Positions 1-64,000 of a DNA stretch of 64,000 nt are shown here, one piece after another. Origin of the DNA: Sclerodactyla briareus. Lineage: Eukaryota; Echinodermata; Holothuroidea; Dendrochirotida; Sclerodactylidae. The stretch is from assembly GCA_026419785.1 (NCBI GenBank), contig JAODTK010000500.1, forward strand, positions 62,001-126,000, given 5' to 3'. The notes beneath the pieces are model-generated. The model did not search any database. It was not told the DNA's origin and saw nothing but the letters and a program-made list of their open reading frames with translations. Numbering within the stretch: position 1 is the first letter of the stretch; each line of letters begins with the position of its first letter. The translations under genes and the position numbers were made by a program.

Positions 1-960
1 TAATTATATAATAATAACCAATTCCAGGTGCACGTAGTGGTGAATGATTAACATTCGTTAATAGGCTGCGTTGTCAACTAGCGTTCCAACAACGATAGAT
101 CAATCCATCCACTATTGTACAAACCATCTGCGCTTCGATCTGTCTTTAGTTCAGGGACATCTTGAACTAATTGCACGATGACTACTAACTTTGAACCAAT
201 AACTTGTAAGGTTTATGTCCAAAGGACTTGGCCTTTTTGTTGATATTGCTCAAGTCCTTCTACCTTTGACAGAATTTCCCATCTGTTCAATTTTATTTTT
301 TCTGCACTTGTTGCTGGATTGATTTGCTTTTCCGCGTGCTCTTGAGCATCATATACCATGGAATCTTGGTTTTCCCATCTATCGTAATTAGGTCATGACC
401 AATGTTGTCGCCACACAAACTGGCAGATCTACTATTTCAAGATTTATCCATGATTTGTTGTAGTTAGTCAGTTTGGGATGTATTGTAGTCAGATTATCTC
501 CTTTGCGCTTTGGCAGGTATGGAGCCGGTGCACTATATCTGTCACTGGCTAGATCCAATTTTATTTCTAGATGAATGTTCATACAGATGGACATGCTCTT
601 CGTGACCTCGGGGGGCTATGCATAATGACTGTTTTTTGCCCAAGAGTAATCTGTCTTACAGAGTCTGGTCTAGACGTCAAGTTGAATAAGCAAAGAGTAA
701 CGAGCTCATACTCCTTGTCTTTCTTCCAGAGAGGGAACATTCATGCATTCACGTCATTCACGTCAATGAAGCAGGCTGCCCTTCTCACGTTCTTTCTCAT
801 AATTCTGTTTTTTTTGGCCCGAATCCTCATCGGGTTGCTGCCCTGTAGTTGGGTCATAAGCGTCAGTAGAATTCCCCCCTTCCCCCACCGTACCTGCCTA
901 CAGATAAGGGAAGGGAGGCTATCCCCTTAGGACGGGACCCTAACGGGGCCCGACCCTGCT
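1..960. other. Unassigned AT-rich stretch
   Basis: No recognisable gene or repeat family. Short open frames exist on both strands (388-594 minus, 571-930 plus), but neither resembles a known family or has convincing splice sites. The minus strand lies just downstream of the CR1-type LINE, so the right end of this stretch may include that element's 3' untranslated tail. Confidence 0.4.
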
Positions 961-999
961 ACTCTACGCCCTACACATCATCACGTCCACCATATTCAA

Positions 1000-3900
1000 G
1001 ATGTTCAGTACGGTGGGGCATAAAGGACGCAACATGTCCTCCTAGACCGAACTAGGCCGACTCCTCAGGTCCATTGCATTCAGGTTTCCGCAACCATGAT
1101 AGGCTTTTATCGCGGTTCAAAGTATGTCAACAACATAGGTACGATAGTCATGTGTGTTAATAATGCAACCTAGACATCGGTCTATCCCTATTTCCTATGA
1201 TAACCTATGGTAACCTCTTATGAACTTTAATTTATCACAGTTTTATCTCATTCTGTGCATATACGACCCGCCATCTCTGTTTTGAACATACTAACACATG
1301 GAATATACTGGGATCACAATCATCGCCGAAAAGCTCGTACAAATACCCTTGTATTTGGAGTTTATTTTAGTGAAAAAGGCCTTAATCCATGAACAATTTG
1401 AAAACCTGAATCAATCACCTCGAATTCGCCTCCGCTCCATCGAGTTGGCCGAGACGCCTTAATCCTATCTCTCCTTCGAAGGTAATCCTAAGATACAAGA
1501 TCTATCTATAATAAACCTGCTTGTCTTTTAGAATAAGGATTCCATAACTTGGACAGAAACTCCAGGTGAGTCTCACCAGCTGGCTCAAACATCCGGACAA
1601 CAAATCTTTATCAAGGAAACTGGAGTGACAGCTAATCAAGCCAAGAATCCAGTTCTTTCCTCTCGGCAGCTTCAGCACACTGCTTTAGAAGGTTTCAAAG
1701 AAGAATAAAAATGAACACCGAGATCTTTTTTTTGAATTCACACTGTGAACAGTTTTTGAACCATTTAACTGAAAGAAGCGGTTGTGGAAACCCAACATGC
1801 AACATTTTGCACTTATCGGCATTAAAAAAAACATGTGCTAATCGGAAGACCATTTGAGCATTATATCAAGATCCTCTGGACAACATCAACGTCGAAGCAA
1901 CCCCCCCCCCATCAATTGGTTCGGTCCGCAAACTTTTACACTCTGGAATGCACCCAATCTTCAGATCGTCAATATACGGCAGAAAATTAAAGGCCCGAGA
2001 ACTGATCCCTGTGGATCAACCCCTATTGACTTTGTCAGGAGACGACGTGCATTGATGACAACTCTTTGTTCCTGAGAGAAAGCCTGAACGAATCCCACTG
2101 CCAGAACATTCCCCTTATGCCAAAAACTTATTTCAATTTAGGCAAGAGCTCTCATGATGGAACGTTGTCGAAGCTTTCTGAAGTCCAGGGAAATATATCA
2201 CCAGCACTGCCGTTGTCACTGCACTAGTACTCTTCCATAAACTCTAAGTGGATTATCCACACGAACGATTTTTCCGGAAACACATGGCTAGAACCCCGAA
2301 TTAAGATCCTTGAAAAAATCGAAATATGATCCCAAATGGAGGAGCTAACACCTAGTAAGACTCACTGGCCTGTGAATTCCAAGGAAAGCCCAGTTTCCTT
2401 TCTTGGAAAATTGGAGAAACTTTTCTCTCCTCCAATCATCCGGAACAACACCTTCTTGCTTTCACAAGAAGGGGTAAACTCCTCCGCCTTACCACTTTTG
2501 AGCTTCTGCAGTTCTCCTTTATCACATCAGGCGAACATACCATATTACCAATAGTTTGTGGAAGGCGCACCACCAAAGGTCGTTGAAATTATCCAGTTTT
2601 TTTCCTGAGTGAATACGACGAAAAAATAATCATTAGGAACGCTAGCCATCTCTTGACTATTGCTGATTGTATTACCTAATCGGACACTAAAATTGGACCA
2701 ATGCTGTCCTTCACTTCTGCTTCCTCTAACATAAGAGGAAAACGCACGAGGATTACCCTTTATATTAGAGGCAATCTGCCTCTTGAAATCGAGCTTATGC
2801 ATCTGAAACTAAACGTTTGACAAGCCTCTGCTGAACTTTGTTTGAAACGATCTAAATCAAACAAAAAAACACATTAGCACAATAAGCCGCCAAAGATGTC
2901 TCTTACTTTAACGACAGAAACAAACTTCTTTTTTGTCCCCCCTTTACTCCAGAAGGCCTTTTTTTTTGTTCTTGGTGCGATGCTTCTTCCAAGAACTTCA
3001 ACTTTCATTACGCTTCACTTTACGCCTGAGACCCTTCCAGGAGTCAACAGCATTCAAATCTCGCTAGAAAACTAGACCAATCTACGTTCTCAGAACCCAG
3101 GAATGCCGTCCAGATCGGCCCTCGAGAAACCAGATCGAGCTCAACGCTCTGTGAATAATAACAAACAAGACACATCGAAAACATATATCGTGATCACTTG
3201 CAACACAAAGCTCCCAAAAAACTCTCTGCCTGTCTTCACGGAACCTGTATCACTATAATATTATGCGTTCTGGTAGAAAAATGAACATGCTGCGAAAGGA
3301 AACACTCTTGAGTGACATTAAAAGAGGGCAGATCCTTGAATACACTACTTACCATCAGACCAAGACTTCTGGATAATTGAATCAATACCCATAACAATCG
3401 TAAGCCTACGGGAAACTTCAAGCCTGTCGAAAAAGTGGCGATTAATTGTTTTCAGAGCTGTTGGGAGAACGATATACAACACCGACAAAAGGTCTGGGGA
3501 TACCTGAAGCGTTGGACGGAATTCACACCAAACAGAATTGACGTAACTAACACCAATATCTGATCTCTCCATGCTATTCAAGTCAGACTGCACATACAAC
3601 AAAACTCCACCAAACTCCACCCCCAATGCCACGGAGAGTAACTGTCCGATCTTGCCTATAAGCAACATAACCTGGAACGGCTGAGGAAATTTAACATATT
3701 TAGCCCAGACTCTTCTGCAATTCCAACTACGTCAGGCTTCCGCTCCTGGTCCGAAATTCGGAACTCATCAAATTTATCCCTGATTCTTTGACATTAGCGC
3801 AGAAAAATACCGCTTGCTAATATGGTTCTAACTATCCGCTAAAACATCTAGTTTGTGCCCGCTTAGTACCACTGCGTTGACTACTAGTTACAACCCTGTC

Positions 3901-4310
3901 ATGTGAACTGGTACCCTCGCCCCCGAATCAGTTTTAAAACACTCTTCCCACCAGAAATTAACAACTTCCCTCTAACACCCACCGAGGCCCCATTACCACT
4001 TGAGGTGAAGACATCCATGCGAAAAGATCGGGTCTTCACACGAAAACGACACGTCCACAAACTGCATTCCCTGCCCAGCACACTCCAACTCCAACACACC
4101 TGTTTAGTGCCCGCTATCTTTTATCAGTAACCCGACCGTAAAACCTGGGGAGATTACCACAAATCGCGACTTAGACCTAATAGACTGAAGATTGTACAAA
4201 CAAATCTTCAAATCGGAGGTCACGGACATCCATGGCAGTCCTCCCCGGAGGTTATTAATCCCCTTTTCAACAACCACCACTTTCTCGTCCCCCACAATCC
4301 TGTGCACCCT
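1000..4310 (-). mobile_element. CR1-clade LINE (non-LTR retrotransposon), decayed
   Basis: Read on the minus strand, the order of a CR1-type pol protein is recognisable. An endonuclease start LKICLYNLQSIRSKS lies at about 4210-4160. More endonuclease follows (GGVLLYVQSDL and SVWCEF, about 3610-3510). The linker before the reverse transcriptase is at 2802-2545, with NPRAFSSYVRGSRS and NDYFFVVFT. The reverse-transcriptase motif DPQGSVLGPLIF is at about 2023-1981, then NADKCKMLHVG near 1800, EKDLGV near 1720, and the C-terminal EERRRIRGD-like block near 1420-1450. The frame changes many times and stops are frequent, so this is an old inactive copy. The region 4310-4700 could hold ORF1 or 5' UTR but shows nothing clear. 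The family assignment rests on motif order and wording; the exact subfamily is not known. Confidence 0.82.
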
Positions 4311-4802
4311 CGCACTTAAGGGTCCTCAAACCTAGCATCGGGAAGGCCCAGACACGCGTACGTTCGGCGTATTACATGACTGAACTCCCTATCAACAGGA
4401 CCGGAACAATCGAATACCCAACCAGCAAACACTTCCTTTTACCTATCCTCCCCCACCATCCACTTTAATGTCACACCACACCTCTGTTTGAACCTCCTGC
4501 TCTAGCTGCCTTTTATCCTACACACTCTATCCCGCCGGCAACCATCCGGACTGTCGCCTATGCACGGCCTTCCTCAACTGAACACTAAAACTATTCTAGG
4601 CAGACGGCAAGGACCGGATCAACAGCCCTTAATCGGACCTACATCGACTCTCCACTCAGGCTCCCCCACACTTTCCAGTACCCACCTCCAATTCCGCCGA
4701 ACCTGACACAATTCCTGCATGTTACACAAAATCGTCCCTTGTTTAAAGTTTGCAGCTCACGCAAAACACCCACTTGCCCTTATGGGAGGCGAAACAGCAC
4801 CC

Positions 4803-4853
4803 AACGAACACAGCAGAGAGAGAGAGAGAGGGGAGCGAGGGGGGGGGGGGGGA
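4803..4853. repeat. (AG)n plus poly-G low-complexity tract
   Basis: An AG dinucleotide run is followed within a few bases by an uninterrupted run of G. Tracts like this are error-prone in sequencing and may not have the length shown. Confidence 0.85.
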
Positions 4854-4953
4854 CACAGACTGCCTACACAATTATCGATTTAACAATTTTGTTTATTTTT
4901 CGACCACAGTCAAACAGGAATACAATTAATTGGTCAAATTGCTAAAAAGAACA

Positions 4954-5085
4954 ACTGAGATATGCCTACCACTATAAACAGGAAAGCAGATAAGAAAATA
5001 CACTTAAAGCAGCACGACTGAGATATGCCTACACTATAAACACGAAAGCATATACATTAAATACACTACAAGCAAAGCACACTAA
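4954..5085 (+). repeat. Tandem duplication, period about 63 bp
   Basis: The phrase CTGAGATATGCCTAC followed by ACTATAAACA and GAAAGCA begins near 4955 and again near 5018, with a few differences. The two units abut, making a short two-copy tandem repeat. The flanking A-rich sequence to 5480 also has a short AGAACAC run at about 5404-5425. No coding content is apparent. Confidence 0.7.
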
Positions 5086-5089
5086 CTCG

Positions 5090-6060
5090 CTACACGAAAA
5101 ATCAATAGTGTTGACATGCTAAAAGGATGCCAGAGGCTTTACCCGATCGCGGCCCACGAGCAGAACGAAAGGAAAGAGACGAAACGAGATAATGGCTTAT
5201 CACGACGCAATAGTACACTCAACGCTCCCAATCGCAACATACATACACACGAGAGAAGCAAACGCTAGAACGATAAATACACGCTACGGAAGGCAAAAAA
5301 GCTAGGCCTAGCTAGTGAGGGGAAAACAAGGGGCCTAGAAAAAAAATAGCCTCAAAAGGAAAACAAACTCACGCTAAGAAATACTCCGAACAGCGCCAAG
5401 CACAGAACACAGAACACAGAACACACCAATCACAAGAGAATAGAAAAATATAACGAAAATGGAAGAGCAAAATACTTGTACAAGGCGGAGCAAAATACGA
5501 AAACGTCTTGACGTTGGTGTTGCCATTATATTCTTGGTGTTCCATTCATTATGGAGGGAGTGCCCTGAGGACCCTTTCTAAATTATAAAACCACCAGACC
5601 TATGCATGTAAGTTCCGTTTGTGATAGTGCATTTTAACCCATATAAGGAGACACAAGTGTAACTCGGTAAAATTAAACTAGGGAATCTTAGAATGTCGAT
5701 AAACGACAAATTGGAAAAAAATGATGTTATTGACATAGCTGTGACAATATTTGCATTCAAAGTGTAGGTATTTTTTCGTTAGTCACGTATTTGCCTGCAG
5801 GCTAAGATCTTACGTATCTCGATGCATAATAGGAATAGAAGGCCTATAAAGGTCGTTATCCCGGTTCATTGAGCATAGTCAGGACGAAATTAGGACTACA
5901 ACCTCACTCTGGTTGGCCTTAGGCCGTGCGGCACAGAAAATGATCCAGGCATAGTCTGAGGACGCTCAAATTTAAACAACGTTTCCAGTGTTTAGGCTGT
6001 CTTGAACTTTACACATGTTGTTCCTTCAGATAGCTCGTGCTAGGGTGTTGTATCACTTAG
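5090..6060. other. Non-coding stretch without recognised features
   Basis: A-rich on the plus strand up to about 5480, then of mixed composition. The only open frame above 60 codons (5578-5760 minus) has no family resemblance. No element ends or splice signals could be tied to a gene. Confidence 0.4.
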
Positions 6061-6069
6061 GACAATTAT

Positions 6070-8250
6070 TTTATGGTTTTGTCTCAACAAGACAAATTGG
6101 TCATCACAAAAAATAGCACACAATGTCAAAGGTCGAAAGGTCAAACGAGATCAAAGGTCAAAAGAGTTCAAAGTAGGTCACCAGATGTAGGTTCGCATGA
6201 CGAACAAAACGTTCCATACGACATCCCTCAAAAATGTTTCGTTGCCAAGAAATATAAAGATTTTCCATGGTGACCTCAAAGGACCTTGACCTAACACCAG
6301 GAAAAAAATAGGGTTCATCCTCACCATACGCGCACCACATACCTAATTTGAACTTGATTACATGCGTGCGCTTCCTAGATATAGTGCTGGACAAGCTTCT
6401 GAACTTGCCTCTCTTAGCTTGAATGACCTTGAACTGGAATCAACTAAAATCAATAGTGGTCATCCTCTCTATATGTCCAACCAAGAATAACCTAATTTGA
6501 CTTGTGTTCTTTCAGATATCGTGCTGACAAGGGGTGTCCAACACACACACACATAACGCCAACACACACACATACGCACGTGCGTGACTGAATAAATTCC
6601 TTTTGCCTTCGGCAAGGAATAAAAAAAACACTGACTGACAACAAGCGGCGAGGACATTGGGGCTGATAACACCGTCTCGTTCTCTCTCATGGTGTCTCGA
6701 TGGGAGTTAACAAACTGAGTAGCAATGTTGACTGCTAAGACATCTTGGCCATATGACGATAAAGCGTCAAAAAGTTGTTTACAGGGCACAATCGGCTATT
6801 GTTTGGAACTGCCTTCTTCATTCATGATTCGAACAGATAAACACAACATTTTAAATTTGTCTCGGTTATTTGTTGCAGTTGACTACAGCACCATTGGTGC
6901 TCTTGTTCACTCTGTTGACTAGATGGACCTTGGGCCATATTACCCAGATAGGGTCACCGAACCGAAACTCGTACATTAAAAGTGTGAACCACCTCCACTG
7001 CATTGGCATTCCAAATCAATCGTTTTTACAAACCTAAAGTATATACTCTACTCATTAAGCTTTGAGAAAATCCAGCAAACCTTAAAATGTGGAAAATAAT
7101 GCCAATTATGCAAAATAAGACACAATTCATTACTGCATTACAGTGGTCCAGTTTTACCTCACAAAACTGATGAATAGACCTCATCCACACGTCTTAAGCA
7201 AATCAGATAACTTTAAAAAATAATTGAAATTATGAAAATTGTGACATAAAATGACTCAGTGACCTCGAATGCACTTATATCTTAAGATCATCGGGAAGGA
7301 TAGTAAACCCTATATTCACCAGTTTCGTGAAAATTCGACAACTTAAAAAAAATGAAACAATATGCTAATTAGGTACCTAATTTGCAAATCAGTCACACTA
7401 ATAACCCTCAGAGACACGCTCACCGTTAATTATTCGAAACTGATAGTTTGCCCTACTCACCAATTTTCGAAACATACACAACATTGTTCAAAATTGCATA
7501 ATTGGACTATTCTTGCTGGTAATCGTGTCAGTTCGCTCATTCAATTGTTGTCATGTACACCGAGTTTACATAACCAACGCATCTTCTGATCACGAGATAT
7601 CTTGAAAACAATCTTTCGGCTAAATTTTCAACTAAATGAAAATTAGTTTGGTCATTTATTTAGGCCGAAAATGCTGCGAAATCTGCAATGACAACCCTTC
7701 ACAATGCCCTTCCCCACGAAATTTCAGCACTTATAGCCTTCCACCGGTTCAGGAGATATCCCGACACACATGCATTGTCCACATAGTTTATGACCTAAAA
7801 TAAGACTAATCTGTTTCCAAGTAAAATCACTGACCAACTGAGCTCTCATCTTAGCTAGACATCGAAACCGCCAACATGTTATATCCCAACTTTCAAACAA
7901 ATGGAAGGCGACAATGTTTATTCAGAATTTATATATCAAAAGTACGACACAAGTGCAAACTTGACATCCTATGGGACCTCGAAAAGTTGCTCAGGACTAC
8001 CATAGTCCACATCCTACATATTCGCTAGAGTCCAATGAAGTTTGAAGATCGCAAATTTTGCCAATCCTTGACCTCTAGTGACCGTGAAATCCATACCATT
8101 TTTTCGTGCCATTTAAAGTTCACATCCCCAAGTTTCGTGTGAAGGAGGTCAGGGAGATATTCTAGGAAATATTCACGAAATCGTGGGTATGAAAAATACA
8201 TTAAATCGCAGCCCTACTTGCTAACTATCCAATTCATCCTCAGCACATTT
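6070..8250. repeat. Decayed interspersed repeat rich in GGTCAAAGGTCA-like phrases
   Basis: The stretch begins with repeated AAAGGTC / GGTCAAA phrases (6125-6180). It continues with TGACCTTGACC, GAACTTGAT and 'gacctc...gtgacc' wording, including a phrase of the type ATTTCGTGTGAAGGAGGTCAGG near 8135. This wording is typical of abundant degenerate intergenic repeats in marine invertebrates. A CA dinucleotide run lies at about 6540-6578, followed by a small hairpin (CCTTTTGCC/GGCAAGG) at about 6598-6620. No coding potential is seen. Confidence 0.5.
6540..6578. repeat. (CA)n microsatellite, interrupted
   Basis: Two ACACACAC blocks are separated by short interruptions. Confidence 0.85.
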
Positions 8251-8402
8251 ATATGAATCTGAATAAGCACTTGTATAAAGCCGTTTGACCGACGGCGTGT
8301 GAGGTCTTGGTACACCAACTGCGTGTTCCATAGGAACCTGGACAACCCGAGACTGTAATCGATCCGAAATTACTCAGGAAGTAATAAAACTTAATGGGGC
8401 GG

Positions 8403-8600
8403 TCAAGCAAACATTACTGCCCCCCCCCCCCACCCCAGAGAAGAAAAAGAAGAAGTGAACAGCGAACTCGACAGCGCGCAGAGGAACTGAACCCGGGCTT
8501 CCACGTGGGAAGAGGATTGCTTTACAAGAAACCACAAGTCTAGTAGTTTGCGAGGGCGTTTGTACTCTGCAGTATTGTAGGCAGGTAAGGTTGGTTCAGT
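8403..8600 (-). mobile_element. tRNA-derived SINE (minus strand)
   Basis: On the minus strand, a B-box-like GGGTTCAGTTCC (plus 8483-8496) is preceded by a tRNA-like segment with CACGTGGAAGCCC and an A-box-like stretch about 40 bases upstream. It ends in a pyrimidine-rich CTTCTTC tail and a homopolymer (C run at 8424-8433 on the plus strand). This matches the layout of tRNA-headed SINEs. The length of the homopolymer is unreliable. Confidence 0.5.
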
Positions 8601-9189
8601 CGATATTGGAAGATTTAAAACGCTGTGGTATTTTCTAATTCTACTTCTGTGCAAATACTCGTCAAAGCCTGTTCAGCAGCCCTACCGAGTTGTTTGGTGT
8701 TGTGCCTCATGAAATTGGGCACCAAGAGCACAAACTAAAGTAAAACCCCAACTTGATGAGACCCCTCCTGAACTCATCCGCATTTTATTAGAATATTTAG
8801 GGGCATAGAAGCCAACATAATATTCTATTGTAATTTTTATTCGTTGTCAACTAAACGGGATCGTCCTGGAAGACTTGGCTAAGAAAGCTCACACTATTAG
8901 CCTCATCTACACAATTTCATCCCATCACACAGGCCTGAATCAAGGGAATAAGTTATACGGAGGTGCAAATACCACCCAGTACCCCAACTCAAACCAACAC
9001 ATGGAAGCCAGCATCTTGTACGCGGCCCCGATCGGGGTCCCCTCGGTGGTTTTCGCCGGAATAAATCCTTTTTTATTGAGGCGATCCTTTGTTTAGGGCT
9101 TTGCTGGGTGTCGGGACATGTCAATACAGGAAGATTTGTCCGAAAAATGACTATGTCACCATCTTGCGAACCATTCCTCCGCTTATAGA

Positions 9190-9732
9190 AACCATTCCTC
9201 AAGAAGACGCCCTGCTGAAGGTGAAAAAGATGTCCTACTCATTTGAACAGAACGAAGGTGTTCTACTCGTCGCACTAGACTTAAGTAGCGTTTTTGATAC
9301 GTTGCCACCCATCATGCTGGAGCGATGATAGCATGGGCGTCACAGACCATACTGAAATGGTTGACCATACCTCAACGATAGGACTGTTCACATCGCTGGT
9401 CACAAATCGTCACAGAGTAAACTAAATTACGGACTCCCACAAGGATCTAACGTCGGCCCGTCTCTCTTCAACATGTACACTCTCCCAATTGGTCCTATTA
9501 TTCGGGGTTATAGTTTGTCATTCCATGTATGCAGACGCAGATGATATTCCAACTCTAAACGCGAACTTCAATCCTAAGGATCCGTCTGCTTTTACATCTG
9601 CCTTGCCACGGCTCTCCTCATGTAGCGCTCAATCAAACCGGATGACTCGAACATGCTGAAGTTAAACAATGAACAGACAGAATTTATCGCAATAAAAATT
9701 TCCTCACCAGCAACGCACTTGGATACCCACTG
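9190..9732 (+). mobile_element. L2/CR1-group LINE, 5' part of interrupted copy
   Basis: This is the reverse-transcriptase half of a non-LTR retrotransposon. The plus-strand frames read GVLLVALDLSSVFDTL (about 9257-9305), YGLPQGSNVGPSLFNMY (about 9428-9478), FHVYADADD (the YADD catalytic box, about 9520-9545), NFNPKDPSAF and LKLNNEQTEFIAI (about 9660-9695). The frame shifts several times. The copy is broken after 9732 by a nested LINE and resumes at 10685 with the expected next block. The upstream part (8880-9190) may belong to it but is not recognisable. Confidence 0.85.
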
Positions 9733-10684
9733 TTGGATTAATTAACTAATGGGGATGCAAAGAAAGCGTGTACCGCAACGAAGTGAGCTGATTAGTGAGC
9801 TGGTGTAAGGAAAACCATCTGCTCTGACACATTAGTAAAAAGGAATTAATCGTGGACTTCAGACGTGATGAGATCACAATGGGTCCTCTCATTATCGATG
9901 GAATGGTGGTGAGCAGGTGAACACATTCAAGTTGTTGGGTACATTCATTACGGACAATTTAATCATGAACATCGAAGACTGAAGGAATACTGAAAAGGAG
10001 TCAGCGCTGTTCTTGGTTACGTGTCTTAAATCCTATGGGGTCAGTGCCCAATGTTTTAACAAATTATTTTATCGGCATTATGGACGCATTTTAACTTCTA
10101 AATTTTAGTCTGTTGTGGTCGGGTACGGCAGTGGACTCCGAAATTGCAAGCAGTAAATAAGGAATGCTGAGCGTATTATTGGTACAAGCCTTCCATCTCT
10201 CCACTCTCTGTACCCTGAGCGTTCCCTCAAGAAAGTCGACCATGAACTGATCGATAACTCACATCCTCTCATAAGTACTTCTTCTTGCCCTCTTGTAAAA
10301 GGCTGCGTACATTCAAGGGACAAGAGGCTCATAAATAGTCATAATCCTGATCTCGTTGAGATGTACAATACATATAATGCCCGCTGATTGTGCTAGTCTT
10401 GCCGTCATTTTTATAACTCTGCTTCTCATGTGTTTATTTTAATATTGCTACAACGTTTCAACTTCCTACGCTTTTATACACTTTTCCATCCTTTACCTGG
10501 TCATAGGAATTGTTTTTCCTTTTTTATGTAGACTTTTATCTACTCGTGATTGTTCACGTGACTCACCCTGTTTTCAACCACTTTTCCATTGTTTAATATT
10601 TTATCCATGGCGAAGAAATTAAATCTATCTCTCTATCTCTCTCTATCTATCTATCTATCTATCTACTACTATCTATCTATCTAT
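9733..10684 (+). mobile_element. Rex1-like LINE, 5'-truncated, nested insertion
   Basis: This is a second, different non-LTR retrotransposon in the same orientation. It starts inside the reverse transcriptase with LVSWCKENHL-like wording (about 9790-9825) and KKELIVDFRRDE (about 9840-9875). FKLLGT, ERIIGTSLPSLHSLYPE (about 10165-10215) and SLKK follow, then the C-terminal HSRDKRLINSHNPDL (about 10312-10350). This block order is that of Rex1/Babar-type elements of the CR1 group. It ends in an ATCT repeat (10617-10684), a 3' simple repeat such as these elements use. CCACTG sits at both edges (9727-9732 and 10685-10690), consistent with a 6-bp target-site duplication. Confidence 0.8.
10617..10684 (+). 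repeat. (ATCT)n microsatellite forming the 3' tail of the nested LINE
   Basis: Nearly uninterrupted TCTA/ATCT units follow the AAATTAAATC end of the Rex1-like element. The position at the insertion boundary indicates that it arrived with the element. Confidence 0.85.
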
Positions 10685-11345
10685 CCACTGCTTCATTGTC
10701 CTTGGCGACAAGATCATCAATCCCACTGAGTGTGTCAGGAATCTCGGGGTGATATTCGACTCTCTCAACTTCCTGAGGCTCATCATGTGAAAGCTCTGTG
10801 CACCAGCCTCAACTTCATCTATGGCATTTCACAGCTGCGTCGCTCATGTACTTTGGATACCATCTCGTATCCATGCCTAATCCTATCGAAAACTCGACTA
10901 TGGGAACACCCTTCTTCTTTTGGCGTAACAAAAGCCGACATTCTACGGTTACCAAACGTTCACGGAAACTTGGCTCCAAAATAATCTGGCAAGTTGCGAA
11001 ATAACGAGGCATGCAAACATCCATTTTTTGATTAACTTGCAAATGCTACCAATTGAAAGAGGATCCCTTCCCAATTATTTTGTTGCTGTGTTTATCGATT
11101 CTCCATGGGTCACGGCGCGTGCTTATCAACCTGTTCTCAATCACTCTACACTCCAACTCATCCTAACCTCCGATCCTCTGCAGATACCACTCGCCTATTG
11201 GAACACAATACCACTAGAATTCCTTAATCAGTTCCTTCCGGCTTGGCCAAGTTCCAACAATCAGGGAGCTGCCAACTTTGAACACTTTGAAGAAACATCT
11301 GAAGACGTTTTCAGTCGCTTAACCTGTTTGTTGTTTTGCGAGCAA
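10685..11345 (+). mobile_element. L2/CR1-group LINE, 3' part of interrupted copy
   Basis: This continues the element broken at 9732. It reads IINPTECVRNLGVIFDS (about 10717-10765), then LCTSLNF, FGVTKADILRLP (about 10920-10955), KIIWQVAK, LPIERG, SDPLQIPLAYWNTIPLEFL (about 11170-11230) and a final phrase of the type 'FE.F..TSEDVF'. These are the C-terminal blocks that follow the reverse transcriptase in L2-type LINEs. It is decayed by many frame changes. The 3' end is placed where the recognisable coding stops and could extend slightly further. Confidence 0.82.
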
Positions 11346-12265
11346 TCAACCAAAGCGTGCTGAAACGATCTTCATAGACCAGCGCTTTATAAACATCATT
11401 ATGAATGTACGGTATGTATAAATGATTGGTTTGTCCCCAGCAAACCGTGTAGGAGTGGAGTGTAGCAGGCACACACCGTCAGTGGCAATGTAACTTTCGT
11501 TGAAGGCGGCCATGAGCAGACCTCCTTTTCTCAGTTGACTCTTTTAATATTGGAATAGTTGCGCTTTTCCTTATCATTATAGAAGTATCGTTTCTATATT
11601 TTGTGAGCGGGCACCGCTGTACTTTCATTTGAACCGACCATCAAACGTGACTTATTCAAATCCTAACCCCGTCGTTTTGCGTTTTCGGTGCTTCTCTGCT
11701 ACGTGCTGCGCACCCCGGAAAGTAGAACGAACACTTCGGTCACCGAAACCCAAGGGACCGGGTGTTCTCACCCTCTACTCCCCCTTATATTGCTAACCAT
11801 ATCGATGTGGGCATATAATGTATAGTTTTCTCTCTTAACACAGCAGAGCAATTTCGACTGGAAAATATTAACTTTCATTCAAGTATAACAATATATTTAC
11901 GCCAACATCTCTTTACTTTTTAAAGGACTTGGTATTCCTCTGAAATACTCCGTATTATTCCCATCCCGTAGTACCAAAGTGAATCACTGCACTCAAATAG
12001 ACTGGACTCGATCGAGCGCTGACCTAGAACTATTGGAACTAGTTGTATGTATGTAACGGTGCTTCGCGCCAGCCCTATCTACAATGCTACGCTAGTATTG
12101 TGTATCCCACTGGCCAGAGTACAACTACAAGGTAACTGTATAGCATACGAGCAATTTCGGAGCGGGCGCAATTATACTAAAACCATGCAGGCCTACAGCG
12201 GGGTGTCAGTTCTTTTTCATAATACTCAATGGCATAGTCATCTGTCGGAGATAGTGGTTGTGTGG
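11346..12265. other. Stretch without recognised features
   Basis: Unique-looking sequence after the LINE 3' end. Nothing resembling coding sequence or a known repeat was found. Confidence 0.35.
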
Positions 12266-12267
12266 TG

Positions 12268-12362
12268 GGATGTGGAGTGTGTGTCGCTGATGTGTGTGCG
12301 TGCGTGTGTAATTGTGTGTGCGTGTGTGTGTGGTGTGTGTGTGTGGGCGTGTGTGTGTGACG
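12268..12362. repeat. (GT)n microsatellite, interrupted
   Basis: TGTGTG blocks run over about 95 bases with scattered interruptions (GCGTG, ATTG). Confidence 0.85.
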
Positions 12363-12384
12363 TCCAATCTTGTTAACACCATAA

Positions 12385-13110
12385 CCCGACCCACTTGGAT
12401 GGAATGAAGTTCATATTTAGGTTGGGTTCCCCATAATGAGTACATTATTCTCTTTAATTTTGAGGGTATTAAGAGGTCAAAGTCAGAAACACTTTTTGAC
12501 AAGATGAGGTCCAAGTGCCCAGTTGGGAAGAAATTGAAAAAGTGCAGAATTTCCGATTTTGGCAAACTTGGGTTGTAACGATAACTCGCCCCTTCTGGAT
12601 GGATGAAGATTCATACATGGTATTTGGGTTCCCTTTAATGAGTATATGGTTCCTATTGTTTTTGGGTCAGGGTAAGGGTCACTGAGGTCAAAGAAAGTTC
12701 GAAGTCTGAAAATCTTGTTAACACGATGACATTAAGTTCCGAGTTGGTCCGATCAGGCTGAATTCCGTATAAAGATCTTTATGGAGAGTACGGGAAACCC
12801 TATGTATTTTGGTGTAGACAGGAGGTTCGTTATTGAGGATAATGGGACTGTGAAAAATTTAACTTGACCACTGGTGGATGGTAAAGGTCTTACTTGTGGT
12901 TCTCCATGATGAGTACATGATCCCATTTCGGTCGGGTCAAAGATCGCCCGAGGTGAAGAGAATAAAAGTATGAAATTATTGTGACTTGATAGTCCAGAGG
13001 CTGTCCCGTTAATGTTTAAATTTGATATGCTCCAACGACCTCATATGCGATGGATAAATTTCATATTGTTTGGGAGTTATTGGAGAGTATGTGACTGAAC
13101 TGACTTAGCT
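12385..13110 (+). repeat. Degenerate tandem array, unit about 200 bp or less
   Basis: A phrase of the form 'CTTGGATGGA.GAAGTTCATA...GGTTCCC.ATAATGAGTACAT' recurs starting near 12392, 12594 and 12866, with partial versions near 12760 and 13040. Each is followed by 'GGTCAAAG'-like words. Copies are much diverged. This is the same general type as the array near 53 kb, but the wording differs. Confidence 0.6.
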
Positions 13111-13114
13111 CGAT

Positions 13115-16100
13115 CAAGTCAGAATTAGTCAAGAAATCACCGAGCCTTTCGGCTATTATGAAATTTTCTGAGTATCATTTAACCAGTGATATAGTCGTTG
13201 TCACCATTCCACAAAGCATCATTGTCTACACGAAATATATTGTTCTCTTCAGAAAGCAAGGGGTTTCGGCAACTGGCGAGTGTGTTGAATCGCATCATTT
13301 TGTAGATGGCAGCTATTGAGTTCAAAACATGCCTCAGTCACACGGTAGTAGAGAACAACCTCAGCTGGAACGTACCCAGCAAAATGTAATTTGGTTTGTG
13401 TAACATTAACAAAATCCATCAACTTTCTCCCGATGCATCTTTCACCAACAATCCCCACACCACACTACGCGCTCGCTCAATATATACAAACTATCTATCA
13501 CTACCATATTAATACCAGTGACCAGTGTGCTATATCCACTCTTCAAGATCCACGGTGCCTTTTTTCCTTTTTCATTAGAGGTGCTGTATAATCACTATTG
13601 TTGTATTCATAGCATTTCAGATGAAGAATATGTGGCTGTACTAAGGGAGCCCAGTAGCGACCAGTGCTTCTGCTACTATCATTGAAGTGTATACCGGGAG
13701 CGTAAACCGTCTAGTAGCTTTCGAACAAAGCTGTACTTAGAGGAGGGATTCTACAAATACAGAGGAACAATCCAAACGTTCCATCAAATTCCACAATAGA
13801 TGATAAAGTTGATCCCGCCTAACTGGACGCTTCCTACTACGATTAGTACTAAAGACAGGACTGGTTTCGATACTATCACAATCACTGGTGATGATAGAAG
13901 TGAAACCATCTGGCGAGTGACTTAACTAACGAGAATGGTAAGTACATTCCTATTCTCTTATCCCGGTGTTCGACAGAATGTAGGGTGGACAAGCGGCTCA
14001 CGAAATACCGCTGACAATATTCTGGGCGAGTGTACTCGAAGTTTAGCATGAAGACCCCAGCAATTATTGCCGATATGTACTCCTTGACCTCCACTGGAAC
14101 AATTCTGAATGATTGTTTTGGTAGCTACTCGCATCTGTCTACCTGTACGTTGTGGCGTTGGGGTGCTGACGTGTTCCAACGTTGAGATTTCGCACAACCT
14201 AGAACGAAGGCCACTACGGGCCTGGACCGGTACACATGGAAATGCGATCCTCGGTAACAGGTACGGTTTCTAGGGTTGAAGGGACCGCCAGTTGGCTCAA
14301 TTGCTCATTGGGGATTGCATGACTGACCACAAGGCAGATAGCGATCACGATGACACGAAGCGTACCAACAGCTGCACAAAGTGGAGCGCCACGGTGGGTG
14401 GGCAGGCGCAAAGAGAATGTTTTGCTCATCACTCCTCACATAGTATAACACTGCCTCAACGAAGTTATGACTTCTCGAACTAGTGATCCACTACTAATGA
14501 GAACAAAGGGTGGGGAGGGAGGGGGTGTATCGAATTGATCAGCAAATCATATGACCTTCATATCCCATATTGGGAGTTGTTTTACACAAGCCATAACAAA
14601 ACTATTATTATCCTTATGTGAATTGAATGTTTATCAAGTTGGATATGGCATTCTGGAATATACAGACTCTATACATATATCTGGAATGCCATCAATGAGT
14701 AGGCCTAATACCTGACGTTATCTTTAGTCTTTATTCAGTCAGATTTTTCCAGATATATTCTCTGATATGACTTTTCTTTGAGGGATGATGGCCGGAGTCA
14801 TTAGACGGTAGTGCTAGGGAAAAAAAATCCGTTGCAGCGGAGTGTATTGGTAATGTCTATTGTTTATGCTTTGAAAGCTGCAGACGACCACCCGCCGACC
14901 TGGAGGTTTGAATAGGAAGTCAATTTCGGACCACTCGCTAGAATAACAAATACAAAATTTCATATGTTTCAGACGAATTTCGGTGAGGCTCGTGTGACAC
15001 ATACACACACGCACACACACACACTGACATAGAGACACGTGCAGTTCGCGAATACCTCGGGAAATTGGGGGCCTGGTCGTCTGAAAGTGAGTGAGTGAGT
15101 GATGAGCACAAAACTTGGTTAGATTGCTTCTTCTATTTGAACAAGATTGACAAAGTCACTAATTATATGCTCGTGAAAACGCGACATCTGGTTTTTGTTA
15201 CAAACATAACTAAAAGCAAATTCTGCGAAAATCGACTGTAAATTGTGGCTGAAAAAACTGATAACGAATTTTTTGAAGAGAAAAGTATTGGTATATAACG
15301 AGTCGGTACCATCACATCATTCTATGTTGAACAGCGGAACATGTGGGAACGTTTGAGTGCCATCCGTTTACACACGTAAAGCGACGCCGCCCTATTCATA
15401 TCACTTGACTGAAATTTATTTAACACGGTGATGCCATGGTAAATTCATCCCTTTCTAACAATGTTTCTACTATTACAATTCCCCCCATTCCGCTTCTCTC
15501 ACCGAAGCGGCTGTATTACAGTAGAGCAATGTACTATTTGTACGATTAGCCTAGTATATACGTATAATAGAGAACTTGCAGACTTCTGACGCACGTTTCA
15601 CCGGTTTGAAAGGTCATCATTCGGGTCGAGTCTTCTGATTCAATCAGAGTCCTAATCCTCACCTCCGGTCCCAATTGTTTCAAACGATGTTTCTATTCTC
15701 TAAACTTTTCATCCACATACGGGCGGAAATTAATATTTGAAAAGAACATTTTTATATAGGTCCCGTTCAATTGGTGAGAGTAAAAATCACGTGACATGCT
15801 TTAGGGAGATTTACATTTCTCTCTCTCGCAATAATTACCTATGTCCTTTCTTTTAATAACTACTTCCACACAAAGTAACTATAACTGGTGACCGTAGCAG
15901 TTAGTTCATCCACGTTGTGATAAGGGTTCCACAACCATATCCAATCTGATTCCGCTCTTAGTTTGGTCCTGTCCATTGACATGCTATTGTTGAACGGTAT
16001 TCAGATTGGGTTTTTCCGCCTCTCTAATTGAAATAATGTGCAGTACTTCCGCACAAAATTAACGAGGTTTGTGTGATCACATTTCCAAGTTTGGGTAACG

Positions 16101-17790
16101 AAAATGATGCTATGTACCCTTACCGTTTGAGTAGGTAGGTCGAAGGAGATTCATTCCGGGTTGTGCACTTCAATTCAAATAGTAGTACCGTACATACTGG
16201 TGTTCCTTATCCTAGAGTGATCGAGATCTCCATTGATAATAGTACTGATCAGGACTAAAACTCAAATTCACGAATGACAGTGCATAGTTCCAAGCAGATT
16301 CTTTGACACTTTGGGTTGGGTATATACATTGTCTAATGATACGTTGAAAATGCTCGGCAGTAGATTGTAGAAGGGGCCTTGTATGATATTGGATTTCTCT
16401 GCTCTGAATGAGGGACGTTTCATGATAACATTGGTAGGGTGACGCCATTTCTCATTAATGTAGATGCCCCCCCCCCCCTCTTCGCATTTCCCAGAGATAG
16501 GATAGATGGTTCCCCAAGGACAAAACGTCAAGCAAAAAAAAGGACCGCCCGTAAAGACAAATGCTGGTACACATGCAAGCACCCATAATGTATTGATGGC
16601 AAATGACGGCTTGTATTCCAGTATGCGTATTCTTTTCTTCACCCCTACCGATTTTATCTCGCTTCTTGTTGCTCAGTCTCTTTGGAGTCTGAAATGTTGA
16701 GGTTGTGTATAGACTGGTGACGTAAGGCGTGTACCTCAGCCGATATGTAGGAGATCTTATCGTGTGAGACAACGAAATCGTGTCTCTACGGACATGGGAG
16801 CTATGTTCGGTAAGACAAAAGTCGAATAACCAAACAAAAACAACCGCAGGAATACCGGGCTAAAATAGGCGGAATATCAGAGAGCCGACGTGCGAGATTT
16901 GGCGCCACTATGTAGAGCAACGAGGGATCCAATGAACAGCACAAATAGATGTGCGAAAGAAAAGAAGTCCTCTTGAATGGTCTGAGCTTCGGAGCCGCAG
17001 CATTCTATGACATATTTCTCTTCATTTTATTGGTTATACTCGCTAAATAAATAGAACATTGGATGATCTCACAATAGAAATTTCCTTTGACGTACTTGTC
17101 GAGAAGACGATCGCCCAGGGGGTTGCCGACCTGGATAGTGATCATGTGTGCTTGCGAATTGAAGATACCCCCATCAGATAGTCAGGTGTAGAATATTAGT
17201 CCACCTTAGGACGAGTTCGGTGGTTACATGATTACAGTGCAGACAAGTCCACAAGTTGGCAGCATGCAATGTCATTCATTTAAATAACTAATTAAGTGTG
17301 AAAGATTGTTGTCATGGCAATGGGTAAGGGGTCTCATGTTGCATTTATAGTATAGGAAAGTGTTGAAAATTAATGAAATGCACCCAAATTATCGGGACCG
17401 CACATACACACACTCATCTACCAACATATAACCTGACTAGTACCCCACCTGCGGGCCACTCATGCGCCGGTGAATTGCACTGCAATCAGAATTTGTGAGC
17501 CGTGGGCTGCATCAAGTCCACATTCATCACCGTTCATTTGACTGAAACGCGGTAGCAAATCAGATGCAGCATTCACCATAGTACATTTCACAACTGGTGG
17601 CTACTCAAGCTAGTAATTAACATGCAACATTGTTGAAAATCCATAGCCATACTTTACTGTACACGTTACAATGTATATAACGTTGGAAGTTACCCCTAAC
17701 ATGATTGTTGAAAGATATGCAGTAAAATACAATGAGATTTAATATTAGGGCAAACATAGGAGATGTATATTTTCGTACTGCTTTCAATGT
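13115..17790. other. Long stretch with no confident feature
   Basis: No exon or element could be supported. Minor items are an imperfect hairpin around GGCATTCTGGAATATA / TATATCTGGAATGCC (14649-14693), a CA run at about 15000-15024, a GAGT run near 15088-15103, a C run at 16467-16477 and several G-rich tracts. Open frames here are short and lack family resemblance. Confidence 0.35.
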
Positions 17791-17793
17791 TTC

Positions 17794-17840
17794 AGAGAGA
17801 GAAGAGAGAGAGATGGGGGAGAAGGAGGGGGGGGGGGGAG
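17794..17840. repeat. Purine tract (GA)n and poly-G
   Basis: GAGAGA blocks pass into a long G run. Confidence 0.8.
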
Positions 17841-18149
17841 TAAACAGAAGTGGAGGAGAGTACGCAATTTATTCAAGACAAATTCCCATGGTTTTTGCAG
17901 CCGGGGAGGGTGGCCAGTGCAGGGAATAAGCAGATGGTGACGAATTTAGAACTGGGCCGTGAGCAGACCTTGTGGTATAAGATTCAGATCAAAGCCAAGA
18001 CGATAGGATATCAGATACAAACGTTGAAGAGGGCGCGCAGAACTGCAGGGAGAGATTCAATAATAGGAAATTTTAACTACCAGATATTGAATTGTCAACA
18101 TATGACTGCAGGATACCAGATTCAAGGTAATTTATACGAAACATCCAAC

Positions 18150-18265
18150 TTTTGGTACTGACGTACGGACCAACGAGGAGAAGAATAACTTTCTTGATTC
18201 TGGTTCTTTCGTCGGAGGAGGAGAAGACAGAGTGGGTCGAAAGTAACAGACAAAGAACATCGGAA
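18150..18265 (+). CDS. Possible exon with the end of a PH-like domain
   Basis: The plus-strand frame reads PTRRRITFLILVLSSEEEK followed by TEWVESNRQ. This resembles the last strands and C-terminal helix of a pleckstrin-homology domain, where a hydrophobic strand is followed by 'SEEEK.EWV.AI' and the tryptophan is the most conserved residue. PH domains bind phosphoinositides or proteins at the membrane, often in Rho exchange factors. Only this fragment is visible. The frame stays open to 18343, no flanking exon of the same gene was found, and the splice sites are not clear. It could be chance or part of a transposon. The boundaries are approximate. Confidence 0.3.
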
Positions 18266-18349
18266 ATAGTGACCATATTAAATGTATCTCGAAGACAGCC
18301 AGTTATCACAGAAGGCTTCGCGGAGAAAGCTCACAAGTATTGAGTTCGA

Positions 18350-20980
18350 GAGAGAGAGACAAAAAACTCCCAACAAGTCCCAAACAACAACTTGTTCAAA
18401 TCCGTCGTTTGCGATGCCCGATTATTCACAATTTCACTGACGGGGATTGCACTTATGGACAGGCAAATGCGCCATTCAAGAACACCCCTAAAGTCGTTTC
18501 ACCAAGCGTTGAAAGTGTTGTTAGCCTAAATTATGGTATCAAAGTGGTCAAATGGTTCAGCGGCAAATTATACATCATATATTTGCCCGTTTAATGATAC
18601 CACTCCTTGACACCTTTCAAACACTTATGTCAACACAGCGTGACCAGTCCTGGGCTAATGAAAAGTTCACAAATCAAAGTGTCCAGATGGTATGTATAAT
18701 GTACCGTGATTAACAATATCACGGATGGGTCATTGCCCAGTGACAGGTTCATAAACACAAACACGTCACGTGTTAGACTAACTGAAGTCATATATCCGAC
18801 TTGGTAAACCAATACCCGGAATCGTTTCAAGTTGTTTTAAACGAACACCACCGATTGCACTCGAAACTGGCACTTCACGTCACCAACCACGAACTTCAGT
18901 TGTTTTTTTTTTTTTAATATTACCAAAAATCCAGGCCCCAATCCTTTTAGTCGGGAATCCAGGATCTCAGGTAGCCTCCCAGAACGATCGTTCCCGTTCT
19001 TCTGAGCGTAACACTAGCGTGACCTAGCGCCCCCCCCTTAATGCTATAGTAATTAAACCACTGCTTCCGTGGAGGTCCAGCAACAACGTTGTCTTTCCAG
19101 CACCGCTCTCTCAACCTAATCGCCAAATCTTGGATTTTTGCACTCAGTTGTGCGAGACGAGTGACTGGGCGCGCAAGACAATGCTGAAAAAAGCTGCTGG
19201 TAGTCACTCCAGATTTACCACCGTTGATCTCAACTCCTGTACAAAGATGGAATCTTTGTGTCCTGCATTATGTTGATATACCTACATTTTTGACAGTTTT
19301 CCTCTTTATCATGAAGACACCACAGCTCTTTTTTCAGAATACTGCTGGTGAATATGTGAAACTCCCTCTCATCCGAGTTCACATGTGCAACATGACTCTC
19401 AATGTGGGAGAATATGTGATGTTTTCACACATGAAGAGAAAAAGAGCACCACCTAACGTGATGTTTTGAGAGGGGGTGGCACCCTCTACCCCTACCGTAA
19501 GTACGCCACTGGGAACGCATCTTCCTCAATGTGTTTATGATGATCTCCATCTCATAGAGAAAAACAAACACAGAAAACGATTGCATTCCTTGTAGGCCAT
19601 ATTAGTTAGGCGCCATCATTTTAGGATGTCGTTGTGTCGGGCACCGGTTTTACAAAGACAGGTTATGCATTTCACAATGTAGTTTTATGTCAAAAGCTAA
19701 GGGGAAGGAAGGGTGGGAGCAAATCAACCGTCAGAACCGTGAATGAGAGGGGGGGGGGGGTGCCTAGCTGGCCCTGGATTATAACCCTGGACAAGGGGAC
19801 AACAATTATATTTTTCTTTGAAATTCACGGACTGTTTCTAACGTCGCTTGATCCATAAATTAAACAAGGGCAAAACAAATATTTCCCAGATCGTTCTCAC
19901 GTAGCATATAGCGTCCCCCTAAAAGATGCTTATAAGGTTATCAAGCCCCACTGTAGGCTAAAACAAAATACCATTCTCCCTAGTAGAGGGAGATGTTTAC
20001 TGTTGAAAATGGATGGTGGTGGATTTTGCAATTACGTCCAGTGTATTCTACAGGCAGATAGGCCGATTTCAGTCACGTCCCTATGTAGAAGTACGTCGTT
20101 CAGAAACCTCTTTCATGGCGAGTTCTACATTCGGGCAAGGTAGTATCAGTCGATCCAGTAAAAGGAATGTATTTCTCCTCACTCTTCAACACCACAATGT
20201 TACATGTGTTAGACAGAAAAACTCCCACTACTCAGCATAGTTTTCACTTTTATTTTATCAAAAGTAAATTGACAGCGCTAAGCATGTTTCATACAATATC
20301 ACGCGGAGGTCAGTGAGGTCGCGGACTAGTCATGAACACGATTAGACTAATATAGTAATACGTGCTACCTCACAATAGTCGGAGGTTTTGGATCAGCACT
20401 CTTTATATCACGAAGCGCCATTAGGTATTGTTTTTTATCTTGCGTAGGTTGTTTATTCTAAAACTAGATATGAGGGATTGCGTTTTTGTCTCAACTTGCA
20501 CCTCTGTATTTTAACGATCCGAGACCATGGCCGTACTTGAGGCAATAATATGCCTTAGGGAGTGGGTTCAGGTGGTGCCCGCAGGTAAACAGAATGGAAC
20601 AAATGTTCAAATACCATTATTATTCGAATATTGGGGTGATCCATGACAGGTTCAAAAGATATCGGAGACCTCAAGTCTCCTTATAATTCAGAGAACTGAT
20701 TTGGAGAACCTTGGTAATCGTGCTGTCGTGCCTTCGCTGCGGGCCGCGGCTCAGACCTCGTGTCCAAATAACCTTTCTTAGCCGTATTAAAAACCATATA
20801 TGGTTTAGGACCTGTATTTTATATAACAATATGTGGAGTATTTAGGGCAACTCAGTCCGGAGAAGTGCATGCTCCGAATTCCCTCAGATGTTCTGAGAGA
20901 CGGTTACCTCTGTTATTGTAAATTTCGACAAATGGGTCGGAAGTCTGTAACTGGTCCATCTTGAAAATAAGTCTGCGATA
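18350..20980. other. Stretch with no confident feature
   Basis: Contains a GA run (18346-18360), T and G homopolymers (18904-18916, 19750-19760) and short open frames on both strands with no family resemblance. The minus-strand frame 18947-19207 (86 codons) is the longest and was not recognised. Confidence 0.35.
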
Positions 20981-20989
20981 TCAAAGATC

Positions 20990-21225
20990 ATGATGGTGTA
21001 AAAAACGTGGAAGTGTTGGCTCCTCGATACCTAGGGATATTGTTCACTCTCAATCATACCCAGTCACTCACTGCGGTCTGCTACTCTGAATAGCATGGGG
21101 ACCTCTGGAGAGCGGGGATTCCCAGGAGGGTTTACAACATTACTTGTAAATCGGTGCAAAGAATGGAACGACCTACATTCTCAAATGCAAATGTGCCACG
21201 CCATTAGCTATCTTCGAATGTAGTG
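20990..21225 (+). mobile_element. Possible LINE 3' fragment (L2/CR1 group)
   Basis: The plus-strand frames give 'LAPRYLG' followed by a histidine/serine-rich stretch and then WNDLHSQMQMCHAISYLRM before a stop (about 21167-21222). This resembles the C-terminal blocks 'AP.YL...' and 'WN.LP...R.A.SL..F' of L2-type pol proteins. The two blocks are at the right spacing and on the same strand, but frame changes occur between them and the reverse transcriptase is absent. The match is short, so this is a tentative call. Confidence 0.4.
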
Positions 21226-21229
21226 TCGG

Positions 21230-23260
21230 ATATTTTTTTTGTTATCGCCTTTGAGTGTTTGTTATGCTGTGTACTGCAAAGTAGAATATTTCAGTTAATT
21301 TCGCCTACTTTCATTCAGCCTTCTCCAGTACCTTTCTCAATTTCTCTACGTGTGTATAGTGTTCCCAGTGGTCCGATGTAGCGTTACCATCGTGTTGTGA
21401 TCAGTGGAATCCCATTGAGTCAGGAGAGATTTCACCAGGTACTTACTACGGTGTGACCCTTTACCGTGCAGACCGTGGTGCCATTATTGAGCACCGAAAA
21501 TCACTGTCTTAAACTGAGGTTTGTAACCTTCGACATCTTCTCAACTATTTTGCAGACCAAAAAGGGTCGATTCACTACACCAGTTGCACAAGGCTCTTTC
21601 CTTCTTTAAAAGCAAAATTCCGAATCACATATAATATATGAAATGGCCTTTCAGAGTCTCTGAAGATAAGCGATGTGTGTTAGGAGGGGTCATGGCAATT
21701 GAAATTTTTAAAGCTATCTTATCAGGTCACTTGTGTCGACTGTGTTACCATGTTCTAATTCTGATAGACCTTTTGGTGTATTTTGGTTTTTGTTTCTTGT
21801 GACTTTTTCCTATGTGACCTATATTAACCCTATTCTGAATTTTTTTTTTTTTTTAATCTTGTTTCGATTTATATATCAAATTATTACAGTGGCACTGCTC
21901 CGAAGATCTATGACCATCTCATCCATGTCTAACCTTATTGAATTTGAAGTCCGCCTTTCTAGCCGATAATAGCTACCTTTTATTTCAAACGGAATATGTT
22001 ACTTCAGCAGTTATCATGCATAACAGACAACATGAACGAATAAGTATTCCATCTATTCGAAACTTCCTTATTTCTTCAACAAACATAGTGTGTGGTCAAC
22101 AATGTCATCGAATGACTTTTTCCATTTCGTTGTAGCAACGATAGAAGCAAAACAGTATTCCACCATCATTCACATGGAGATTCCGTAGACGTAGAAGTGG
22201 AATACTGCCACTGGACACGAACTTTTTAGATGGCGAAGGGATTGGGTACGATTTTCGGGTGGGGAAGATCCCAATTATCCTTTTTTTTTTGCAAATCACA
22301 TGAATCCTTGTAAAATTCCTACTTTGAAGAACTCGAGTGAAGTTTTTGAATGCCAAGAAAATGGTGCCTACGAATGCAATAACACTGCCTTAATGAATTC
22401 TCTCCCGAGGTAGTTTAAATGCCTTCTTAAAGTTTCATTGGAGATATACAGACATAAACATTCATGCCTTAGGACTGCATACCATTTGATTACTTGCCAT
22501 AGTCCCCCAAGTTTGTGAATTGTGGTCAAATTCCTATTGAGTGTACATGAATTCTTCGAACATACCACCACTGGCCTTGCATTTTGCGGAATAATATAAT
22601 GACATTATCTGACACTTTACACTTCATAATTCCGAAATCTTCATCACACCTGGATTGATTCGCCACACGTTTCATCGTGACATTTTCAACAGTTTGAACG
22701 CTTCCATATGGGTTTGGTTATCTGGCCCTTGACAATTATCCATTTTTTATAATAATGCATTGCTATGGTATTGTTTCGGCACATGGATAGTCCCCATCCC
22801 ACACTAGGCCAATTTTATTACCCCTACACTGGAAAGGCACATAAGTAGAAAGAAGTTGCTCGCATTTAGCGTTAATGCTGCAACTTTCTTGGATTGATCA
22901 TCTTCCGCGACGATCACCCAATTCCTTAGTATGTTATGATCCCGGATGTTGGGTATCATTTATTATTGTCTTGTAGAGTCCGTAGGAAAACATTCGTATC
23001 TGAGTGGGCTCTGAATACTCTACGTGTATAATTCGCATCAGGTATAGTTACAATGTCAGCGTATTTCCTAACCGTGACCCTGAGTTGTTGTATCAATAAC
23101 TTTCGTTTTAGTCTATAATATCGGACCTGGAACCCTTCACCATACTGGAGGAATTACACGTGTGTATGAACACATGGTTTTACACTGATTGCGCAAACCC
23201 CTGTTTGAGGGATCAAACTATGTTGAACAGAAGAAGCATTGGCTCCTATATTTTTCTTAA
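21230..23260. other. Stretch with no confident feature
   Basis: Possible upstream intron or intergenic DNA of the receptor gene. T homopolymers lie at 21841-21854 and 22281-22290. A plus-strand segment near 22310-22375 has a cysteine-containing frame (VFECQENGAYECNNTA) that vaguely recalls an Ig-domain end, but it lacks clear splice signals. Confidence 0.35.
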
Positions 23261-23266
23261 TTTGTT

Positions 23267-23462
23267 TCAGGCCCTCACGATCAACGTTCTCACATGACTG
23301 AAATATTTTTCATGTACTTCTCGGGTGTAATATTCAATAATATTTTGAAGAGAAGGAAAAAAAAACACCACACATTATTTCGGTTTCCCTCTCACGTCAA
23401 CGTACTCACACACGAATAATTGTCATTCTACTTCCCGGCGGGTGTAATATCAACGAACTTGC
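23267..23462 (+). repeat. Two-copy tandem duplication, period about 117 bp
   Basis: CTCACGATCAACGTTCTCAC begins at about 23274 and CTCACGTCAACGTACTCAC at about 23391. Each is followed by an 'ATTGTCATTCTACTTC..GGGTGTAATAT'-like segment. The two units differ by several substitutions, so the duplication is not recent. Confidence 0.6.
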
Positions 23463-23764
23463 AAAAACACAAGACAGCCTACCATTGCAGCTCGTCTGTC
23501 ACTAGCCGGCAAAGTATTACCACTAGACATGATAGGACCCCACTGGAACAACGAATGAACTGTATAATTTAACGGTCCTTCCCGCTTTTTCGATGACCCG
23601 TTTTGTTTTGTTTGAACATCTGTTTCACGTTGTAATTTAATCTTGGTACTTCACTGATTTGGGTAGCTGATCGATTCCGCAACTGTTTTGCTATTGTTTT
23701 CTTGTTTTCCGCTTTCTTCTGTTGCAACTAGAATGGTCCATCAAACTGTCTGTCTCTTCCGTAG

Positions 23765-23858
23765 TGCTAACCCTGCGCACGTGGTCTGAATGGCGGGTCT
23801 GGCTCTAACGGCACGGCGTTGCCTGTGTCTCCGGTTCAGCGGTGACATTTGTGAGCAG
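23765..23858 (+). CDS. Receptor tyrosine phosphatase gene: EGF-like exon
   Basis: Probable exon of the large plus-strand receptor gene. It lies between an acceptor (TCTCTTCCGTAG, ending 23764) and a donor (GTATGA at 23859). The frames read an EGF-type module: AACCCTGCGCACG for N-P-C-A (one base out of frame), then GLNGGSGSNGTA-like wording, CLC and FSGDICEQ at the end. EGF modules in this receptor type sit between Ig domains and extend the ectodomain. The frame shifts near the first cysteine and again before FSGD, both one-base events. This is the most upstream exon of the gene that can be supported. The start codon and signal peptide were not found. Confidence 0.55.
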
Positions 23859-24121
23859 GTATGAATGAAAGGCTCGCTTAAGCACATGATAGATTTGTTG
23901 GCAATTATTTTGAGTTGATTGATATATTACCACTCCTTTCTATAAAAAGTAGGAAACAATGGATCACTGCCATGATAGTTATATTAATAATCGAAATACA
24001 GCAGTATTATTTGTAACTTGGAGAGTGATAAGGACTTGAATTACTTTCTTTCTTGTTGGTTCCAGAGGAATTCCTACATTCTCCTATTAATGAGGACAGA
24101 GGAAAGTACCACCACCTTCAG

Positions 24122-24373
24122 TTAATTAATGCCTTTCCAGATCAGGCGCGCCTCTACTATGCCCGAAGGAGAGAGCATCCTTCTCCAATACTTGGTTTTA
24201 ATTAATATTACTGATAAGATATGGGGCGATATTAAATATACTAACCGCCCAGTTTCCTGTTTTGTGATAGCGCCTCTAACGATGTCCGCCAAGATTTGGA
24301 CTGAGATACATTGAATAATTGTAACAATTGTTTCGAAGCCTCCAAAGCAACTATAATTCCACATATGAACCAA
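24122..24373 (-). other. Unrecognised open frame in intron
   Basis: Open for 83 codons on the minus strand, with a plus-strand overlapping frame of 61 codons. No family resemblance. Probably chance. Confidence 0.15.
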
Positions 24374-24949
24374 AAAAGCTGATGTTATAAGAGTGATAAG
24401 TAAGACTCTCTAATCGCCATATTGCCTAATGCCATTTTTTGTATGAGATCGGAATTGGACATTCCATATATATTGACTCTAGCGCAGCGAAGAGACTTGA
24501 TCAAAGCTGTATAATTGTCACAATAAAAAACTAAACCAGTTCAGGAAACTGGGAGTGAGAGTGCGCAACAGCAATATCAAGAAAAATATACGCCTTATGG
24601 TCAATCAGGCACCCGGTAGGTCACCAAGGAAAGAGAAGGGAATGCGTTTTGTCGGTAATTCACTTTAGTATCAGCTGTACATTGAGAGCTTACGGACCAT
24701 TTGTTGCGATCTCAAATATAAAAATAATGTATCAGATAATTTACGGTTGAACACATAGGTGTACAAAACTAAGGCGGGGTAAGACTTCCCCCAAGTTCCT
24801 GGAGAACTGAAAAGTCGGTCAAAATTCTCTACGGAAGTCGAGGCAGATTTCCAGGCAAGTTACATAGCTCGATGAAAGAACATACGGGATGAAGTAGTGC
24901 CCTACTGAATTACTTGTTTGTAAAGTACAAACCAAGCGGGTTACTGCTG

Positions 24950-25240
24950 ATGAGCACATCATGTACCCAGCTATTCAGGCTGAATGAATGCCACCCCGAG
25001 CAAATGACTGAAGAAGGAGTTGTATTAACTTGTCAAAAATGTCAAACAGTGGATGAAGGGTAACCGTCTCAAAATCATTGATGACAAGTTGTCAGGTGAT
25101 AAATTTCTTGATTCTACCATCCAGCCACTTCGAAGAATTAAAAATTCACTGTAAAGCTCTAATATGGCCGTTACTTGTGTCTAAATCCCTTCATATCCAG
25201 CCTTCCGCCCTTTCGACAACTAAATTGTTGGTCTGAATAC
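24950..25240 (+). mobile_element. L2-type LINE fragment, copy 1
   Basis: The plus-strand frames give QWMKGNRLKI-like wording (about 25048-25072), DDK, and DSTIQPLRRIKNSL (about 25112-25150), followed by 'SSNMAVT'. These match the 'WM..N.LKLN.DKTE' and 'I.P...V.NLGV.FDS...' blocks of L2-type reverse transcriptases. The fragment closely resembles 25430-25830, so the two are a duplication or two insertions of one family. Truncated at both ends. Confidence 0.6.
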
Positions 25241-25429
25241 TGTAACAGGTTCGCACTATGTACAACAATAGTACAATACGTTCGGGATTGACCTGTTGAT
25301 CCGAATTGTTATCAGACCTTTTAGCAAATGCTTCAGTGTTTGCAGCTGCGGCATCATCAGAGAAAACAACTGTCCTACAGGTAGTTTAAAGTTCGGATAT
25401 ATTTTACTCACTACTTTCTACTCAGGTCT

Positions 25430-25830
25430 TAGTTACTCATATTAAGGAAGATTAAAGCACAATTGAGTATGCTGATGATCACAGCATCGACACTATTTTT
25501 TGGGCTGATCATTCAGAGCGAATGGCTGAAAGATGTTCTGTATTCACTTCGGATAATGTTAAGCAGCGAATGAAAGGTAACTGTCTCAAAATGATTGTTG
25601 AGAAATTGTCGTTTTCAGTAGCAAACAAAAAGTGGGACTAACAGCTACCTCGCTAGTGATGCTATTGGAAATCGCTCAGACTAATACTACGATATTCTCT
25701 CAGTGGATATTGCACAATCTCCTGCTAGCTCCTGATTCTACCATCCAACCACTAAAAAGAATTCATACTTTACTGCCACCGTCCTACTTGGTTTACTCAT
25801 TAGCTTTCTTTCTTTCGATCAATTAGGCTT
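25430..25830 (+). mobile_element. L2-type LINE fragment, copy 2
   Basis: It begins with 'STEYADDHSID' (the YADD catalytic box, about 25466-25495). RMKGNCLKMIVEK (about 25571-25610) follows, then DSTIQPLKRIH (about 25733-25768). About 105 bases not present in copy 1 separate the last two blocks. The element is broken and lies in an intron of the receptor gene. Confidence 0.6.
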
Positions 25831-26527
25831 TATTTCTATATTTCCTGTTTCTTTGTCCATTTATCAAAACGATGCGGACGGGGAAAATTTGTGTGAGCGT
25901 TGGAGGGGTCACAAGCAACGGGGTCATGTCCTACCTCCGTACCGAGTTTCGGCAAAATCTCCATTCGTTTCCCGAAGGACGACATGTGGGTGGGTCGATT
26001 CATTGACTTCTGTGTGACTGTGTGTATGGGTGTAGGGCCTGTTCGTAGACAACTCACCATAGCGTCGAGACCAAGCAGTTCCGTAGTTCAGCCAACCATG
26101 TATCATGTCATGTCAGCTAGCATACACGTATGATGTTTGCTCATTGGCTATCTGTTCGTATTGTGGGATTAGTGTTTGTGTCAGTCCGTAGAGTAATACT
26201 ACACACAATACATATAACTTCGATGTTGTGTTGACAGTTAATCGGAGCAATTGTGACATATTCTTTCCTACGGAAAATACGGATTGGAATGTGGTTACAT
26301 TTTATGCCAAGATGGGGCCACAGAAGGAAAATTCCTGTAACAATATATATTTTATTAGTTAGACTGAACAACTACGACATGATCAAAAATGACTAGAAGG
26401 TGATTGCAATTTAGCAAGACTCTAGCTTTTTTCTGCTGGTGCAGTATCATCTTAGTACACAATAAGGCTCTTTAGCCATGTAGTTTATTTTGTATCGCCT
26501 TCTCTACCATTTCGCTACGACTATCAC

Positions 26528-26910
26528 TAGGGAGCGTTAGATTTCACGACGGCAATCGTCAACGGCAACGTTGACCGAGGAAAAACCTACTGCGAATAGC
26601 TACAACCTCACTACTGGCCGTACAACGTCGATTCACGACGGGAGTCACCACTTTTCACGTTGTCCCTACGACTTGAACGTGAACCTAGCGCCGCATCATC
26701 CAACAGGCTAAACAATGGAACTCGGGAATTTTAACCGTCATACTCGAAACGCGCGATCGCAAAACGCGCGCATCTACTCACGCAACTGGCACATTGACAC
26801 GTCGTAGAAACTAAAGCTCCCTTACTCAGGACGGCGACGGGTCCTATACAACGTGAAAATGACGTCAGACGTTGCCGTTGCCGTCGCGTTGTGAATGCTA
26901 AAGCTACTAT
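26528..26910. mobile_element. Foldback MITE with imperfect terminal inverted repeats
   Basis: The left end TAGGGAGCGTTAGATTTCAC, followed by GACGGCAA and GTCAACGGCAACG, is mirrored at the right end. The reverse complement there reads TAGCTTTAGCATTCACAACG, then CGACGGCAACGGCAACG. An inner pair, CACTTTTCACGTTGT (about 26648-26662) and ACAACGTGAAAATG (about 26849-26862), extends the foldback. The interior has no coding frame. The GC-rich, CG-containing sequence stands out from the AT-rich surroundings. This fits a non-autonomous DNA transposon; the superfamily is not assigned. Confidence 0.7.
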
Positions 26911-27370
26911 TGCCTGGATGCGGTACGCGAATTGCCAAAGCCGTATACTCTCCTCTCAACGTACCCAGCCTACGGATCAAGATTAGAGCTTAGATGAACT
27001 CATTTATTCATTACATATCAGTTCGTGGCGACGTCTTCTTAATCTTACTTGGAGTAATTCGAATGCGATCTCCCAAACATAGGGTATGTGCACAAAGGGT
27101 TCACTCAACATGATTTTCTGTCATACAGAACATTATTCAAGTTCAGTGAACTTAAAAGGTTCCAGACACAAAGATACCTCAGATTATCAAGTTATCCCAA
27201 TAGCGTTGAGTTTTACGTGTAAGAACCCGTTGATTCAAATTATATAAAAAAAAATAGGAAGAGGATTGAATTGCTATTGAACTAAATTATTCTGGGGCTC
27301 ATTGTATTATCGTGGTTCAAATTCTACGCGTCGATCCTTATTGCAAAATAATCTCTGTTCATCTCGGCAG

Positions 27371-27525
27371 TCCATGGTAGAAACGTCTTCGGATGGAATG
27401 CTGATATAAATGTACTCCAGATGGTGGATGAGAGGGATTCCGGTTTCAGGAGCAATGGTCTACGTCACCCTGCCCCACTTGGCTGCATGTGCCCTGCAGA
27501 TTTCACGGAATAAACTGCAGCACCG
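27371..27525 (+). CDS. Receptor tyrosine phosphatase gene: Ig-end / EGF-start exon
   Basis: The acceptor is TTCATCTCGGCAG (ending 27370) and the donor is GTAAGT at 27526. The first half reads SSDGML in one frame and MVDERDSGF in another. The latter resembles the 'D.DSG.Y.C' turn before the last strand of an Ig domain. The second half reads HPAPLGCMCPADFTE, then a one-base shift, then C-S/A-P. 'GCxCPADFTG.NCS' is a common start of EGF modules after an Ig domain in Tie-like and phosphatase receptors of echinoderms. Strong splice sites make an exon likely. Two or three one-base frame changes lie inside it. Confidence 0.6.
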
Positions 27526-28821
27526 GTAAGTGAAATTTACATTCCGTAGGCCCTGGTCACTGTCGGTTTATTATGCGCGAACCCTCGCAACAAAACAATA
27601 ATATATGCGAGCTTTCCATAAATCATATTCTGTTTGATTCATTTCAATAAAGCACTCGGAAAATACCCACTGATCATAAAAAAACTAGTTTGCCTGAATG
27701 TCGTGATAATATACGTGTTTCCATGCAGCTGATGCGTGTTTTCGTTTTTCTCATTGGATACTGCCAGTCTGCCAGGGAGTTTCGAACCTATCCGAGGTCA
27801 CATGTTTAGACCTGCATGGATACGGGCCCTTTTTTTGCAATCTGCAAATTTTCCATGAAGTGCGCTGAATAGGAGCATGTCTCTAACACCGTACTTCAGT
27901 GCTGTGTACTCCTTGCTTTCTCCCTGCGCGCCTAGCGAGGAGACGTCAGGTACAATTTTGGAGCTTTTTGTATGGGCACGATCATGATTCAGACCACGAT
28001 CTTCCGGGACGTAAGACGACGCGTCGACGCCTGATAAGCTGAGCTAAACTCTCAATCAATAAATATTGCTGGGTCGTATATGTCATTTCAACAGAGGGAG
28101 AGCTCCCCTAAACCCCCCTACTGTCAAAACGCAACAAAATGACTTAAAAGGGAACGTGTAGAATACATTATTGAAGTCCTACTTCATATTGAAATAAAGA
28201 GAGAGGGGAAAAAACACATTACGTGCAGTGTCAAACTTCTAAATAGAATTGCGAGCACACCTCGTATAACGTATTACCAGTAGAACAACATTTCAATTAA
28301 TTACGTTCTATGATACTATTCGGCTTTCAAGTTGGTTTTGGGCTGGGTCGTCGTCGTGTCTGTTGGGCACAAGGTTACAAGTTGATCATATCAGACCATG
28401 ACGCCAAGCTGGGGTGGAGGACAGTCCTTGCGCGCCTCGGCGTTATTCACGCGAAGCTCTTGAACCTCAGCTGTATGCAGTGACGCTCAGTGATGCGTGA
28501 CGTAATCACGCTGCGAGTGTGGCATAATTGTCATTTGCTTTCATTAATGCCGAAAAAGCGAGAAAGCGTTGCAGAGTGTGTTGAAGCGCACATGTACGTC
28601 ACTGGATTGTCGCCAACTCATAGGACACTCGGCGCCCACTGGTAACTGGTAACTCATTTTGATATCACCTATATATAAATATGAAAACCTTCCCCTGGGC
28701 TCAATGAGTGCCTTGCACTTGTGGTCTGTAAATCATTCACTCACCTTTTTGAAATATTAAAACGCATCAATGGTCATTGACACCTTCGTCTCTCCAAGAT
28801 ATGAGATGTTATCTGCTTTTT

Positions 28822-28966
28822 GCCTGTTGTGAATGTCCCGAGGGAAAATTTGGTTCCAACTGCGCACAGGACTGTCACTGCAGTGGAAGCGATGTTCATG
28901 TGAACATATACTGGGTGTGTGCAGCGAGAAGGTTGAAAATAGATGGCAAGGGGAAAATTGTCAAAA
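28822..28966 (+). CDS. Receptor tyrosine phosphatase gene: EGF-like exon
   Basis: The plus-strand frame reads CECPEGKFGSNCAQDCHCSG followed by SDVH. After a one-base loss at the next cysteine codon (near 28897-28900), it reads GVCSEKVENRWQGENCQK in the adjacent frame and meets a strong donor GTAAGT at 28967. Eight cysteines in laminin/MEGF-type spacing identify an EGF-like module of a receptor ectodomain. The acceptor is not clear: a T/C-rich stretch at 28812-28826 lacks the expected AG directly before CCTGTTGTGAATG, so the start is approximate. The match to the 'CPEGKFGSNC' family wording is the strongest sign that this gene is real. Confidence 0.78.
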
Positions 28967-30365
28967 GTAAGTATAGAACAGTCTTAACAATTATTTTATA
29001 GGCAGGCAAACGGAAGTATTGTCAACGCACTGCCCCACAGGTACCGATGAGATATCGCAGTTACTTTATATTAACTGATGTCGTGATGTCGTTGCCATAG
29101 ACACGTATGCGTGGGTAACATGGGTGACGAGGAACTCAGTATTGACCTAAACGAAGTAAACTTGTTATGCATTGTTCCTCTCAAATCCGATACCTCAACC
29201 CACCTTAATAGATGAGGCTACTACTTGCTACGTGTGCTTCCCGTGATGAGCCCTTATTATGATGCGTTGTACTTTTGGTGTTTAACTTGCTTAGGTTTGT
29301 TCCGGGCTATAAAGTTGTTGGTATAGGTAGGATTGGCAGGTCCGAGTGGAATAGCCTATATTGGTATGTCTGTTCCCTACAATGATACATGACGCCTATC
29401 GTCAGATGAGTGCAACAGAATCGGAATTGGAAAACTCGAATTGGAAGTTCACTGTGTATTCTGTCTACGATGAACAATGTAGGAGCCCACTGCACTTAAA
29501 TAACCTTTGACATTTGGGTAATTTTTTGCCTTAGTCAACTCCAATTTAGCTCCCTTGAATTGGGGTTCATGATGAAGGAAATTAAGTTTGGTGAAACCTG
29601 CAGCTGTTACCTATTTTTTTTTACCCTCGAAGGTCTTTGTAATGTGGCGTTGGTGGTTTTACACATTAATAGTGTTCAATTCAACTGGCGAATTAATTTC
29701 CCGAATTTACTATTCGAACTGTCGATTGATATCACGTACTAAGTACTGTGCGAAGTGTAAAAAAAAAAAATATATGGTATCTATCTATGGAATCGATTAA
29801 ATGTTGAATAATTAACTATTCAAGTGGACAATAATATCGACTTAAATAACAACATGGTTGGCTAATAAGAAAAATTTCATTCTGGGGAAAAAACGGAATT
29901 TTCTGTCCTTTATTATCTAAATCTACTTTCAATACACATGCTAAATTGCATTACTCTGTAACGGTTGCAAGAAGAGTGGACAAATAATGACACTTCCTGC
30001 ATTAGATTTTTTTCCCAAAAAAGGTAGGTACGATTGTCTGTGTTGTAGCCGAATCGATGCCTTCGACCGCGATGCGCTTTATACCCATATAGTATTTTCA
30101 CTGACCTGAGCCAATGTTCCCACGTTGTGAATGTTATTGTGTATGCCGAATTGATTGTCCACCGAACTCACAACATTTTTGTCTTCCCTAGGGCCGTACA
30201 TTCGAATTCCATTAACAAAAATGAATGGCGAAAATGTGTTTATATCCTTTTTTCGTTATCCTTCTATGAGTCCATTGGAGCTTTATGATCTAATCGGTTT
30301 TCTTCTACGGCTCCATAGATGAACAACAAATGCATATTGTTCTTGTGAAATTATCTCTATTTCAG

Positions 30366-30505
30366 TACGGGTTTGTGAGATAGCAGTGTATGGGGCATAC
30401 TGTGCAAAAAGGACTGTTCTGTACCTGCTGACGACTGCAGCGAACTCGAATACTTTTGTAAGAGTGGATGTACCGAATCCTGGGTAGGAGAAGCATGTGA
30501 TAAAG
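30366..30505 (+). CDS. Receptor tyrosine phosphatase gene: EGF-like exon
   Basis: The acceptor is CTCTATTTCAG (ending 30365) and the donor is GTAACG at 30506. The exon reads VCEIAVYGAYCAK, then after an A5 run (30406-30410) shifts frame to DCSVPADDCSELEYFCKSG and CTESWVGEACDKG. The cysteine spacing is that of an EGF-like module, continuing the one in the exon at 28.8 kb. The frame change lies exactly in the homopolymer and is equivalent to one missing or two extra A's, as expected from a sequencing error. Exon edges and reading otherwise agree well. Confidence 0.75.
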
Positions 30506-30981
30506 GTAACGATTAATCTCATATGAAGATAGGAATCAAATTACTGGAGAGTGTTTACCATAATGATTTATCAGTCCATATTTCTTATATATATGAAGAA
30601 ACAACATTAGCCTCTCATGAGTCGGACTTTATATTAAATTAGTTACTGGTACACGATTGACATTTTGTGCTTAGAATGTGGACATGATATCCATATGATA
30701 CCACTTAGCTCATGGCTTCATATTTTTTTACCAGCTTCATACTCACATAACTTGTGTTTGGAGAATATCTACCCAAGGCGCAGTCGTAAGCTCAATATAA
30801 GTTCACGCAAGAAATGCGGTGTAACCTACCACGGGCACAAACTCTGATGTCAGCAGTTTCGAGACATGATTGATACATTTGGGCAGGTCAATTGTTCTTT
30901 GGATCTCATATTTAGGCCAGCTTGTGCTATAATCCTCAGAAAGTATTAATTTATAAACTGTTGTGATATCTTCCGTCACAG

Positions 30982-31252
30982 ACGGGTCGGGTCGAATCGA
31001 CCAGTTCAGCTATGAAAGAGTAAACCCCGATTGAACACTACCATTGAATGCTCTGTCATAAAAAACCCGTGGTGAATGAGACCGGCATTGTATTGGAAGG
31101 TTTGAAAGGTACATCCAGTTCAAGCCAGATAGACAATAGAGGATATAACGTGACCAAACTGGCAGTGTGAATCCGGAAATCTGCCAGTGGAAGTCCCATG
31201 CTATGTGACTTCGATTGACATCACTGAACAACAAAGCTCATGGAACCCTATG
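30982..31252 (+). CDS. Receptor tyrosine phosphatase gene: Ig-like exon
   Basis: The acceptor TCTTCCGTCACAG ends at 30981 and the donor GTGAGT begins at 31253. In successive frames the exon reads FSYERVNP, NTTIECSV (first Ig cysteine), NETGIVLEGLKGTSSSSQID, NRGYNVTKLAV, then EVPCYVTSIDITEQQSSWNPM (second cysteine). This is the length and layout of one Ig-like or FN3-like beta-sandwich after the EGF modules. Potential N-glycosylation sites (NTT, NET, NVT) fit an extracellular position. About four one-base frame changes or stops interrupt it. Confidence 0.6.
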
Positions 31253-31259
31253 GTGAGTT

Positions 31260-33180
31260 CATTTCGGTTTATTGCTTGTCTGTTTCATTTATTGGCCTAT
31301 CAATTACCTGAGTTTTTAGAGCAGTTTTGTTTGTCAATTCTTCCAGGATTTGTTCCTTCATTTGTGAGACAGTTGCGTCGTTTTCCTGATTATTGATCAG
31401 TATCATTGTGGCAATTTGTTTAGTCATAGAGGGGGTTTATTTGGTCATTGATGTCCTGAATAGGTTTACCATAAAGTACTTTCGTCAAATCGCATGCTCA
31501 AACAATGACATTCTAAGGACCTCGATATCGTAAAACAATAAACCCGTGCTTGAATCGTCCAGCCTACGATGATCGCCGCTGATAGATATCGAAACCTAGG
31601 TAAGGGTTATCCACATCTGAGATGGTTTAGCGAATAGGCGAACTGAAGTCGTCGCCTAACGTGGCAGAGTAATTGTGACCGTAATGATATGCATTATATC
31701 GCTTGCTCTAGACCCCAAAAGTTTGATGTACTCAGATACGATCTTGTTGTAGTGTTACCAATCCTTATGCATATGTTATTGAACCAGTTTTACCTTTTAA
31801 ACGTCAAATATTGAAGCAACCCTTATCAGGTTACTTCAAACCTAATGGCTATGCTAGAGCCCGACTAATGATTGGCAGTCTAGCAATTCAACATTGTCCA
31901 AATCTATCTATGGTCATACCATGAACTCTGAGTAATTGAACCGAGTATTATTCGTTTGATTTGAAGGGTTGTCAACATTAGCGACACCTCATTGTGAAAC
32001 AATTCGATGTCATTTTCCTAATGTATTTGCTTTTGCACGATTTAATTAGCAGCAAAGGGATTACATGGATGTATACTCATCAGTGTCTGTCACTGCACCC
32101 TTATTGATTGGTGAAAATACAATTTGGATAGAGGGTTGAAGTTATTGAAGTATGTCGTAGGTTGGTGTATATCAATTAGGGCTAGCAGTTTATCAACATC
32201 ATTTTTCAAGTCCTGATATGCCGACTCAATGTGCTCAATTTCTCCGAAGTTTCATCTACGAGTATTCGTGTTTCCGGCCTTATTGGATGGAATAAGGACA
32301 TTGAGACGGACCTATTCGATTATTGATCCAGTATAGATTAACGACACCATGATTCACCAAGAATTCATTGTAAATACAACATGCCACCAAGTCAACTGAA
32401 GCCCCTTCAGATGGAGACCCTAGTCACTAAATTCAGGATTATCCTTTGTCGAGAAGGACCGATGGGAGACGGAGCACCAAAGCAACCTCAGTCGCAGTGG
32501 ACTTTATGTGATGTAAAAGTTGAGACGCTCCCATATCACTATATGTATTCAGTCCCCGCATGTTTTGTAGCCCGCCCCTATCCATGTGCAACTTACAGGT
32601 TGTGCTAGCTGTTATCCACTTGTATATTACAGATTTTCAGATCTTACCCAGGTCTTCAATGGACATAAACACCATGGTATATCCGACAATCTAAAACTGT
32701 GATAAGTGAATCGACGAATGTTATGGAGAGCATTCGTTAGTCAGGCTCATTGTCACATCTTGATCAGTTCGAAGCTCAACAGACGTTAGTCAAGCATTTA
32801 GTTTATGATGCTGAACGGGATTTTGAGATTAAGGTTACTGAACAATTACAGGTCACGACAGGTCTCGTGCGTTCTCATTTATGTTAGGGGTAGGCAAAAA
32901 GTCAAATACAGCGGGGATCCATTGTCAGAGATCAGTGGACGGATCAGAAGAAATAATACTCACTTAGGGTCCTGAAATTACATGTACAAAATAGTAGCCT
33001 TGCTACTCCCTATAGTGGATACCAATTGGTGCGCAGGTCGAATCATCAACATTTGATCTCCGGAGGGGGGTTAGTACATCAACAATACTGGTATGGACCT
33101 TGCATTGTTCAAGTACATACGCGTACGTTATCCCACAGTGTCAGGTACCATGTTCTTCAGGATCGAGACCCGAGAATTGA
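31260..33180. other. Intronic stretch without recognised element
   Basis: No repeat family was identified. Coding-like phrases exist near 32380-32610 and 32770-32900 (HLVYDAERDFEIKVTEQLQ on the plus strand, continued in another frame by 'RSHL'). They lack flanking splice sites and any known match. The phrases may be remnants of an unrecognised transposable element. Confidence 0.3.
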
Positions 33181-33184
33181 TTCA

Positions 33185-33318
33185 TAGCTGATTGGTTAGA
33201 GCTGCGCGTACGCGACGCAAGCTGGTCTGCGGTTTTGAATCCGGTGGAGCCACGATCTTTCCATCCCCTCCAGATTTCCGCCTCTGTCTCTTCTCCCTCT
33301 CCTCTTCCCTCTCTCTCT
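33185..33318 (+). mobile_element. tRNA-derived SINE
   Basis: An A-box-like GATTGGTTAGAGCTG (33189-33204) and B-box-like GGTTTTGAATCC (33229-33240) lie about 35 bases apart, as in a tRNA head. A pyrimidine-rich body (CTGTCTCTTCTCCCTCTCC) follows and runs into the AT array. This is typical of tRNA-headed SINEs. It has no anticodon-stem integrity and is not called as a tRNA gene. Confidence 0.55.
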
Positions 33319-33362
33319 GGATATATATATATATATATTATATAATATATATATATATAGAT

Positions 33363-33426
<64 letters not shown>

Positions 33427-33460
33427 TATTATATATATATATAGATATATATATATAATA

Positions 33461-33495
<35 letters not shown>
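33319..33495. repeat. (AT)n array, left of Penelope-like element
   Basis: About 175 bases of TA repeats with regular ATTATA, AATATA and TAGATA interruptions. Part of a pair with 35211-35370 that brackets a Penelope-like element. Confidence 0.9.
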
Positions 33496-35170
33496 CAACA
33501 AGGACAAGGGACCCTGTTTTGTTGTGCAAAATACTTCTAGCTATATCAAAGTGAAAACCCCAAGGAATCTCTCTAATGAAAAAATATATAGACTCGGACA
33601 TGATATCACGGGGGAACCAGGAATCGGGGCCCCTGGCAGGAAAATATTGTGAGTTAAGGGGGTATTGATATATAAACGCTGATTTTTTATTTATACCCCA
33701 TGCACCCAAACCCTCCTGGGGATGGTACGAGAAATTTCTTATACGTTCCCCAAACACACAAGGACCCCAATGCAGAGGCGAAATCCCTAATTTAGAACCT
33801 GTTTTATTGCTGGTAGTGGTTCTGCGAATGAAAACCTGTCTGCTTTTGTGGACCATACATTAACCAGCTATGCAGCAGCTCCCAACATATGTGAGAGATA
33901 CCAAACATATGTTAATATCATACAAGGGGGATAATTACTACCTTCAGATCCATGGCACCTCAATTGGTCCAAAATGGCACCAGGTTACGCATGCCGGGCA
34001 TGGGGGTTTTGGAAATATGATGGACACTAACATTAAAACTAAACCAAGGAAATGGGCCCCGCTATATTGACGTGTATGGGGATTGTGGAAGGGAGAAGAA
34101 AGCACATGTTAAAATTTGTTAAAGTCTATAAATGCGATCTTCCCAGGGGAATGAGAATTTATCTCAGAATTTGGTAATACCAAACTTCCTTTTCTGGACC
34201 TGTCTATTTCATTGGATGGTGGTTTCATTCACACACCGAACCCTACATGGAAACCTCAAAGTATTGACCCTATGTATGTGGATTATTCGTCCTATCACAA
34301 TAATCTACTCTACAGAATACCGCTTAGAGCTTAAGCCATACGTATTAAATGCATTTGCTCTAGTACTGCTGACAGGAAAGGGTGTTTTGAGAGATGGATG
34401 CGATTTAACGAGCGTGGATACCCCCTCAGAAAGTTCTTGGGGAAAAGGAAAAATCAAATAGGCCATAGCCAATCAAGAAAAGCGTCCAAAAAAAAAATGC
34501 GCAAAAAGCGAACTCATCAAGAAATCGCAAAGCCTCCGTTGGTTGTGATGAGGATCCACGTCATCCCTCCTGTGAAGAAATATCAATCAGGCATTTCATA
34601 CCTGCAGCTTTCGGAAACCATGAAAAAGGAATTTCCATCCCCCGGGTTGTTAATTCCGTCAGCCGCCTAACTTGCGCAATTCTCTGGTTCAAGCCAACTG
34701 AGAGAGAGACAAGAGAGGGGATCAACCACCCAGGGGATGCCCGGGCACATATTCACGCACTTGTGTTCACTTGGGGGTTCTAAGAAAAAAAAAAAACATG
34801 TCGTATCAAATGCACTGGGGAATCATATGAGATTTTGATTCTGTACTGTACGACGAAATCTTTAATTTATTTTAATTAACTGCGTTAGTTGTGGCAAGCA
34901 TATGTGGGGGAAAAACAGGTGGTGAACTCAAACAAAAGACACAGAGGCTATGCAAGAATTAAGAAGGGAACACACCCCGGGGAAGCATTTTCAAGGGCCA
35001 TGCCAAACTTTCGAATTGATCGGACTCGAGACCCATGTCAATCCAAAACTCAACCAAAATTACAGCGAGAACAAAAGGAAGTGTTGGATCACCAAGTCGA
35101 CACCTTCCCCGGAGAGTATAAACGTAAAAAAAATTACCCAAGCGAAAAAACTGATCATGGCGAGCACGGC
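33496..35170 (+). mobile_element. Penelope-like retroelement (reverse transcriptase + GIY-YIG endonuclease), decayed
   Basis: The plus-strand frames contain the signatures of Penelope-like elements in order. First come 'AGSGSANENLSAFVDHTL' (about 33810-33862) and QQLPTYVRDTKHML (about 33873-33915). The reverse-transcriptase box YLQIHGTSIG follows (about 33942-33972). Later reverse-transcriptase and thumb pieces include MRFNERGYPLRKFLGKRK (34398-34451). Last is a C-terminal GIY-YIG part with AYVGEK (about 34900), KHFQGPCQTFELIGLE (about 34983-35030) and RKCWITK plus SPESIN (about 35070-35115). The element is old and broken in many places. It sits in an intron of the receptor gene in the same orientation, between two AT arrays. 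Confidence 0.8.
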
Positions 35171-35210
35171 CTTTGACAAGTCCTGTGTGGTGCGTTGCCA
35201 GGGAACAGGA

Positions 35211-35292
35211 TATATATGTATATATATATATATATAATATAAGATATAATATATATATAGATTATCTATATATATATATATAAGATATAATC

Positions 35293-35325
<33 letters not shown>

Positions 35326-35328
35326 GAT

Positions 35329-35361
<33 letters not shown>

Positions 35362-35370
35362 TATATATAC
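35211..35370. repeat. (AT)n array, right of Penelope-like element
   Basis: About 160 bases of TA repeats with TAAGATATAAT and TAGATTAT interruptions. Similar in type to the left array. Confidence 0.9.
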
Positions 35371-35399
35371 CTCTCACCTAGTTGATTGTGTGTGGACGG

Positions 35400-37420
35400 T
35401 TCGTGAGCAGGATTTGTGTTAGTTTTCTTCAACACAAGGATTACCCGACCCCGATGCTCGGTGATGGGAGGAGGATTCTATAATTACTTCGGATTTAATC
35501 GTGTGATCTCTCCCCTGCATTTTCCGTCCATACCTACTCGAGAGCTCGATTCTTTTTCGTTGTTAATTTCTTAATGATTTGGTTTGGTGTTGTTACCTGG
35601 AATTGAAATCAACGCAGACAGGACGATGTATGGTTTTGGATTCGCCATTGTGCGGGCAGAGTGGTCGGTAAACCCACAGAATGACCAGGCAGGTTACACG
35701 GAGGGGGGCAAGCTTTTTATTATTTACTATTGCAGTGCTCGTTTTGCAGGGATGGTTTCCTGAGTTGTAGGATGGATTTATAATGACGTCAGGTTCTCAA
35801 GCAACTGTAACTGATTTTCAGAGTATTACGGTTGAATATCTTTATCAGCCTGGCTCCAAGGGGGAATGATTGTCCCACAAGGTAGAGGAAAAGGGCTCAC
35901 GTTGGGTCTTAAAGTTCTTACGGAAATGCGGGTTTGTGGAATCATGTTTACTCTTATCCTCTGTTCCTTTTATCCTCCCTAGGGGGTGTAGTGTCTGGTA
36001 TGGTGGTAAGGATTGGTAGCGTTAGTAGCCAACTTCCAACCAGGGATCAGTGCGATGTGCACGTTTCGGTTGAAAATCTAGTGATTAGACGAGAGTGATG
36101 ACAATCGTTCCCTATTGCAGCGGGGCTATGCTTTGATCATAGTTGGCGGGTCGTTAGAGTTCACCTGGAGTATAGAGATTGTCATTGGGTTCTCGGTAGG
36201 GTCGATGCTCCCCAGGTCGAGGTTCGGGGTTACATACAGGGAGTTGGCAGCAGATTTTATGTTCGTTTCCCTGTGATTTCGAGGCTACTGCTTGAAAGAT
36301 TTTGATGAGCTCCTTCCTTGTGCGGTTCGGCCTCACTTCCAGAGTGACATCGTAAAACGCGATCCCGTCAGCTCTGTATAATACGACGCTGGCGGTCTGT
36401 TTAAGCCCGACTTCGGTTTTGCTCAGTATAAATAGCCCGACGATGTTCCCAAAACTTAGGTTCCGTCGAACCGCCCCCCATTGAGAATCGAATTCTCTTT
36501 CCGCTCCCTCTTTACCGAGGGCACGCCTCTGTCGTCAGCGTAATAATGATGTCTCGCAGCATTACGGAGTTGTACTCAATGTCGGTTTGCTGATGTATTG
36601 CTTTAGGCCCAGGTTAATTCAGACAGAGCTCCTCAGATATAGTTGGATAGGAGTCACTATGTCATCAAAAGAAACGTAGTGAGGCTTGTCGGTCAGTCGT
36701 TGAACCATTGATGACGGAGTCCTGGAGTCGGTGTTCCTCTATTGGTTCACCGGTAGCTAGGCTCGGCCAATTTTGGCTTCGATAAGTTATAACTCTGCAT
36801 TTTTGGTGGAAGTTTCTTTGTGTTCTTCACAAGTTACAAAGCAGCAGGCGTGCGGACGTTTCGCTCAACGGTCTTTTAGTCGAGTTTTTACTGCGTATGT
36901 CGGCTGGCTTTCCTTTTCGATGTAGTGGCGGCTGATCATCCGTCATTTTGTATTTTTTAGTTACATTTTCAGTTAGTAGCTTATCATACTCTGTAGCGCC
37001 CATTTCATAGAGTTCACGTTTTGTCCGCGTCGAAAAAACTTTGTCCGACGAGTTGATTTTTCGGACATCGTCTCTCAAAATGAATTCGTCATTGCCCAGA
37101 ACGAAATTTTGATGTTTCAACATGCTCAACATGTCCGTTCTGATTTGCGGGGGAGTTCGTTTCGAGGTAAGCCGTATTTTCTTTTGGTGGCCAGGCTCAG
37201 GTATCCGCTTGTTTCGTTTTCTGCTGTCGCTGGAATCTTCGGTGAAGAAGAACACGCCTTCCACTAATCCTCGTACGAGGACTGCCACTTTCACCCGGGG
37301 ACGTTTCGTGTCTTCCCTGCACGATGGTACGGTAGTTTTCGTCCGGCGTAGTCCATTTTGAACGTAACCATGTTGACAATTGCAAACATACACAGCTGCT
37401 CTAATGAAAGTGCTCACTCG
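35400..37420 (-). mobile_element. Second Penelope-like/RT element, minus strand, different lineage
   Basis: The minus-strand open frame 37417-36827 (196 codons, the longest in the window) contains RKINSSDKVFSTRTKRELYE and YDKLLTENVTKKYKMTDDQ. This is the N-terminal wording of a reverse-transcriptase lineage common in marine invertebrates. Downstream on the same strand come YPTISEELCL, NIVGLFILSKTEVGL, then LYRADGIA (equivalent of the YxDD box). NRTRKELIKIFQ and HRPYREPND follow, then 'NPHFRKNFKT', and a C-terminal GIY-YIG remnant at about 35640-35415. The element is broken, with several interruptions. The assignment to Penelope-like elements rests on the reverse transcriptase plus C-terminal GIY-YIG layout. 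Confidence 0.7.
35415..35640 (-). repeat. Direct repeat A, 3' part of minus-strand RT element
   Basis: Matches 37703-37925 in the same orientation. Shared plus-strand words include CTTCAACACAAGGATT / CTTCCAACACGAAGATT, AATCGTGTGAT, GAGAGCTCGATT / GAAAGCTCGATT and TTGATTTGGTGTGG-like. On the minus strand both encode the GIY-YIG remnant ('NHTKS'). Confidence 0.75.
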
Positions 37421-37619
37421 ACAAACAAAGGAGCATGTAATATCACACGGCTTGCATAATCAATAGAACAAGCAAAACGGGACTCAATACGGGGTTTTTA
37501 GAGCAGTATACCAAATAATACAAATCATACCATTCAAAGATGGCAACTTAGTTCCACGCTCGCCCAGTCCGAGATCCTTCAGGGAATGATGTTCAATCGA
37601 AACTTGGACAACCTTCTGT

Positions 37620-38040
37620 TAACCGTGCACGGCTCGGTGGCTTATTACGGACGACCAATGAGATAACTCTGATATATATTGTCGTGTCACCCATCGTTAG
37701 CAGGGTTGTAGTTTTTCTTCCAACACGAAGATTCACGAAGCCGATGATCGCGATGGGTGTCGGATTTCTAATTAGGTCCCACTAATCGTGTGATATCTCT
37801 ATGCCTTTTCAAGTCCCATACGAACTTCGAAAGCTCGATTTCCTTCTCGTACGTTTTATTCATGAATTGATTTGGTGTGGTTGTTGTTATATGGATTGAA
37901 ACCACCGCGGACTTTAAGGCGATTAGGTTTAAGATTGCCATTGTCGCCAGTAATAATGGAGAATTTAAATAATTCAATTTTAAGTGTAGGATAATGATAA
38001 AAACTCTCACTGTTCGGGGCTTCAGTCGAAGTCGACAAGC
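37620..38040 (-). mobile_element. Partial tandem copy of the minus-strand RT element (GIY-YIG tail)
   Basis: The minus strand reads 'NNNHTKSIHE' and, in another frame, NKTYEKEIELSKFVWDLKRH. This is the typical core of a GIY-YIG endonuclease ('NHTKSF...ELSKF.W.LK'). It repeats the end of the neighbouring element (35415-35640). It lies just upstream, on the minus strand, of that element's N-terminus, so the two copies are head-to-tail, the arrangement Penelope-like elements commonly show. Confidence 0.7.
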
Positions 38041-38350
38041 CAGCGTTGGTCAGAGGTTATATGACGTTGTTACACGCGATAGTCCGTCCAACTCGTGCAG
38101 TCCAATAAGATAAAATATGGTGTATTGAATTGCTCATGGTTATGTACTGGAAGCATTTTGAAGCTGCAATGTTGTTGGAGAAATTGAAAGAAGTGGAGAT
38201 AAATTGAATTGTACTAAAATTTTCGCCCGTGATGAGACATGATGTCATACTTCTGAAAAGAAGTTTAGCCCGTGAGGGGAGTGGAGTCAGTGTGAGGTCG
38301 GACGTGACGGAACACACATTATATACATACGTAACTCACATATTTTTCAG

Positions 38351-38625
38351 CACCAGCAGAAGTGGAGAGGCACGATCGTATCCGCCAATGACCGCCATGG
38401 TCAATTCTGAACGCGTAAAATGGATTCCACCAATGGCACAGACACGGATGTCTCATCACATCATTACTTCACTGACCCGTTACCAGCTTATACGCCAACT
38501 AGCAGATGCCCGATGTGCCACGAGGGTGACGTTGAAACAGTATTTACTGTGAAACACTTCTACACCTCGGGGGAATTGGAGGAGTTTTACCTGAGTACGA
38601 TATCACAGTGGATTGCCAATCGCTA
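38351..38625 (+). CDS. Receptor tyrosine phosphatase gene: probable fibronectin III exon
   Basis: A strong acceptor CACATATTTTTCAG ends at 38350. The frames give MVNSERVKWIPP, which matches the B-C strands of an FN3 module ('V.W.PP'). TRYQLI (strand C') follows, then DVETVFTVKHF and SGELEEFYLS, resembling the E-F turn with the conserved tyrosine. FN3 modules form the membrane-proximal stalk of receptor phosphatases. The donor is uncertain (a GTACGA at 38595 is possible) and the frame open to 38626 may run past the true end. Frame changes occur at two or three places. Confidence 0.5.
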
Positions 38626-38699
38626 GATTAATGGATCAGAGAGTGGCTTCTCGGGCCTACACTGAAATCAATAGTAAGCTTATACCGTCATTATACAAT

Positions 38700-39480
38700 A
38701 TAGACATAGCCCTTATGAAGGTGAGAGTGTAGGTGACAGATCAGTTAATATTGCCACCACCGGTTGTCACCATTTCAGATTGAATGTGCTGAGAGGAAAC
38801 TCGTACCCAGTAAACGTTTTTCAGGGAGTTAGAAATGGTTCAACTCTCTTCTTGTTGTAGTCGTTATACTTTCGTCATCATCTGTATAAGCCATAAATTG
38901 CTTCCAAAGTTTGCTATACCGTATCATCAAATAACAAAAGCGAGAGAGCATTGGCACTACACTGATTAAGAAATATGTTGCCTGCGGATTCCTGCGCTGT
39001 CTTCTCCGTTGTACACTCTTGCCATTTGCCACATACCAATTCCGGAATTACTGAATAGAAACTCGACCCACTATACAGTTTTGGCTGGTTATTGTTCTTA
39101 TGTACATAAGCCTGTGAAGCAACAAGTCCCAGGCTGAAAGATGCATAATTCAAAATCACAACCAGTCTGGAACAAACACTATTTGGTTATTATGACTCAA
39201 AGGAGAAATAGAGGACGATTGGACCTCTAGTAAAGCCTGCTGTTTTTTGCATAAAAAACAATGAGATGCTGATATCCAATTCTGAACAAAAAACGAAGTA
39301 GACGATTCTGCATAGTCAATAGTATTCTGGTTTATGTGTGTCTGTGCTTTCATATGGCTGTCAATAGCTTCGAACAACTTCATTGCATGACAAATTGTGA
39401 GCATATGGTTCCGGAATAGTTTAACCATATTTTTGCAAGACAGACCATAAGACAAAAATCAACCCACGTTCACTCCACGA
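38700..39480. other. Intron between FN3 exons
   Basis: Minus-strand frames of 67-99 codons (38829-39455) are present but not recognised. The sequence between the two FN3 exons is treated as an intron. Confidence 0.35.
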
Positions 39481-39526
39481 AACGTTTTCCTTGAAGCAGT
39501 ACTTCCTATCATGTTCTCAATGGCAG

Positions 39527-39817
39527 CGGACCAACCGGTGAACCGGGAACCGTCGAAGTGTTCGTCGTTAGTTCAAATCCAGTTACAATGACACTATGGG
39601 GAGCACCTTCGTGTGATTCATGGAAGGTGAAATCATTCTATTCTGTACATTACGAAACGATGGTACCAATGTTCAAACGGATTTGACACCATTGAACAAT
39701 ATCACAATCGATGGTCTTACCCCATACACGGAGTACTCATTCACTGTGGCGGCAAGGTCAGAGGCAGGCTCTGGCCCAGAAAAAGCACTGTGGTGACGGA
39801 AAAAACGGCGGAGGATG
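39527..39817 (+). CDS. Receptor tyrosine phosphatase gene: fibronectin III exon
   Basis: The acceptor ATGTTCTCAATGGCAG ends at 39526 and the donor GTACAG starts at 39818. At 291 bp this is the length of a single-exon FN3 module. It reads TGEPGTVEVFVVSSNPVTMT followed by LWGAP (strands A-B). SFYSVHYE (strand C) follows, then after frame changes DLTPLNNITIDGLTPYTEYS followed by FTVAARSEAGSGPEKA. The tyrosine and 'GL.P.T.Y...V.A....G.G' pattern are the hallmarks of FN3. The phase at the 3' end leaves a split codon (GAG GAT G). Three or so one-base changes interrupt the frame. Confidence 0.82.
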
Positions 39818-39829
39818 GTACAGTACTGT

Positions 39830-41200
39830 TGATATATGGCAGCGAGGGACGAGAACGGTCAATTCGTCTTGCAGGGTGCTAGTTTAACTTTTAATTTTGG
39901 AGGGAGGGGGGGGGGGTACATCATCTGAACAATGAGATGTACACGCTCTCTATACGACGGTATCTTCTTGAATAGAGGTTTTTCTCTGTGTTATGAAATA
40001 AATTCTGAAGTTATCGATGATGAATATATTCTAAATGATAATACCGTCATCCAGCGATTTTATTTTTTAACTATCACCAATGCTTCATCGATTCGCTTCG
40101 ACGAAACTTATTGGGTTCGCAGAAGCATAATACCATTGAATATAGTGGACCCAATTCCTCTGAAAAAACTGAGAATTGTCCGTTGATTATCTGCGGGAAG
40201 GTGGTATTATAGGCTACTCAAATGCTGATATAACAAAAGATTTGAAAAAAAATCAGTAATGCAAATAATAAAAACAAGTGAATAAAAGCGGATGAATGGA
40301 CTTTCCTAATTGTTCCGGAAAAATACATACTCTTCCAAACAAATTCAAACTATACTGATGAGAATCTCCAACAGTGATTTTTTCTTTAAATCGGCGGATG
40401 GCACGCGACCAGAAGCAACTCGGGTTAGAGACAAATTAAACAACTTCCTTTGACCGGAAATATACCGGAGCGGGGTTTGTCAGAAACACGTCATTAAAAG
40501 GTCTCCTCTATATTTGAGGTCTTCCATACGAACTGTACGCCCTCATGCAAACTAGGTATGTACATATATTTCAGGAGGAGCCCTATTTGTGTGACGTTAT
40601 TGTAAATAGTCAGCGAACCTGCGTGTTTGAAATAGTTTCGTTGTCTGAGAGAGTAGGCGCACTAGGGGAAACTGAAGAGGTTGAATTTGCCTACCCTTAG
40701 CCACTGTCGGTACGAGTAGGCATGATTGTATTTCTTAAACAAGCGCAAGTCAGTATGAGGAATTTATCAGTTTAACTGCAAGGAATAACTGTAGTCACCA
40801 GTATGATAGTTATATATGACTATCAAGTAAACATTCCACTCCAGCAAATACTACACAGAGTTGCTATAAATGCGTTATATGTGTTGGAAGGAATGGAGTT
40901 CTAGGAGCATCCACCAATTCGTTAACCCTACAACAACACACTCAGGTAATCTAGGCTGTGGACCTGAGAAGAAAAATGAAAACGTGAGAGCATGGAATAA
41001 TCACGACAGATTGAAGGTTGTCTTGCGCACAAAAGGAAGCTGATCGATTGTTTTCATAAGGCTTATGATCACATTTGTTTGTAGTTCCAGGAACATGGCT
41101 CATTTTAAGGGGAACTGAACGAACGAGACGCCGGCGTGGGTGGGGGGGGATCATCATGAGACGTCCCGCCGAATGGAATTATAATAAAATATGAGGTAAC
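39830..41200. other. Intronic stretch without recognised features
   Basis: Contains a G run at 39907-39916 and otherwise AT-rich sequence. The open frame 39932-40186 (plus, 84 codons) has no family resemblance. Confidence 0.3.
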
Positions 41201-41659
41201 ATAACCAATTTTGTTCACTCTTTGTAATTATAAACAATAAATACGTGATTACAATGACAATACAATACATTTTTCAGAGTAATCGTGAATCGAAGACAAC
41301 AATGCTTAAGAAATTACATAAAATTATGTATGTGGGGGTAATTGACTGTAAATAAAATAGAACAAGAGGGTGCTTCCCGAAATCTCCACCGCGAGATTGG
41401 AGCTGTTATTAGCGGTGTTACTTATCACTAAGTCAATTTTGGGGTTTAATACGACCCGAAAAAGGTATTACTGCTGTTGCAATAAAAAAAAATGGTTAGT
41501 GCTATGAATTTCAAGTTGCGATAGCTATCCGAGGGAAAATGTCTAACCAGGTATATACGACTTTGAACGTGCGGGCCGGTAATGGAAAAGCTTTGGAATT
41601 GCACTGCGTGAGCGCATGATAAGAGTGATCAAGGAAGGAATGCCAACACCAAAATTATT

Positions 41660-41702
41660 CGTTAGTATAATATATATTATTAGTATTATAGTTATTATTA
41701 AC
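41660..41702. repeat. AT/ATT-rich simple repeat
   Basis: Interrupted TAT/ATT units just before the possible exon. Confidence 0.6.
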
Positions 41703-41721
41703 TATGTTTTGTTTTCAACAG

Positions 41722-41878
41722 ATTTCACATCGCATATCGAAAACATACGATTCTACTTTTTTTGATGCGAGGGAGGGCGACTTTGGTCAACCACAGGATA
41801 TAGGAGACAATAGTAGTCACTGTGATAACGAATCTGTCCCCATCCATGTTATGGGAGAAGATGAGTGCCCTACACGAG
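41722..41878 (+). CDS. Possible exon of unknown content in receptor gene
   Basis: A strong acceptor (ATGTTTTGTTTTCAACAG, ending 41721) and a good donor (GTAGGT at 41879) enclose an open frame: ISHRISKTYDSTFFDAREG and HVMGEDECPTR. The frame is free of stops, which is unusual for this window. It lies between the FN3 exon at 39.5 kb and the membrane-proximal exon at 46.7 kb, so it would be extracellular if part of the same transcript. The content is acidic and low in hydrophobic residues, more like a linker or cytoplasmic segment. Could be alternative or false. Confidence 0.35.
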
Positions 41879-42312
41879 GTAGGTCGTGGAGAAGAAGAAA
41901 GCATGGGTAATGGAAACACGAGGTTTACTCAGGTAGGCATGGGTGAGCAACTCAATTTGAAGAATAGTTGCGACGCGTGATAATATAAGCCACTTGCGCT
42001 CGGAATTATATATACATTCAGATAGTTACAATGTATAGATCGGGCCATGTTCGTTAACAAATAGAAAGTATTCAGGATGAAAACACAAACGAAGACCAAT
42101 ATATAAAATGTACATATGTTGATATCATTTCCGGATAATGAGAACGTCATATGATTTATAAGGTGTTGTTGGATTTAGTTCGAATGTAATCTGAAATCAA
42201 CATAGCACAAAACGGTTCGGACTGTATGACTGGGCTTTGGGGCGTCGCTTCTCGCTCGTCTGAACTCTGTTTGGAAGAGACCCAGTGGTAGTCACTATTT
42301 GTGTGTTTGTAG

Positions 42313-42362
42313 CGCGCGTGATTGTTGTTGTTGTGCGTGGCGTTGTTGTTTGTGGTTGTGTT
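42313..42362. repeat. (GTT)n-like simple repeat
   Basis: GTTGTTGTTGTG blocks on the plus strand, read as polyasparagine on the minus strand. Confidence 0.7.
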
Positions 42363-43189
42363 CACTCCAAAATAGTAAAATTCGTGAACACGATTCTCAG
42401 GAAATTGACCGCGCTCTCATATAGTCGGTGCGTAACAAGATAATTAGGGTTCCACCTGATTACATTTCTACATCGAAATTCGCTCATTAGGTGAGATAGT
42501 TACTTACCTCGAGTGTAATTGTGTGGACGGATAGTTACGGTGGGAGGAGTTGAAATTTCACCGTTGCAAGGTGTAGTTGAACTTCATACGAAACATTGTA
42601 TGGGTTCGTAAGTTCTGAATAACAGTAACTGTGTTGCACATAGGTTTCTTTGAATATGTTACATATGTTGATTAATGTTTATAGTTTCGGTGATAGCCGT
42701 TGCTATACCTTTGATCCAAATAAATTAAAAAAAAAAAACCCTGAGATAACTGCTGTCTTTGAGCACTGGGACTGGCAATTTACTGTCTATGAGCTAATTT
42801 GTCTTATTTTCCGTTTTTGTTCGAAAAGCCTAGTCGAATTGGGGTTTTATTAAAACGGCGATATTATCGAGCAATCTTACATTAAGTACTTGGTGTGTGA
42901 CCTGCAGGGCGGGAGCAGCTGGAAACTCATTAGGCAACTGACAATCGTGCGCAGTAATGGCCGATATAAGTAATACGACAATCTCGATTTTGAGGCGTTG
43001 AAAACCCGCTCTAATTGGCGTCATGAAAAACAGGATTAATAGGCTCAGTTGGGGATAAGGTATTGCGTCTGATGTATCTTACTATCTAGACGCCAGTTTT
43101 TCGGTTACGGAAACCTACACCAAAACTCAAATCTTCACGGAACAATTCGAAATGAAAAATGTCCGGTCAGCGACGTAATAATATAGTAG

Positions 43190-43330
43190 CCTGGGGAGCG
43201 CCGTTACCGATTGGTTAGCAACGGACTGAAGTTTCTTTGTCTGTCCAGCGAGTTCCAGGCTCGCCTCTTTTCGTCCGTATATCTTTTCTTTTCCATCCTT
43301 ATTGTCGAGGTAGGCTCTGGTGCCACCAGT
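43190..43330 (+). mobile_element. tRNA-derived SINE, degenerate
   Basis: The A-box-like CCGATTGGTTAGCAACGG (43207-43224) is followed about 40 bases later by a B-box-like GCGAGTTCCAGGCTCG (43249-43264) and CTCTTTTCG. The layout matches a tRNA head as in the SINE at 33.2 kb, though the B box is less exact. Confidence 0.45.
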
Positions 43331-43339
43331 AATTGTTAC

Positions 43340-45880
43340 ATGATTGGTGTAGGGAAGGTGGAGGGCAGTTGGTTCGGGGAATGGAGCAGGCGGGGGAGTG
43401 CGTTTTCGATAGCAAAATGCTATTTACAGTTCCCTAAAAATTCTCAAGATGAAAAAAAATGTAACATTCATAAGAATATTATCTAACATTATGCGGTCAC
43501 ATCCAGCCAAGAAATCAATAGGGGTTGTGTGGTGGTGAGGAGTTGAAGAGACGGGGGATACAGGTGAAGGGACGTGGGCCTGTATTACTGAATTTCATGG
43601 GAGTGCGAACTTCTGGGACCCATTGGGTTTCATGAACCTATCGCTAACCTTTTCTCAACCGGCCAACCATAATTGGTGGAAATGAAACGTGATATTCATT
43701 TATAAATTCTACTAAAAGGCGGGTGGGAGAAAAAATGAAGGCATACGTATTCAGTCTGGGCCCTATTAGTAACTAGCAGTTGGAGACGAACATGGTTCAG
43801 CAATTTTGCATCTTAACATAGTTCTTCTTGTCTCGCCTGAATTTGTTCAAAGAGAGCGAAGTGCTCAATTGTTGGGTCTGCGTGGGCCCGTTTGTATGTC
43901 AGCCGCTTGTCGTCCGTATGGTCTGTCTGTATGAGTGGTTCGACATCTACTAAACCGTGAAAGTCATTCGCAGATGCATTGAAGTGTACACAAACTGGCT
44001 AGATTTCTGGCATAATATGTGCTTGAATAGTCTAATTTGCATAATCGAGCAAATTGACAGGTTCTGCAAAAACTGGGCGGTGGGGAGGAGGATCAACTTC
44101 ACCCATCAGCTGGAAGAAGGCGCTTCGGTGATAGTGGAACCCTGCATAGTAACTGAATAAAAACTATTGACGCGCAACAGGTAGACACATTATGGCGATC
44201 GCCTTGTTTTTTAGGTGCTTCATATCAAAGTTGTGAGGATCAATAATGAATAGATAACGTGAATGATTAATTCTTCCGGGAGACTACATCTATTCGTTGA
44301 AAGAACCTTCTCTTGCTGTTAAGGATAACGTTGAAAATCACAACGTACCAAGTTTCGTGCAAGACGAGAGGGCAACCGATCATGACACGAGTCGATGTTG
44401 GATCTAGATTTGGATCTGTAGTCGGCAAACACCACCGTTGAGGTCTGGATTATATAAGTTCTAAGTTCACGTTTAAATTAAATTAGGGTTTTGCGGTTAA
44501 CAACCTGATGGCTGGAACATTCCAAGTGGATGGTAGTTGAAAAGAAGCGTGATGGTTTACACTTGTTCTTTTTCAAACCTGCTGAATAAACCTTGGGGGT
44601 TTAAGTCCTCTTGTAACACGTTGTCTAGAGTGACAGCACAATCCGAGGCAAAAAACTTATATATCATATTGCACAGCCACACCAAAACGAAAACCAGGTA
44701 GAACCATTTGTGATCAAGGATGGCAGTCAAGTTAAACGGTTGCAAAACTCCAGGAGTTGCTTTGGGCCGATGTTCGGTATCAAGTACTAGTTCCACTATG
44801 TGTTGAGATTATTGGTCTAGTTTCACAGTCCCTTCATAAACTTGACAGGGCTGCAGGCCTCCAGGAGCTGGCATGGCAGCTAGGCCTGAATAACACAACG
44901 GTTGTGAAACAGCAACGATAAAGACGAGCTATTAGACAGAAATATGCAACGTAAGTCTAAACGCATTTCCATGAACAACAGATTATACCCGGGAAGCATT
45001 AATCTGTCCTGTATATATGATATACTGTTTGATGTCATTTTTCCCGTTGTGTAATCAGATGCTTGACAACGACACATTCTGTAGTATATTATGCTATTAT
45101 AGGGAATGTCAGCAGCTCCTTGGTCGCGTAAACGAGAAAGAGAATAACAGAGTAAGTGTCATAATCGGCCAGATCCACACTGGCTAAAGATACATTTGAC
45201 AGTAGTAATGGTCATGTTATTACTGACCGCGAACTGTTTAGAACGAGTGTTGTAACTCCAGATCGATGAGCGTCCTGTGTGCGGGTGGTGTTTCAGTACT
45301 CTTATTGAGTCGATATTACGGCCAATTCGTGCTGTTATTTCAACTGTTTAATAGACGGCACCAAGCAAACAGAATTTGGAAGGAGGTCCATCCTAACCAT
45401 CTATCTGCAGTATCAAAATATGGCCCACTTACCCAGTTTATGCCAATAAGGTTCTGCATTTTGTGATACACGGGTGATAACTCTAACTCAAATGGAAGGG
45501 AAACTGCTGCAGTTGTACAGAAACTGAAATAACAGTTATGCATCTACTAAATATGTCAGTTCTATATTTCTCGTTGCGAGTTAGAGGTCTTCTGAGCTTA
45601 TGCTTGTGTATTGCACGAGAACGAAAAAAACAACAACAAACAATCAATGATATTGATTTTATACTTGCATTATTTCTGCAATTGTTCGTGTTCCCTAATG
45701 AGATCCGCATCAATTAGAAATGAAAATTGAAAAACAAATTTGAAAAAATAGGGTAGGCGGTGATGATTATTTTTTTTTTTTTTAGAGAGAAGCCAGTAGA
45801 ATAAAGCACATGCTGAGTTATTGCTTAATGTATATAGCATAGTGGAATACAACTATTGTTCAGCTATAGTGTCCTGTATT
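43340..45880. other. Intronic stretch without confident features
   Basis: No exon could be supported. One plus-strand phrase, LDRAAGLQELAWQLGLNNTT (about 44844-44903), looks coding and recalls either a death-domain helix or a helix-turn-helix of a transposase. It has no convincing flanks. A run of T (45770-45782) and other AT-rich tracts are present. Confidence 0.3.
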
Positions 45881-45885
45881 ATTGC

Positions 45886-46025
45886 CTATTGAGAATGACA
45901 CTACTGTATATGCGGACCCATAATAGGCAAACGTTGACCCTATTGCGAACGAACACTATTTATCGCGACCCCTTAATAGCTAACGGTTAGCTCTAGTAAG
46001 CAGTTCTGTACGGTTAGCCCCTATG
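45886..46025 (+). repeat. Degenerate minisatellite, about 2.5 units of 51-54 bp
   Basis: CTATTGAGAATGACACTA...GGACCCATAATAGGCAAACG is followed by CTATTGCGAACGAACACTA...GACCCCTTAATAGCTAACGG and a partial third unit starting at 45991. Confidence 0.6.
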
Positions 46026-46672
46026 GCATTTGTTTTTCAATCATTAGTTATTAAATGGAACTAAGCCTCAGTGGGTTTTGTAAGCTCACTCTATGTCATA
46101 ATTCATGTGACGTTTTCAAAGGACCTAGCGCTTATCCAAAATTATTTAATCAATGATTATTGAATATTTCTTGAGAACTGTCACGTCATTACATCAAATC
46201 TATTTGACACGAGGTTGGGCCACGTCGATGAATGCAAACTCTGTTCTGAATACTTAAATTGTCAAACACACGGGTGAAAAAATGGGTATATTGTGTTCAA
46301 TCCCAGCACAGGTCACAATTTTCTCACTGTACTAGGCCCAGACTAGGCGGTTTGGGTGAGGTTTTGCACACTGCATGTGCAACATGGAGCAGCAGGGTTA
46401 CCCTTTGACCTTTGACATATTAGCATTATCATATCGTTAACTGTTAACCGTGAGCTGGCCTTTTCTGTAACAGAGGCCTCGTATCTGTTCATTATTCATT
46501 ATAAAGTGTAATTCCTTAATCTGTCGTGTACAGCGGTCATACAGTAGGATACAACAAGGTGGAGGATTAGGACGAGCCGTGATGTGGAAGGAGTGGGAAC
46601 ATACTACGATTTTTTTGTGGGGGAAACTCTACTGACTGGATATCGCTGACTAGTTACCAAAAAAACGAACAG

Positions 46673-46786
46673 GAACAGGTGTTTACTATCGTGACAGCAA
46701 GACCTACAGTGGCTATTATAACGCACCATTACAATCTAATGTGGATTACAGAATGTATGTTTGCCCGTGGAAGCAAAGTACAGGAG
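46673..46786 (+). CDS. Receptor tyrosine phosphatase gene: membrane-proximal FN3 end exon
   Basis: The acceptor AAAAACGAACAG (ending 46672) and donor GTGAGC (46787) enclose an uninterrupted frame: VYYRDSKTYSGYYNAPLQSN followed by VDYRMYVCPWKQSTGG. The pattern 'GDGKTYGGYYNAPL....DY..Y' is characteristic of the last FN3-related segment before the membrane in receptor tyrosine phosphatases. It recurs in PTPRM/K/T-type and related receptors and is the second-best family marker in this gene. The exon is free of frame changes. A start at 46679, using the next AG, is also possible. Confidence 0.75.
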
Positions 46787-47880
46787 GTGAGCCTTTTTTA
46801 CCCACACTGCAGACAATTTCGTGAAGTATGCTCCGAGAAGATTGATTGGCAGTCGCAATATGCCAAGTACGGCCAGTCGTTGTGTGCTTACTACTTGCTC
46901 TAGTCGTGAAAAGGTGGTACGGATTTACGCCTTATGACTGTCGGGCTAGGGTGGTTTTGAAATTTGGTGAGGCGCACCCCCCCGTATCACACAAAATGGG
47001 TCCGAACATCCCAGGTATGCTGAGTTGGTTACACATGTCAACTATGGCACAACATGTTCCGCTTTAAGAACCACTAAGGGAGTGATCGAAAAGTTTCGAG
47101 AAAAAAGTGATGTTTTAAACTTATTGACAAAGATTTAAGTTTCGTGACATTACTGTGAAATTTTGGACTACCCCAGTATTTGTTATGTTCCATCAGATTC
47201 AAATGACTGGTAATGGCCCTTGGTACACATCAGTGATTGAATATTGAATAGATTTCCATTTTTTCTCCTACAGTGCGTTTTGGTGTTAATTGAGAGCTTG
47301 AATTGTCTTTTCTGAAGCACAGAGCACAGCCCGACGAACGTATACATAGTGTCAATTTTCAAATATAATTAACCATCCTTGATATGTTCAAAATGCAAGA
47401 CCTGAATATAACAACTACCATGTATCCTCTGAAAATCATCTAACCTGCCTTCATGTAAATCGTCAACACTCCGTTTTGCATTCAAATCTAATGACAAAAA
47501 CCAATTAATTATACCTGATGTGTTTATGTGTTTCCGAACACAGGCTCAACAATTGCAATAAAAACAATGGTATTCTATTCACAGCATGTAGGCCCATATT
47601 ATAATGTGTAGTGAACTAGAGAACATTGTTTCAACAATCAATTCACGGATGTCCAGTGTTGTCTGGGAACGCAGTGTTGAATTGAATCTCCTGGGAAGCC
47701 CAATAGATTGCGCCTGGTTTAGGCAATAATGACAATACATCATTTTTCGTCATATTTCACTTCGACGCGTGCCACCCATCCATTACGTAACGATAATACT
47801 GAAAAAACTTGCGCTCTCCTCCTTATGCCTTTATTGGATATGCACCCACGCACCCAGAAGAAAAGAAATCACACATATCA

Positions 47881-48273
47881 TCAGTGACTGGGTATCATTT
47901 GCGTGAACCTCAGAACCGCCATTGTAACATTCAATGTGAAGTCAGGTGCGTGTTTCTGACATGCAATTGTTTTTGTTTGCATCCCTTGCCGATCCTCTTT
48001 TCTTAAAATAACGGCAGCCCACTTTCCCGAATAACAGTATTCCATCAGCATCCACTGAAAATCCTCATCCTGCAGTCCGCGGTTCCTCCAACTCTTACAA
48101 GCGCGAGGGTCACAATTTGAGCCTAGAAATAACCCGTTTATTTTCCTCTTTCTCTCCCAAGATAACATTTCGTAGTCAATTACAGGAATGTTCAGCATAG
48201 CTGCTCGGAAAACCCCATGTTTTTTGAGGACCCTACCATGCTCCAAAATTTGGGGCCACCCATTCCCTTCCAA
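47881..48273 (-). other. Unrecognised 130-codon open frame
   Basis: This is one of the longest uninterrupted frames in the window. It is basic and cysteine-containing: LKKHGVFRAAMLNIPVIDYE and SNCDPRACKSWRNRG, ending in VTMAVLRFTQMIPSH. The minus-strand sense is opposite to the receptor gene. No domain was recognised. A transposon-derived protein fragment is the likeliest explanation, but chance cannot be excluded. Confidence 0.3.
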
Positions 48274-48581
48274 TCTTTATAATTACCAATTCCCTATATT
48301 GAAAAAATGACCAAGAATCAGTGTTTCCGTCGCTGCTTAAAACCACATTTTGCATAAATTTAAAAGTTCATTTAGGGCCTTACCCACCTCCATTACAATT
48401 TGGGATAACTCAGCCCATGGAATCAGCAATTGGATCTTAATTAAAAAAAAAATCGGTGAAAAAAAAAATGCTCCGAATTGCAAAAGATGCGTTGAGTGAC
48501 GATAATGCGTGTGGTATAATGACCATGGCTCGCCCACCCAACAATTTGCGAAAACCATCAAGGAATCGTGACAACACCACT

Positions 48582-48630
48582 CACCCCCCCCCCCCCCCCC
48601 CCCCCACAAAAAATACACGCACACACGCAC
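48582..48630. repeat. Poly-C run with (CA) tail
   Basis: More than 20 C in a row, then ACACACGCAC. The run length is uncertain. Confidence 0.85.
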
Positions 48631-50047
48631 GTACTGCCCGGCCATCTTGCGGTCGCACACATTGCTGGACCACACAGCGCCAATAGTTCCCTACTACCAC
48701 AATCTGATCATAGCAACGGTTGCTTTTGATAAGATGGCATACGACTACAATATCACATCCGCCCTCAGGAACGATGGGATTGATGTTGATGAAGAAAAAA
48801 AACAGATAAACAAACCACTGTTACCGATTAAAGGGTGCGTAGCGAAATAGTAGGTAGTGCCGTATGAGATTACTCTCGTTCGAAAGAAATGGTCCAATTT
48901 TCATTGGGGATTGGACACATCTTATTCGATCCACTTTAGTTAACAGTACTCACTCCACGAAATTAAAATGTCCTATGTGCTTGGCTTGTCATATCTAATA
49001 CGGGTGGGAAACATCTTGAGGAAGGGTAGTGGAGATAAATGACGATCGTTCCGTCACAGCCAGTGCTTCACTATGGGATCTTATGAAATAACGATACACA
49101 AATTTCCAAGTGAAGAGAAAGCAACCACAAAAACACAATAAAATACAAACAATAAGAGGTCCGGTACTATCGGCCTCTCCTAGAAAAATAGTCACGCGTT
49201 GTTTCTGTTCTCGGTCAAACATTTTTCATTACTCCTCACTTGGGTGACGACACTGACACTATCCTTCATGGCACCATTAATCTTTCTTCATAAGATTATT
49301 ATATATTTGGGTTCACTTCCTATTGCAATGTCTACCTAATGATACGTTATTAGATAACGAGTATTTCATCATACCATGCTAAAATTTCCCCTACATCAGG
49401 CTTGCTCATGAAAAATTCCCTACGACAGGCTGCTTCATGAAGTTTTTCAACTTAGAGAGCATTTCCTGGTTTGCAATGGATGGATAGGTGAGGTGCAAGA
49501 ACTGAGAATGCTGTTAACGACAAAATAATGGCCGAGCGTTGCTCCACTCAACCTTATGCGTATAGTCCACCATATAGTGTGGAAAAATCATGTTGCCTGG
49601 GTAAGATTAGCGTTTTTATTCATAGGAACAATAGTTCATATTATTTTGGTACCATTTGAATGCTCACGTTCATCTTCAGAAGAATAACACATCATGAAAT
49701 GTTTGCACGAAAAGTTCACACATTTGTAATTTTTTTTATATATATGTTTTAAACAACGATAAGTGATTAGGATATAGTAAGTTCGTGATTACGATATCAG
49801 TAAGGTTTATAGGTAGTTGAAGGAAGCGAAAACAATCAACGTGCGACATTGTGGTAAAGAGTTATGTTACAGCACTTATGTTGATCTACCAGAAACGTGA
49901 CAACGATCAGGCCTAATGGTGACTGATGACAACCAACGTTGCATTGCAGGTACTCTGATGACTTGAATTTATTAGGTTTATGTTGTATAGCTAAAGCCTA
50001 CATTTTTGAAAGGAAACAAAACTGACGCCATGTACCCCTCTTTACAG

Positions 50048-50141
50048 ATACCCCTGGTGGTCTATTGGGCTATTTTGGCCATTGTCGGGCTTGGGGATTG
50101 TATTAGTAATCATCGTTTCGTATCCGTGTTCTCTATAGAAG
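50048..50141 (+). CDS. Receptor tyrosine phosphatase gene: transmembrane exon
   Basis: The acceptor TCTTTACAG ends at 50047 and the donor GTGAGT starts at 50142. The exon reads PLVVYWAILAIVGLG, then after a G4 run (50093-50096) continues in the next frame as IVLVIIVSYPCSL. Together this is a hydrophobic helix of about 20 residues followed by a Ser/Tyr/Cys-rich start of the cytoplasmic side, the expected position between the FN3 stalk and the phosphatase. The single-base slip lies in the G run, again as in a sequencing error. Only one membrane segment is present, fitting a single-pass receptor. Confidence 0.7.
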
Positions 50142-50149
50142 GTGAGTTG

Positions 50150-51860
50150 TAAACGCCTGCTGTAATACTCTCAGGAGAGCATTTGAATGATATAAAGATA
50201 TCTTGCAGCTATGGTCTACAAGCCAGATTCAAATCCTGCAGACGCTCATGTCATCGAGAAAATCTGTAATTCTGTTATTTATTTTGATACATACAATCAG
50301 TTTTTGAAAAATGGAATTGATGTTAATTTGAAATAGTTGAAGTGCACCCAGCCTCTATTGTACGTTATGGAATCTATTGGTAGGGGAAAAAAAAATATGG
50401 ACATGAGGATAGCAGTCATCCAATACGATTGTTTCTCTTGTTCAGTGGGTGCTTATGGCGAGGTCAGTGTGGTAAGGAGACAGATACGTCGGAAAAAAGG
50501 ACTCTTCTTTGAGAAGATGAGCTGTCTTTCAAAAATTATTTGCTCCATATATATATTCAAGAAGAAGTTACCTTACATTATATTAACGTGACTAGTGAAA
50601 CACGCATTGGGGCACTTAAATGTATTTTGGAATATAACACTCCTCCGATTTTCATTATACGGCGTGGCATGCAGTGAAAAAAAACAGTAGAGGCATTGAA
50701 TGTTTCACCTCTCATTGAATTCCAAACCGAAACGTCTGAAACATTATCCGGTTGTTTACTTTCAGAAGATGATTATTCCATATTACTTGATTTTCTAATT
50801 TTTCTTCGACAAAATTTTAAGCAAAAAGGGATATTCTCAATTTTCAATATTCAAGACATTCTCAATAAATATATTTCTAACGTTCTAACGCATCATCAAC
50901 CTCGGTCTAAAAATGGAAGTATCCTATTGATAAGCAGGTCCCAATAATGTATGAGAAAACAACTGAAAACCATTCTCCAGGAATAATGAGAACATCTAAC
51001 GCCGGAATGCCCAATAGACACATTGTTAGTAAGTAACACATCAGAGGGTAACTTGAAGGAAAGCGGGGGGTAAACACCATGTTTGATTGGAGTCATTTTG
51101 CTTGCACAAGTATAAACATATGAAGAGCGTTGTTTTGTTCCAGTTTTAACGAGTTTTACCCTGATACTTATCATTTCAACATAATTTTTCTTTAAATTTG
51201 GTTTTTTTATATCAGGTCCATGACAATAGATTATACAGTTTATATAAAACTAAGTGGCTGGGAAGGAGGACAGGAAATGAGGTGAATGGAACTTCAGGTT
51301 TATTACTTATGATTTTCAGTCACAACCCAAATCGACGAAACCTCATGACAACATCAAACAGAGTACAACGAGTAAGCATTTTGTTCAGAGAATTATCTGT
51401 GTAGAGGCGTGAACCTTCCTGCAAATGATTTCATCTGTTAATATTTTCTCTATTAATTTCATCGAACTATTGCCATATCAGCATACTGAACACTTAACAG
51501 GAGAGGGGGGGACACCAAGTGAAGATGTCAGAAAATAATCACGGGGTTGTTTCCTTGATTTTAGGTTGCGGTGAGTTTTTGCTCAATATTTTATAGAGAA
51601 CGGTCATGTTACCTTTATCACAAGGACCCCATGCATAAATAGCGGCGTTGTAATGCATTATTGTTGGGGAAGAGCAACGCAAACAGAAGTTCACGACGAG
51701 GGCGTCAGGGGTACAATTGATATGAAGATTCAATTCCAAGTGATGTGTGATTACTGTGTTCCCCATTGGTGATATGGATTCCATTCCTCTGTGATAGTTG
51801 CAATAGTCCAGTTGGAGGGATATGACATGATTTATGCAGTATGAAAATTCGTACTATTCC
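50150..51860. other. Intron after the transmembrane exon
   Basis: Includes an open plus-strand frame 50696-50947 (IEFQTETSETLSGCLLSEDD and onward) that is not recognised and has no acceptor. The rest shows nothing. Confidence 0.3.
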
Positions 51861-51871
51861 TTCTCATGTAG

Positions 51872-51996
51872 GTGGATAATCCCAGCTATATTCCAGAGGC
51901 ACCTGCGTCCCCCAAAGCCTTCTTTTGACGGATCTCGCCAAATATGTCAGGGAGAAGAAAGCAAACGCGAAAGACAATTTTATTACAGAATTCGAG
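51872..51996 (+). CDS. Receptor tyrosine phosphatase gene: juxtamembrane exon before catalytic domain
   Basis: The acceptor TTCTCATGTAG ends at 51871 and the donor GTAATA starts at 51997. The exon reads DNPSYIPEAPASPKAFF and then, one base out, LTDLAKYVREKKANAKDNFI followed by TEFE. The phrase 'I....L..YV...KAN....F..EFE' is the conserved segment that starts the phosphatase domain in receptor PTPs, helices alpha1' and alpha2'. It joins the transmembrane exon to the catalytic exons. One frame change lies near CTTCTTTTGACGG. Confidence 0.78.
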
Positions 51997-52009
51997 GTAA
52001 TAAATAATC

Positions 52010-54500
52010 ACAGCTTTACTTAGTCCCGCAGACGAGACTCTTATTTATCATTCAGTTACATCTAATTCAATGATGATGTTAGAACTGCCATTGTCTGCTA
52101 TTTTCCCACATTCATTTCTCGCTTGATTGAAACAAGTTCGCTGGTAATCAATAAGTATTTACTAAGGGTATGTATTGGTGGGTGCGGTTGGTTCAGCATT
52201 CGAGGAAAATCCAAGTTAGTGTGTGTTATGGATGTGTGTGTGGTTCGATTGCGCGGACGTCGTCGAGGTTATTCATTCACGGATTTTCCTGATTTGCCGA
52301 ACGTTTAACATTCGCATTTAACACAAGACTCGAGAGTCACAAAGTTTAATGTTTCCAATAACCGATTTATTAGCGAAAACGTTTGCCTTTTTTGCTCTCA
52401 CATGACCATTCTTTGATGGAACTTCACTAGACTCGTATATACCCATTCATTGGCAAGTGGGACATCCTTGTTTGTGAATGGAATCATAACGTCCTTCAGC
52501 AGTGCGGCTTAAAGCATGTTTGCAAAATTTACATAAAATGTCATTTTAGACATGCATAGGGTAATTTTTATGCTAAATTGGACATCTCTCCCATGATTCT
52601 TTGGAGATAGAGGAAATCTGCCCTGATCGCCAGTGAACCATCCCCCGAAGGTCTACTATAGGCCTGTGTGTTTTATGGACTTCACATTTACTAAGTGTGG
52701 CTGTCTTCAGTCTAGGAGTCTCCAGCATCTATCCTCCAAACGGTAGGCTGGTCTTGATTGACTTGTAGAAATAACGAAAAAAAATCACCATGACGAATGT
52801 CAGATTTTCTTGAAATCGTGTTATAATGGACCTGGGTTGGAGGTCTGTCAGCTTGTTCGCAGATTTTGGATGCTATGCAATATAATGTCATTAGAGTCTC
52901 GACTAAACAGTAAAATTCGGTGACCAACACGTATTACAGGAGAGCCCCAAATAGCCATTTGACTTTCGTCGATTTGAACTAAAGTGAACAATGTCAGTGA
53001 CCATAGGTCAATGGTCATATTAAAGCGGGCACGATGGGCAAATTGTGTGAAATGGTTTTTTTCACCCCAGTTCATCGTTCTTTGATGGAGTGAAGTTCAA
53101 TATCAATGTCATGTTCATCACCGATATGTGAAATTGCTCTTTTTGCCACATTTGGTAATCGTTTGATGGATGTTGACTAGACTAAGTTACAATTCCTATT
53201 GACTGCTGAGGCATTTCTAATCATGCGAAGTTCAAGGTCGAAAGTCGAAGGAGAGGGACACCATAAGCCCTTGTGTTTAATGTTTCCAGATGGCCATTTT
53301 TCATTGAATGTTGATTGAACATAAGTACAAGTCTCTTGATCTGGTGATCATCCAATGAGTAAATGTCGAAGGTCATTGAAGGGCATTGTGTTGTTGAAGC
53401 TGTCGTTTAAACCCCCCCCCCCCATTTGATCATTCTTCATTCATGGATGTTAACCAAACGTGGACACAATATTGATTGTTGCGACATCTTCGGCCATGAA
53501 AAGGACAAGGGCCAAAAGGTCATTAAAGGGTCTCAATAAGCTATTGTGGTTTGGTCTGCCGAGTTGGTTGCATTTTTCGTTTTTTGATTTGGATTTTTCG
53601 TTGTACGCGAAGTTAGTTAGACCTTCATTATTAACTGATAGGCATCGATGGCATGTTAAAGGTCAATAAAGGATTCACATTGGACCACCAATTGGTCATT
53701 CTGTGATGGATTTGTACCAAATTTGCCTAGCTGCAGCTCATTGGTGCCATTCTTCAAATTGATGTAACCAGATGAAACGTCACAACATACAACTCAGGCG
53801 AGGTTTCCCCACAGTGTTTGTTTTTGAGGGAAAAAAATCATTTCTAGTTGAAGTTTGAGGTTTTCGACAAGAAATTCCGGCAGATTTGAATTTCGCTGCT
53901 CATTTAAAATTTTATATGACGGTAGATTACTAAAAACGTAAAAGTAAGCGTAAACACAGGTCAGGCCAAATGGGGGACCGTACGAGTGCATTTATGGCAC
54001 ACTCCCTAATTTCTGCTTCTTCCATTTGCATCATTACCAAGCGACCAACTCTTGCAAGGACTGTGCCAGAGAAACCGGAAAACCCAAGTTAAAAAACCGT
54101 ACGGCAACATTCTCCCGTGTAGGCCGCGATCACGACATGTAACTGTATTCAGATAGTACATGCACTACTCATGGTCTTCTTTTGAGCTGTTATAGAGATT
54201 ACAAAATATCAATAATGTGATGTGCACCCCTGTGCATTATGAGCCTGGGTGGAATACGGGCGAGTGTTAGCTTCTACGACATTGCCGGAGTTTTAAAAAT
54301 TGATATTAACTCATTAAGTACTATGTGGTAAATTTTGATTACTGAAAATATCACACCCCGAGAGAGAGTATTTTTTGTTCAACTCAACTCACTGTAGCAA
54401 ATTATACCGCAGAGCCGTTGTAACGAGTTGCCTCATTTGATACATGTATGAAATGAGGAGGAGTCCTTTACTTAGGAAAACATCACAAAACAAAACAAAA
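52010..54500. other. Intron with degenerate repeats
   Basis: Includes the tandem-like array at 52.4-53.75 kb, listed separately, and unremarkable AT-rich sequence. The frame 52123-52308 is not recognised. Confidence 0.4.
52400..53760 (+). repeat. Degenerate tandem array, unit about 135 bp
   Basis: The phrase 'CATTCTTTGATGGATGTTGACCAAAC' recurs in altered form near 52407, 53080, 53160, 53300, 53432 and 53695. AGGTCGAAGGTCA-like words lie in between. This is a typical decayed minisatellite of marine invertebrate genomes. A C run at 53411-53424 lies inside it. Confidence 0.6.
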
Positions 54501-54554
54501 ACAAAACAACACAAATGGACACCATTCTATAGTGATAAGAATAGTACGAGAATC

Positions 54555-54636
54555 GTCATTATTGAAGAATCAATTAATGTGGCCTTCGTACCGATTGACT
54601 TAGAGAGCGTTATAATCAAGCACGACTCCCGAAACA
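54555..54636 (+). CDS. Receptor tyrosine phosphatase gene: possible exon at start of catalytic domain
   Basis: A donor GTAAGT at 54637 follows an open frame, VAFVPIDLESVIIKHDSRN. This would align with the '...NK.KNRY.NI' stretch that opens the phosphatase domain, immediately before the next exon 90 bp downstream. The acceptor is not clear (an AG near 54528 is possible). The conserved Asn-Lys-x-x-Asn-Arg is only loosely matched (HDSRN). The left edge is approximate. Confidence 0.45.
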
Positions 54637-54727
54637 GTAAGTAACTGAATCGTTTAATGCGGAAAAAACTAGTTCTATAGTTGCTGTATTGACTCTCATT
54701 AACGACATTTTTTGTTCGTTTTCGCAG

Positions 54728-54809
54728 AGTGACAATTCCCCTCCCGGTCGTTCTTGAAATTGAATACGATGACCCACACTCGGCTTACTTCAACGCTTCC
54801 TACATAGAT
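54728..54809 (+). CDS. Receptor tyrosine phosphatase gene: catalytic-domain exon (YINASYID block)
   Basis: The acceptor TTCGTTTTCGCAG ends at 54727 and the donor GTAAGT starts at 54810. The exon reads PLPVVLEIEYDDPHSAYFNA followed by SYID in an open frame. 'V.L......Y.NA.YID' is motif 1 of classical protein tyrosine phosphatases, next to the substrate-recognition loop, and identifies the family firmly. It ends in phase 0 exactly at the aspartate before the Gly-Tyr of the next exon, the normal boundary in animal PTP genes. Confidence 0.85.
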
Positions 54810-55544
54810 GTAAGTACATAACATATCACATTCCTCCTCCAATTTTCAGACAGCTCTGGGGCTTTGTTGTACTGACGGATGTTCTTTTGTTAATTTCGAT
54901 GGCCCAGTGGAATATACGTTAATTTGATTTTTTTCTATTCATTACATGCCTGGCAACAAAACCCCCAAACGCTTGCACGCTTTCAGGGGTCCGATAATGC
55001 ACAACCCCCTTTTTCAAAAAATTTTCGCATTGTGACTCACGTAGAAATAACGTGGGGGCCCCGTAATACACAGTGAATGCTAAAAACTGTACTTCGAAAA
55101 CCAGTAACGAGCGAACTAAATCGGGTCCAAATGAAAACTTACCGTATCGTTCCCAAGTATGAAACAATGAACCCATTCATCTTCGAGAATACCTATTTGA
55201 TTCTTCTGTTACGAAGGCGCGAAACTAACAGCGTTTTTTACTGTTATAGTCTACAGGCGGCCTTCGCACTGGTCCCCGTGACGTCAAATTCATAGTTGGG
55301 TTGAAAAACCCCACAGGGTGTCATATGCCCATTGACCTTCTCAATTAGACACTTTTACTTATTTGAGTAGGCCGCTGATCGATTCCTCCTAAACAACTCA
55401 CATATATCCATCACATTGAAAACAAAGTGTTTGGGACTCCCATTGGATAAACATATCAATTCTATTTTCCTCCTCGTCTAAAAAATGCTATTTACCATGC
55501 AATCATTACTTAACGCCTCCAATTTCTCGTTGCATTTTAGACAG

Positions 55545-55583
55545 GGTTATAAAGCTTCCCAAGAATTTATATTGCCTGCCACG
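55545..55583 (+). CDS. Receptor tyrosine phosphatase gene: short catalytic exon (GYKASQEFI block)
   Basis: The acceptor GCATTTTAGACAG ends at 55544 and the donor GTATGT starts at 55584. The exon reads GYKASQEFI and then, with a small insertion, an A-C-H-G in place of the usual ATQG. It joins the preceding exon in phase 0 (YID|GYKA) and ends on the first base of a glycine codon, so that the next exon supplies GP. A 39-bp exon at this site is usual in animal receptor PTP genes. Confidence 0.78.
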
Positions 55584-55914
55584 GTATGTATCTACCACCT
55601 CCGCCCACACCTCATTATGTGTGCTCATAACACGTTTGAATAATTTCTGTTAGCCGTCATGCCAAAATGAAAACTCTGCGTACATTTTCGGGTACTCTTC
55701 CGACAATTTGGGTCGTCTGTTCTTCGCACATATCAACCTCAACTCAAAAAACGCTTTCTTCTCGACTAGTGCCCAGAAGAAATTGTCGAAAGTTCTAAGT
55801 GTCTCTTAAGTCTGCCGGAGAGCGCTCATTCAGATTCACAGCCCCAGTGGTATGAAATTCGCCGCCCTAACAAAGATTCGTGATTTTCATGTTAATATCT
55901 CACCCTGACAAAAA

Positions 55915-56090
55915 AAAAAATTCTATAGAATTCTATAGAAGTGTCTGTAGAGTTCTATCGGCTCTATAGAAAATGTCATTTTTCTATAAATTGAGTCTCA
56001 ATTTTTCTATAGAATTCATAGTTTCTATAGATTTCTTTAAACATTTTTCTAATAAACGTTGTAATCAGTAGTCCACTCTATAGATTCTTT
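55915..56090. repeat. Cluster of TTCTATAGAA palindromes (left)
   Basis: TTCTATAGAA and close variants (CTATAGAA, TTCTATAAA, TTTCTATAG) occur about ten times in 175 bases. Confidence 0.75.
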
Positions 56091-56124
56091 TTCAAACTCA
56101 AAATTTGAAATCTAATGCAATTGA

Positions 56125-56180
56125 TAATAATGATGATGATAATAATCATATATAATAATAATAATCAAGAATAATAATAA
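56125..56180. repeat. (AAT)n/(GAT)n microsatellite
   Basis: AATAATGATGATGATAATAATC and ATAATAATAATAATCAAG units. Confidence 0.8.
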
Positions 56181-56296
56181 AGTTGCGTTGCAAGTGAAAG
56201 GCTAAAGTTGTGTGGGCTGCTATTAAGGCGTCCTGTTGCTCTTCCGGCTGGTTTCCCGAAGCTTGTTGCCGCTCACATGATAACGTCACATTTACT

Positions 56297-58000
56297 TTTT
56301 TTTTTTTTTTTTTTTAACAAGTTGAATGGGAAGGGCGAACCCTAATCGCCTAAAAAAAGGCAACCCCCAAGCACAAGGACTAAAAGAAAGGGAGAATCCA
56401 GCTTGTTGATTCTACTCTTAAGAAGAAACCCTGGAGTCAAAATCATGATGAAAACAAAAATACATCCCGAGGAAGCCTAATCCAGGCACGCGAAGTGCTA
56501 GGAAAAAAGGAGCGAGCATAGTTTCGGTGCGATGAAGTGGAAATCAACCGAAAACCGGGTGGCTGGAAGCAGAAGACGAGTATGGGCGATTACCCGATAA
56601 AGGATGAACACCTCCCCATCTCAGAAGACATTGACCATAAAAGTCACGGTAAAGTCGGCCGAGAGATGCTACAGATCTGCGATGGGATAGAGATTCAATT
56701 GAGGAGGTAAGATGAATCATCGTTGATGAGACGGATGCCTTCTCTGGATCGATCAAGTGACACTGAGAGAGGATGCGAGCCCCACCCCAAATATGGCACA
56801 TATTCTCATTAATTGATGCGAAATTTGGGCTTTGTAAGCAGAAGTAGCTGTTGTGGGGTGAGTATTTCCTTGTGCGGAATAAGAAGAAGCACAGCTTTCT
56901 AGAAGCATTAGTAGCGTTAGACTTGAATGGGGTTCCAGGACAGTTGTTGCCTGGATTTCCATACCAAGGATATTAAGAGAAAGTAGTACTGAGGGGAGGA
57001 GCTTCAGCCATGAAAATGCTGGTGCAATCAGAAACACGCCGACAGAAATCTCAAGTTCTGAGTTTTAGATGGTGAAGGTAACGCAGTACATTGCCCCCAG
57101 TTCAAAATAGAATGAAAGAATCATTGTTTCGCTGATTGGCACTATGGAATGTTGTAGTAAATCGTTCCGCTTGCCGGGGGCGACAGGAAAGCACAGAGAG
57201 TGGTGAAGGGTAAATCACAGCAATGAGTGAATACCATAGAAGGTAGAGCTAAGAAGATCATTGAAGGTATAAAATGAGAAAGAGTGTAGGAGAGAAACAC
57301 CAACTTGAGGACCCCAGCATGATGAGTTGGAAGGTACGGAGATGACGCACTCAACCCTAACAGAGATAGCGCGACGGTGAGAAAACTGGCAGTCAAAGAG
57401 TTAGAAGGGGGCTGAAACCAAATGAAGTTAATTGGGCAAGGGGAGTCCGGCGTGACCAAACACGTAAAGGCCTGGAGTATCAAGGGCAATAGGCCCTACT
57501 TCACGAAAAACTCAATGGCTTGGGCCCAAGTGGTGCCAAAAAAGATAGTAAGTCCCCAGTAGATAGGCCAGGCCGGAAACCATACTGGTGGTACTGATGA
57601 GAGAGTGAAACTCAAGAAAGTTCAAAACATGATTGTTTATTATAGTTTCCATAACGTTGGAGAGGACCGAGGTGATGGCAATAGCCTGTAATTGGAGGGG
57701 TTGGGATTGTCACCCTTTGTAGGGACTGGGCAGGACATGGTGAGACATGTTTCCACACTAGAAGGGTAGCATCCATAGAATAACAAAGGCGGTAAGCTTG
57801 CTAAGGGATAGGCGCAAGTAGGGGGCACACTCAGGAGGACTATAGGAGGATGCAATCAGGACCAGGATGCTTTATTAATAGTCTAAAAACTATTGAGGTT
57901 GGGACCTGATATCGGACCTGTTTTGCGGAACTGTTATTGATATCTGTATAATTAGCTGGGTACAATCACGTATCCATGACCCTTGATTCCATTTTTCTCT
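56297..58000 (-). mobile_element. LINE (Jockey/CR1-Daphne type) with poly(A) tail, minus strand
   Basis: Read from right to left, the order is PSSVETCLTMSCPVPTKGDN and NPSNYR (about 57780-57680), the reverse-transcriptase block 'FLEFHSLIS..QYGFRPGLST' (about 57640-57560), and a frame-shifted 'GVPQG.VLSPTLF' (about 57330-57290). The C-terminal 'YKAQI' and MCHIWGGA (about 56800) follow, then SLSHRRSVASLG (about 56690-56650) and a GRSTRYS-like end. The element finishes in a run of about 20 A's on the minus strand (T's at plus 56298-56316), the mark of target-primed retrotransposition. It is decayed, with frequent frame changes. It is inserted in the intron of the receptor gene in antisense orientation; 58000-58250 may add its upstream part. 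Confidence 0.82.
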
Positions 58001-58282
58001 CATGAAATTCCTTCAACTGAGAGGAGGAGCAAGTGCTGCACGGCCGGGTGGACGATAATTGGCGTTGACCATAATTTAACTGGCTGGAGGAGGAGTTGGC
58101 CAGAAAGGAAATCAGCAGTTATAGCCCACATCTTTTAAAACACACCCTCATAAGGTGTTTGATGACAGCGGGCTGACCACGTAGTAACGTCCCTCCTCTA
58201 ATGCCGTCACCCCTCAACGTTTTTCCACTTTTTAGCGCGCCGTGCCTGCCAGCTGTTACTTACTCTTGTTTTACATGTAACC

Positions 58283-58312
58283 CACCCCCCCCCCCCCCCA
58301 CACACACAACAC
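58283..58312. repeat. Poly-C and (CA) tract
   Basis: A C run of about 16 followed by CACACACAAC. Confidence 0.85.
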
Positions 58313-58507
58313 ATTCACCCAATTAAGAAAGGTAATGCTAAATAACAATAGTAAGAGAGATTTAGATATGTGGCATGCCAAAGATGTGTAGGTACCTTCT
58401 CTTCTGGGCTGTTGCTTTATCTTTCGCGAAGACTGACAATTTATATTCCTACTCTGGCATGAAAAATTGGAAATAAGAACTGCTTTTACTTATAACAAGC
58501 TTCCATT

Positions 58508-58552
58508 GATTTCCATAGAGTTTTCTATAGAACCTCTATAGAATATTCTGAG
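58508..58552. repeat. Cluster of TTCTATAGAA palindromes (right)
   Basis: GAGTTTTCTATAGAACCTC and TATAGAATATTC resemble the left cluster at 55915-56090 across the LINE insertion. Confidence 0.6.
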
Positions 58553-59613
58553 GTTGTCCTTTAGTCTTATCTAAATTGTAAGCCTCTTCTATTAATTATA
58601 ATACCATTCATGAATAATTGTTTTGTGATCTATAGTGAAATTGGTAGGCAAATTAGCCTTTATTATACATTATTTGAATTTTATTAACATTCCACGCGAA
58701 TTTGAATAATATTTAGTCAGATTAAAAAACAACACCAACCTGACGCAAGAACAGTTGGTGATTGACAGCCCTAATTTCAAATGCAGCGTGGCCAGTTAGC
58801 TCTGTAGTGCTGGATGTCAGCCATCCAGTCCAAATTGGTTTTTTGTTCAAGGAACATTGGATATTTATTGTAGACTGAACCATGAATTTATGTTTCAAGT
58901 TTGTCCATATTGGAATTATGATTGTTTCTATTTGTATCATTTTTTAATCATATTCAGAGCGCTGATTTTGGCGCCTTATCAAGACTTTCTTTATTAGTGT
59001 TATTGGTTATTATCATTATCACATTCTGCTGGAAATGTCACATGGTAAAACTCACGATGAGGGTACCGTCCTCCTGTTAGGTCTACGGCTTCCGTGTGTA
59101 CAACGCGTGCGTAGCTAACACACTTGAACTTGAATGGCCATAAATACAGTGCATAATAGTCAAATCGAGAGGTCAAGTGATTTCTTTCTGGGCTCGTTTT
59201 TTCTCATAATTCTATGGCCACACACATACAATTCATTGGTACATATTTAACTCTTGGGCAACACCACCTTTTCCGAATAAAAATGACCTCATCTGTGGCA
59301 GAACCCAGTATGGCCGATTAGAAGCATGTACTCAAACTTTCATCAGTCCAATATTTCAGATGACCGTGTTCACAGGAACCAATATTCAGTGTTCAAACGT
59401 CACAACCTATAAACTCAAAATCACGGGAACAATCATTCATTTGGCCCATTCTTTAGACCTGATCAATATATCGTGTTTACAAGTACTTATTATATAGACC
59501 ATACAGATCATACTGACGTAATCAACTATTTGTATCTTTGAAATAAAATATGTAGCTAAATGTTATATTTTGTATTAGCACCTTATTGTTCGTGTTTTAT
59601 TTTCCGGACTAAG

Positions 59614-59709
59614 GTCCACCCAGTTGTCTGTGGTTATTCGGAGAATGCTTTGGGCAGGAAAGACAGTTGTCAGGTTGTTATGCTCACCCCACTTGTCGAG
59701 GATAACAAG
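59614..59709 (+). CDS. Receptor tyrosine phosphatase gene: catalytic exon (DFWRMLW block)
   Basis: The acceptor TTTTCCGGACTAAG ends at 59613, and the first bases GTCCACCC complete a Gly-Pro codon pair with the previous exon (ATQG|P). The frames then give 'F' followed by WRMLWAGKT (about 59635-59668) and, one base on, QVVMLTPLVEDNKV. This matches 'DFWRMLWE....VVMLT.LVE..KVK', motif 3 of PTP domains. Two one-base shifts are present, near TATTCGG and at the cytosine in TTGTCAGG. The end is set at AAG before GTCGGT, a weak donor, and may be elsewhere. Confidence 0.72.
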
Positions 59710-59719
59710 GTCGGTATAC

Positions 59720-62510
59720 AGTTTCAAACAGATCTGCTTCAGTTACTTTTGAAAAGGGTGTTCTACGTGTTGTGGACAAAAGTTAACAATGAATGGAAGT
59801 TTGTCAAATCTCGAATATGATCAGTGCCATGCATAACCATTTGTAGAGTGCCAGATGTAAAATTTCTGTTCCAAGAATTAACTGTTCTTTCAATAACGTT
59901 TGACGAAACTGTTTTTTTTTTCTTCCTGAATCAGAGTAAGGCGTTTTAAGCCTCCGTCAGTATTAGTAAGTATTAGTATCCTAAAATTCGACTCATTACT
60001 TTTTGACAATTAGCCTCAGCTTTATACCAAAGGGAATGAAACTGATTAAAATTAGTAAGCAACTCTGTATAGGTGGGTTTATTGTATCACAGTGTTGATA
60101 CGCTTTATATTGTTACGATAAGAACGTTTAAGAGAAGGCACGACAATTTCGCTGTTTAATTTTATACTAGGCGCCAGTTGTTATTGAAATCGAAATTTCC
60201 ATTCACAACTACTTCAGTCTTTTTAATGAACGTGGACATTGTCGTCTCATAACAAACACTCCGCAAATAAACGGGTCGTTTTTGCTGCCCGCTTGTAAAA
60301 CGTTTGAATACACTCGGAATTATGGAAATAACGTATTTCACAACCCCCATCCCTCAATCCGAGTTCAAAACACCTCCCGTCTTTTTGTTATTTGCATCCA
60401 TAATTTATTGACATATTGTGTTGCATACCCAGCAATTTAACGAACGCTTCGTTTGCATGATTCTACAGCAGAACTATCGCATGGCGGGGGGCGGGTAGTC
60501 GCAGAATGTTTGAAACCAGCATAGATGGGGAAGGAAGCGTATTTTCAACAAACCCTATTTTCCTAAGTTCAAGCACATCCCTCTTTTGTGAAATCGCATT
60601 CACTCTAGACAATACAGAATGTCCGCACCCACCCAGCAATAACGAGCGCTTCCGTTGCATATATCAGGGCACGAAATATTTGCAACTCCGCCACGCAGCA
60701 ATAGCGGAACTATGTCCAGTGACACTATCCATTAGTGACGATGTGCAGTATTGATACTGAATTGCCTGAGAGTTTTCTCTTCATTGATTGTCATATCAAA
60801 AGGACGGCGTCGCTTTGTTTCGCGCCCCAGTTTGCAACCGACTTTATTCATTGATTCAGTTCATGCAGTGCAAATCAGAGGCACCTTGGTTGGTGATATG
60901 GGTTATTACAATATCCCAAAAATTCAAATCAGGAGTTCAAGCGGACGTTGCGCAAAAAACTCCGTGCCCACAAAATTGAATTTGGGTTCCAGTTATCGGA
61001 GCAAAAAAATGCGAAAAATATAACGTGATGTATGTTACGCACGTCCATACCCTGAGGAACTCCCCAGGTTTGGGGAAAGAGATTCTACCCTAGCCCACAC
61101 TCTCCAAATTTAGAGAGAACGGTTTCCCTCCCAGGGAGCCTATAGTCCTACTGAAATCGGGCAACTCGTCCAGGATCGGGTTAATATGTTCATCCCTGGT
61201 AGCCAGTAGGCCCGTGGAAGGGTTTTGTTTTTGGTAGGTTAGCTCCCATAATAACCTTACACAAATCCTGCCCTGAGGAATGCAAATACGTTGCTGACAG
61301 TCCTTTTGCGATTGTGTTACTCGCTGACTTGACTTGTAATATTGGAATAATCCTATCCGTCACCCCCCATCACACAGCCTAATCATGCGAATAAAATAAA
61401 TCCTAACGGGGAGAACACGCGAGATCCTCCTGGTAACGTACACTAACTTCCCGCGCAAACATGATCAGGCCTTCCCAAGATATTTTGAGGAACCCAACGC
61501 GCGCATTGGAATGTTGGCATACTCCCGTGGTTAGAAATTCATAGCCTAAAACTGTTAAGTTCGACGCGTATGTGATAGATACAATTGACTTTATTTCAGG
61601 AAACGTTCCTGGTCGAGAACCTGTACTATTCATAGGTGTTATTAAGTGAGAAACCGAACCACGCGCGGGTGTATTTCCTACTCATTCCAACGGAACGCAT
61701 TCCCTTGCAGGTCACATGTGTACAATCACTGGCCCGAATGACAAGAATGATGTTTTTTAAGGCAAATTTGTGGTGCTGTGCCAGCAATAGCGAGGACCTT
61801 CCCCACGTATACCCATCCGAAAATTTTGCAGTTTTACGGAGGTATGTGATTTGAAAATTATTGGACGTTGTACTATGAGCAACGGACCGTGCAGTGTTGG
61901 TATCAGTTGACGCTTTGCAAGCAGATATAGCGATTTTTCCGAGTTCCTTTAAAAAATACCGACTTTTTCTGCTCAGTTGGCTTATGTTTTTTTTGTGAAT
62001 TTTGCTTGGGTCCTTAGACTTCACCTCAGGTTTTGTTGCTGTATGCATTGGACGGTCGGACATTAAATCGTCCCTCTTTCGGGTGTCGAGAAAGGTGAAA
62101 GACGGATCCTGGATGCACTAAGCTTTTTCGAATGACACGTAAAATGGTGGGTTCCCATCTGCAGAGCTTGAAATGGAATTGCATGAATTACACCCCTGCC
62201 ATCAATATAACGAACGCGCCAGTTCACATAGACGACCAAACAACAGAGAACTTTGAAGGCTCTATTTGACACGTCCCGGACTCCCGTATGAATCGCATGA
62301 AGACGAGTTTGAATAGCCTTTTTCTTAGTGACGTCCCTGTCGAAAAAAATGATTTTTGAACTATCTTCATTACATTACTTTTCAACGAGGATGTACATTA
62401 ACCGTTTTTTTTTCTAGGGCTATCTGGTAATATATAGTTTTGGTAGTGGAATTTGTTGTGTGTATCAGTATATGTTTCTAATTTGTCAAATATCTATGTT
62501 AACATCAATT
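59720..62510. other. Intron or lost exons between catalytic blocks
   Basis: The segment encoding the middle of the phosphatase domain ('C..YWP...YG.....' and 'IR.F') was not found. A candidate frame at about 61776-61845 (SNSEDLPHVYPSENFAVLRR) precedes a GTATGT but lacks the C..YWP residues. Unrecognised minus-strand frames (62063-61626, 145 codons; 60660-60463) and a plus-strand frame (60506-60754) are present. T homopolymers lie at 59911-59920 and 62405-62414. Confidence 0.35.
61626..62063 (-). other. Unrecognised 145-codon open frame
   Basis: A basic frame on the minus strand: KSKDPSKIHKKNISQLSRKS and KYTRAWFGFSLNNTYE near the end. A further open frame, 62272-62063, joins it directly upstream on the same strand. 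No domain was recognised. Its length is unusual here. A transposon or retroelement remnant is most likely. Confidence 0.3.
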
Positions 62511-62517
62511 CCAAACA

Positions 62518-62690
62518 GGAAAAAAAGGGAAAGGTGCAAGAATGGTCACTCATTTCCATTTCACTGCTTGGCGGGATAGAGAAAGACCAGACTCTTCTCC
62601 GGGCCCTCTTCTTCCGCTTCCGAGTAATTTCTTAAAACTCGTGAGATCTACGAAGAGTAAACGCTCAGGACCACTGACCGTTCATTGTAG
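62518..62690 (+). CDS. Receptor tyrosine phosphatase gene: WPD loop to catalytic cysteine exon
   Basis: The acceptor TCCAAACAG ends at about 62518 and the donor GTGGAG starts at 62691. The open frame reads MVTHFHFTAWRDRERPDSSP followed by GPLL, LKLVRSTKSKRSGPLTVHC, and two bases (AG) of the next serine codon. 'VTHFHFTAWPDHGVP....GPLL' is the WPD loop; here its proline is Arg but the general-acid Asp is kept. 'PLTVHCS|AG' is the start of the HCX5R catalytic loop with the nucleophilic cysteine. Splitting the serine codon after its second base is the conserved intron site of animal PTPs. The exon's 5' A-rich part may hold a frame slip. The rest of the loop must lie beyond or further right. Confidence 0.86.
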
Positions 62691-62699
62691 GTGGAGTTT

Positions 62700-64000
62700 A
62701 CAACATTTGAATTGCCCAAACTTTTCGAAACATTTATTGTCATTTGGTATTTCTGATGATTCATACATGGTGGTTTCATGTAGATCCGCCAAGCGTGAGT
62801 TGAGGGGAATTTGAACGGTGAACAGAATGGATGTTGGGTATATACAGGCGTCTCTCGGAAATTATATCACACTCTGTGTAAGTTGAAACATAGGAATAAT
62901 ACAGGAGCTGTTGTCGTATATCCGATGCGTGAGCGTCTCCAATAAAGGCGATCTATTAGTTCGTTGGCAAAAAGGAAGATGGGATCGTCCTCGCCTACCA
63001 AATGACTGTCAACCTATATGTGCAGATTTTGCTTTCACTGCCTTTCTCCATTTCTCTTGCCATTCTCTTGGGTGTAAATCATGTTTTCCTACTAGATCAG
63101 TTTTCTCTTTGTCTAAGCTTTGCACGAGTCTCACAGTCATTAACTTAACTTACGTTTTCTGACAGTGCCGGTGTTGGCTAACTGGACTTTACAATTGCTC
63201 TGGCCGCCATGCCTGGATATGGCTGCTGCAGAACAGAAGAATAAATGTTTTTGAGTTTGTTTCATCAAATGCGGCAAAAGAGAATCGCTCGGCAGTCCAA
63301 GTCAAATTAAGCGGTCATTTCATTTATCAATTGGTTATGGGTATTCTGCCACGGAGCACATGCGTTTATTGTACGAAACAGCTAGACAGCCAAATGCACA
63401 AAGTTAATATAGGGTCGAGAAATATCATAGGCTGATATTGGTATAGCCACAATACTCGGAGCCTCGTCTTCCAATATTCACCAGGAGAAATGTCCCTTGC
63501 CCACTGCCAATTAACACAATGATTTGCAAATCTTGGTAAATCGAGGATCTTCCAACGCCTCAGCGCATCGATTGGTTCTAGAAAATTATTCAGAGTGCTA
63601 CATATCAATTAGTGGAAACACAATTCAACATCTGTTTTTCCCCCCAGAACGAAAACAGTTATAGAAGTTCACATTATTCCACGCCATTTTATGAAAAGAA
63701 TCCACTTTTTTCTTCCCTCCCCCATTAAAGCCGAATCCCTTTTTGGGGGGGGGGGGGGGGGTTTATCCTTGTGTGTTTTCCGTAGAGACAGAATACAATA
63801 CAAGCGTAAATCAGCTTCCATAGTCCCCAGTAAGATCCGCAGAGCATATTCATCATTTCTTACTACACAGGAGCAGTATCGTTGCAATCTTCCGAATCCC
63901 TGGTAAGCATTTCGTTGGTTGGTAATACCAGCTTACGTATATCAATTTGAGGAAGGGTCCATGGAGCCTAACGCAAGAAGACTGACAACACTAAACCAAT
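62700..64000. other. Right end, presumably intron; no confident feature
   Basis: The expected next exon (AGVGRTG...) was not found before the window end. A G run lies at 63747-63760. Unrecognised frames are 63366-63608 (minus) and 63669-63887 (minus). Confidence 0.35.

What the first reader, a model, noticed from the sequence alone, without database searches (positions are those of the whole stretch)
23765..62690. A receptor tyrosine phosphatase gene spans about 39 kb or more with an Ig/EGF/FN3 ectodomain
Sixteen likely exons, all on the plus strand and in a sensible order, read EGF - Ig/EGF - EGF - EGF - Ig - FN3 - FN3 - (unknown) - membrane-proximal FN3 end - transmembrane helix - juxtamembrane - PTP domain pieces. 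Several junctions match in phase: YID|GYKA, ATQG|P, HCS split after two bases. MEGF-type EGF repeats combined with FN3 and PTP are not the vertebrate layout, so this is probably an invertebrate-specific expansion.
Basis: partly seen in the sequence, partly recalled or inferred. Interest (0 to 1): 0.75.

Follow-up and report, generated by a model that had tools for sequence, protein, structure and literature searches.

The report
Broken receptor tyrosine phosphatase gene
This stretch of animal-like DNA carries recognisable exons of a cell-surface tyrosine phosphatase receptor, but several of them are interrupted in their reading frame, so it is probably a decaying gene copy, or a real gene in an error-prone assembly, rather than a remarkable new receptor.

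Summary
Three exons on the plus strand are well supported: fibronectin III (39.5 kb), a membrane-proximal FN3 of RPTP mu/U type (46.7 kb) and a PTP exon (62.5 kb). Five more PTP pieces (54.1 to 63.3 kb) are weak alone but colinear (chain 156.9; 12 shuffled windows 38.7-85.8), and two junctions match in phase (a third by eye). One EGF-like exon (28.8 kb) is clear against shuffles, one (27.4 kb) modest, two at background; none has an EGF match in Pfam. No Ig was found. Nothing links the EGF half to the FN3/PTP half except strand and order. As sequenced it cannot encode a working phosphatase. I favour a decaying gene copy, with an intact gene in a noisy assembly as close rival; I could not separate them, because no animal relatives or genome of the organism were reachable. 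Low interest.

The parts
23732..23858 (+). candidate EGF-like exon (weak); AG and GT edges present; read only with frame breaks
   Evidence: splice strings; profile scores 35.7-43.8 are at background; no EGF in Pfam
27371..27525 (+). EGF-like exon, TIE-receptor type, modest support, one frame break; AG and GTAAGT edges
   Evidence: score 68.5 at 27430-27518, 8 shuffles 45.4-58.0; only 43.1 with the MEGF profile; no EGF in Pfam
28834..28966 (+). EGF-like exon of MEGF type, one frame break; donor GTAAGT at 28967, no clean acceptor seen
   Evidence: score 103.5, 8 shuffles 37.1-52.0; no EGF in Pfam, no convincing PDB match
30366..30505 (+). candidate EGF-like exon (weak), phase 1 at both ends by eye, read only with a frame break
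   Evidence: splice strings; scores 32.5-42.1 at background; no Pfam or PDB match
39527..39817 (+). fibronectin type III exon; FN3-like stretches in three different frames, of which only the middle one is backed by Pfam
   Evidence: Pfam fn3 E 7.8e-8 on 39617-39793, none on the other two stretches; profile 74.4, 5 shuffles 37.1-50.2; frames
46679..46786 (+). membrane-proximal FN3 exon, RPTP mu/U type
   Evidence: Pfam Fn3_PTPRU E 0.0037, below cut-off; PDB RPTP mu E 0.028; profile 70.4, 5 shuffles 38.9-41.6
50048..50141 (+). candidate transmembrane exon, hydrophobic in two competing frames
   Evidence: splice strings and frames read by eye; no Pfam match in this region
54072..54138 (+). PTP domain piece, profile 1-15 (to 54117) plus edge read by eye; two frame breaks
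   Evidence: score 43.9, at background alone
54728..54809 (+). PTP domain piece, profile 21-41, frame intact
   Evidence: score 53.1, best of 5 shuffles 51.1; splice strings
55545..55583 (+). PTP domain piece, profile 42-54, one frame break
   Evidence: score 27.0, background alone; supported by position and phase only
59642..59709 (+). PTP domain piece, profile 65-83, one frame break
   Evidence: score 54.0, best of 5 shuffles 51.1
62519..62690 (+). PTP domain piece, profile 133-179, frame intact; WPD loop reads WRDRERP
   Evidence: Pfam E 8e-8; PDB; score 106.7
63166..63336 (+). PTP signature-motif piece, profile 180-235; stop directly after AGVG; six frame breaks in the alignment
   Evidence: score 41.5, background alone; frames

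Best explanation
A plus-strand, intron-bearing copy of an animal receptor-type tyrosine phosphatase gene that is no longer under constraint and is decaying. Its working relatives would be single-pass receptors: EGF and FN3 modules bind a ligand or neighbouring cell, a membrane-proximal FN3 and a transmembrane helix follow, and the cytoplasmic PTP domain removes phosphate from tyrosine (general knowledge of RPTPs; inferred here). This copy, as sequenced, would stop inside the PTP signature motif and has frame breaks upstream, so it should make no working receptor. That introns and splice sites are kept points to a gene duplicate or a gene dying in place, not a retrocopy. Shown: homology of the FN3 and PTP exons, order, phase-matched junctions, broken frames. 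Inferred: that the breaks are real mutations, and that EGF and FN3/PTP parts belonged to one gene.
For: Colinear PTP chain above all 12 shuffles; family matches; 10 frame breaks in 6 PTP pieces, 4 of 6 pieces broken, and 15 of 59 highly conserved positions changed, including WPD-loop P, G and V and the T and Q of ATQG; a stop straight after AGVG in the spliced frame; in-frame stops in my by-eye readings of the candidate EGF exons at 23.7 and 27.4 kb. Substitutions as well as indels are what neutral decay gives. Long homopolymers (20 T, 22 C, 17 G) are kept, which a homopolymer-compressing base caller would not be expected to leave (inference).
Against: 44 of 59 conserved positions kept (75%) is within the range of the seven reference PTP domains (64 of 92 to 77 of 84), so substitution damage is modest for so many indels. 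Several breaks look like single-base events in short homopolymers (by eye), as sequencing errors do. The AT arrays have many one-base phase slips. The frame-tolerant aligner can place spurious breaks in weak exons; of the 10 breaks, 9 recur when one penalty is used throughout, where the 55.5 kb piece was not listed.
Confidence: 0.48

Rival explanations
1. An intact, working receptor PTP gene whose exons look broken because the assembly carries of the order of one indel error per hundred bases.
For: High ratio of indels to substitutions in the PTP pieces and short-homopolymer context of several breaks (by eye); one-base slips in AT arrays; the 66-chunk Pfam scan found no further cellular gene that could serve as a clean yardstick.
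Against: Substitutions at 15 of 59 conserved PTP sites; long homopolymers kept; stops in candidate EGF readings not obviously tied to frame breaks (by eye).
Confidence: 0.35
2. Two loci: an EGF-rich receptor gene or fragment (23.7-30.5 kb) next to a separate FN3/PTP gene or fragment (39.5-63.3 kb), by neighbourhood or mis-assembly. This can be true together with decay or noise.
For: About 9 kb (30.5-39.5 kb) hold no exon that I could find with TIE, FN3, Ig or Pfam profiles; no vertebrate RPTP joins EGF to PTP (recalled).
Against: Same strand, sensible order, no other Pfam family seen between them.
Confidence: 0.15
3. A functional but catalytically altered receptor (pseudophosphatase) with a changed WPD loop. 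It overlaps with the noise reading.
For: The WPD exon is in frame yet reads WRDRERP; sea urchin RPTP sequences with WVD and WTD are reported (PMC5336234, passages read).
Against: Requires the frame breaks to be errors; the signature-motif exon has a stop after AGVG.
Confidence: 0.12

Closest known systems
R2B receptor PTPs (mu, kappa, U, T)
   Same: membrane-proximal FN3 exon resembles RPTP mu/U; FN3 plus PTP
   Different: EGF-like exons upstream, no MAM seen; best PTP-exon match is RPTP sigma, not mu; no second PTP domain inside the window
R2A receptor PTPs (LAR, sigma, delta)
   Same: best solved-structure match of the PTP exon (sigma) and of the FN3 exon (RPTP F, whole-chain E 7.4e-11 but best single stretch only 0.25)
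   Different: no Ig found, EGF-like exons present, degenerate WPD loop
TIE receptor tyrosine kinases and MEGF10-type receptors
   Same: EGF exon types: 28.8 kb MEGF-like, 27.4 kb TIE-like (profiles from recalled sequences); EGF before FN3 as in TIE (recalled)
   Different: cytoplasmic domain is PTP, not kinase; Ig not seen
[quoted passage not shown]
   Same: WPD loop altered at P (WVD, WTD there; WRD here); passages read

Membership tests
Receptor-type PTP | PTP domain homology | tested here: met
   Pfam E 8e-8, chain 156.9 vs 12 shuffles 38.7-85.8
Receptor-type PTP | intact signature motif HCSAGxGR(T/S)G (recalled) | tested here: not met
   reads HCSAGVG then stop in the spliced frame, as sequenced
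Receptor-type PTP | WPD loop | tested here: not met
   reads WRDRERP, in frame
Receptor-type PTP | open reading frame through exons | tested here: not met
   10 frame breaks in 6 pieces; stop in signature motif
Receptor-type PTP | transmembrane helix between ectodomain and PTP | tested here: inconclusive
   hydrophobic candidate exon 50048-50141, two competing frames, by eye
R2B RPTP | membrane-proximal FN3 of mu/U type | tested here: inconclusive
   E 0.0037 below Pfam cut-off, PDB E 0.028, profile 70.4 vs at most 41.6 in 5 shuffles
R2B RPTP | MAM domain and tandem PTP domains (recalled) | tested here: inconclusive
   no MAM in the six-frame Pfam scan at E 0.05; the window ends before a second PTP domain could appear
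TIE-like ectodomain | Ig plus three EGF plus Ig plus FN3 (recalled) | tested here: not met
   2 of 4 EGF candidates above shuffles; no Ig above control

The most novel reading that the evidence does not exclude
An expressed invertebrate receptor joins a TIE/MEGF-like EGF ectodomain with FN3 modules to a PTP domain whose WPD loop is degenerate, so that it could share ligands with TIE-type kinases while acting as a slow or dead phosphatase, a decoy counterpart of the kinase receptor.
Probability: 0.08. Interest if true: 0.5.

Novelty: new member of a known kind. Interest (0 to 1): 0.2.

Why it matters
If intact copies exist, the EGF plus FN3 plus PTP layout would add to the known diversity of invertebrate receptor phosphatases. 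As it stands, it mainly shows that a plausible exon list read by eye can hide a broken gene, and that frame continuity must be checked before a gene is claimed.

Tried and rejected
Rejected: an Ig exon (Ig consensus profile best hit 34.6, below all 5 shuffles, and outside the claimed span; a single consensus is a weak test). A second FN3 near 41.2 kb was considered (scores 36.7 and 39.5) and left out because shuffles reach as high. PTP profile positions 84-132 were sought between 59710 and 62520 and not found above background. A chance PTP hit at 39688-39735 (45.2) scores above two of my PTP pieces and was dropped because it lies inside the FN3 exon. A whole-TIE match was at first my leading idea; with separate EGF units the 28.8 kb exon is MEGF-like and only the 27.4 kb exon is TIE-like. 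A protein database search with the PTP exon gave 4 candidates and no match at E 10; I infer that that database holds few animal proteins. Rfam (gathering scores) and tRNA scans found nothing. Homopolymer spectrum and AT and GT arrays were examined to separate decay from noise; they point both ways. The organism's own genome could not be searched: 10 of 10 identical requests did not complete. Papers: 5 searches; in the titles and abstract openings listed I saw no paper on an EGF-bearing RPTP of echinoderms (one search listed 12 of 17). Only PMC5336234 was opened, and of it only the 12 of 16 passages shown. I recall a 2006 survey of sea urchin phosphatases, which I did not see. The reference profiles are built from sequences and consensus strings that I recalled, so their scores are approximate; Pfam and PDB results are independent of them.
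Full report
Observation. The window (64,000 bases, 41.4% GC, no N) looks animal-like: short exons far apart and microsatellites. A six-frame Pfam scan in 66 chunks found only four families at E 0.05 or better: Y_phosphatase, fn3, a DSCAM-type FN3 and a reverse transcriptase, each in one chunk, all on the plus strand; the other plus-strand frame and the minus strand gave none. So the receptor phosphatase is the only cellular gene that this scan sees; short exons can escape it.

PTP domain. The exon 62519-62690 matches Pfam Y_phosphatase at E 8e-8. In the PDB, 211 distinct sequences match at E 1 or better (best 60 shown), the first being RPTP sigma at E 1.6e-8; that value sums two domains, and the best single stretch has 0.0007. 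Seven translated stretches covering the other five pieces had no PTP match in Pfam. A frame-tolerant alignment to a profile of seven PTP domains (recalled sequences) finds pieces in order at 54072-54117 (profile 1-15, score 43.9), 54747-54809 (21-41, 53.1), 55545-55585 (42-54, 27.0 in a local search), 59642-59700 (65-83, 54.0), 62539-62688 (133-179, 106.7) and 63164-63336 (180-235, 41.5). The best hits of 5 shuffles are 44.2-51.1 and of the minus strand 44.2, so only 62539 is strong by itself, two pieces barely exceed the shuffles and three do not. The best chain on the plus strand scores 156.9; it holds five of these six pieces (not 55545) plus two background-level hits at 61007 and 61802. 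12 shuffled windows give 38.7-85.8 and the minus strand 46.5. Without the 62539 exon the chain would score 80.2, which 1 of 12 shuffles exceeds. With frame breaks forbidden the plus-strand chain is 129.8; I ran no shuffles for that setting. What also speaks for the weak pieces is that exon edges abut exactly in the profile (41|42 and 179|180).

Splice sites. AG/GT edges and phases agree at 54809|55545 (phase 0) and 62690|63166 (codon split after two bases); 54138|54728 also fits, but there I chose the reading by eye across a frame break. A phase match has a chance of about one in three each.

Ectodomain. FN3 at 39617-39793 has Pfam E 7.8e-8 and profile score 74.4 (5 shuffles 37.1-50.2). The 46679-46786 exon looks like the last FN3 of RPTP mu/U (E 0.0037, below the curated cut-off; E 0.028; one search score 70.4 against 38.9-41.6 in 5 shuffles). 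EGF: 28834-28964 scores 103.5 with MEGF10-type units (8 shuffles 37.1-52.0). 27430-27518 scores 68.5 with TIE-type units (8 shuffles 45.4-58.0) but only 43.1 with MEGF units. The candidates at 23.7 and 30.4 kb stay at background. None of the four has an EGF match in Pfam; the 30.4 kb piece has no PDB match and the 28.8 kb piece only three weak ones, best E 0.4. No Ig domain was found. The transmembrane exon is a reading by eye.

Broken frames. In the six PTP pieces I count 10 frame breaks; four of six pieces are affected. In that call the break penalty was 10 for those four and 14 for the two intact ones; with 14 throughout nine breaks recur in three pieces, and 55545 was not listed. The exon that should hold the signature motif continues correctly from HC through S-A-G-V-G and then meets a stop; this does not depend on the aligner. 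The FN3 exon has FN3-like stretches in three frames (only the middle one is backed by Pfam). The EGF exons at 28.8 and 27.4 kb align with one break each. Of 59 aligned positions that are the same in at least six of seven reference PTP domains, 44 are kept and 15 changed, among them WPD-loop P, G and V; positions at gaps or breaks were left out. Controls, each reference left out in turn and judged over the whole domain on positions shared by at least five of the other six: PTPRA 75 of 83, PTPRK 75 of 82, LAR 77 of 84, PTPRB 72 of 86, SHP2 73 of 85, PTP1B 64 of 92, LAR D2 71 of 85. The window figure is favoured by the alignment's own optimisation.

Cause of the breaks. Decay explains indels and substitutions together, and long homopolymers of 17 to 22 bases survive in the window. 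Base-call noise explains why indels are so many for a modest loss of conserved sites, why several breaks seem to lie in short homopolymers (by eye) and why AT arrays slip by single bases. An altered WPD loop need not mean decay: sea urchin RPTP sequences with WVD and WTD are reported (PMC5336234, passages read). I put decay at 0.48 and noise at 0.35; a two-locus reading (0.15) and a functional pseudophosphatase (0.12) overlap with these.

What it is. Best filed as a damaged member of the receptor-type PTP family, with R2A/R2B-like FN3 and PTP exons and MEGF/TIE-like EGF exons upstream. It fails the tests for a working member (signature motif, WPD loop, open frame) as sequenced. Single-gene status across 39 kb is plausible but unproven: about 9 kb between 30.5 and 39.5 kb yielded no exon.

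Noticed in passing
56547-57800, minus strand: Open pieces in shifting frames that read like the reverse transcriptase and 3' end of a LINE-type retrotransposon (by eye; not matched by Pfam at E 0.05 on this strand).
   Followed up: no
plus strand, possibly about 9.2 kb: One reverse-transcriptase match (Pfam RVT_1, E 0.00078) in the plus-strand chunks; the place is my guess from the translation.
   Followed up: partly
33321-33495 and 35210-35369: Two long imperfect AT arrays 1.7 kb apart, with many one-base phase slips; arms up to 92% complementary, as AT repeats are by nature.
   Followed up: partly
48584, 58285, 63745 and others: Unusually long G or C homopolymers (22 C, 15 C, 17 G) scattered in the window.
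   Followed up: no
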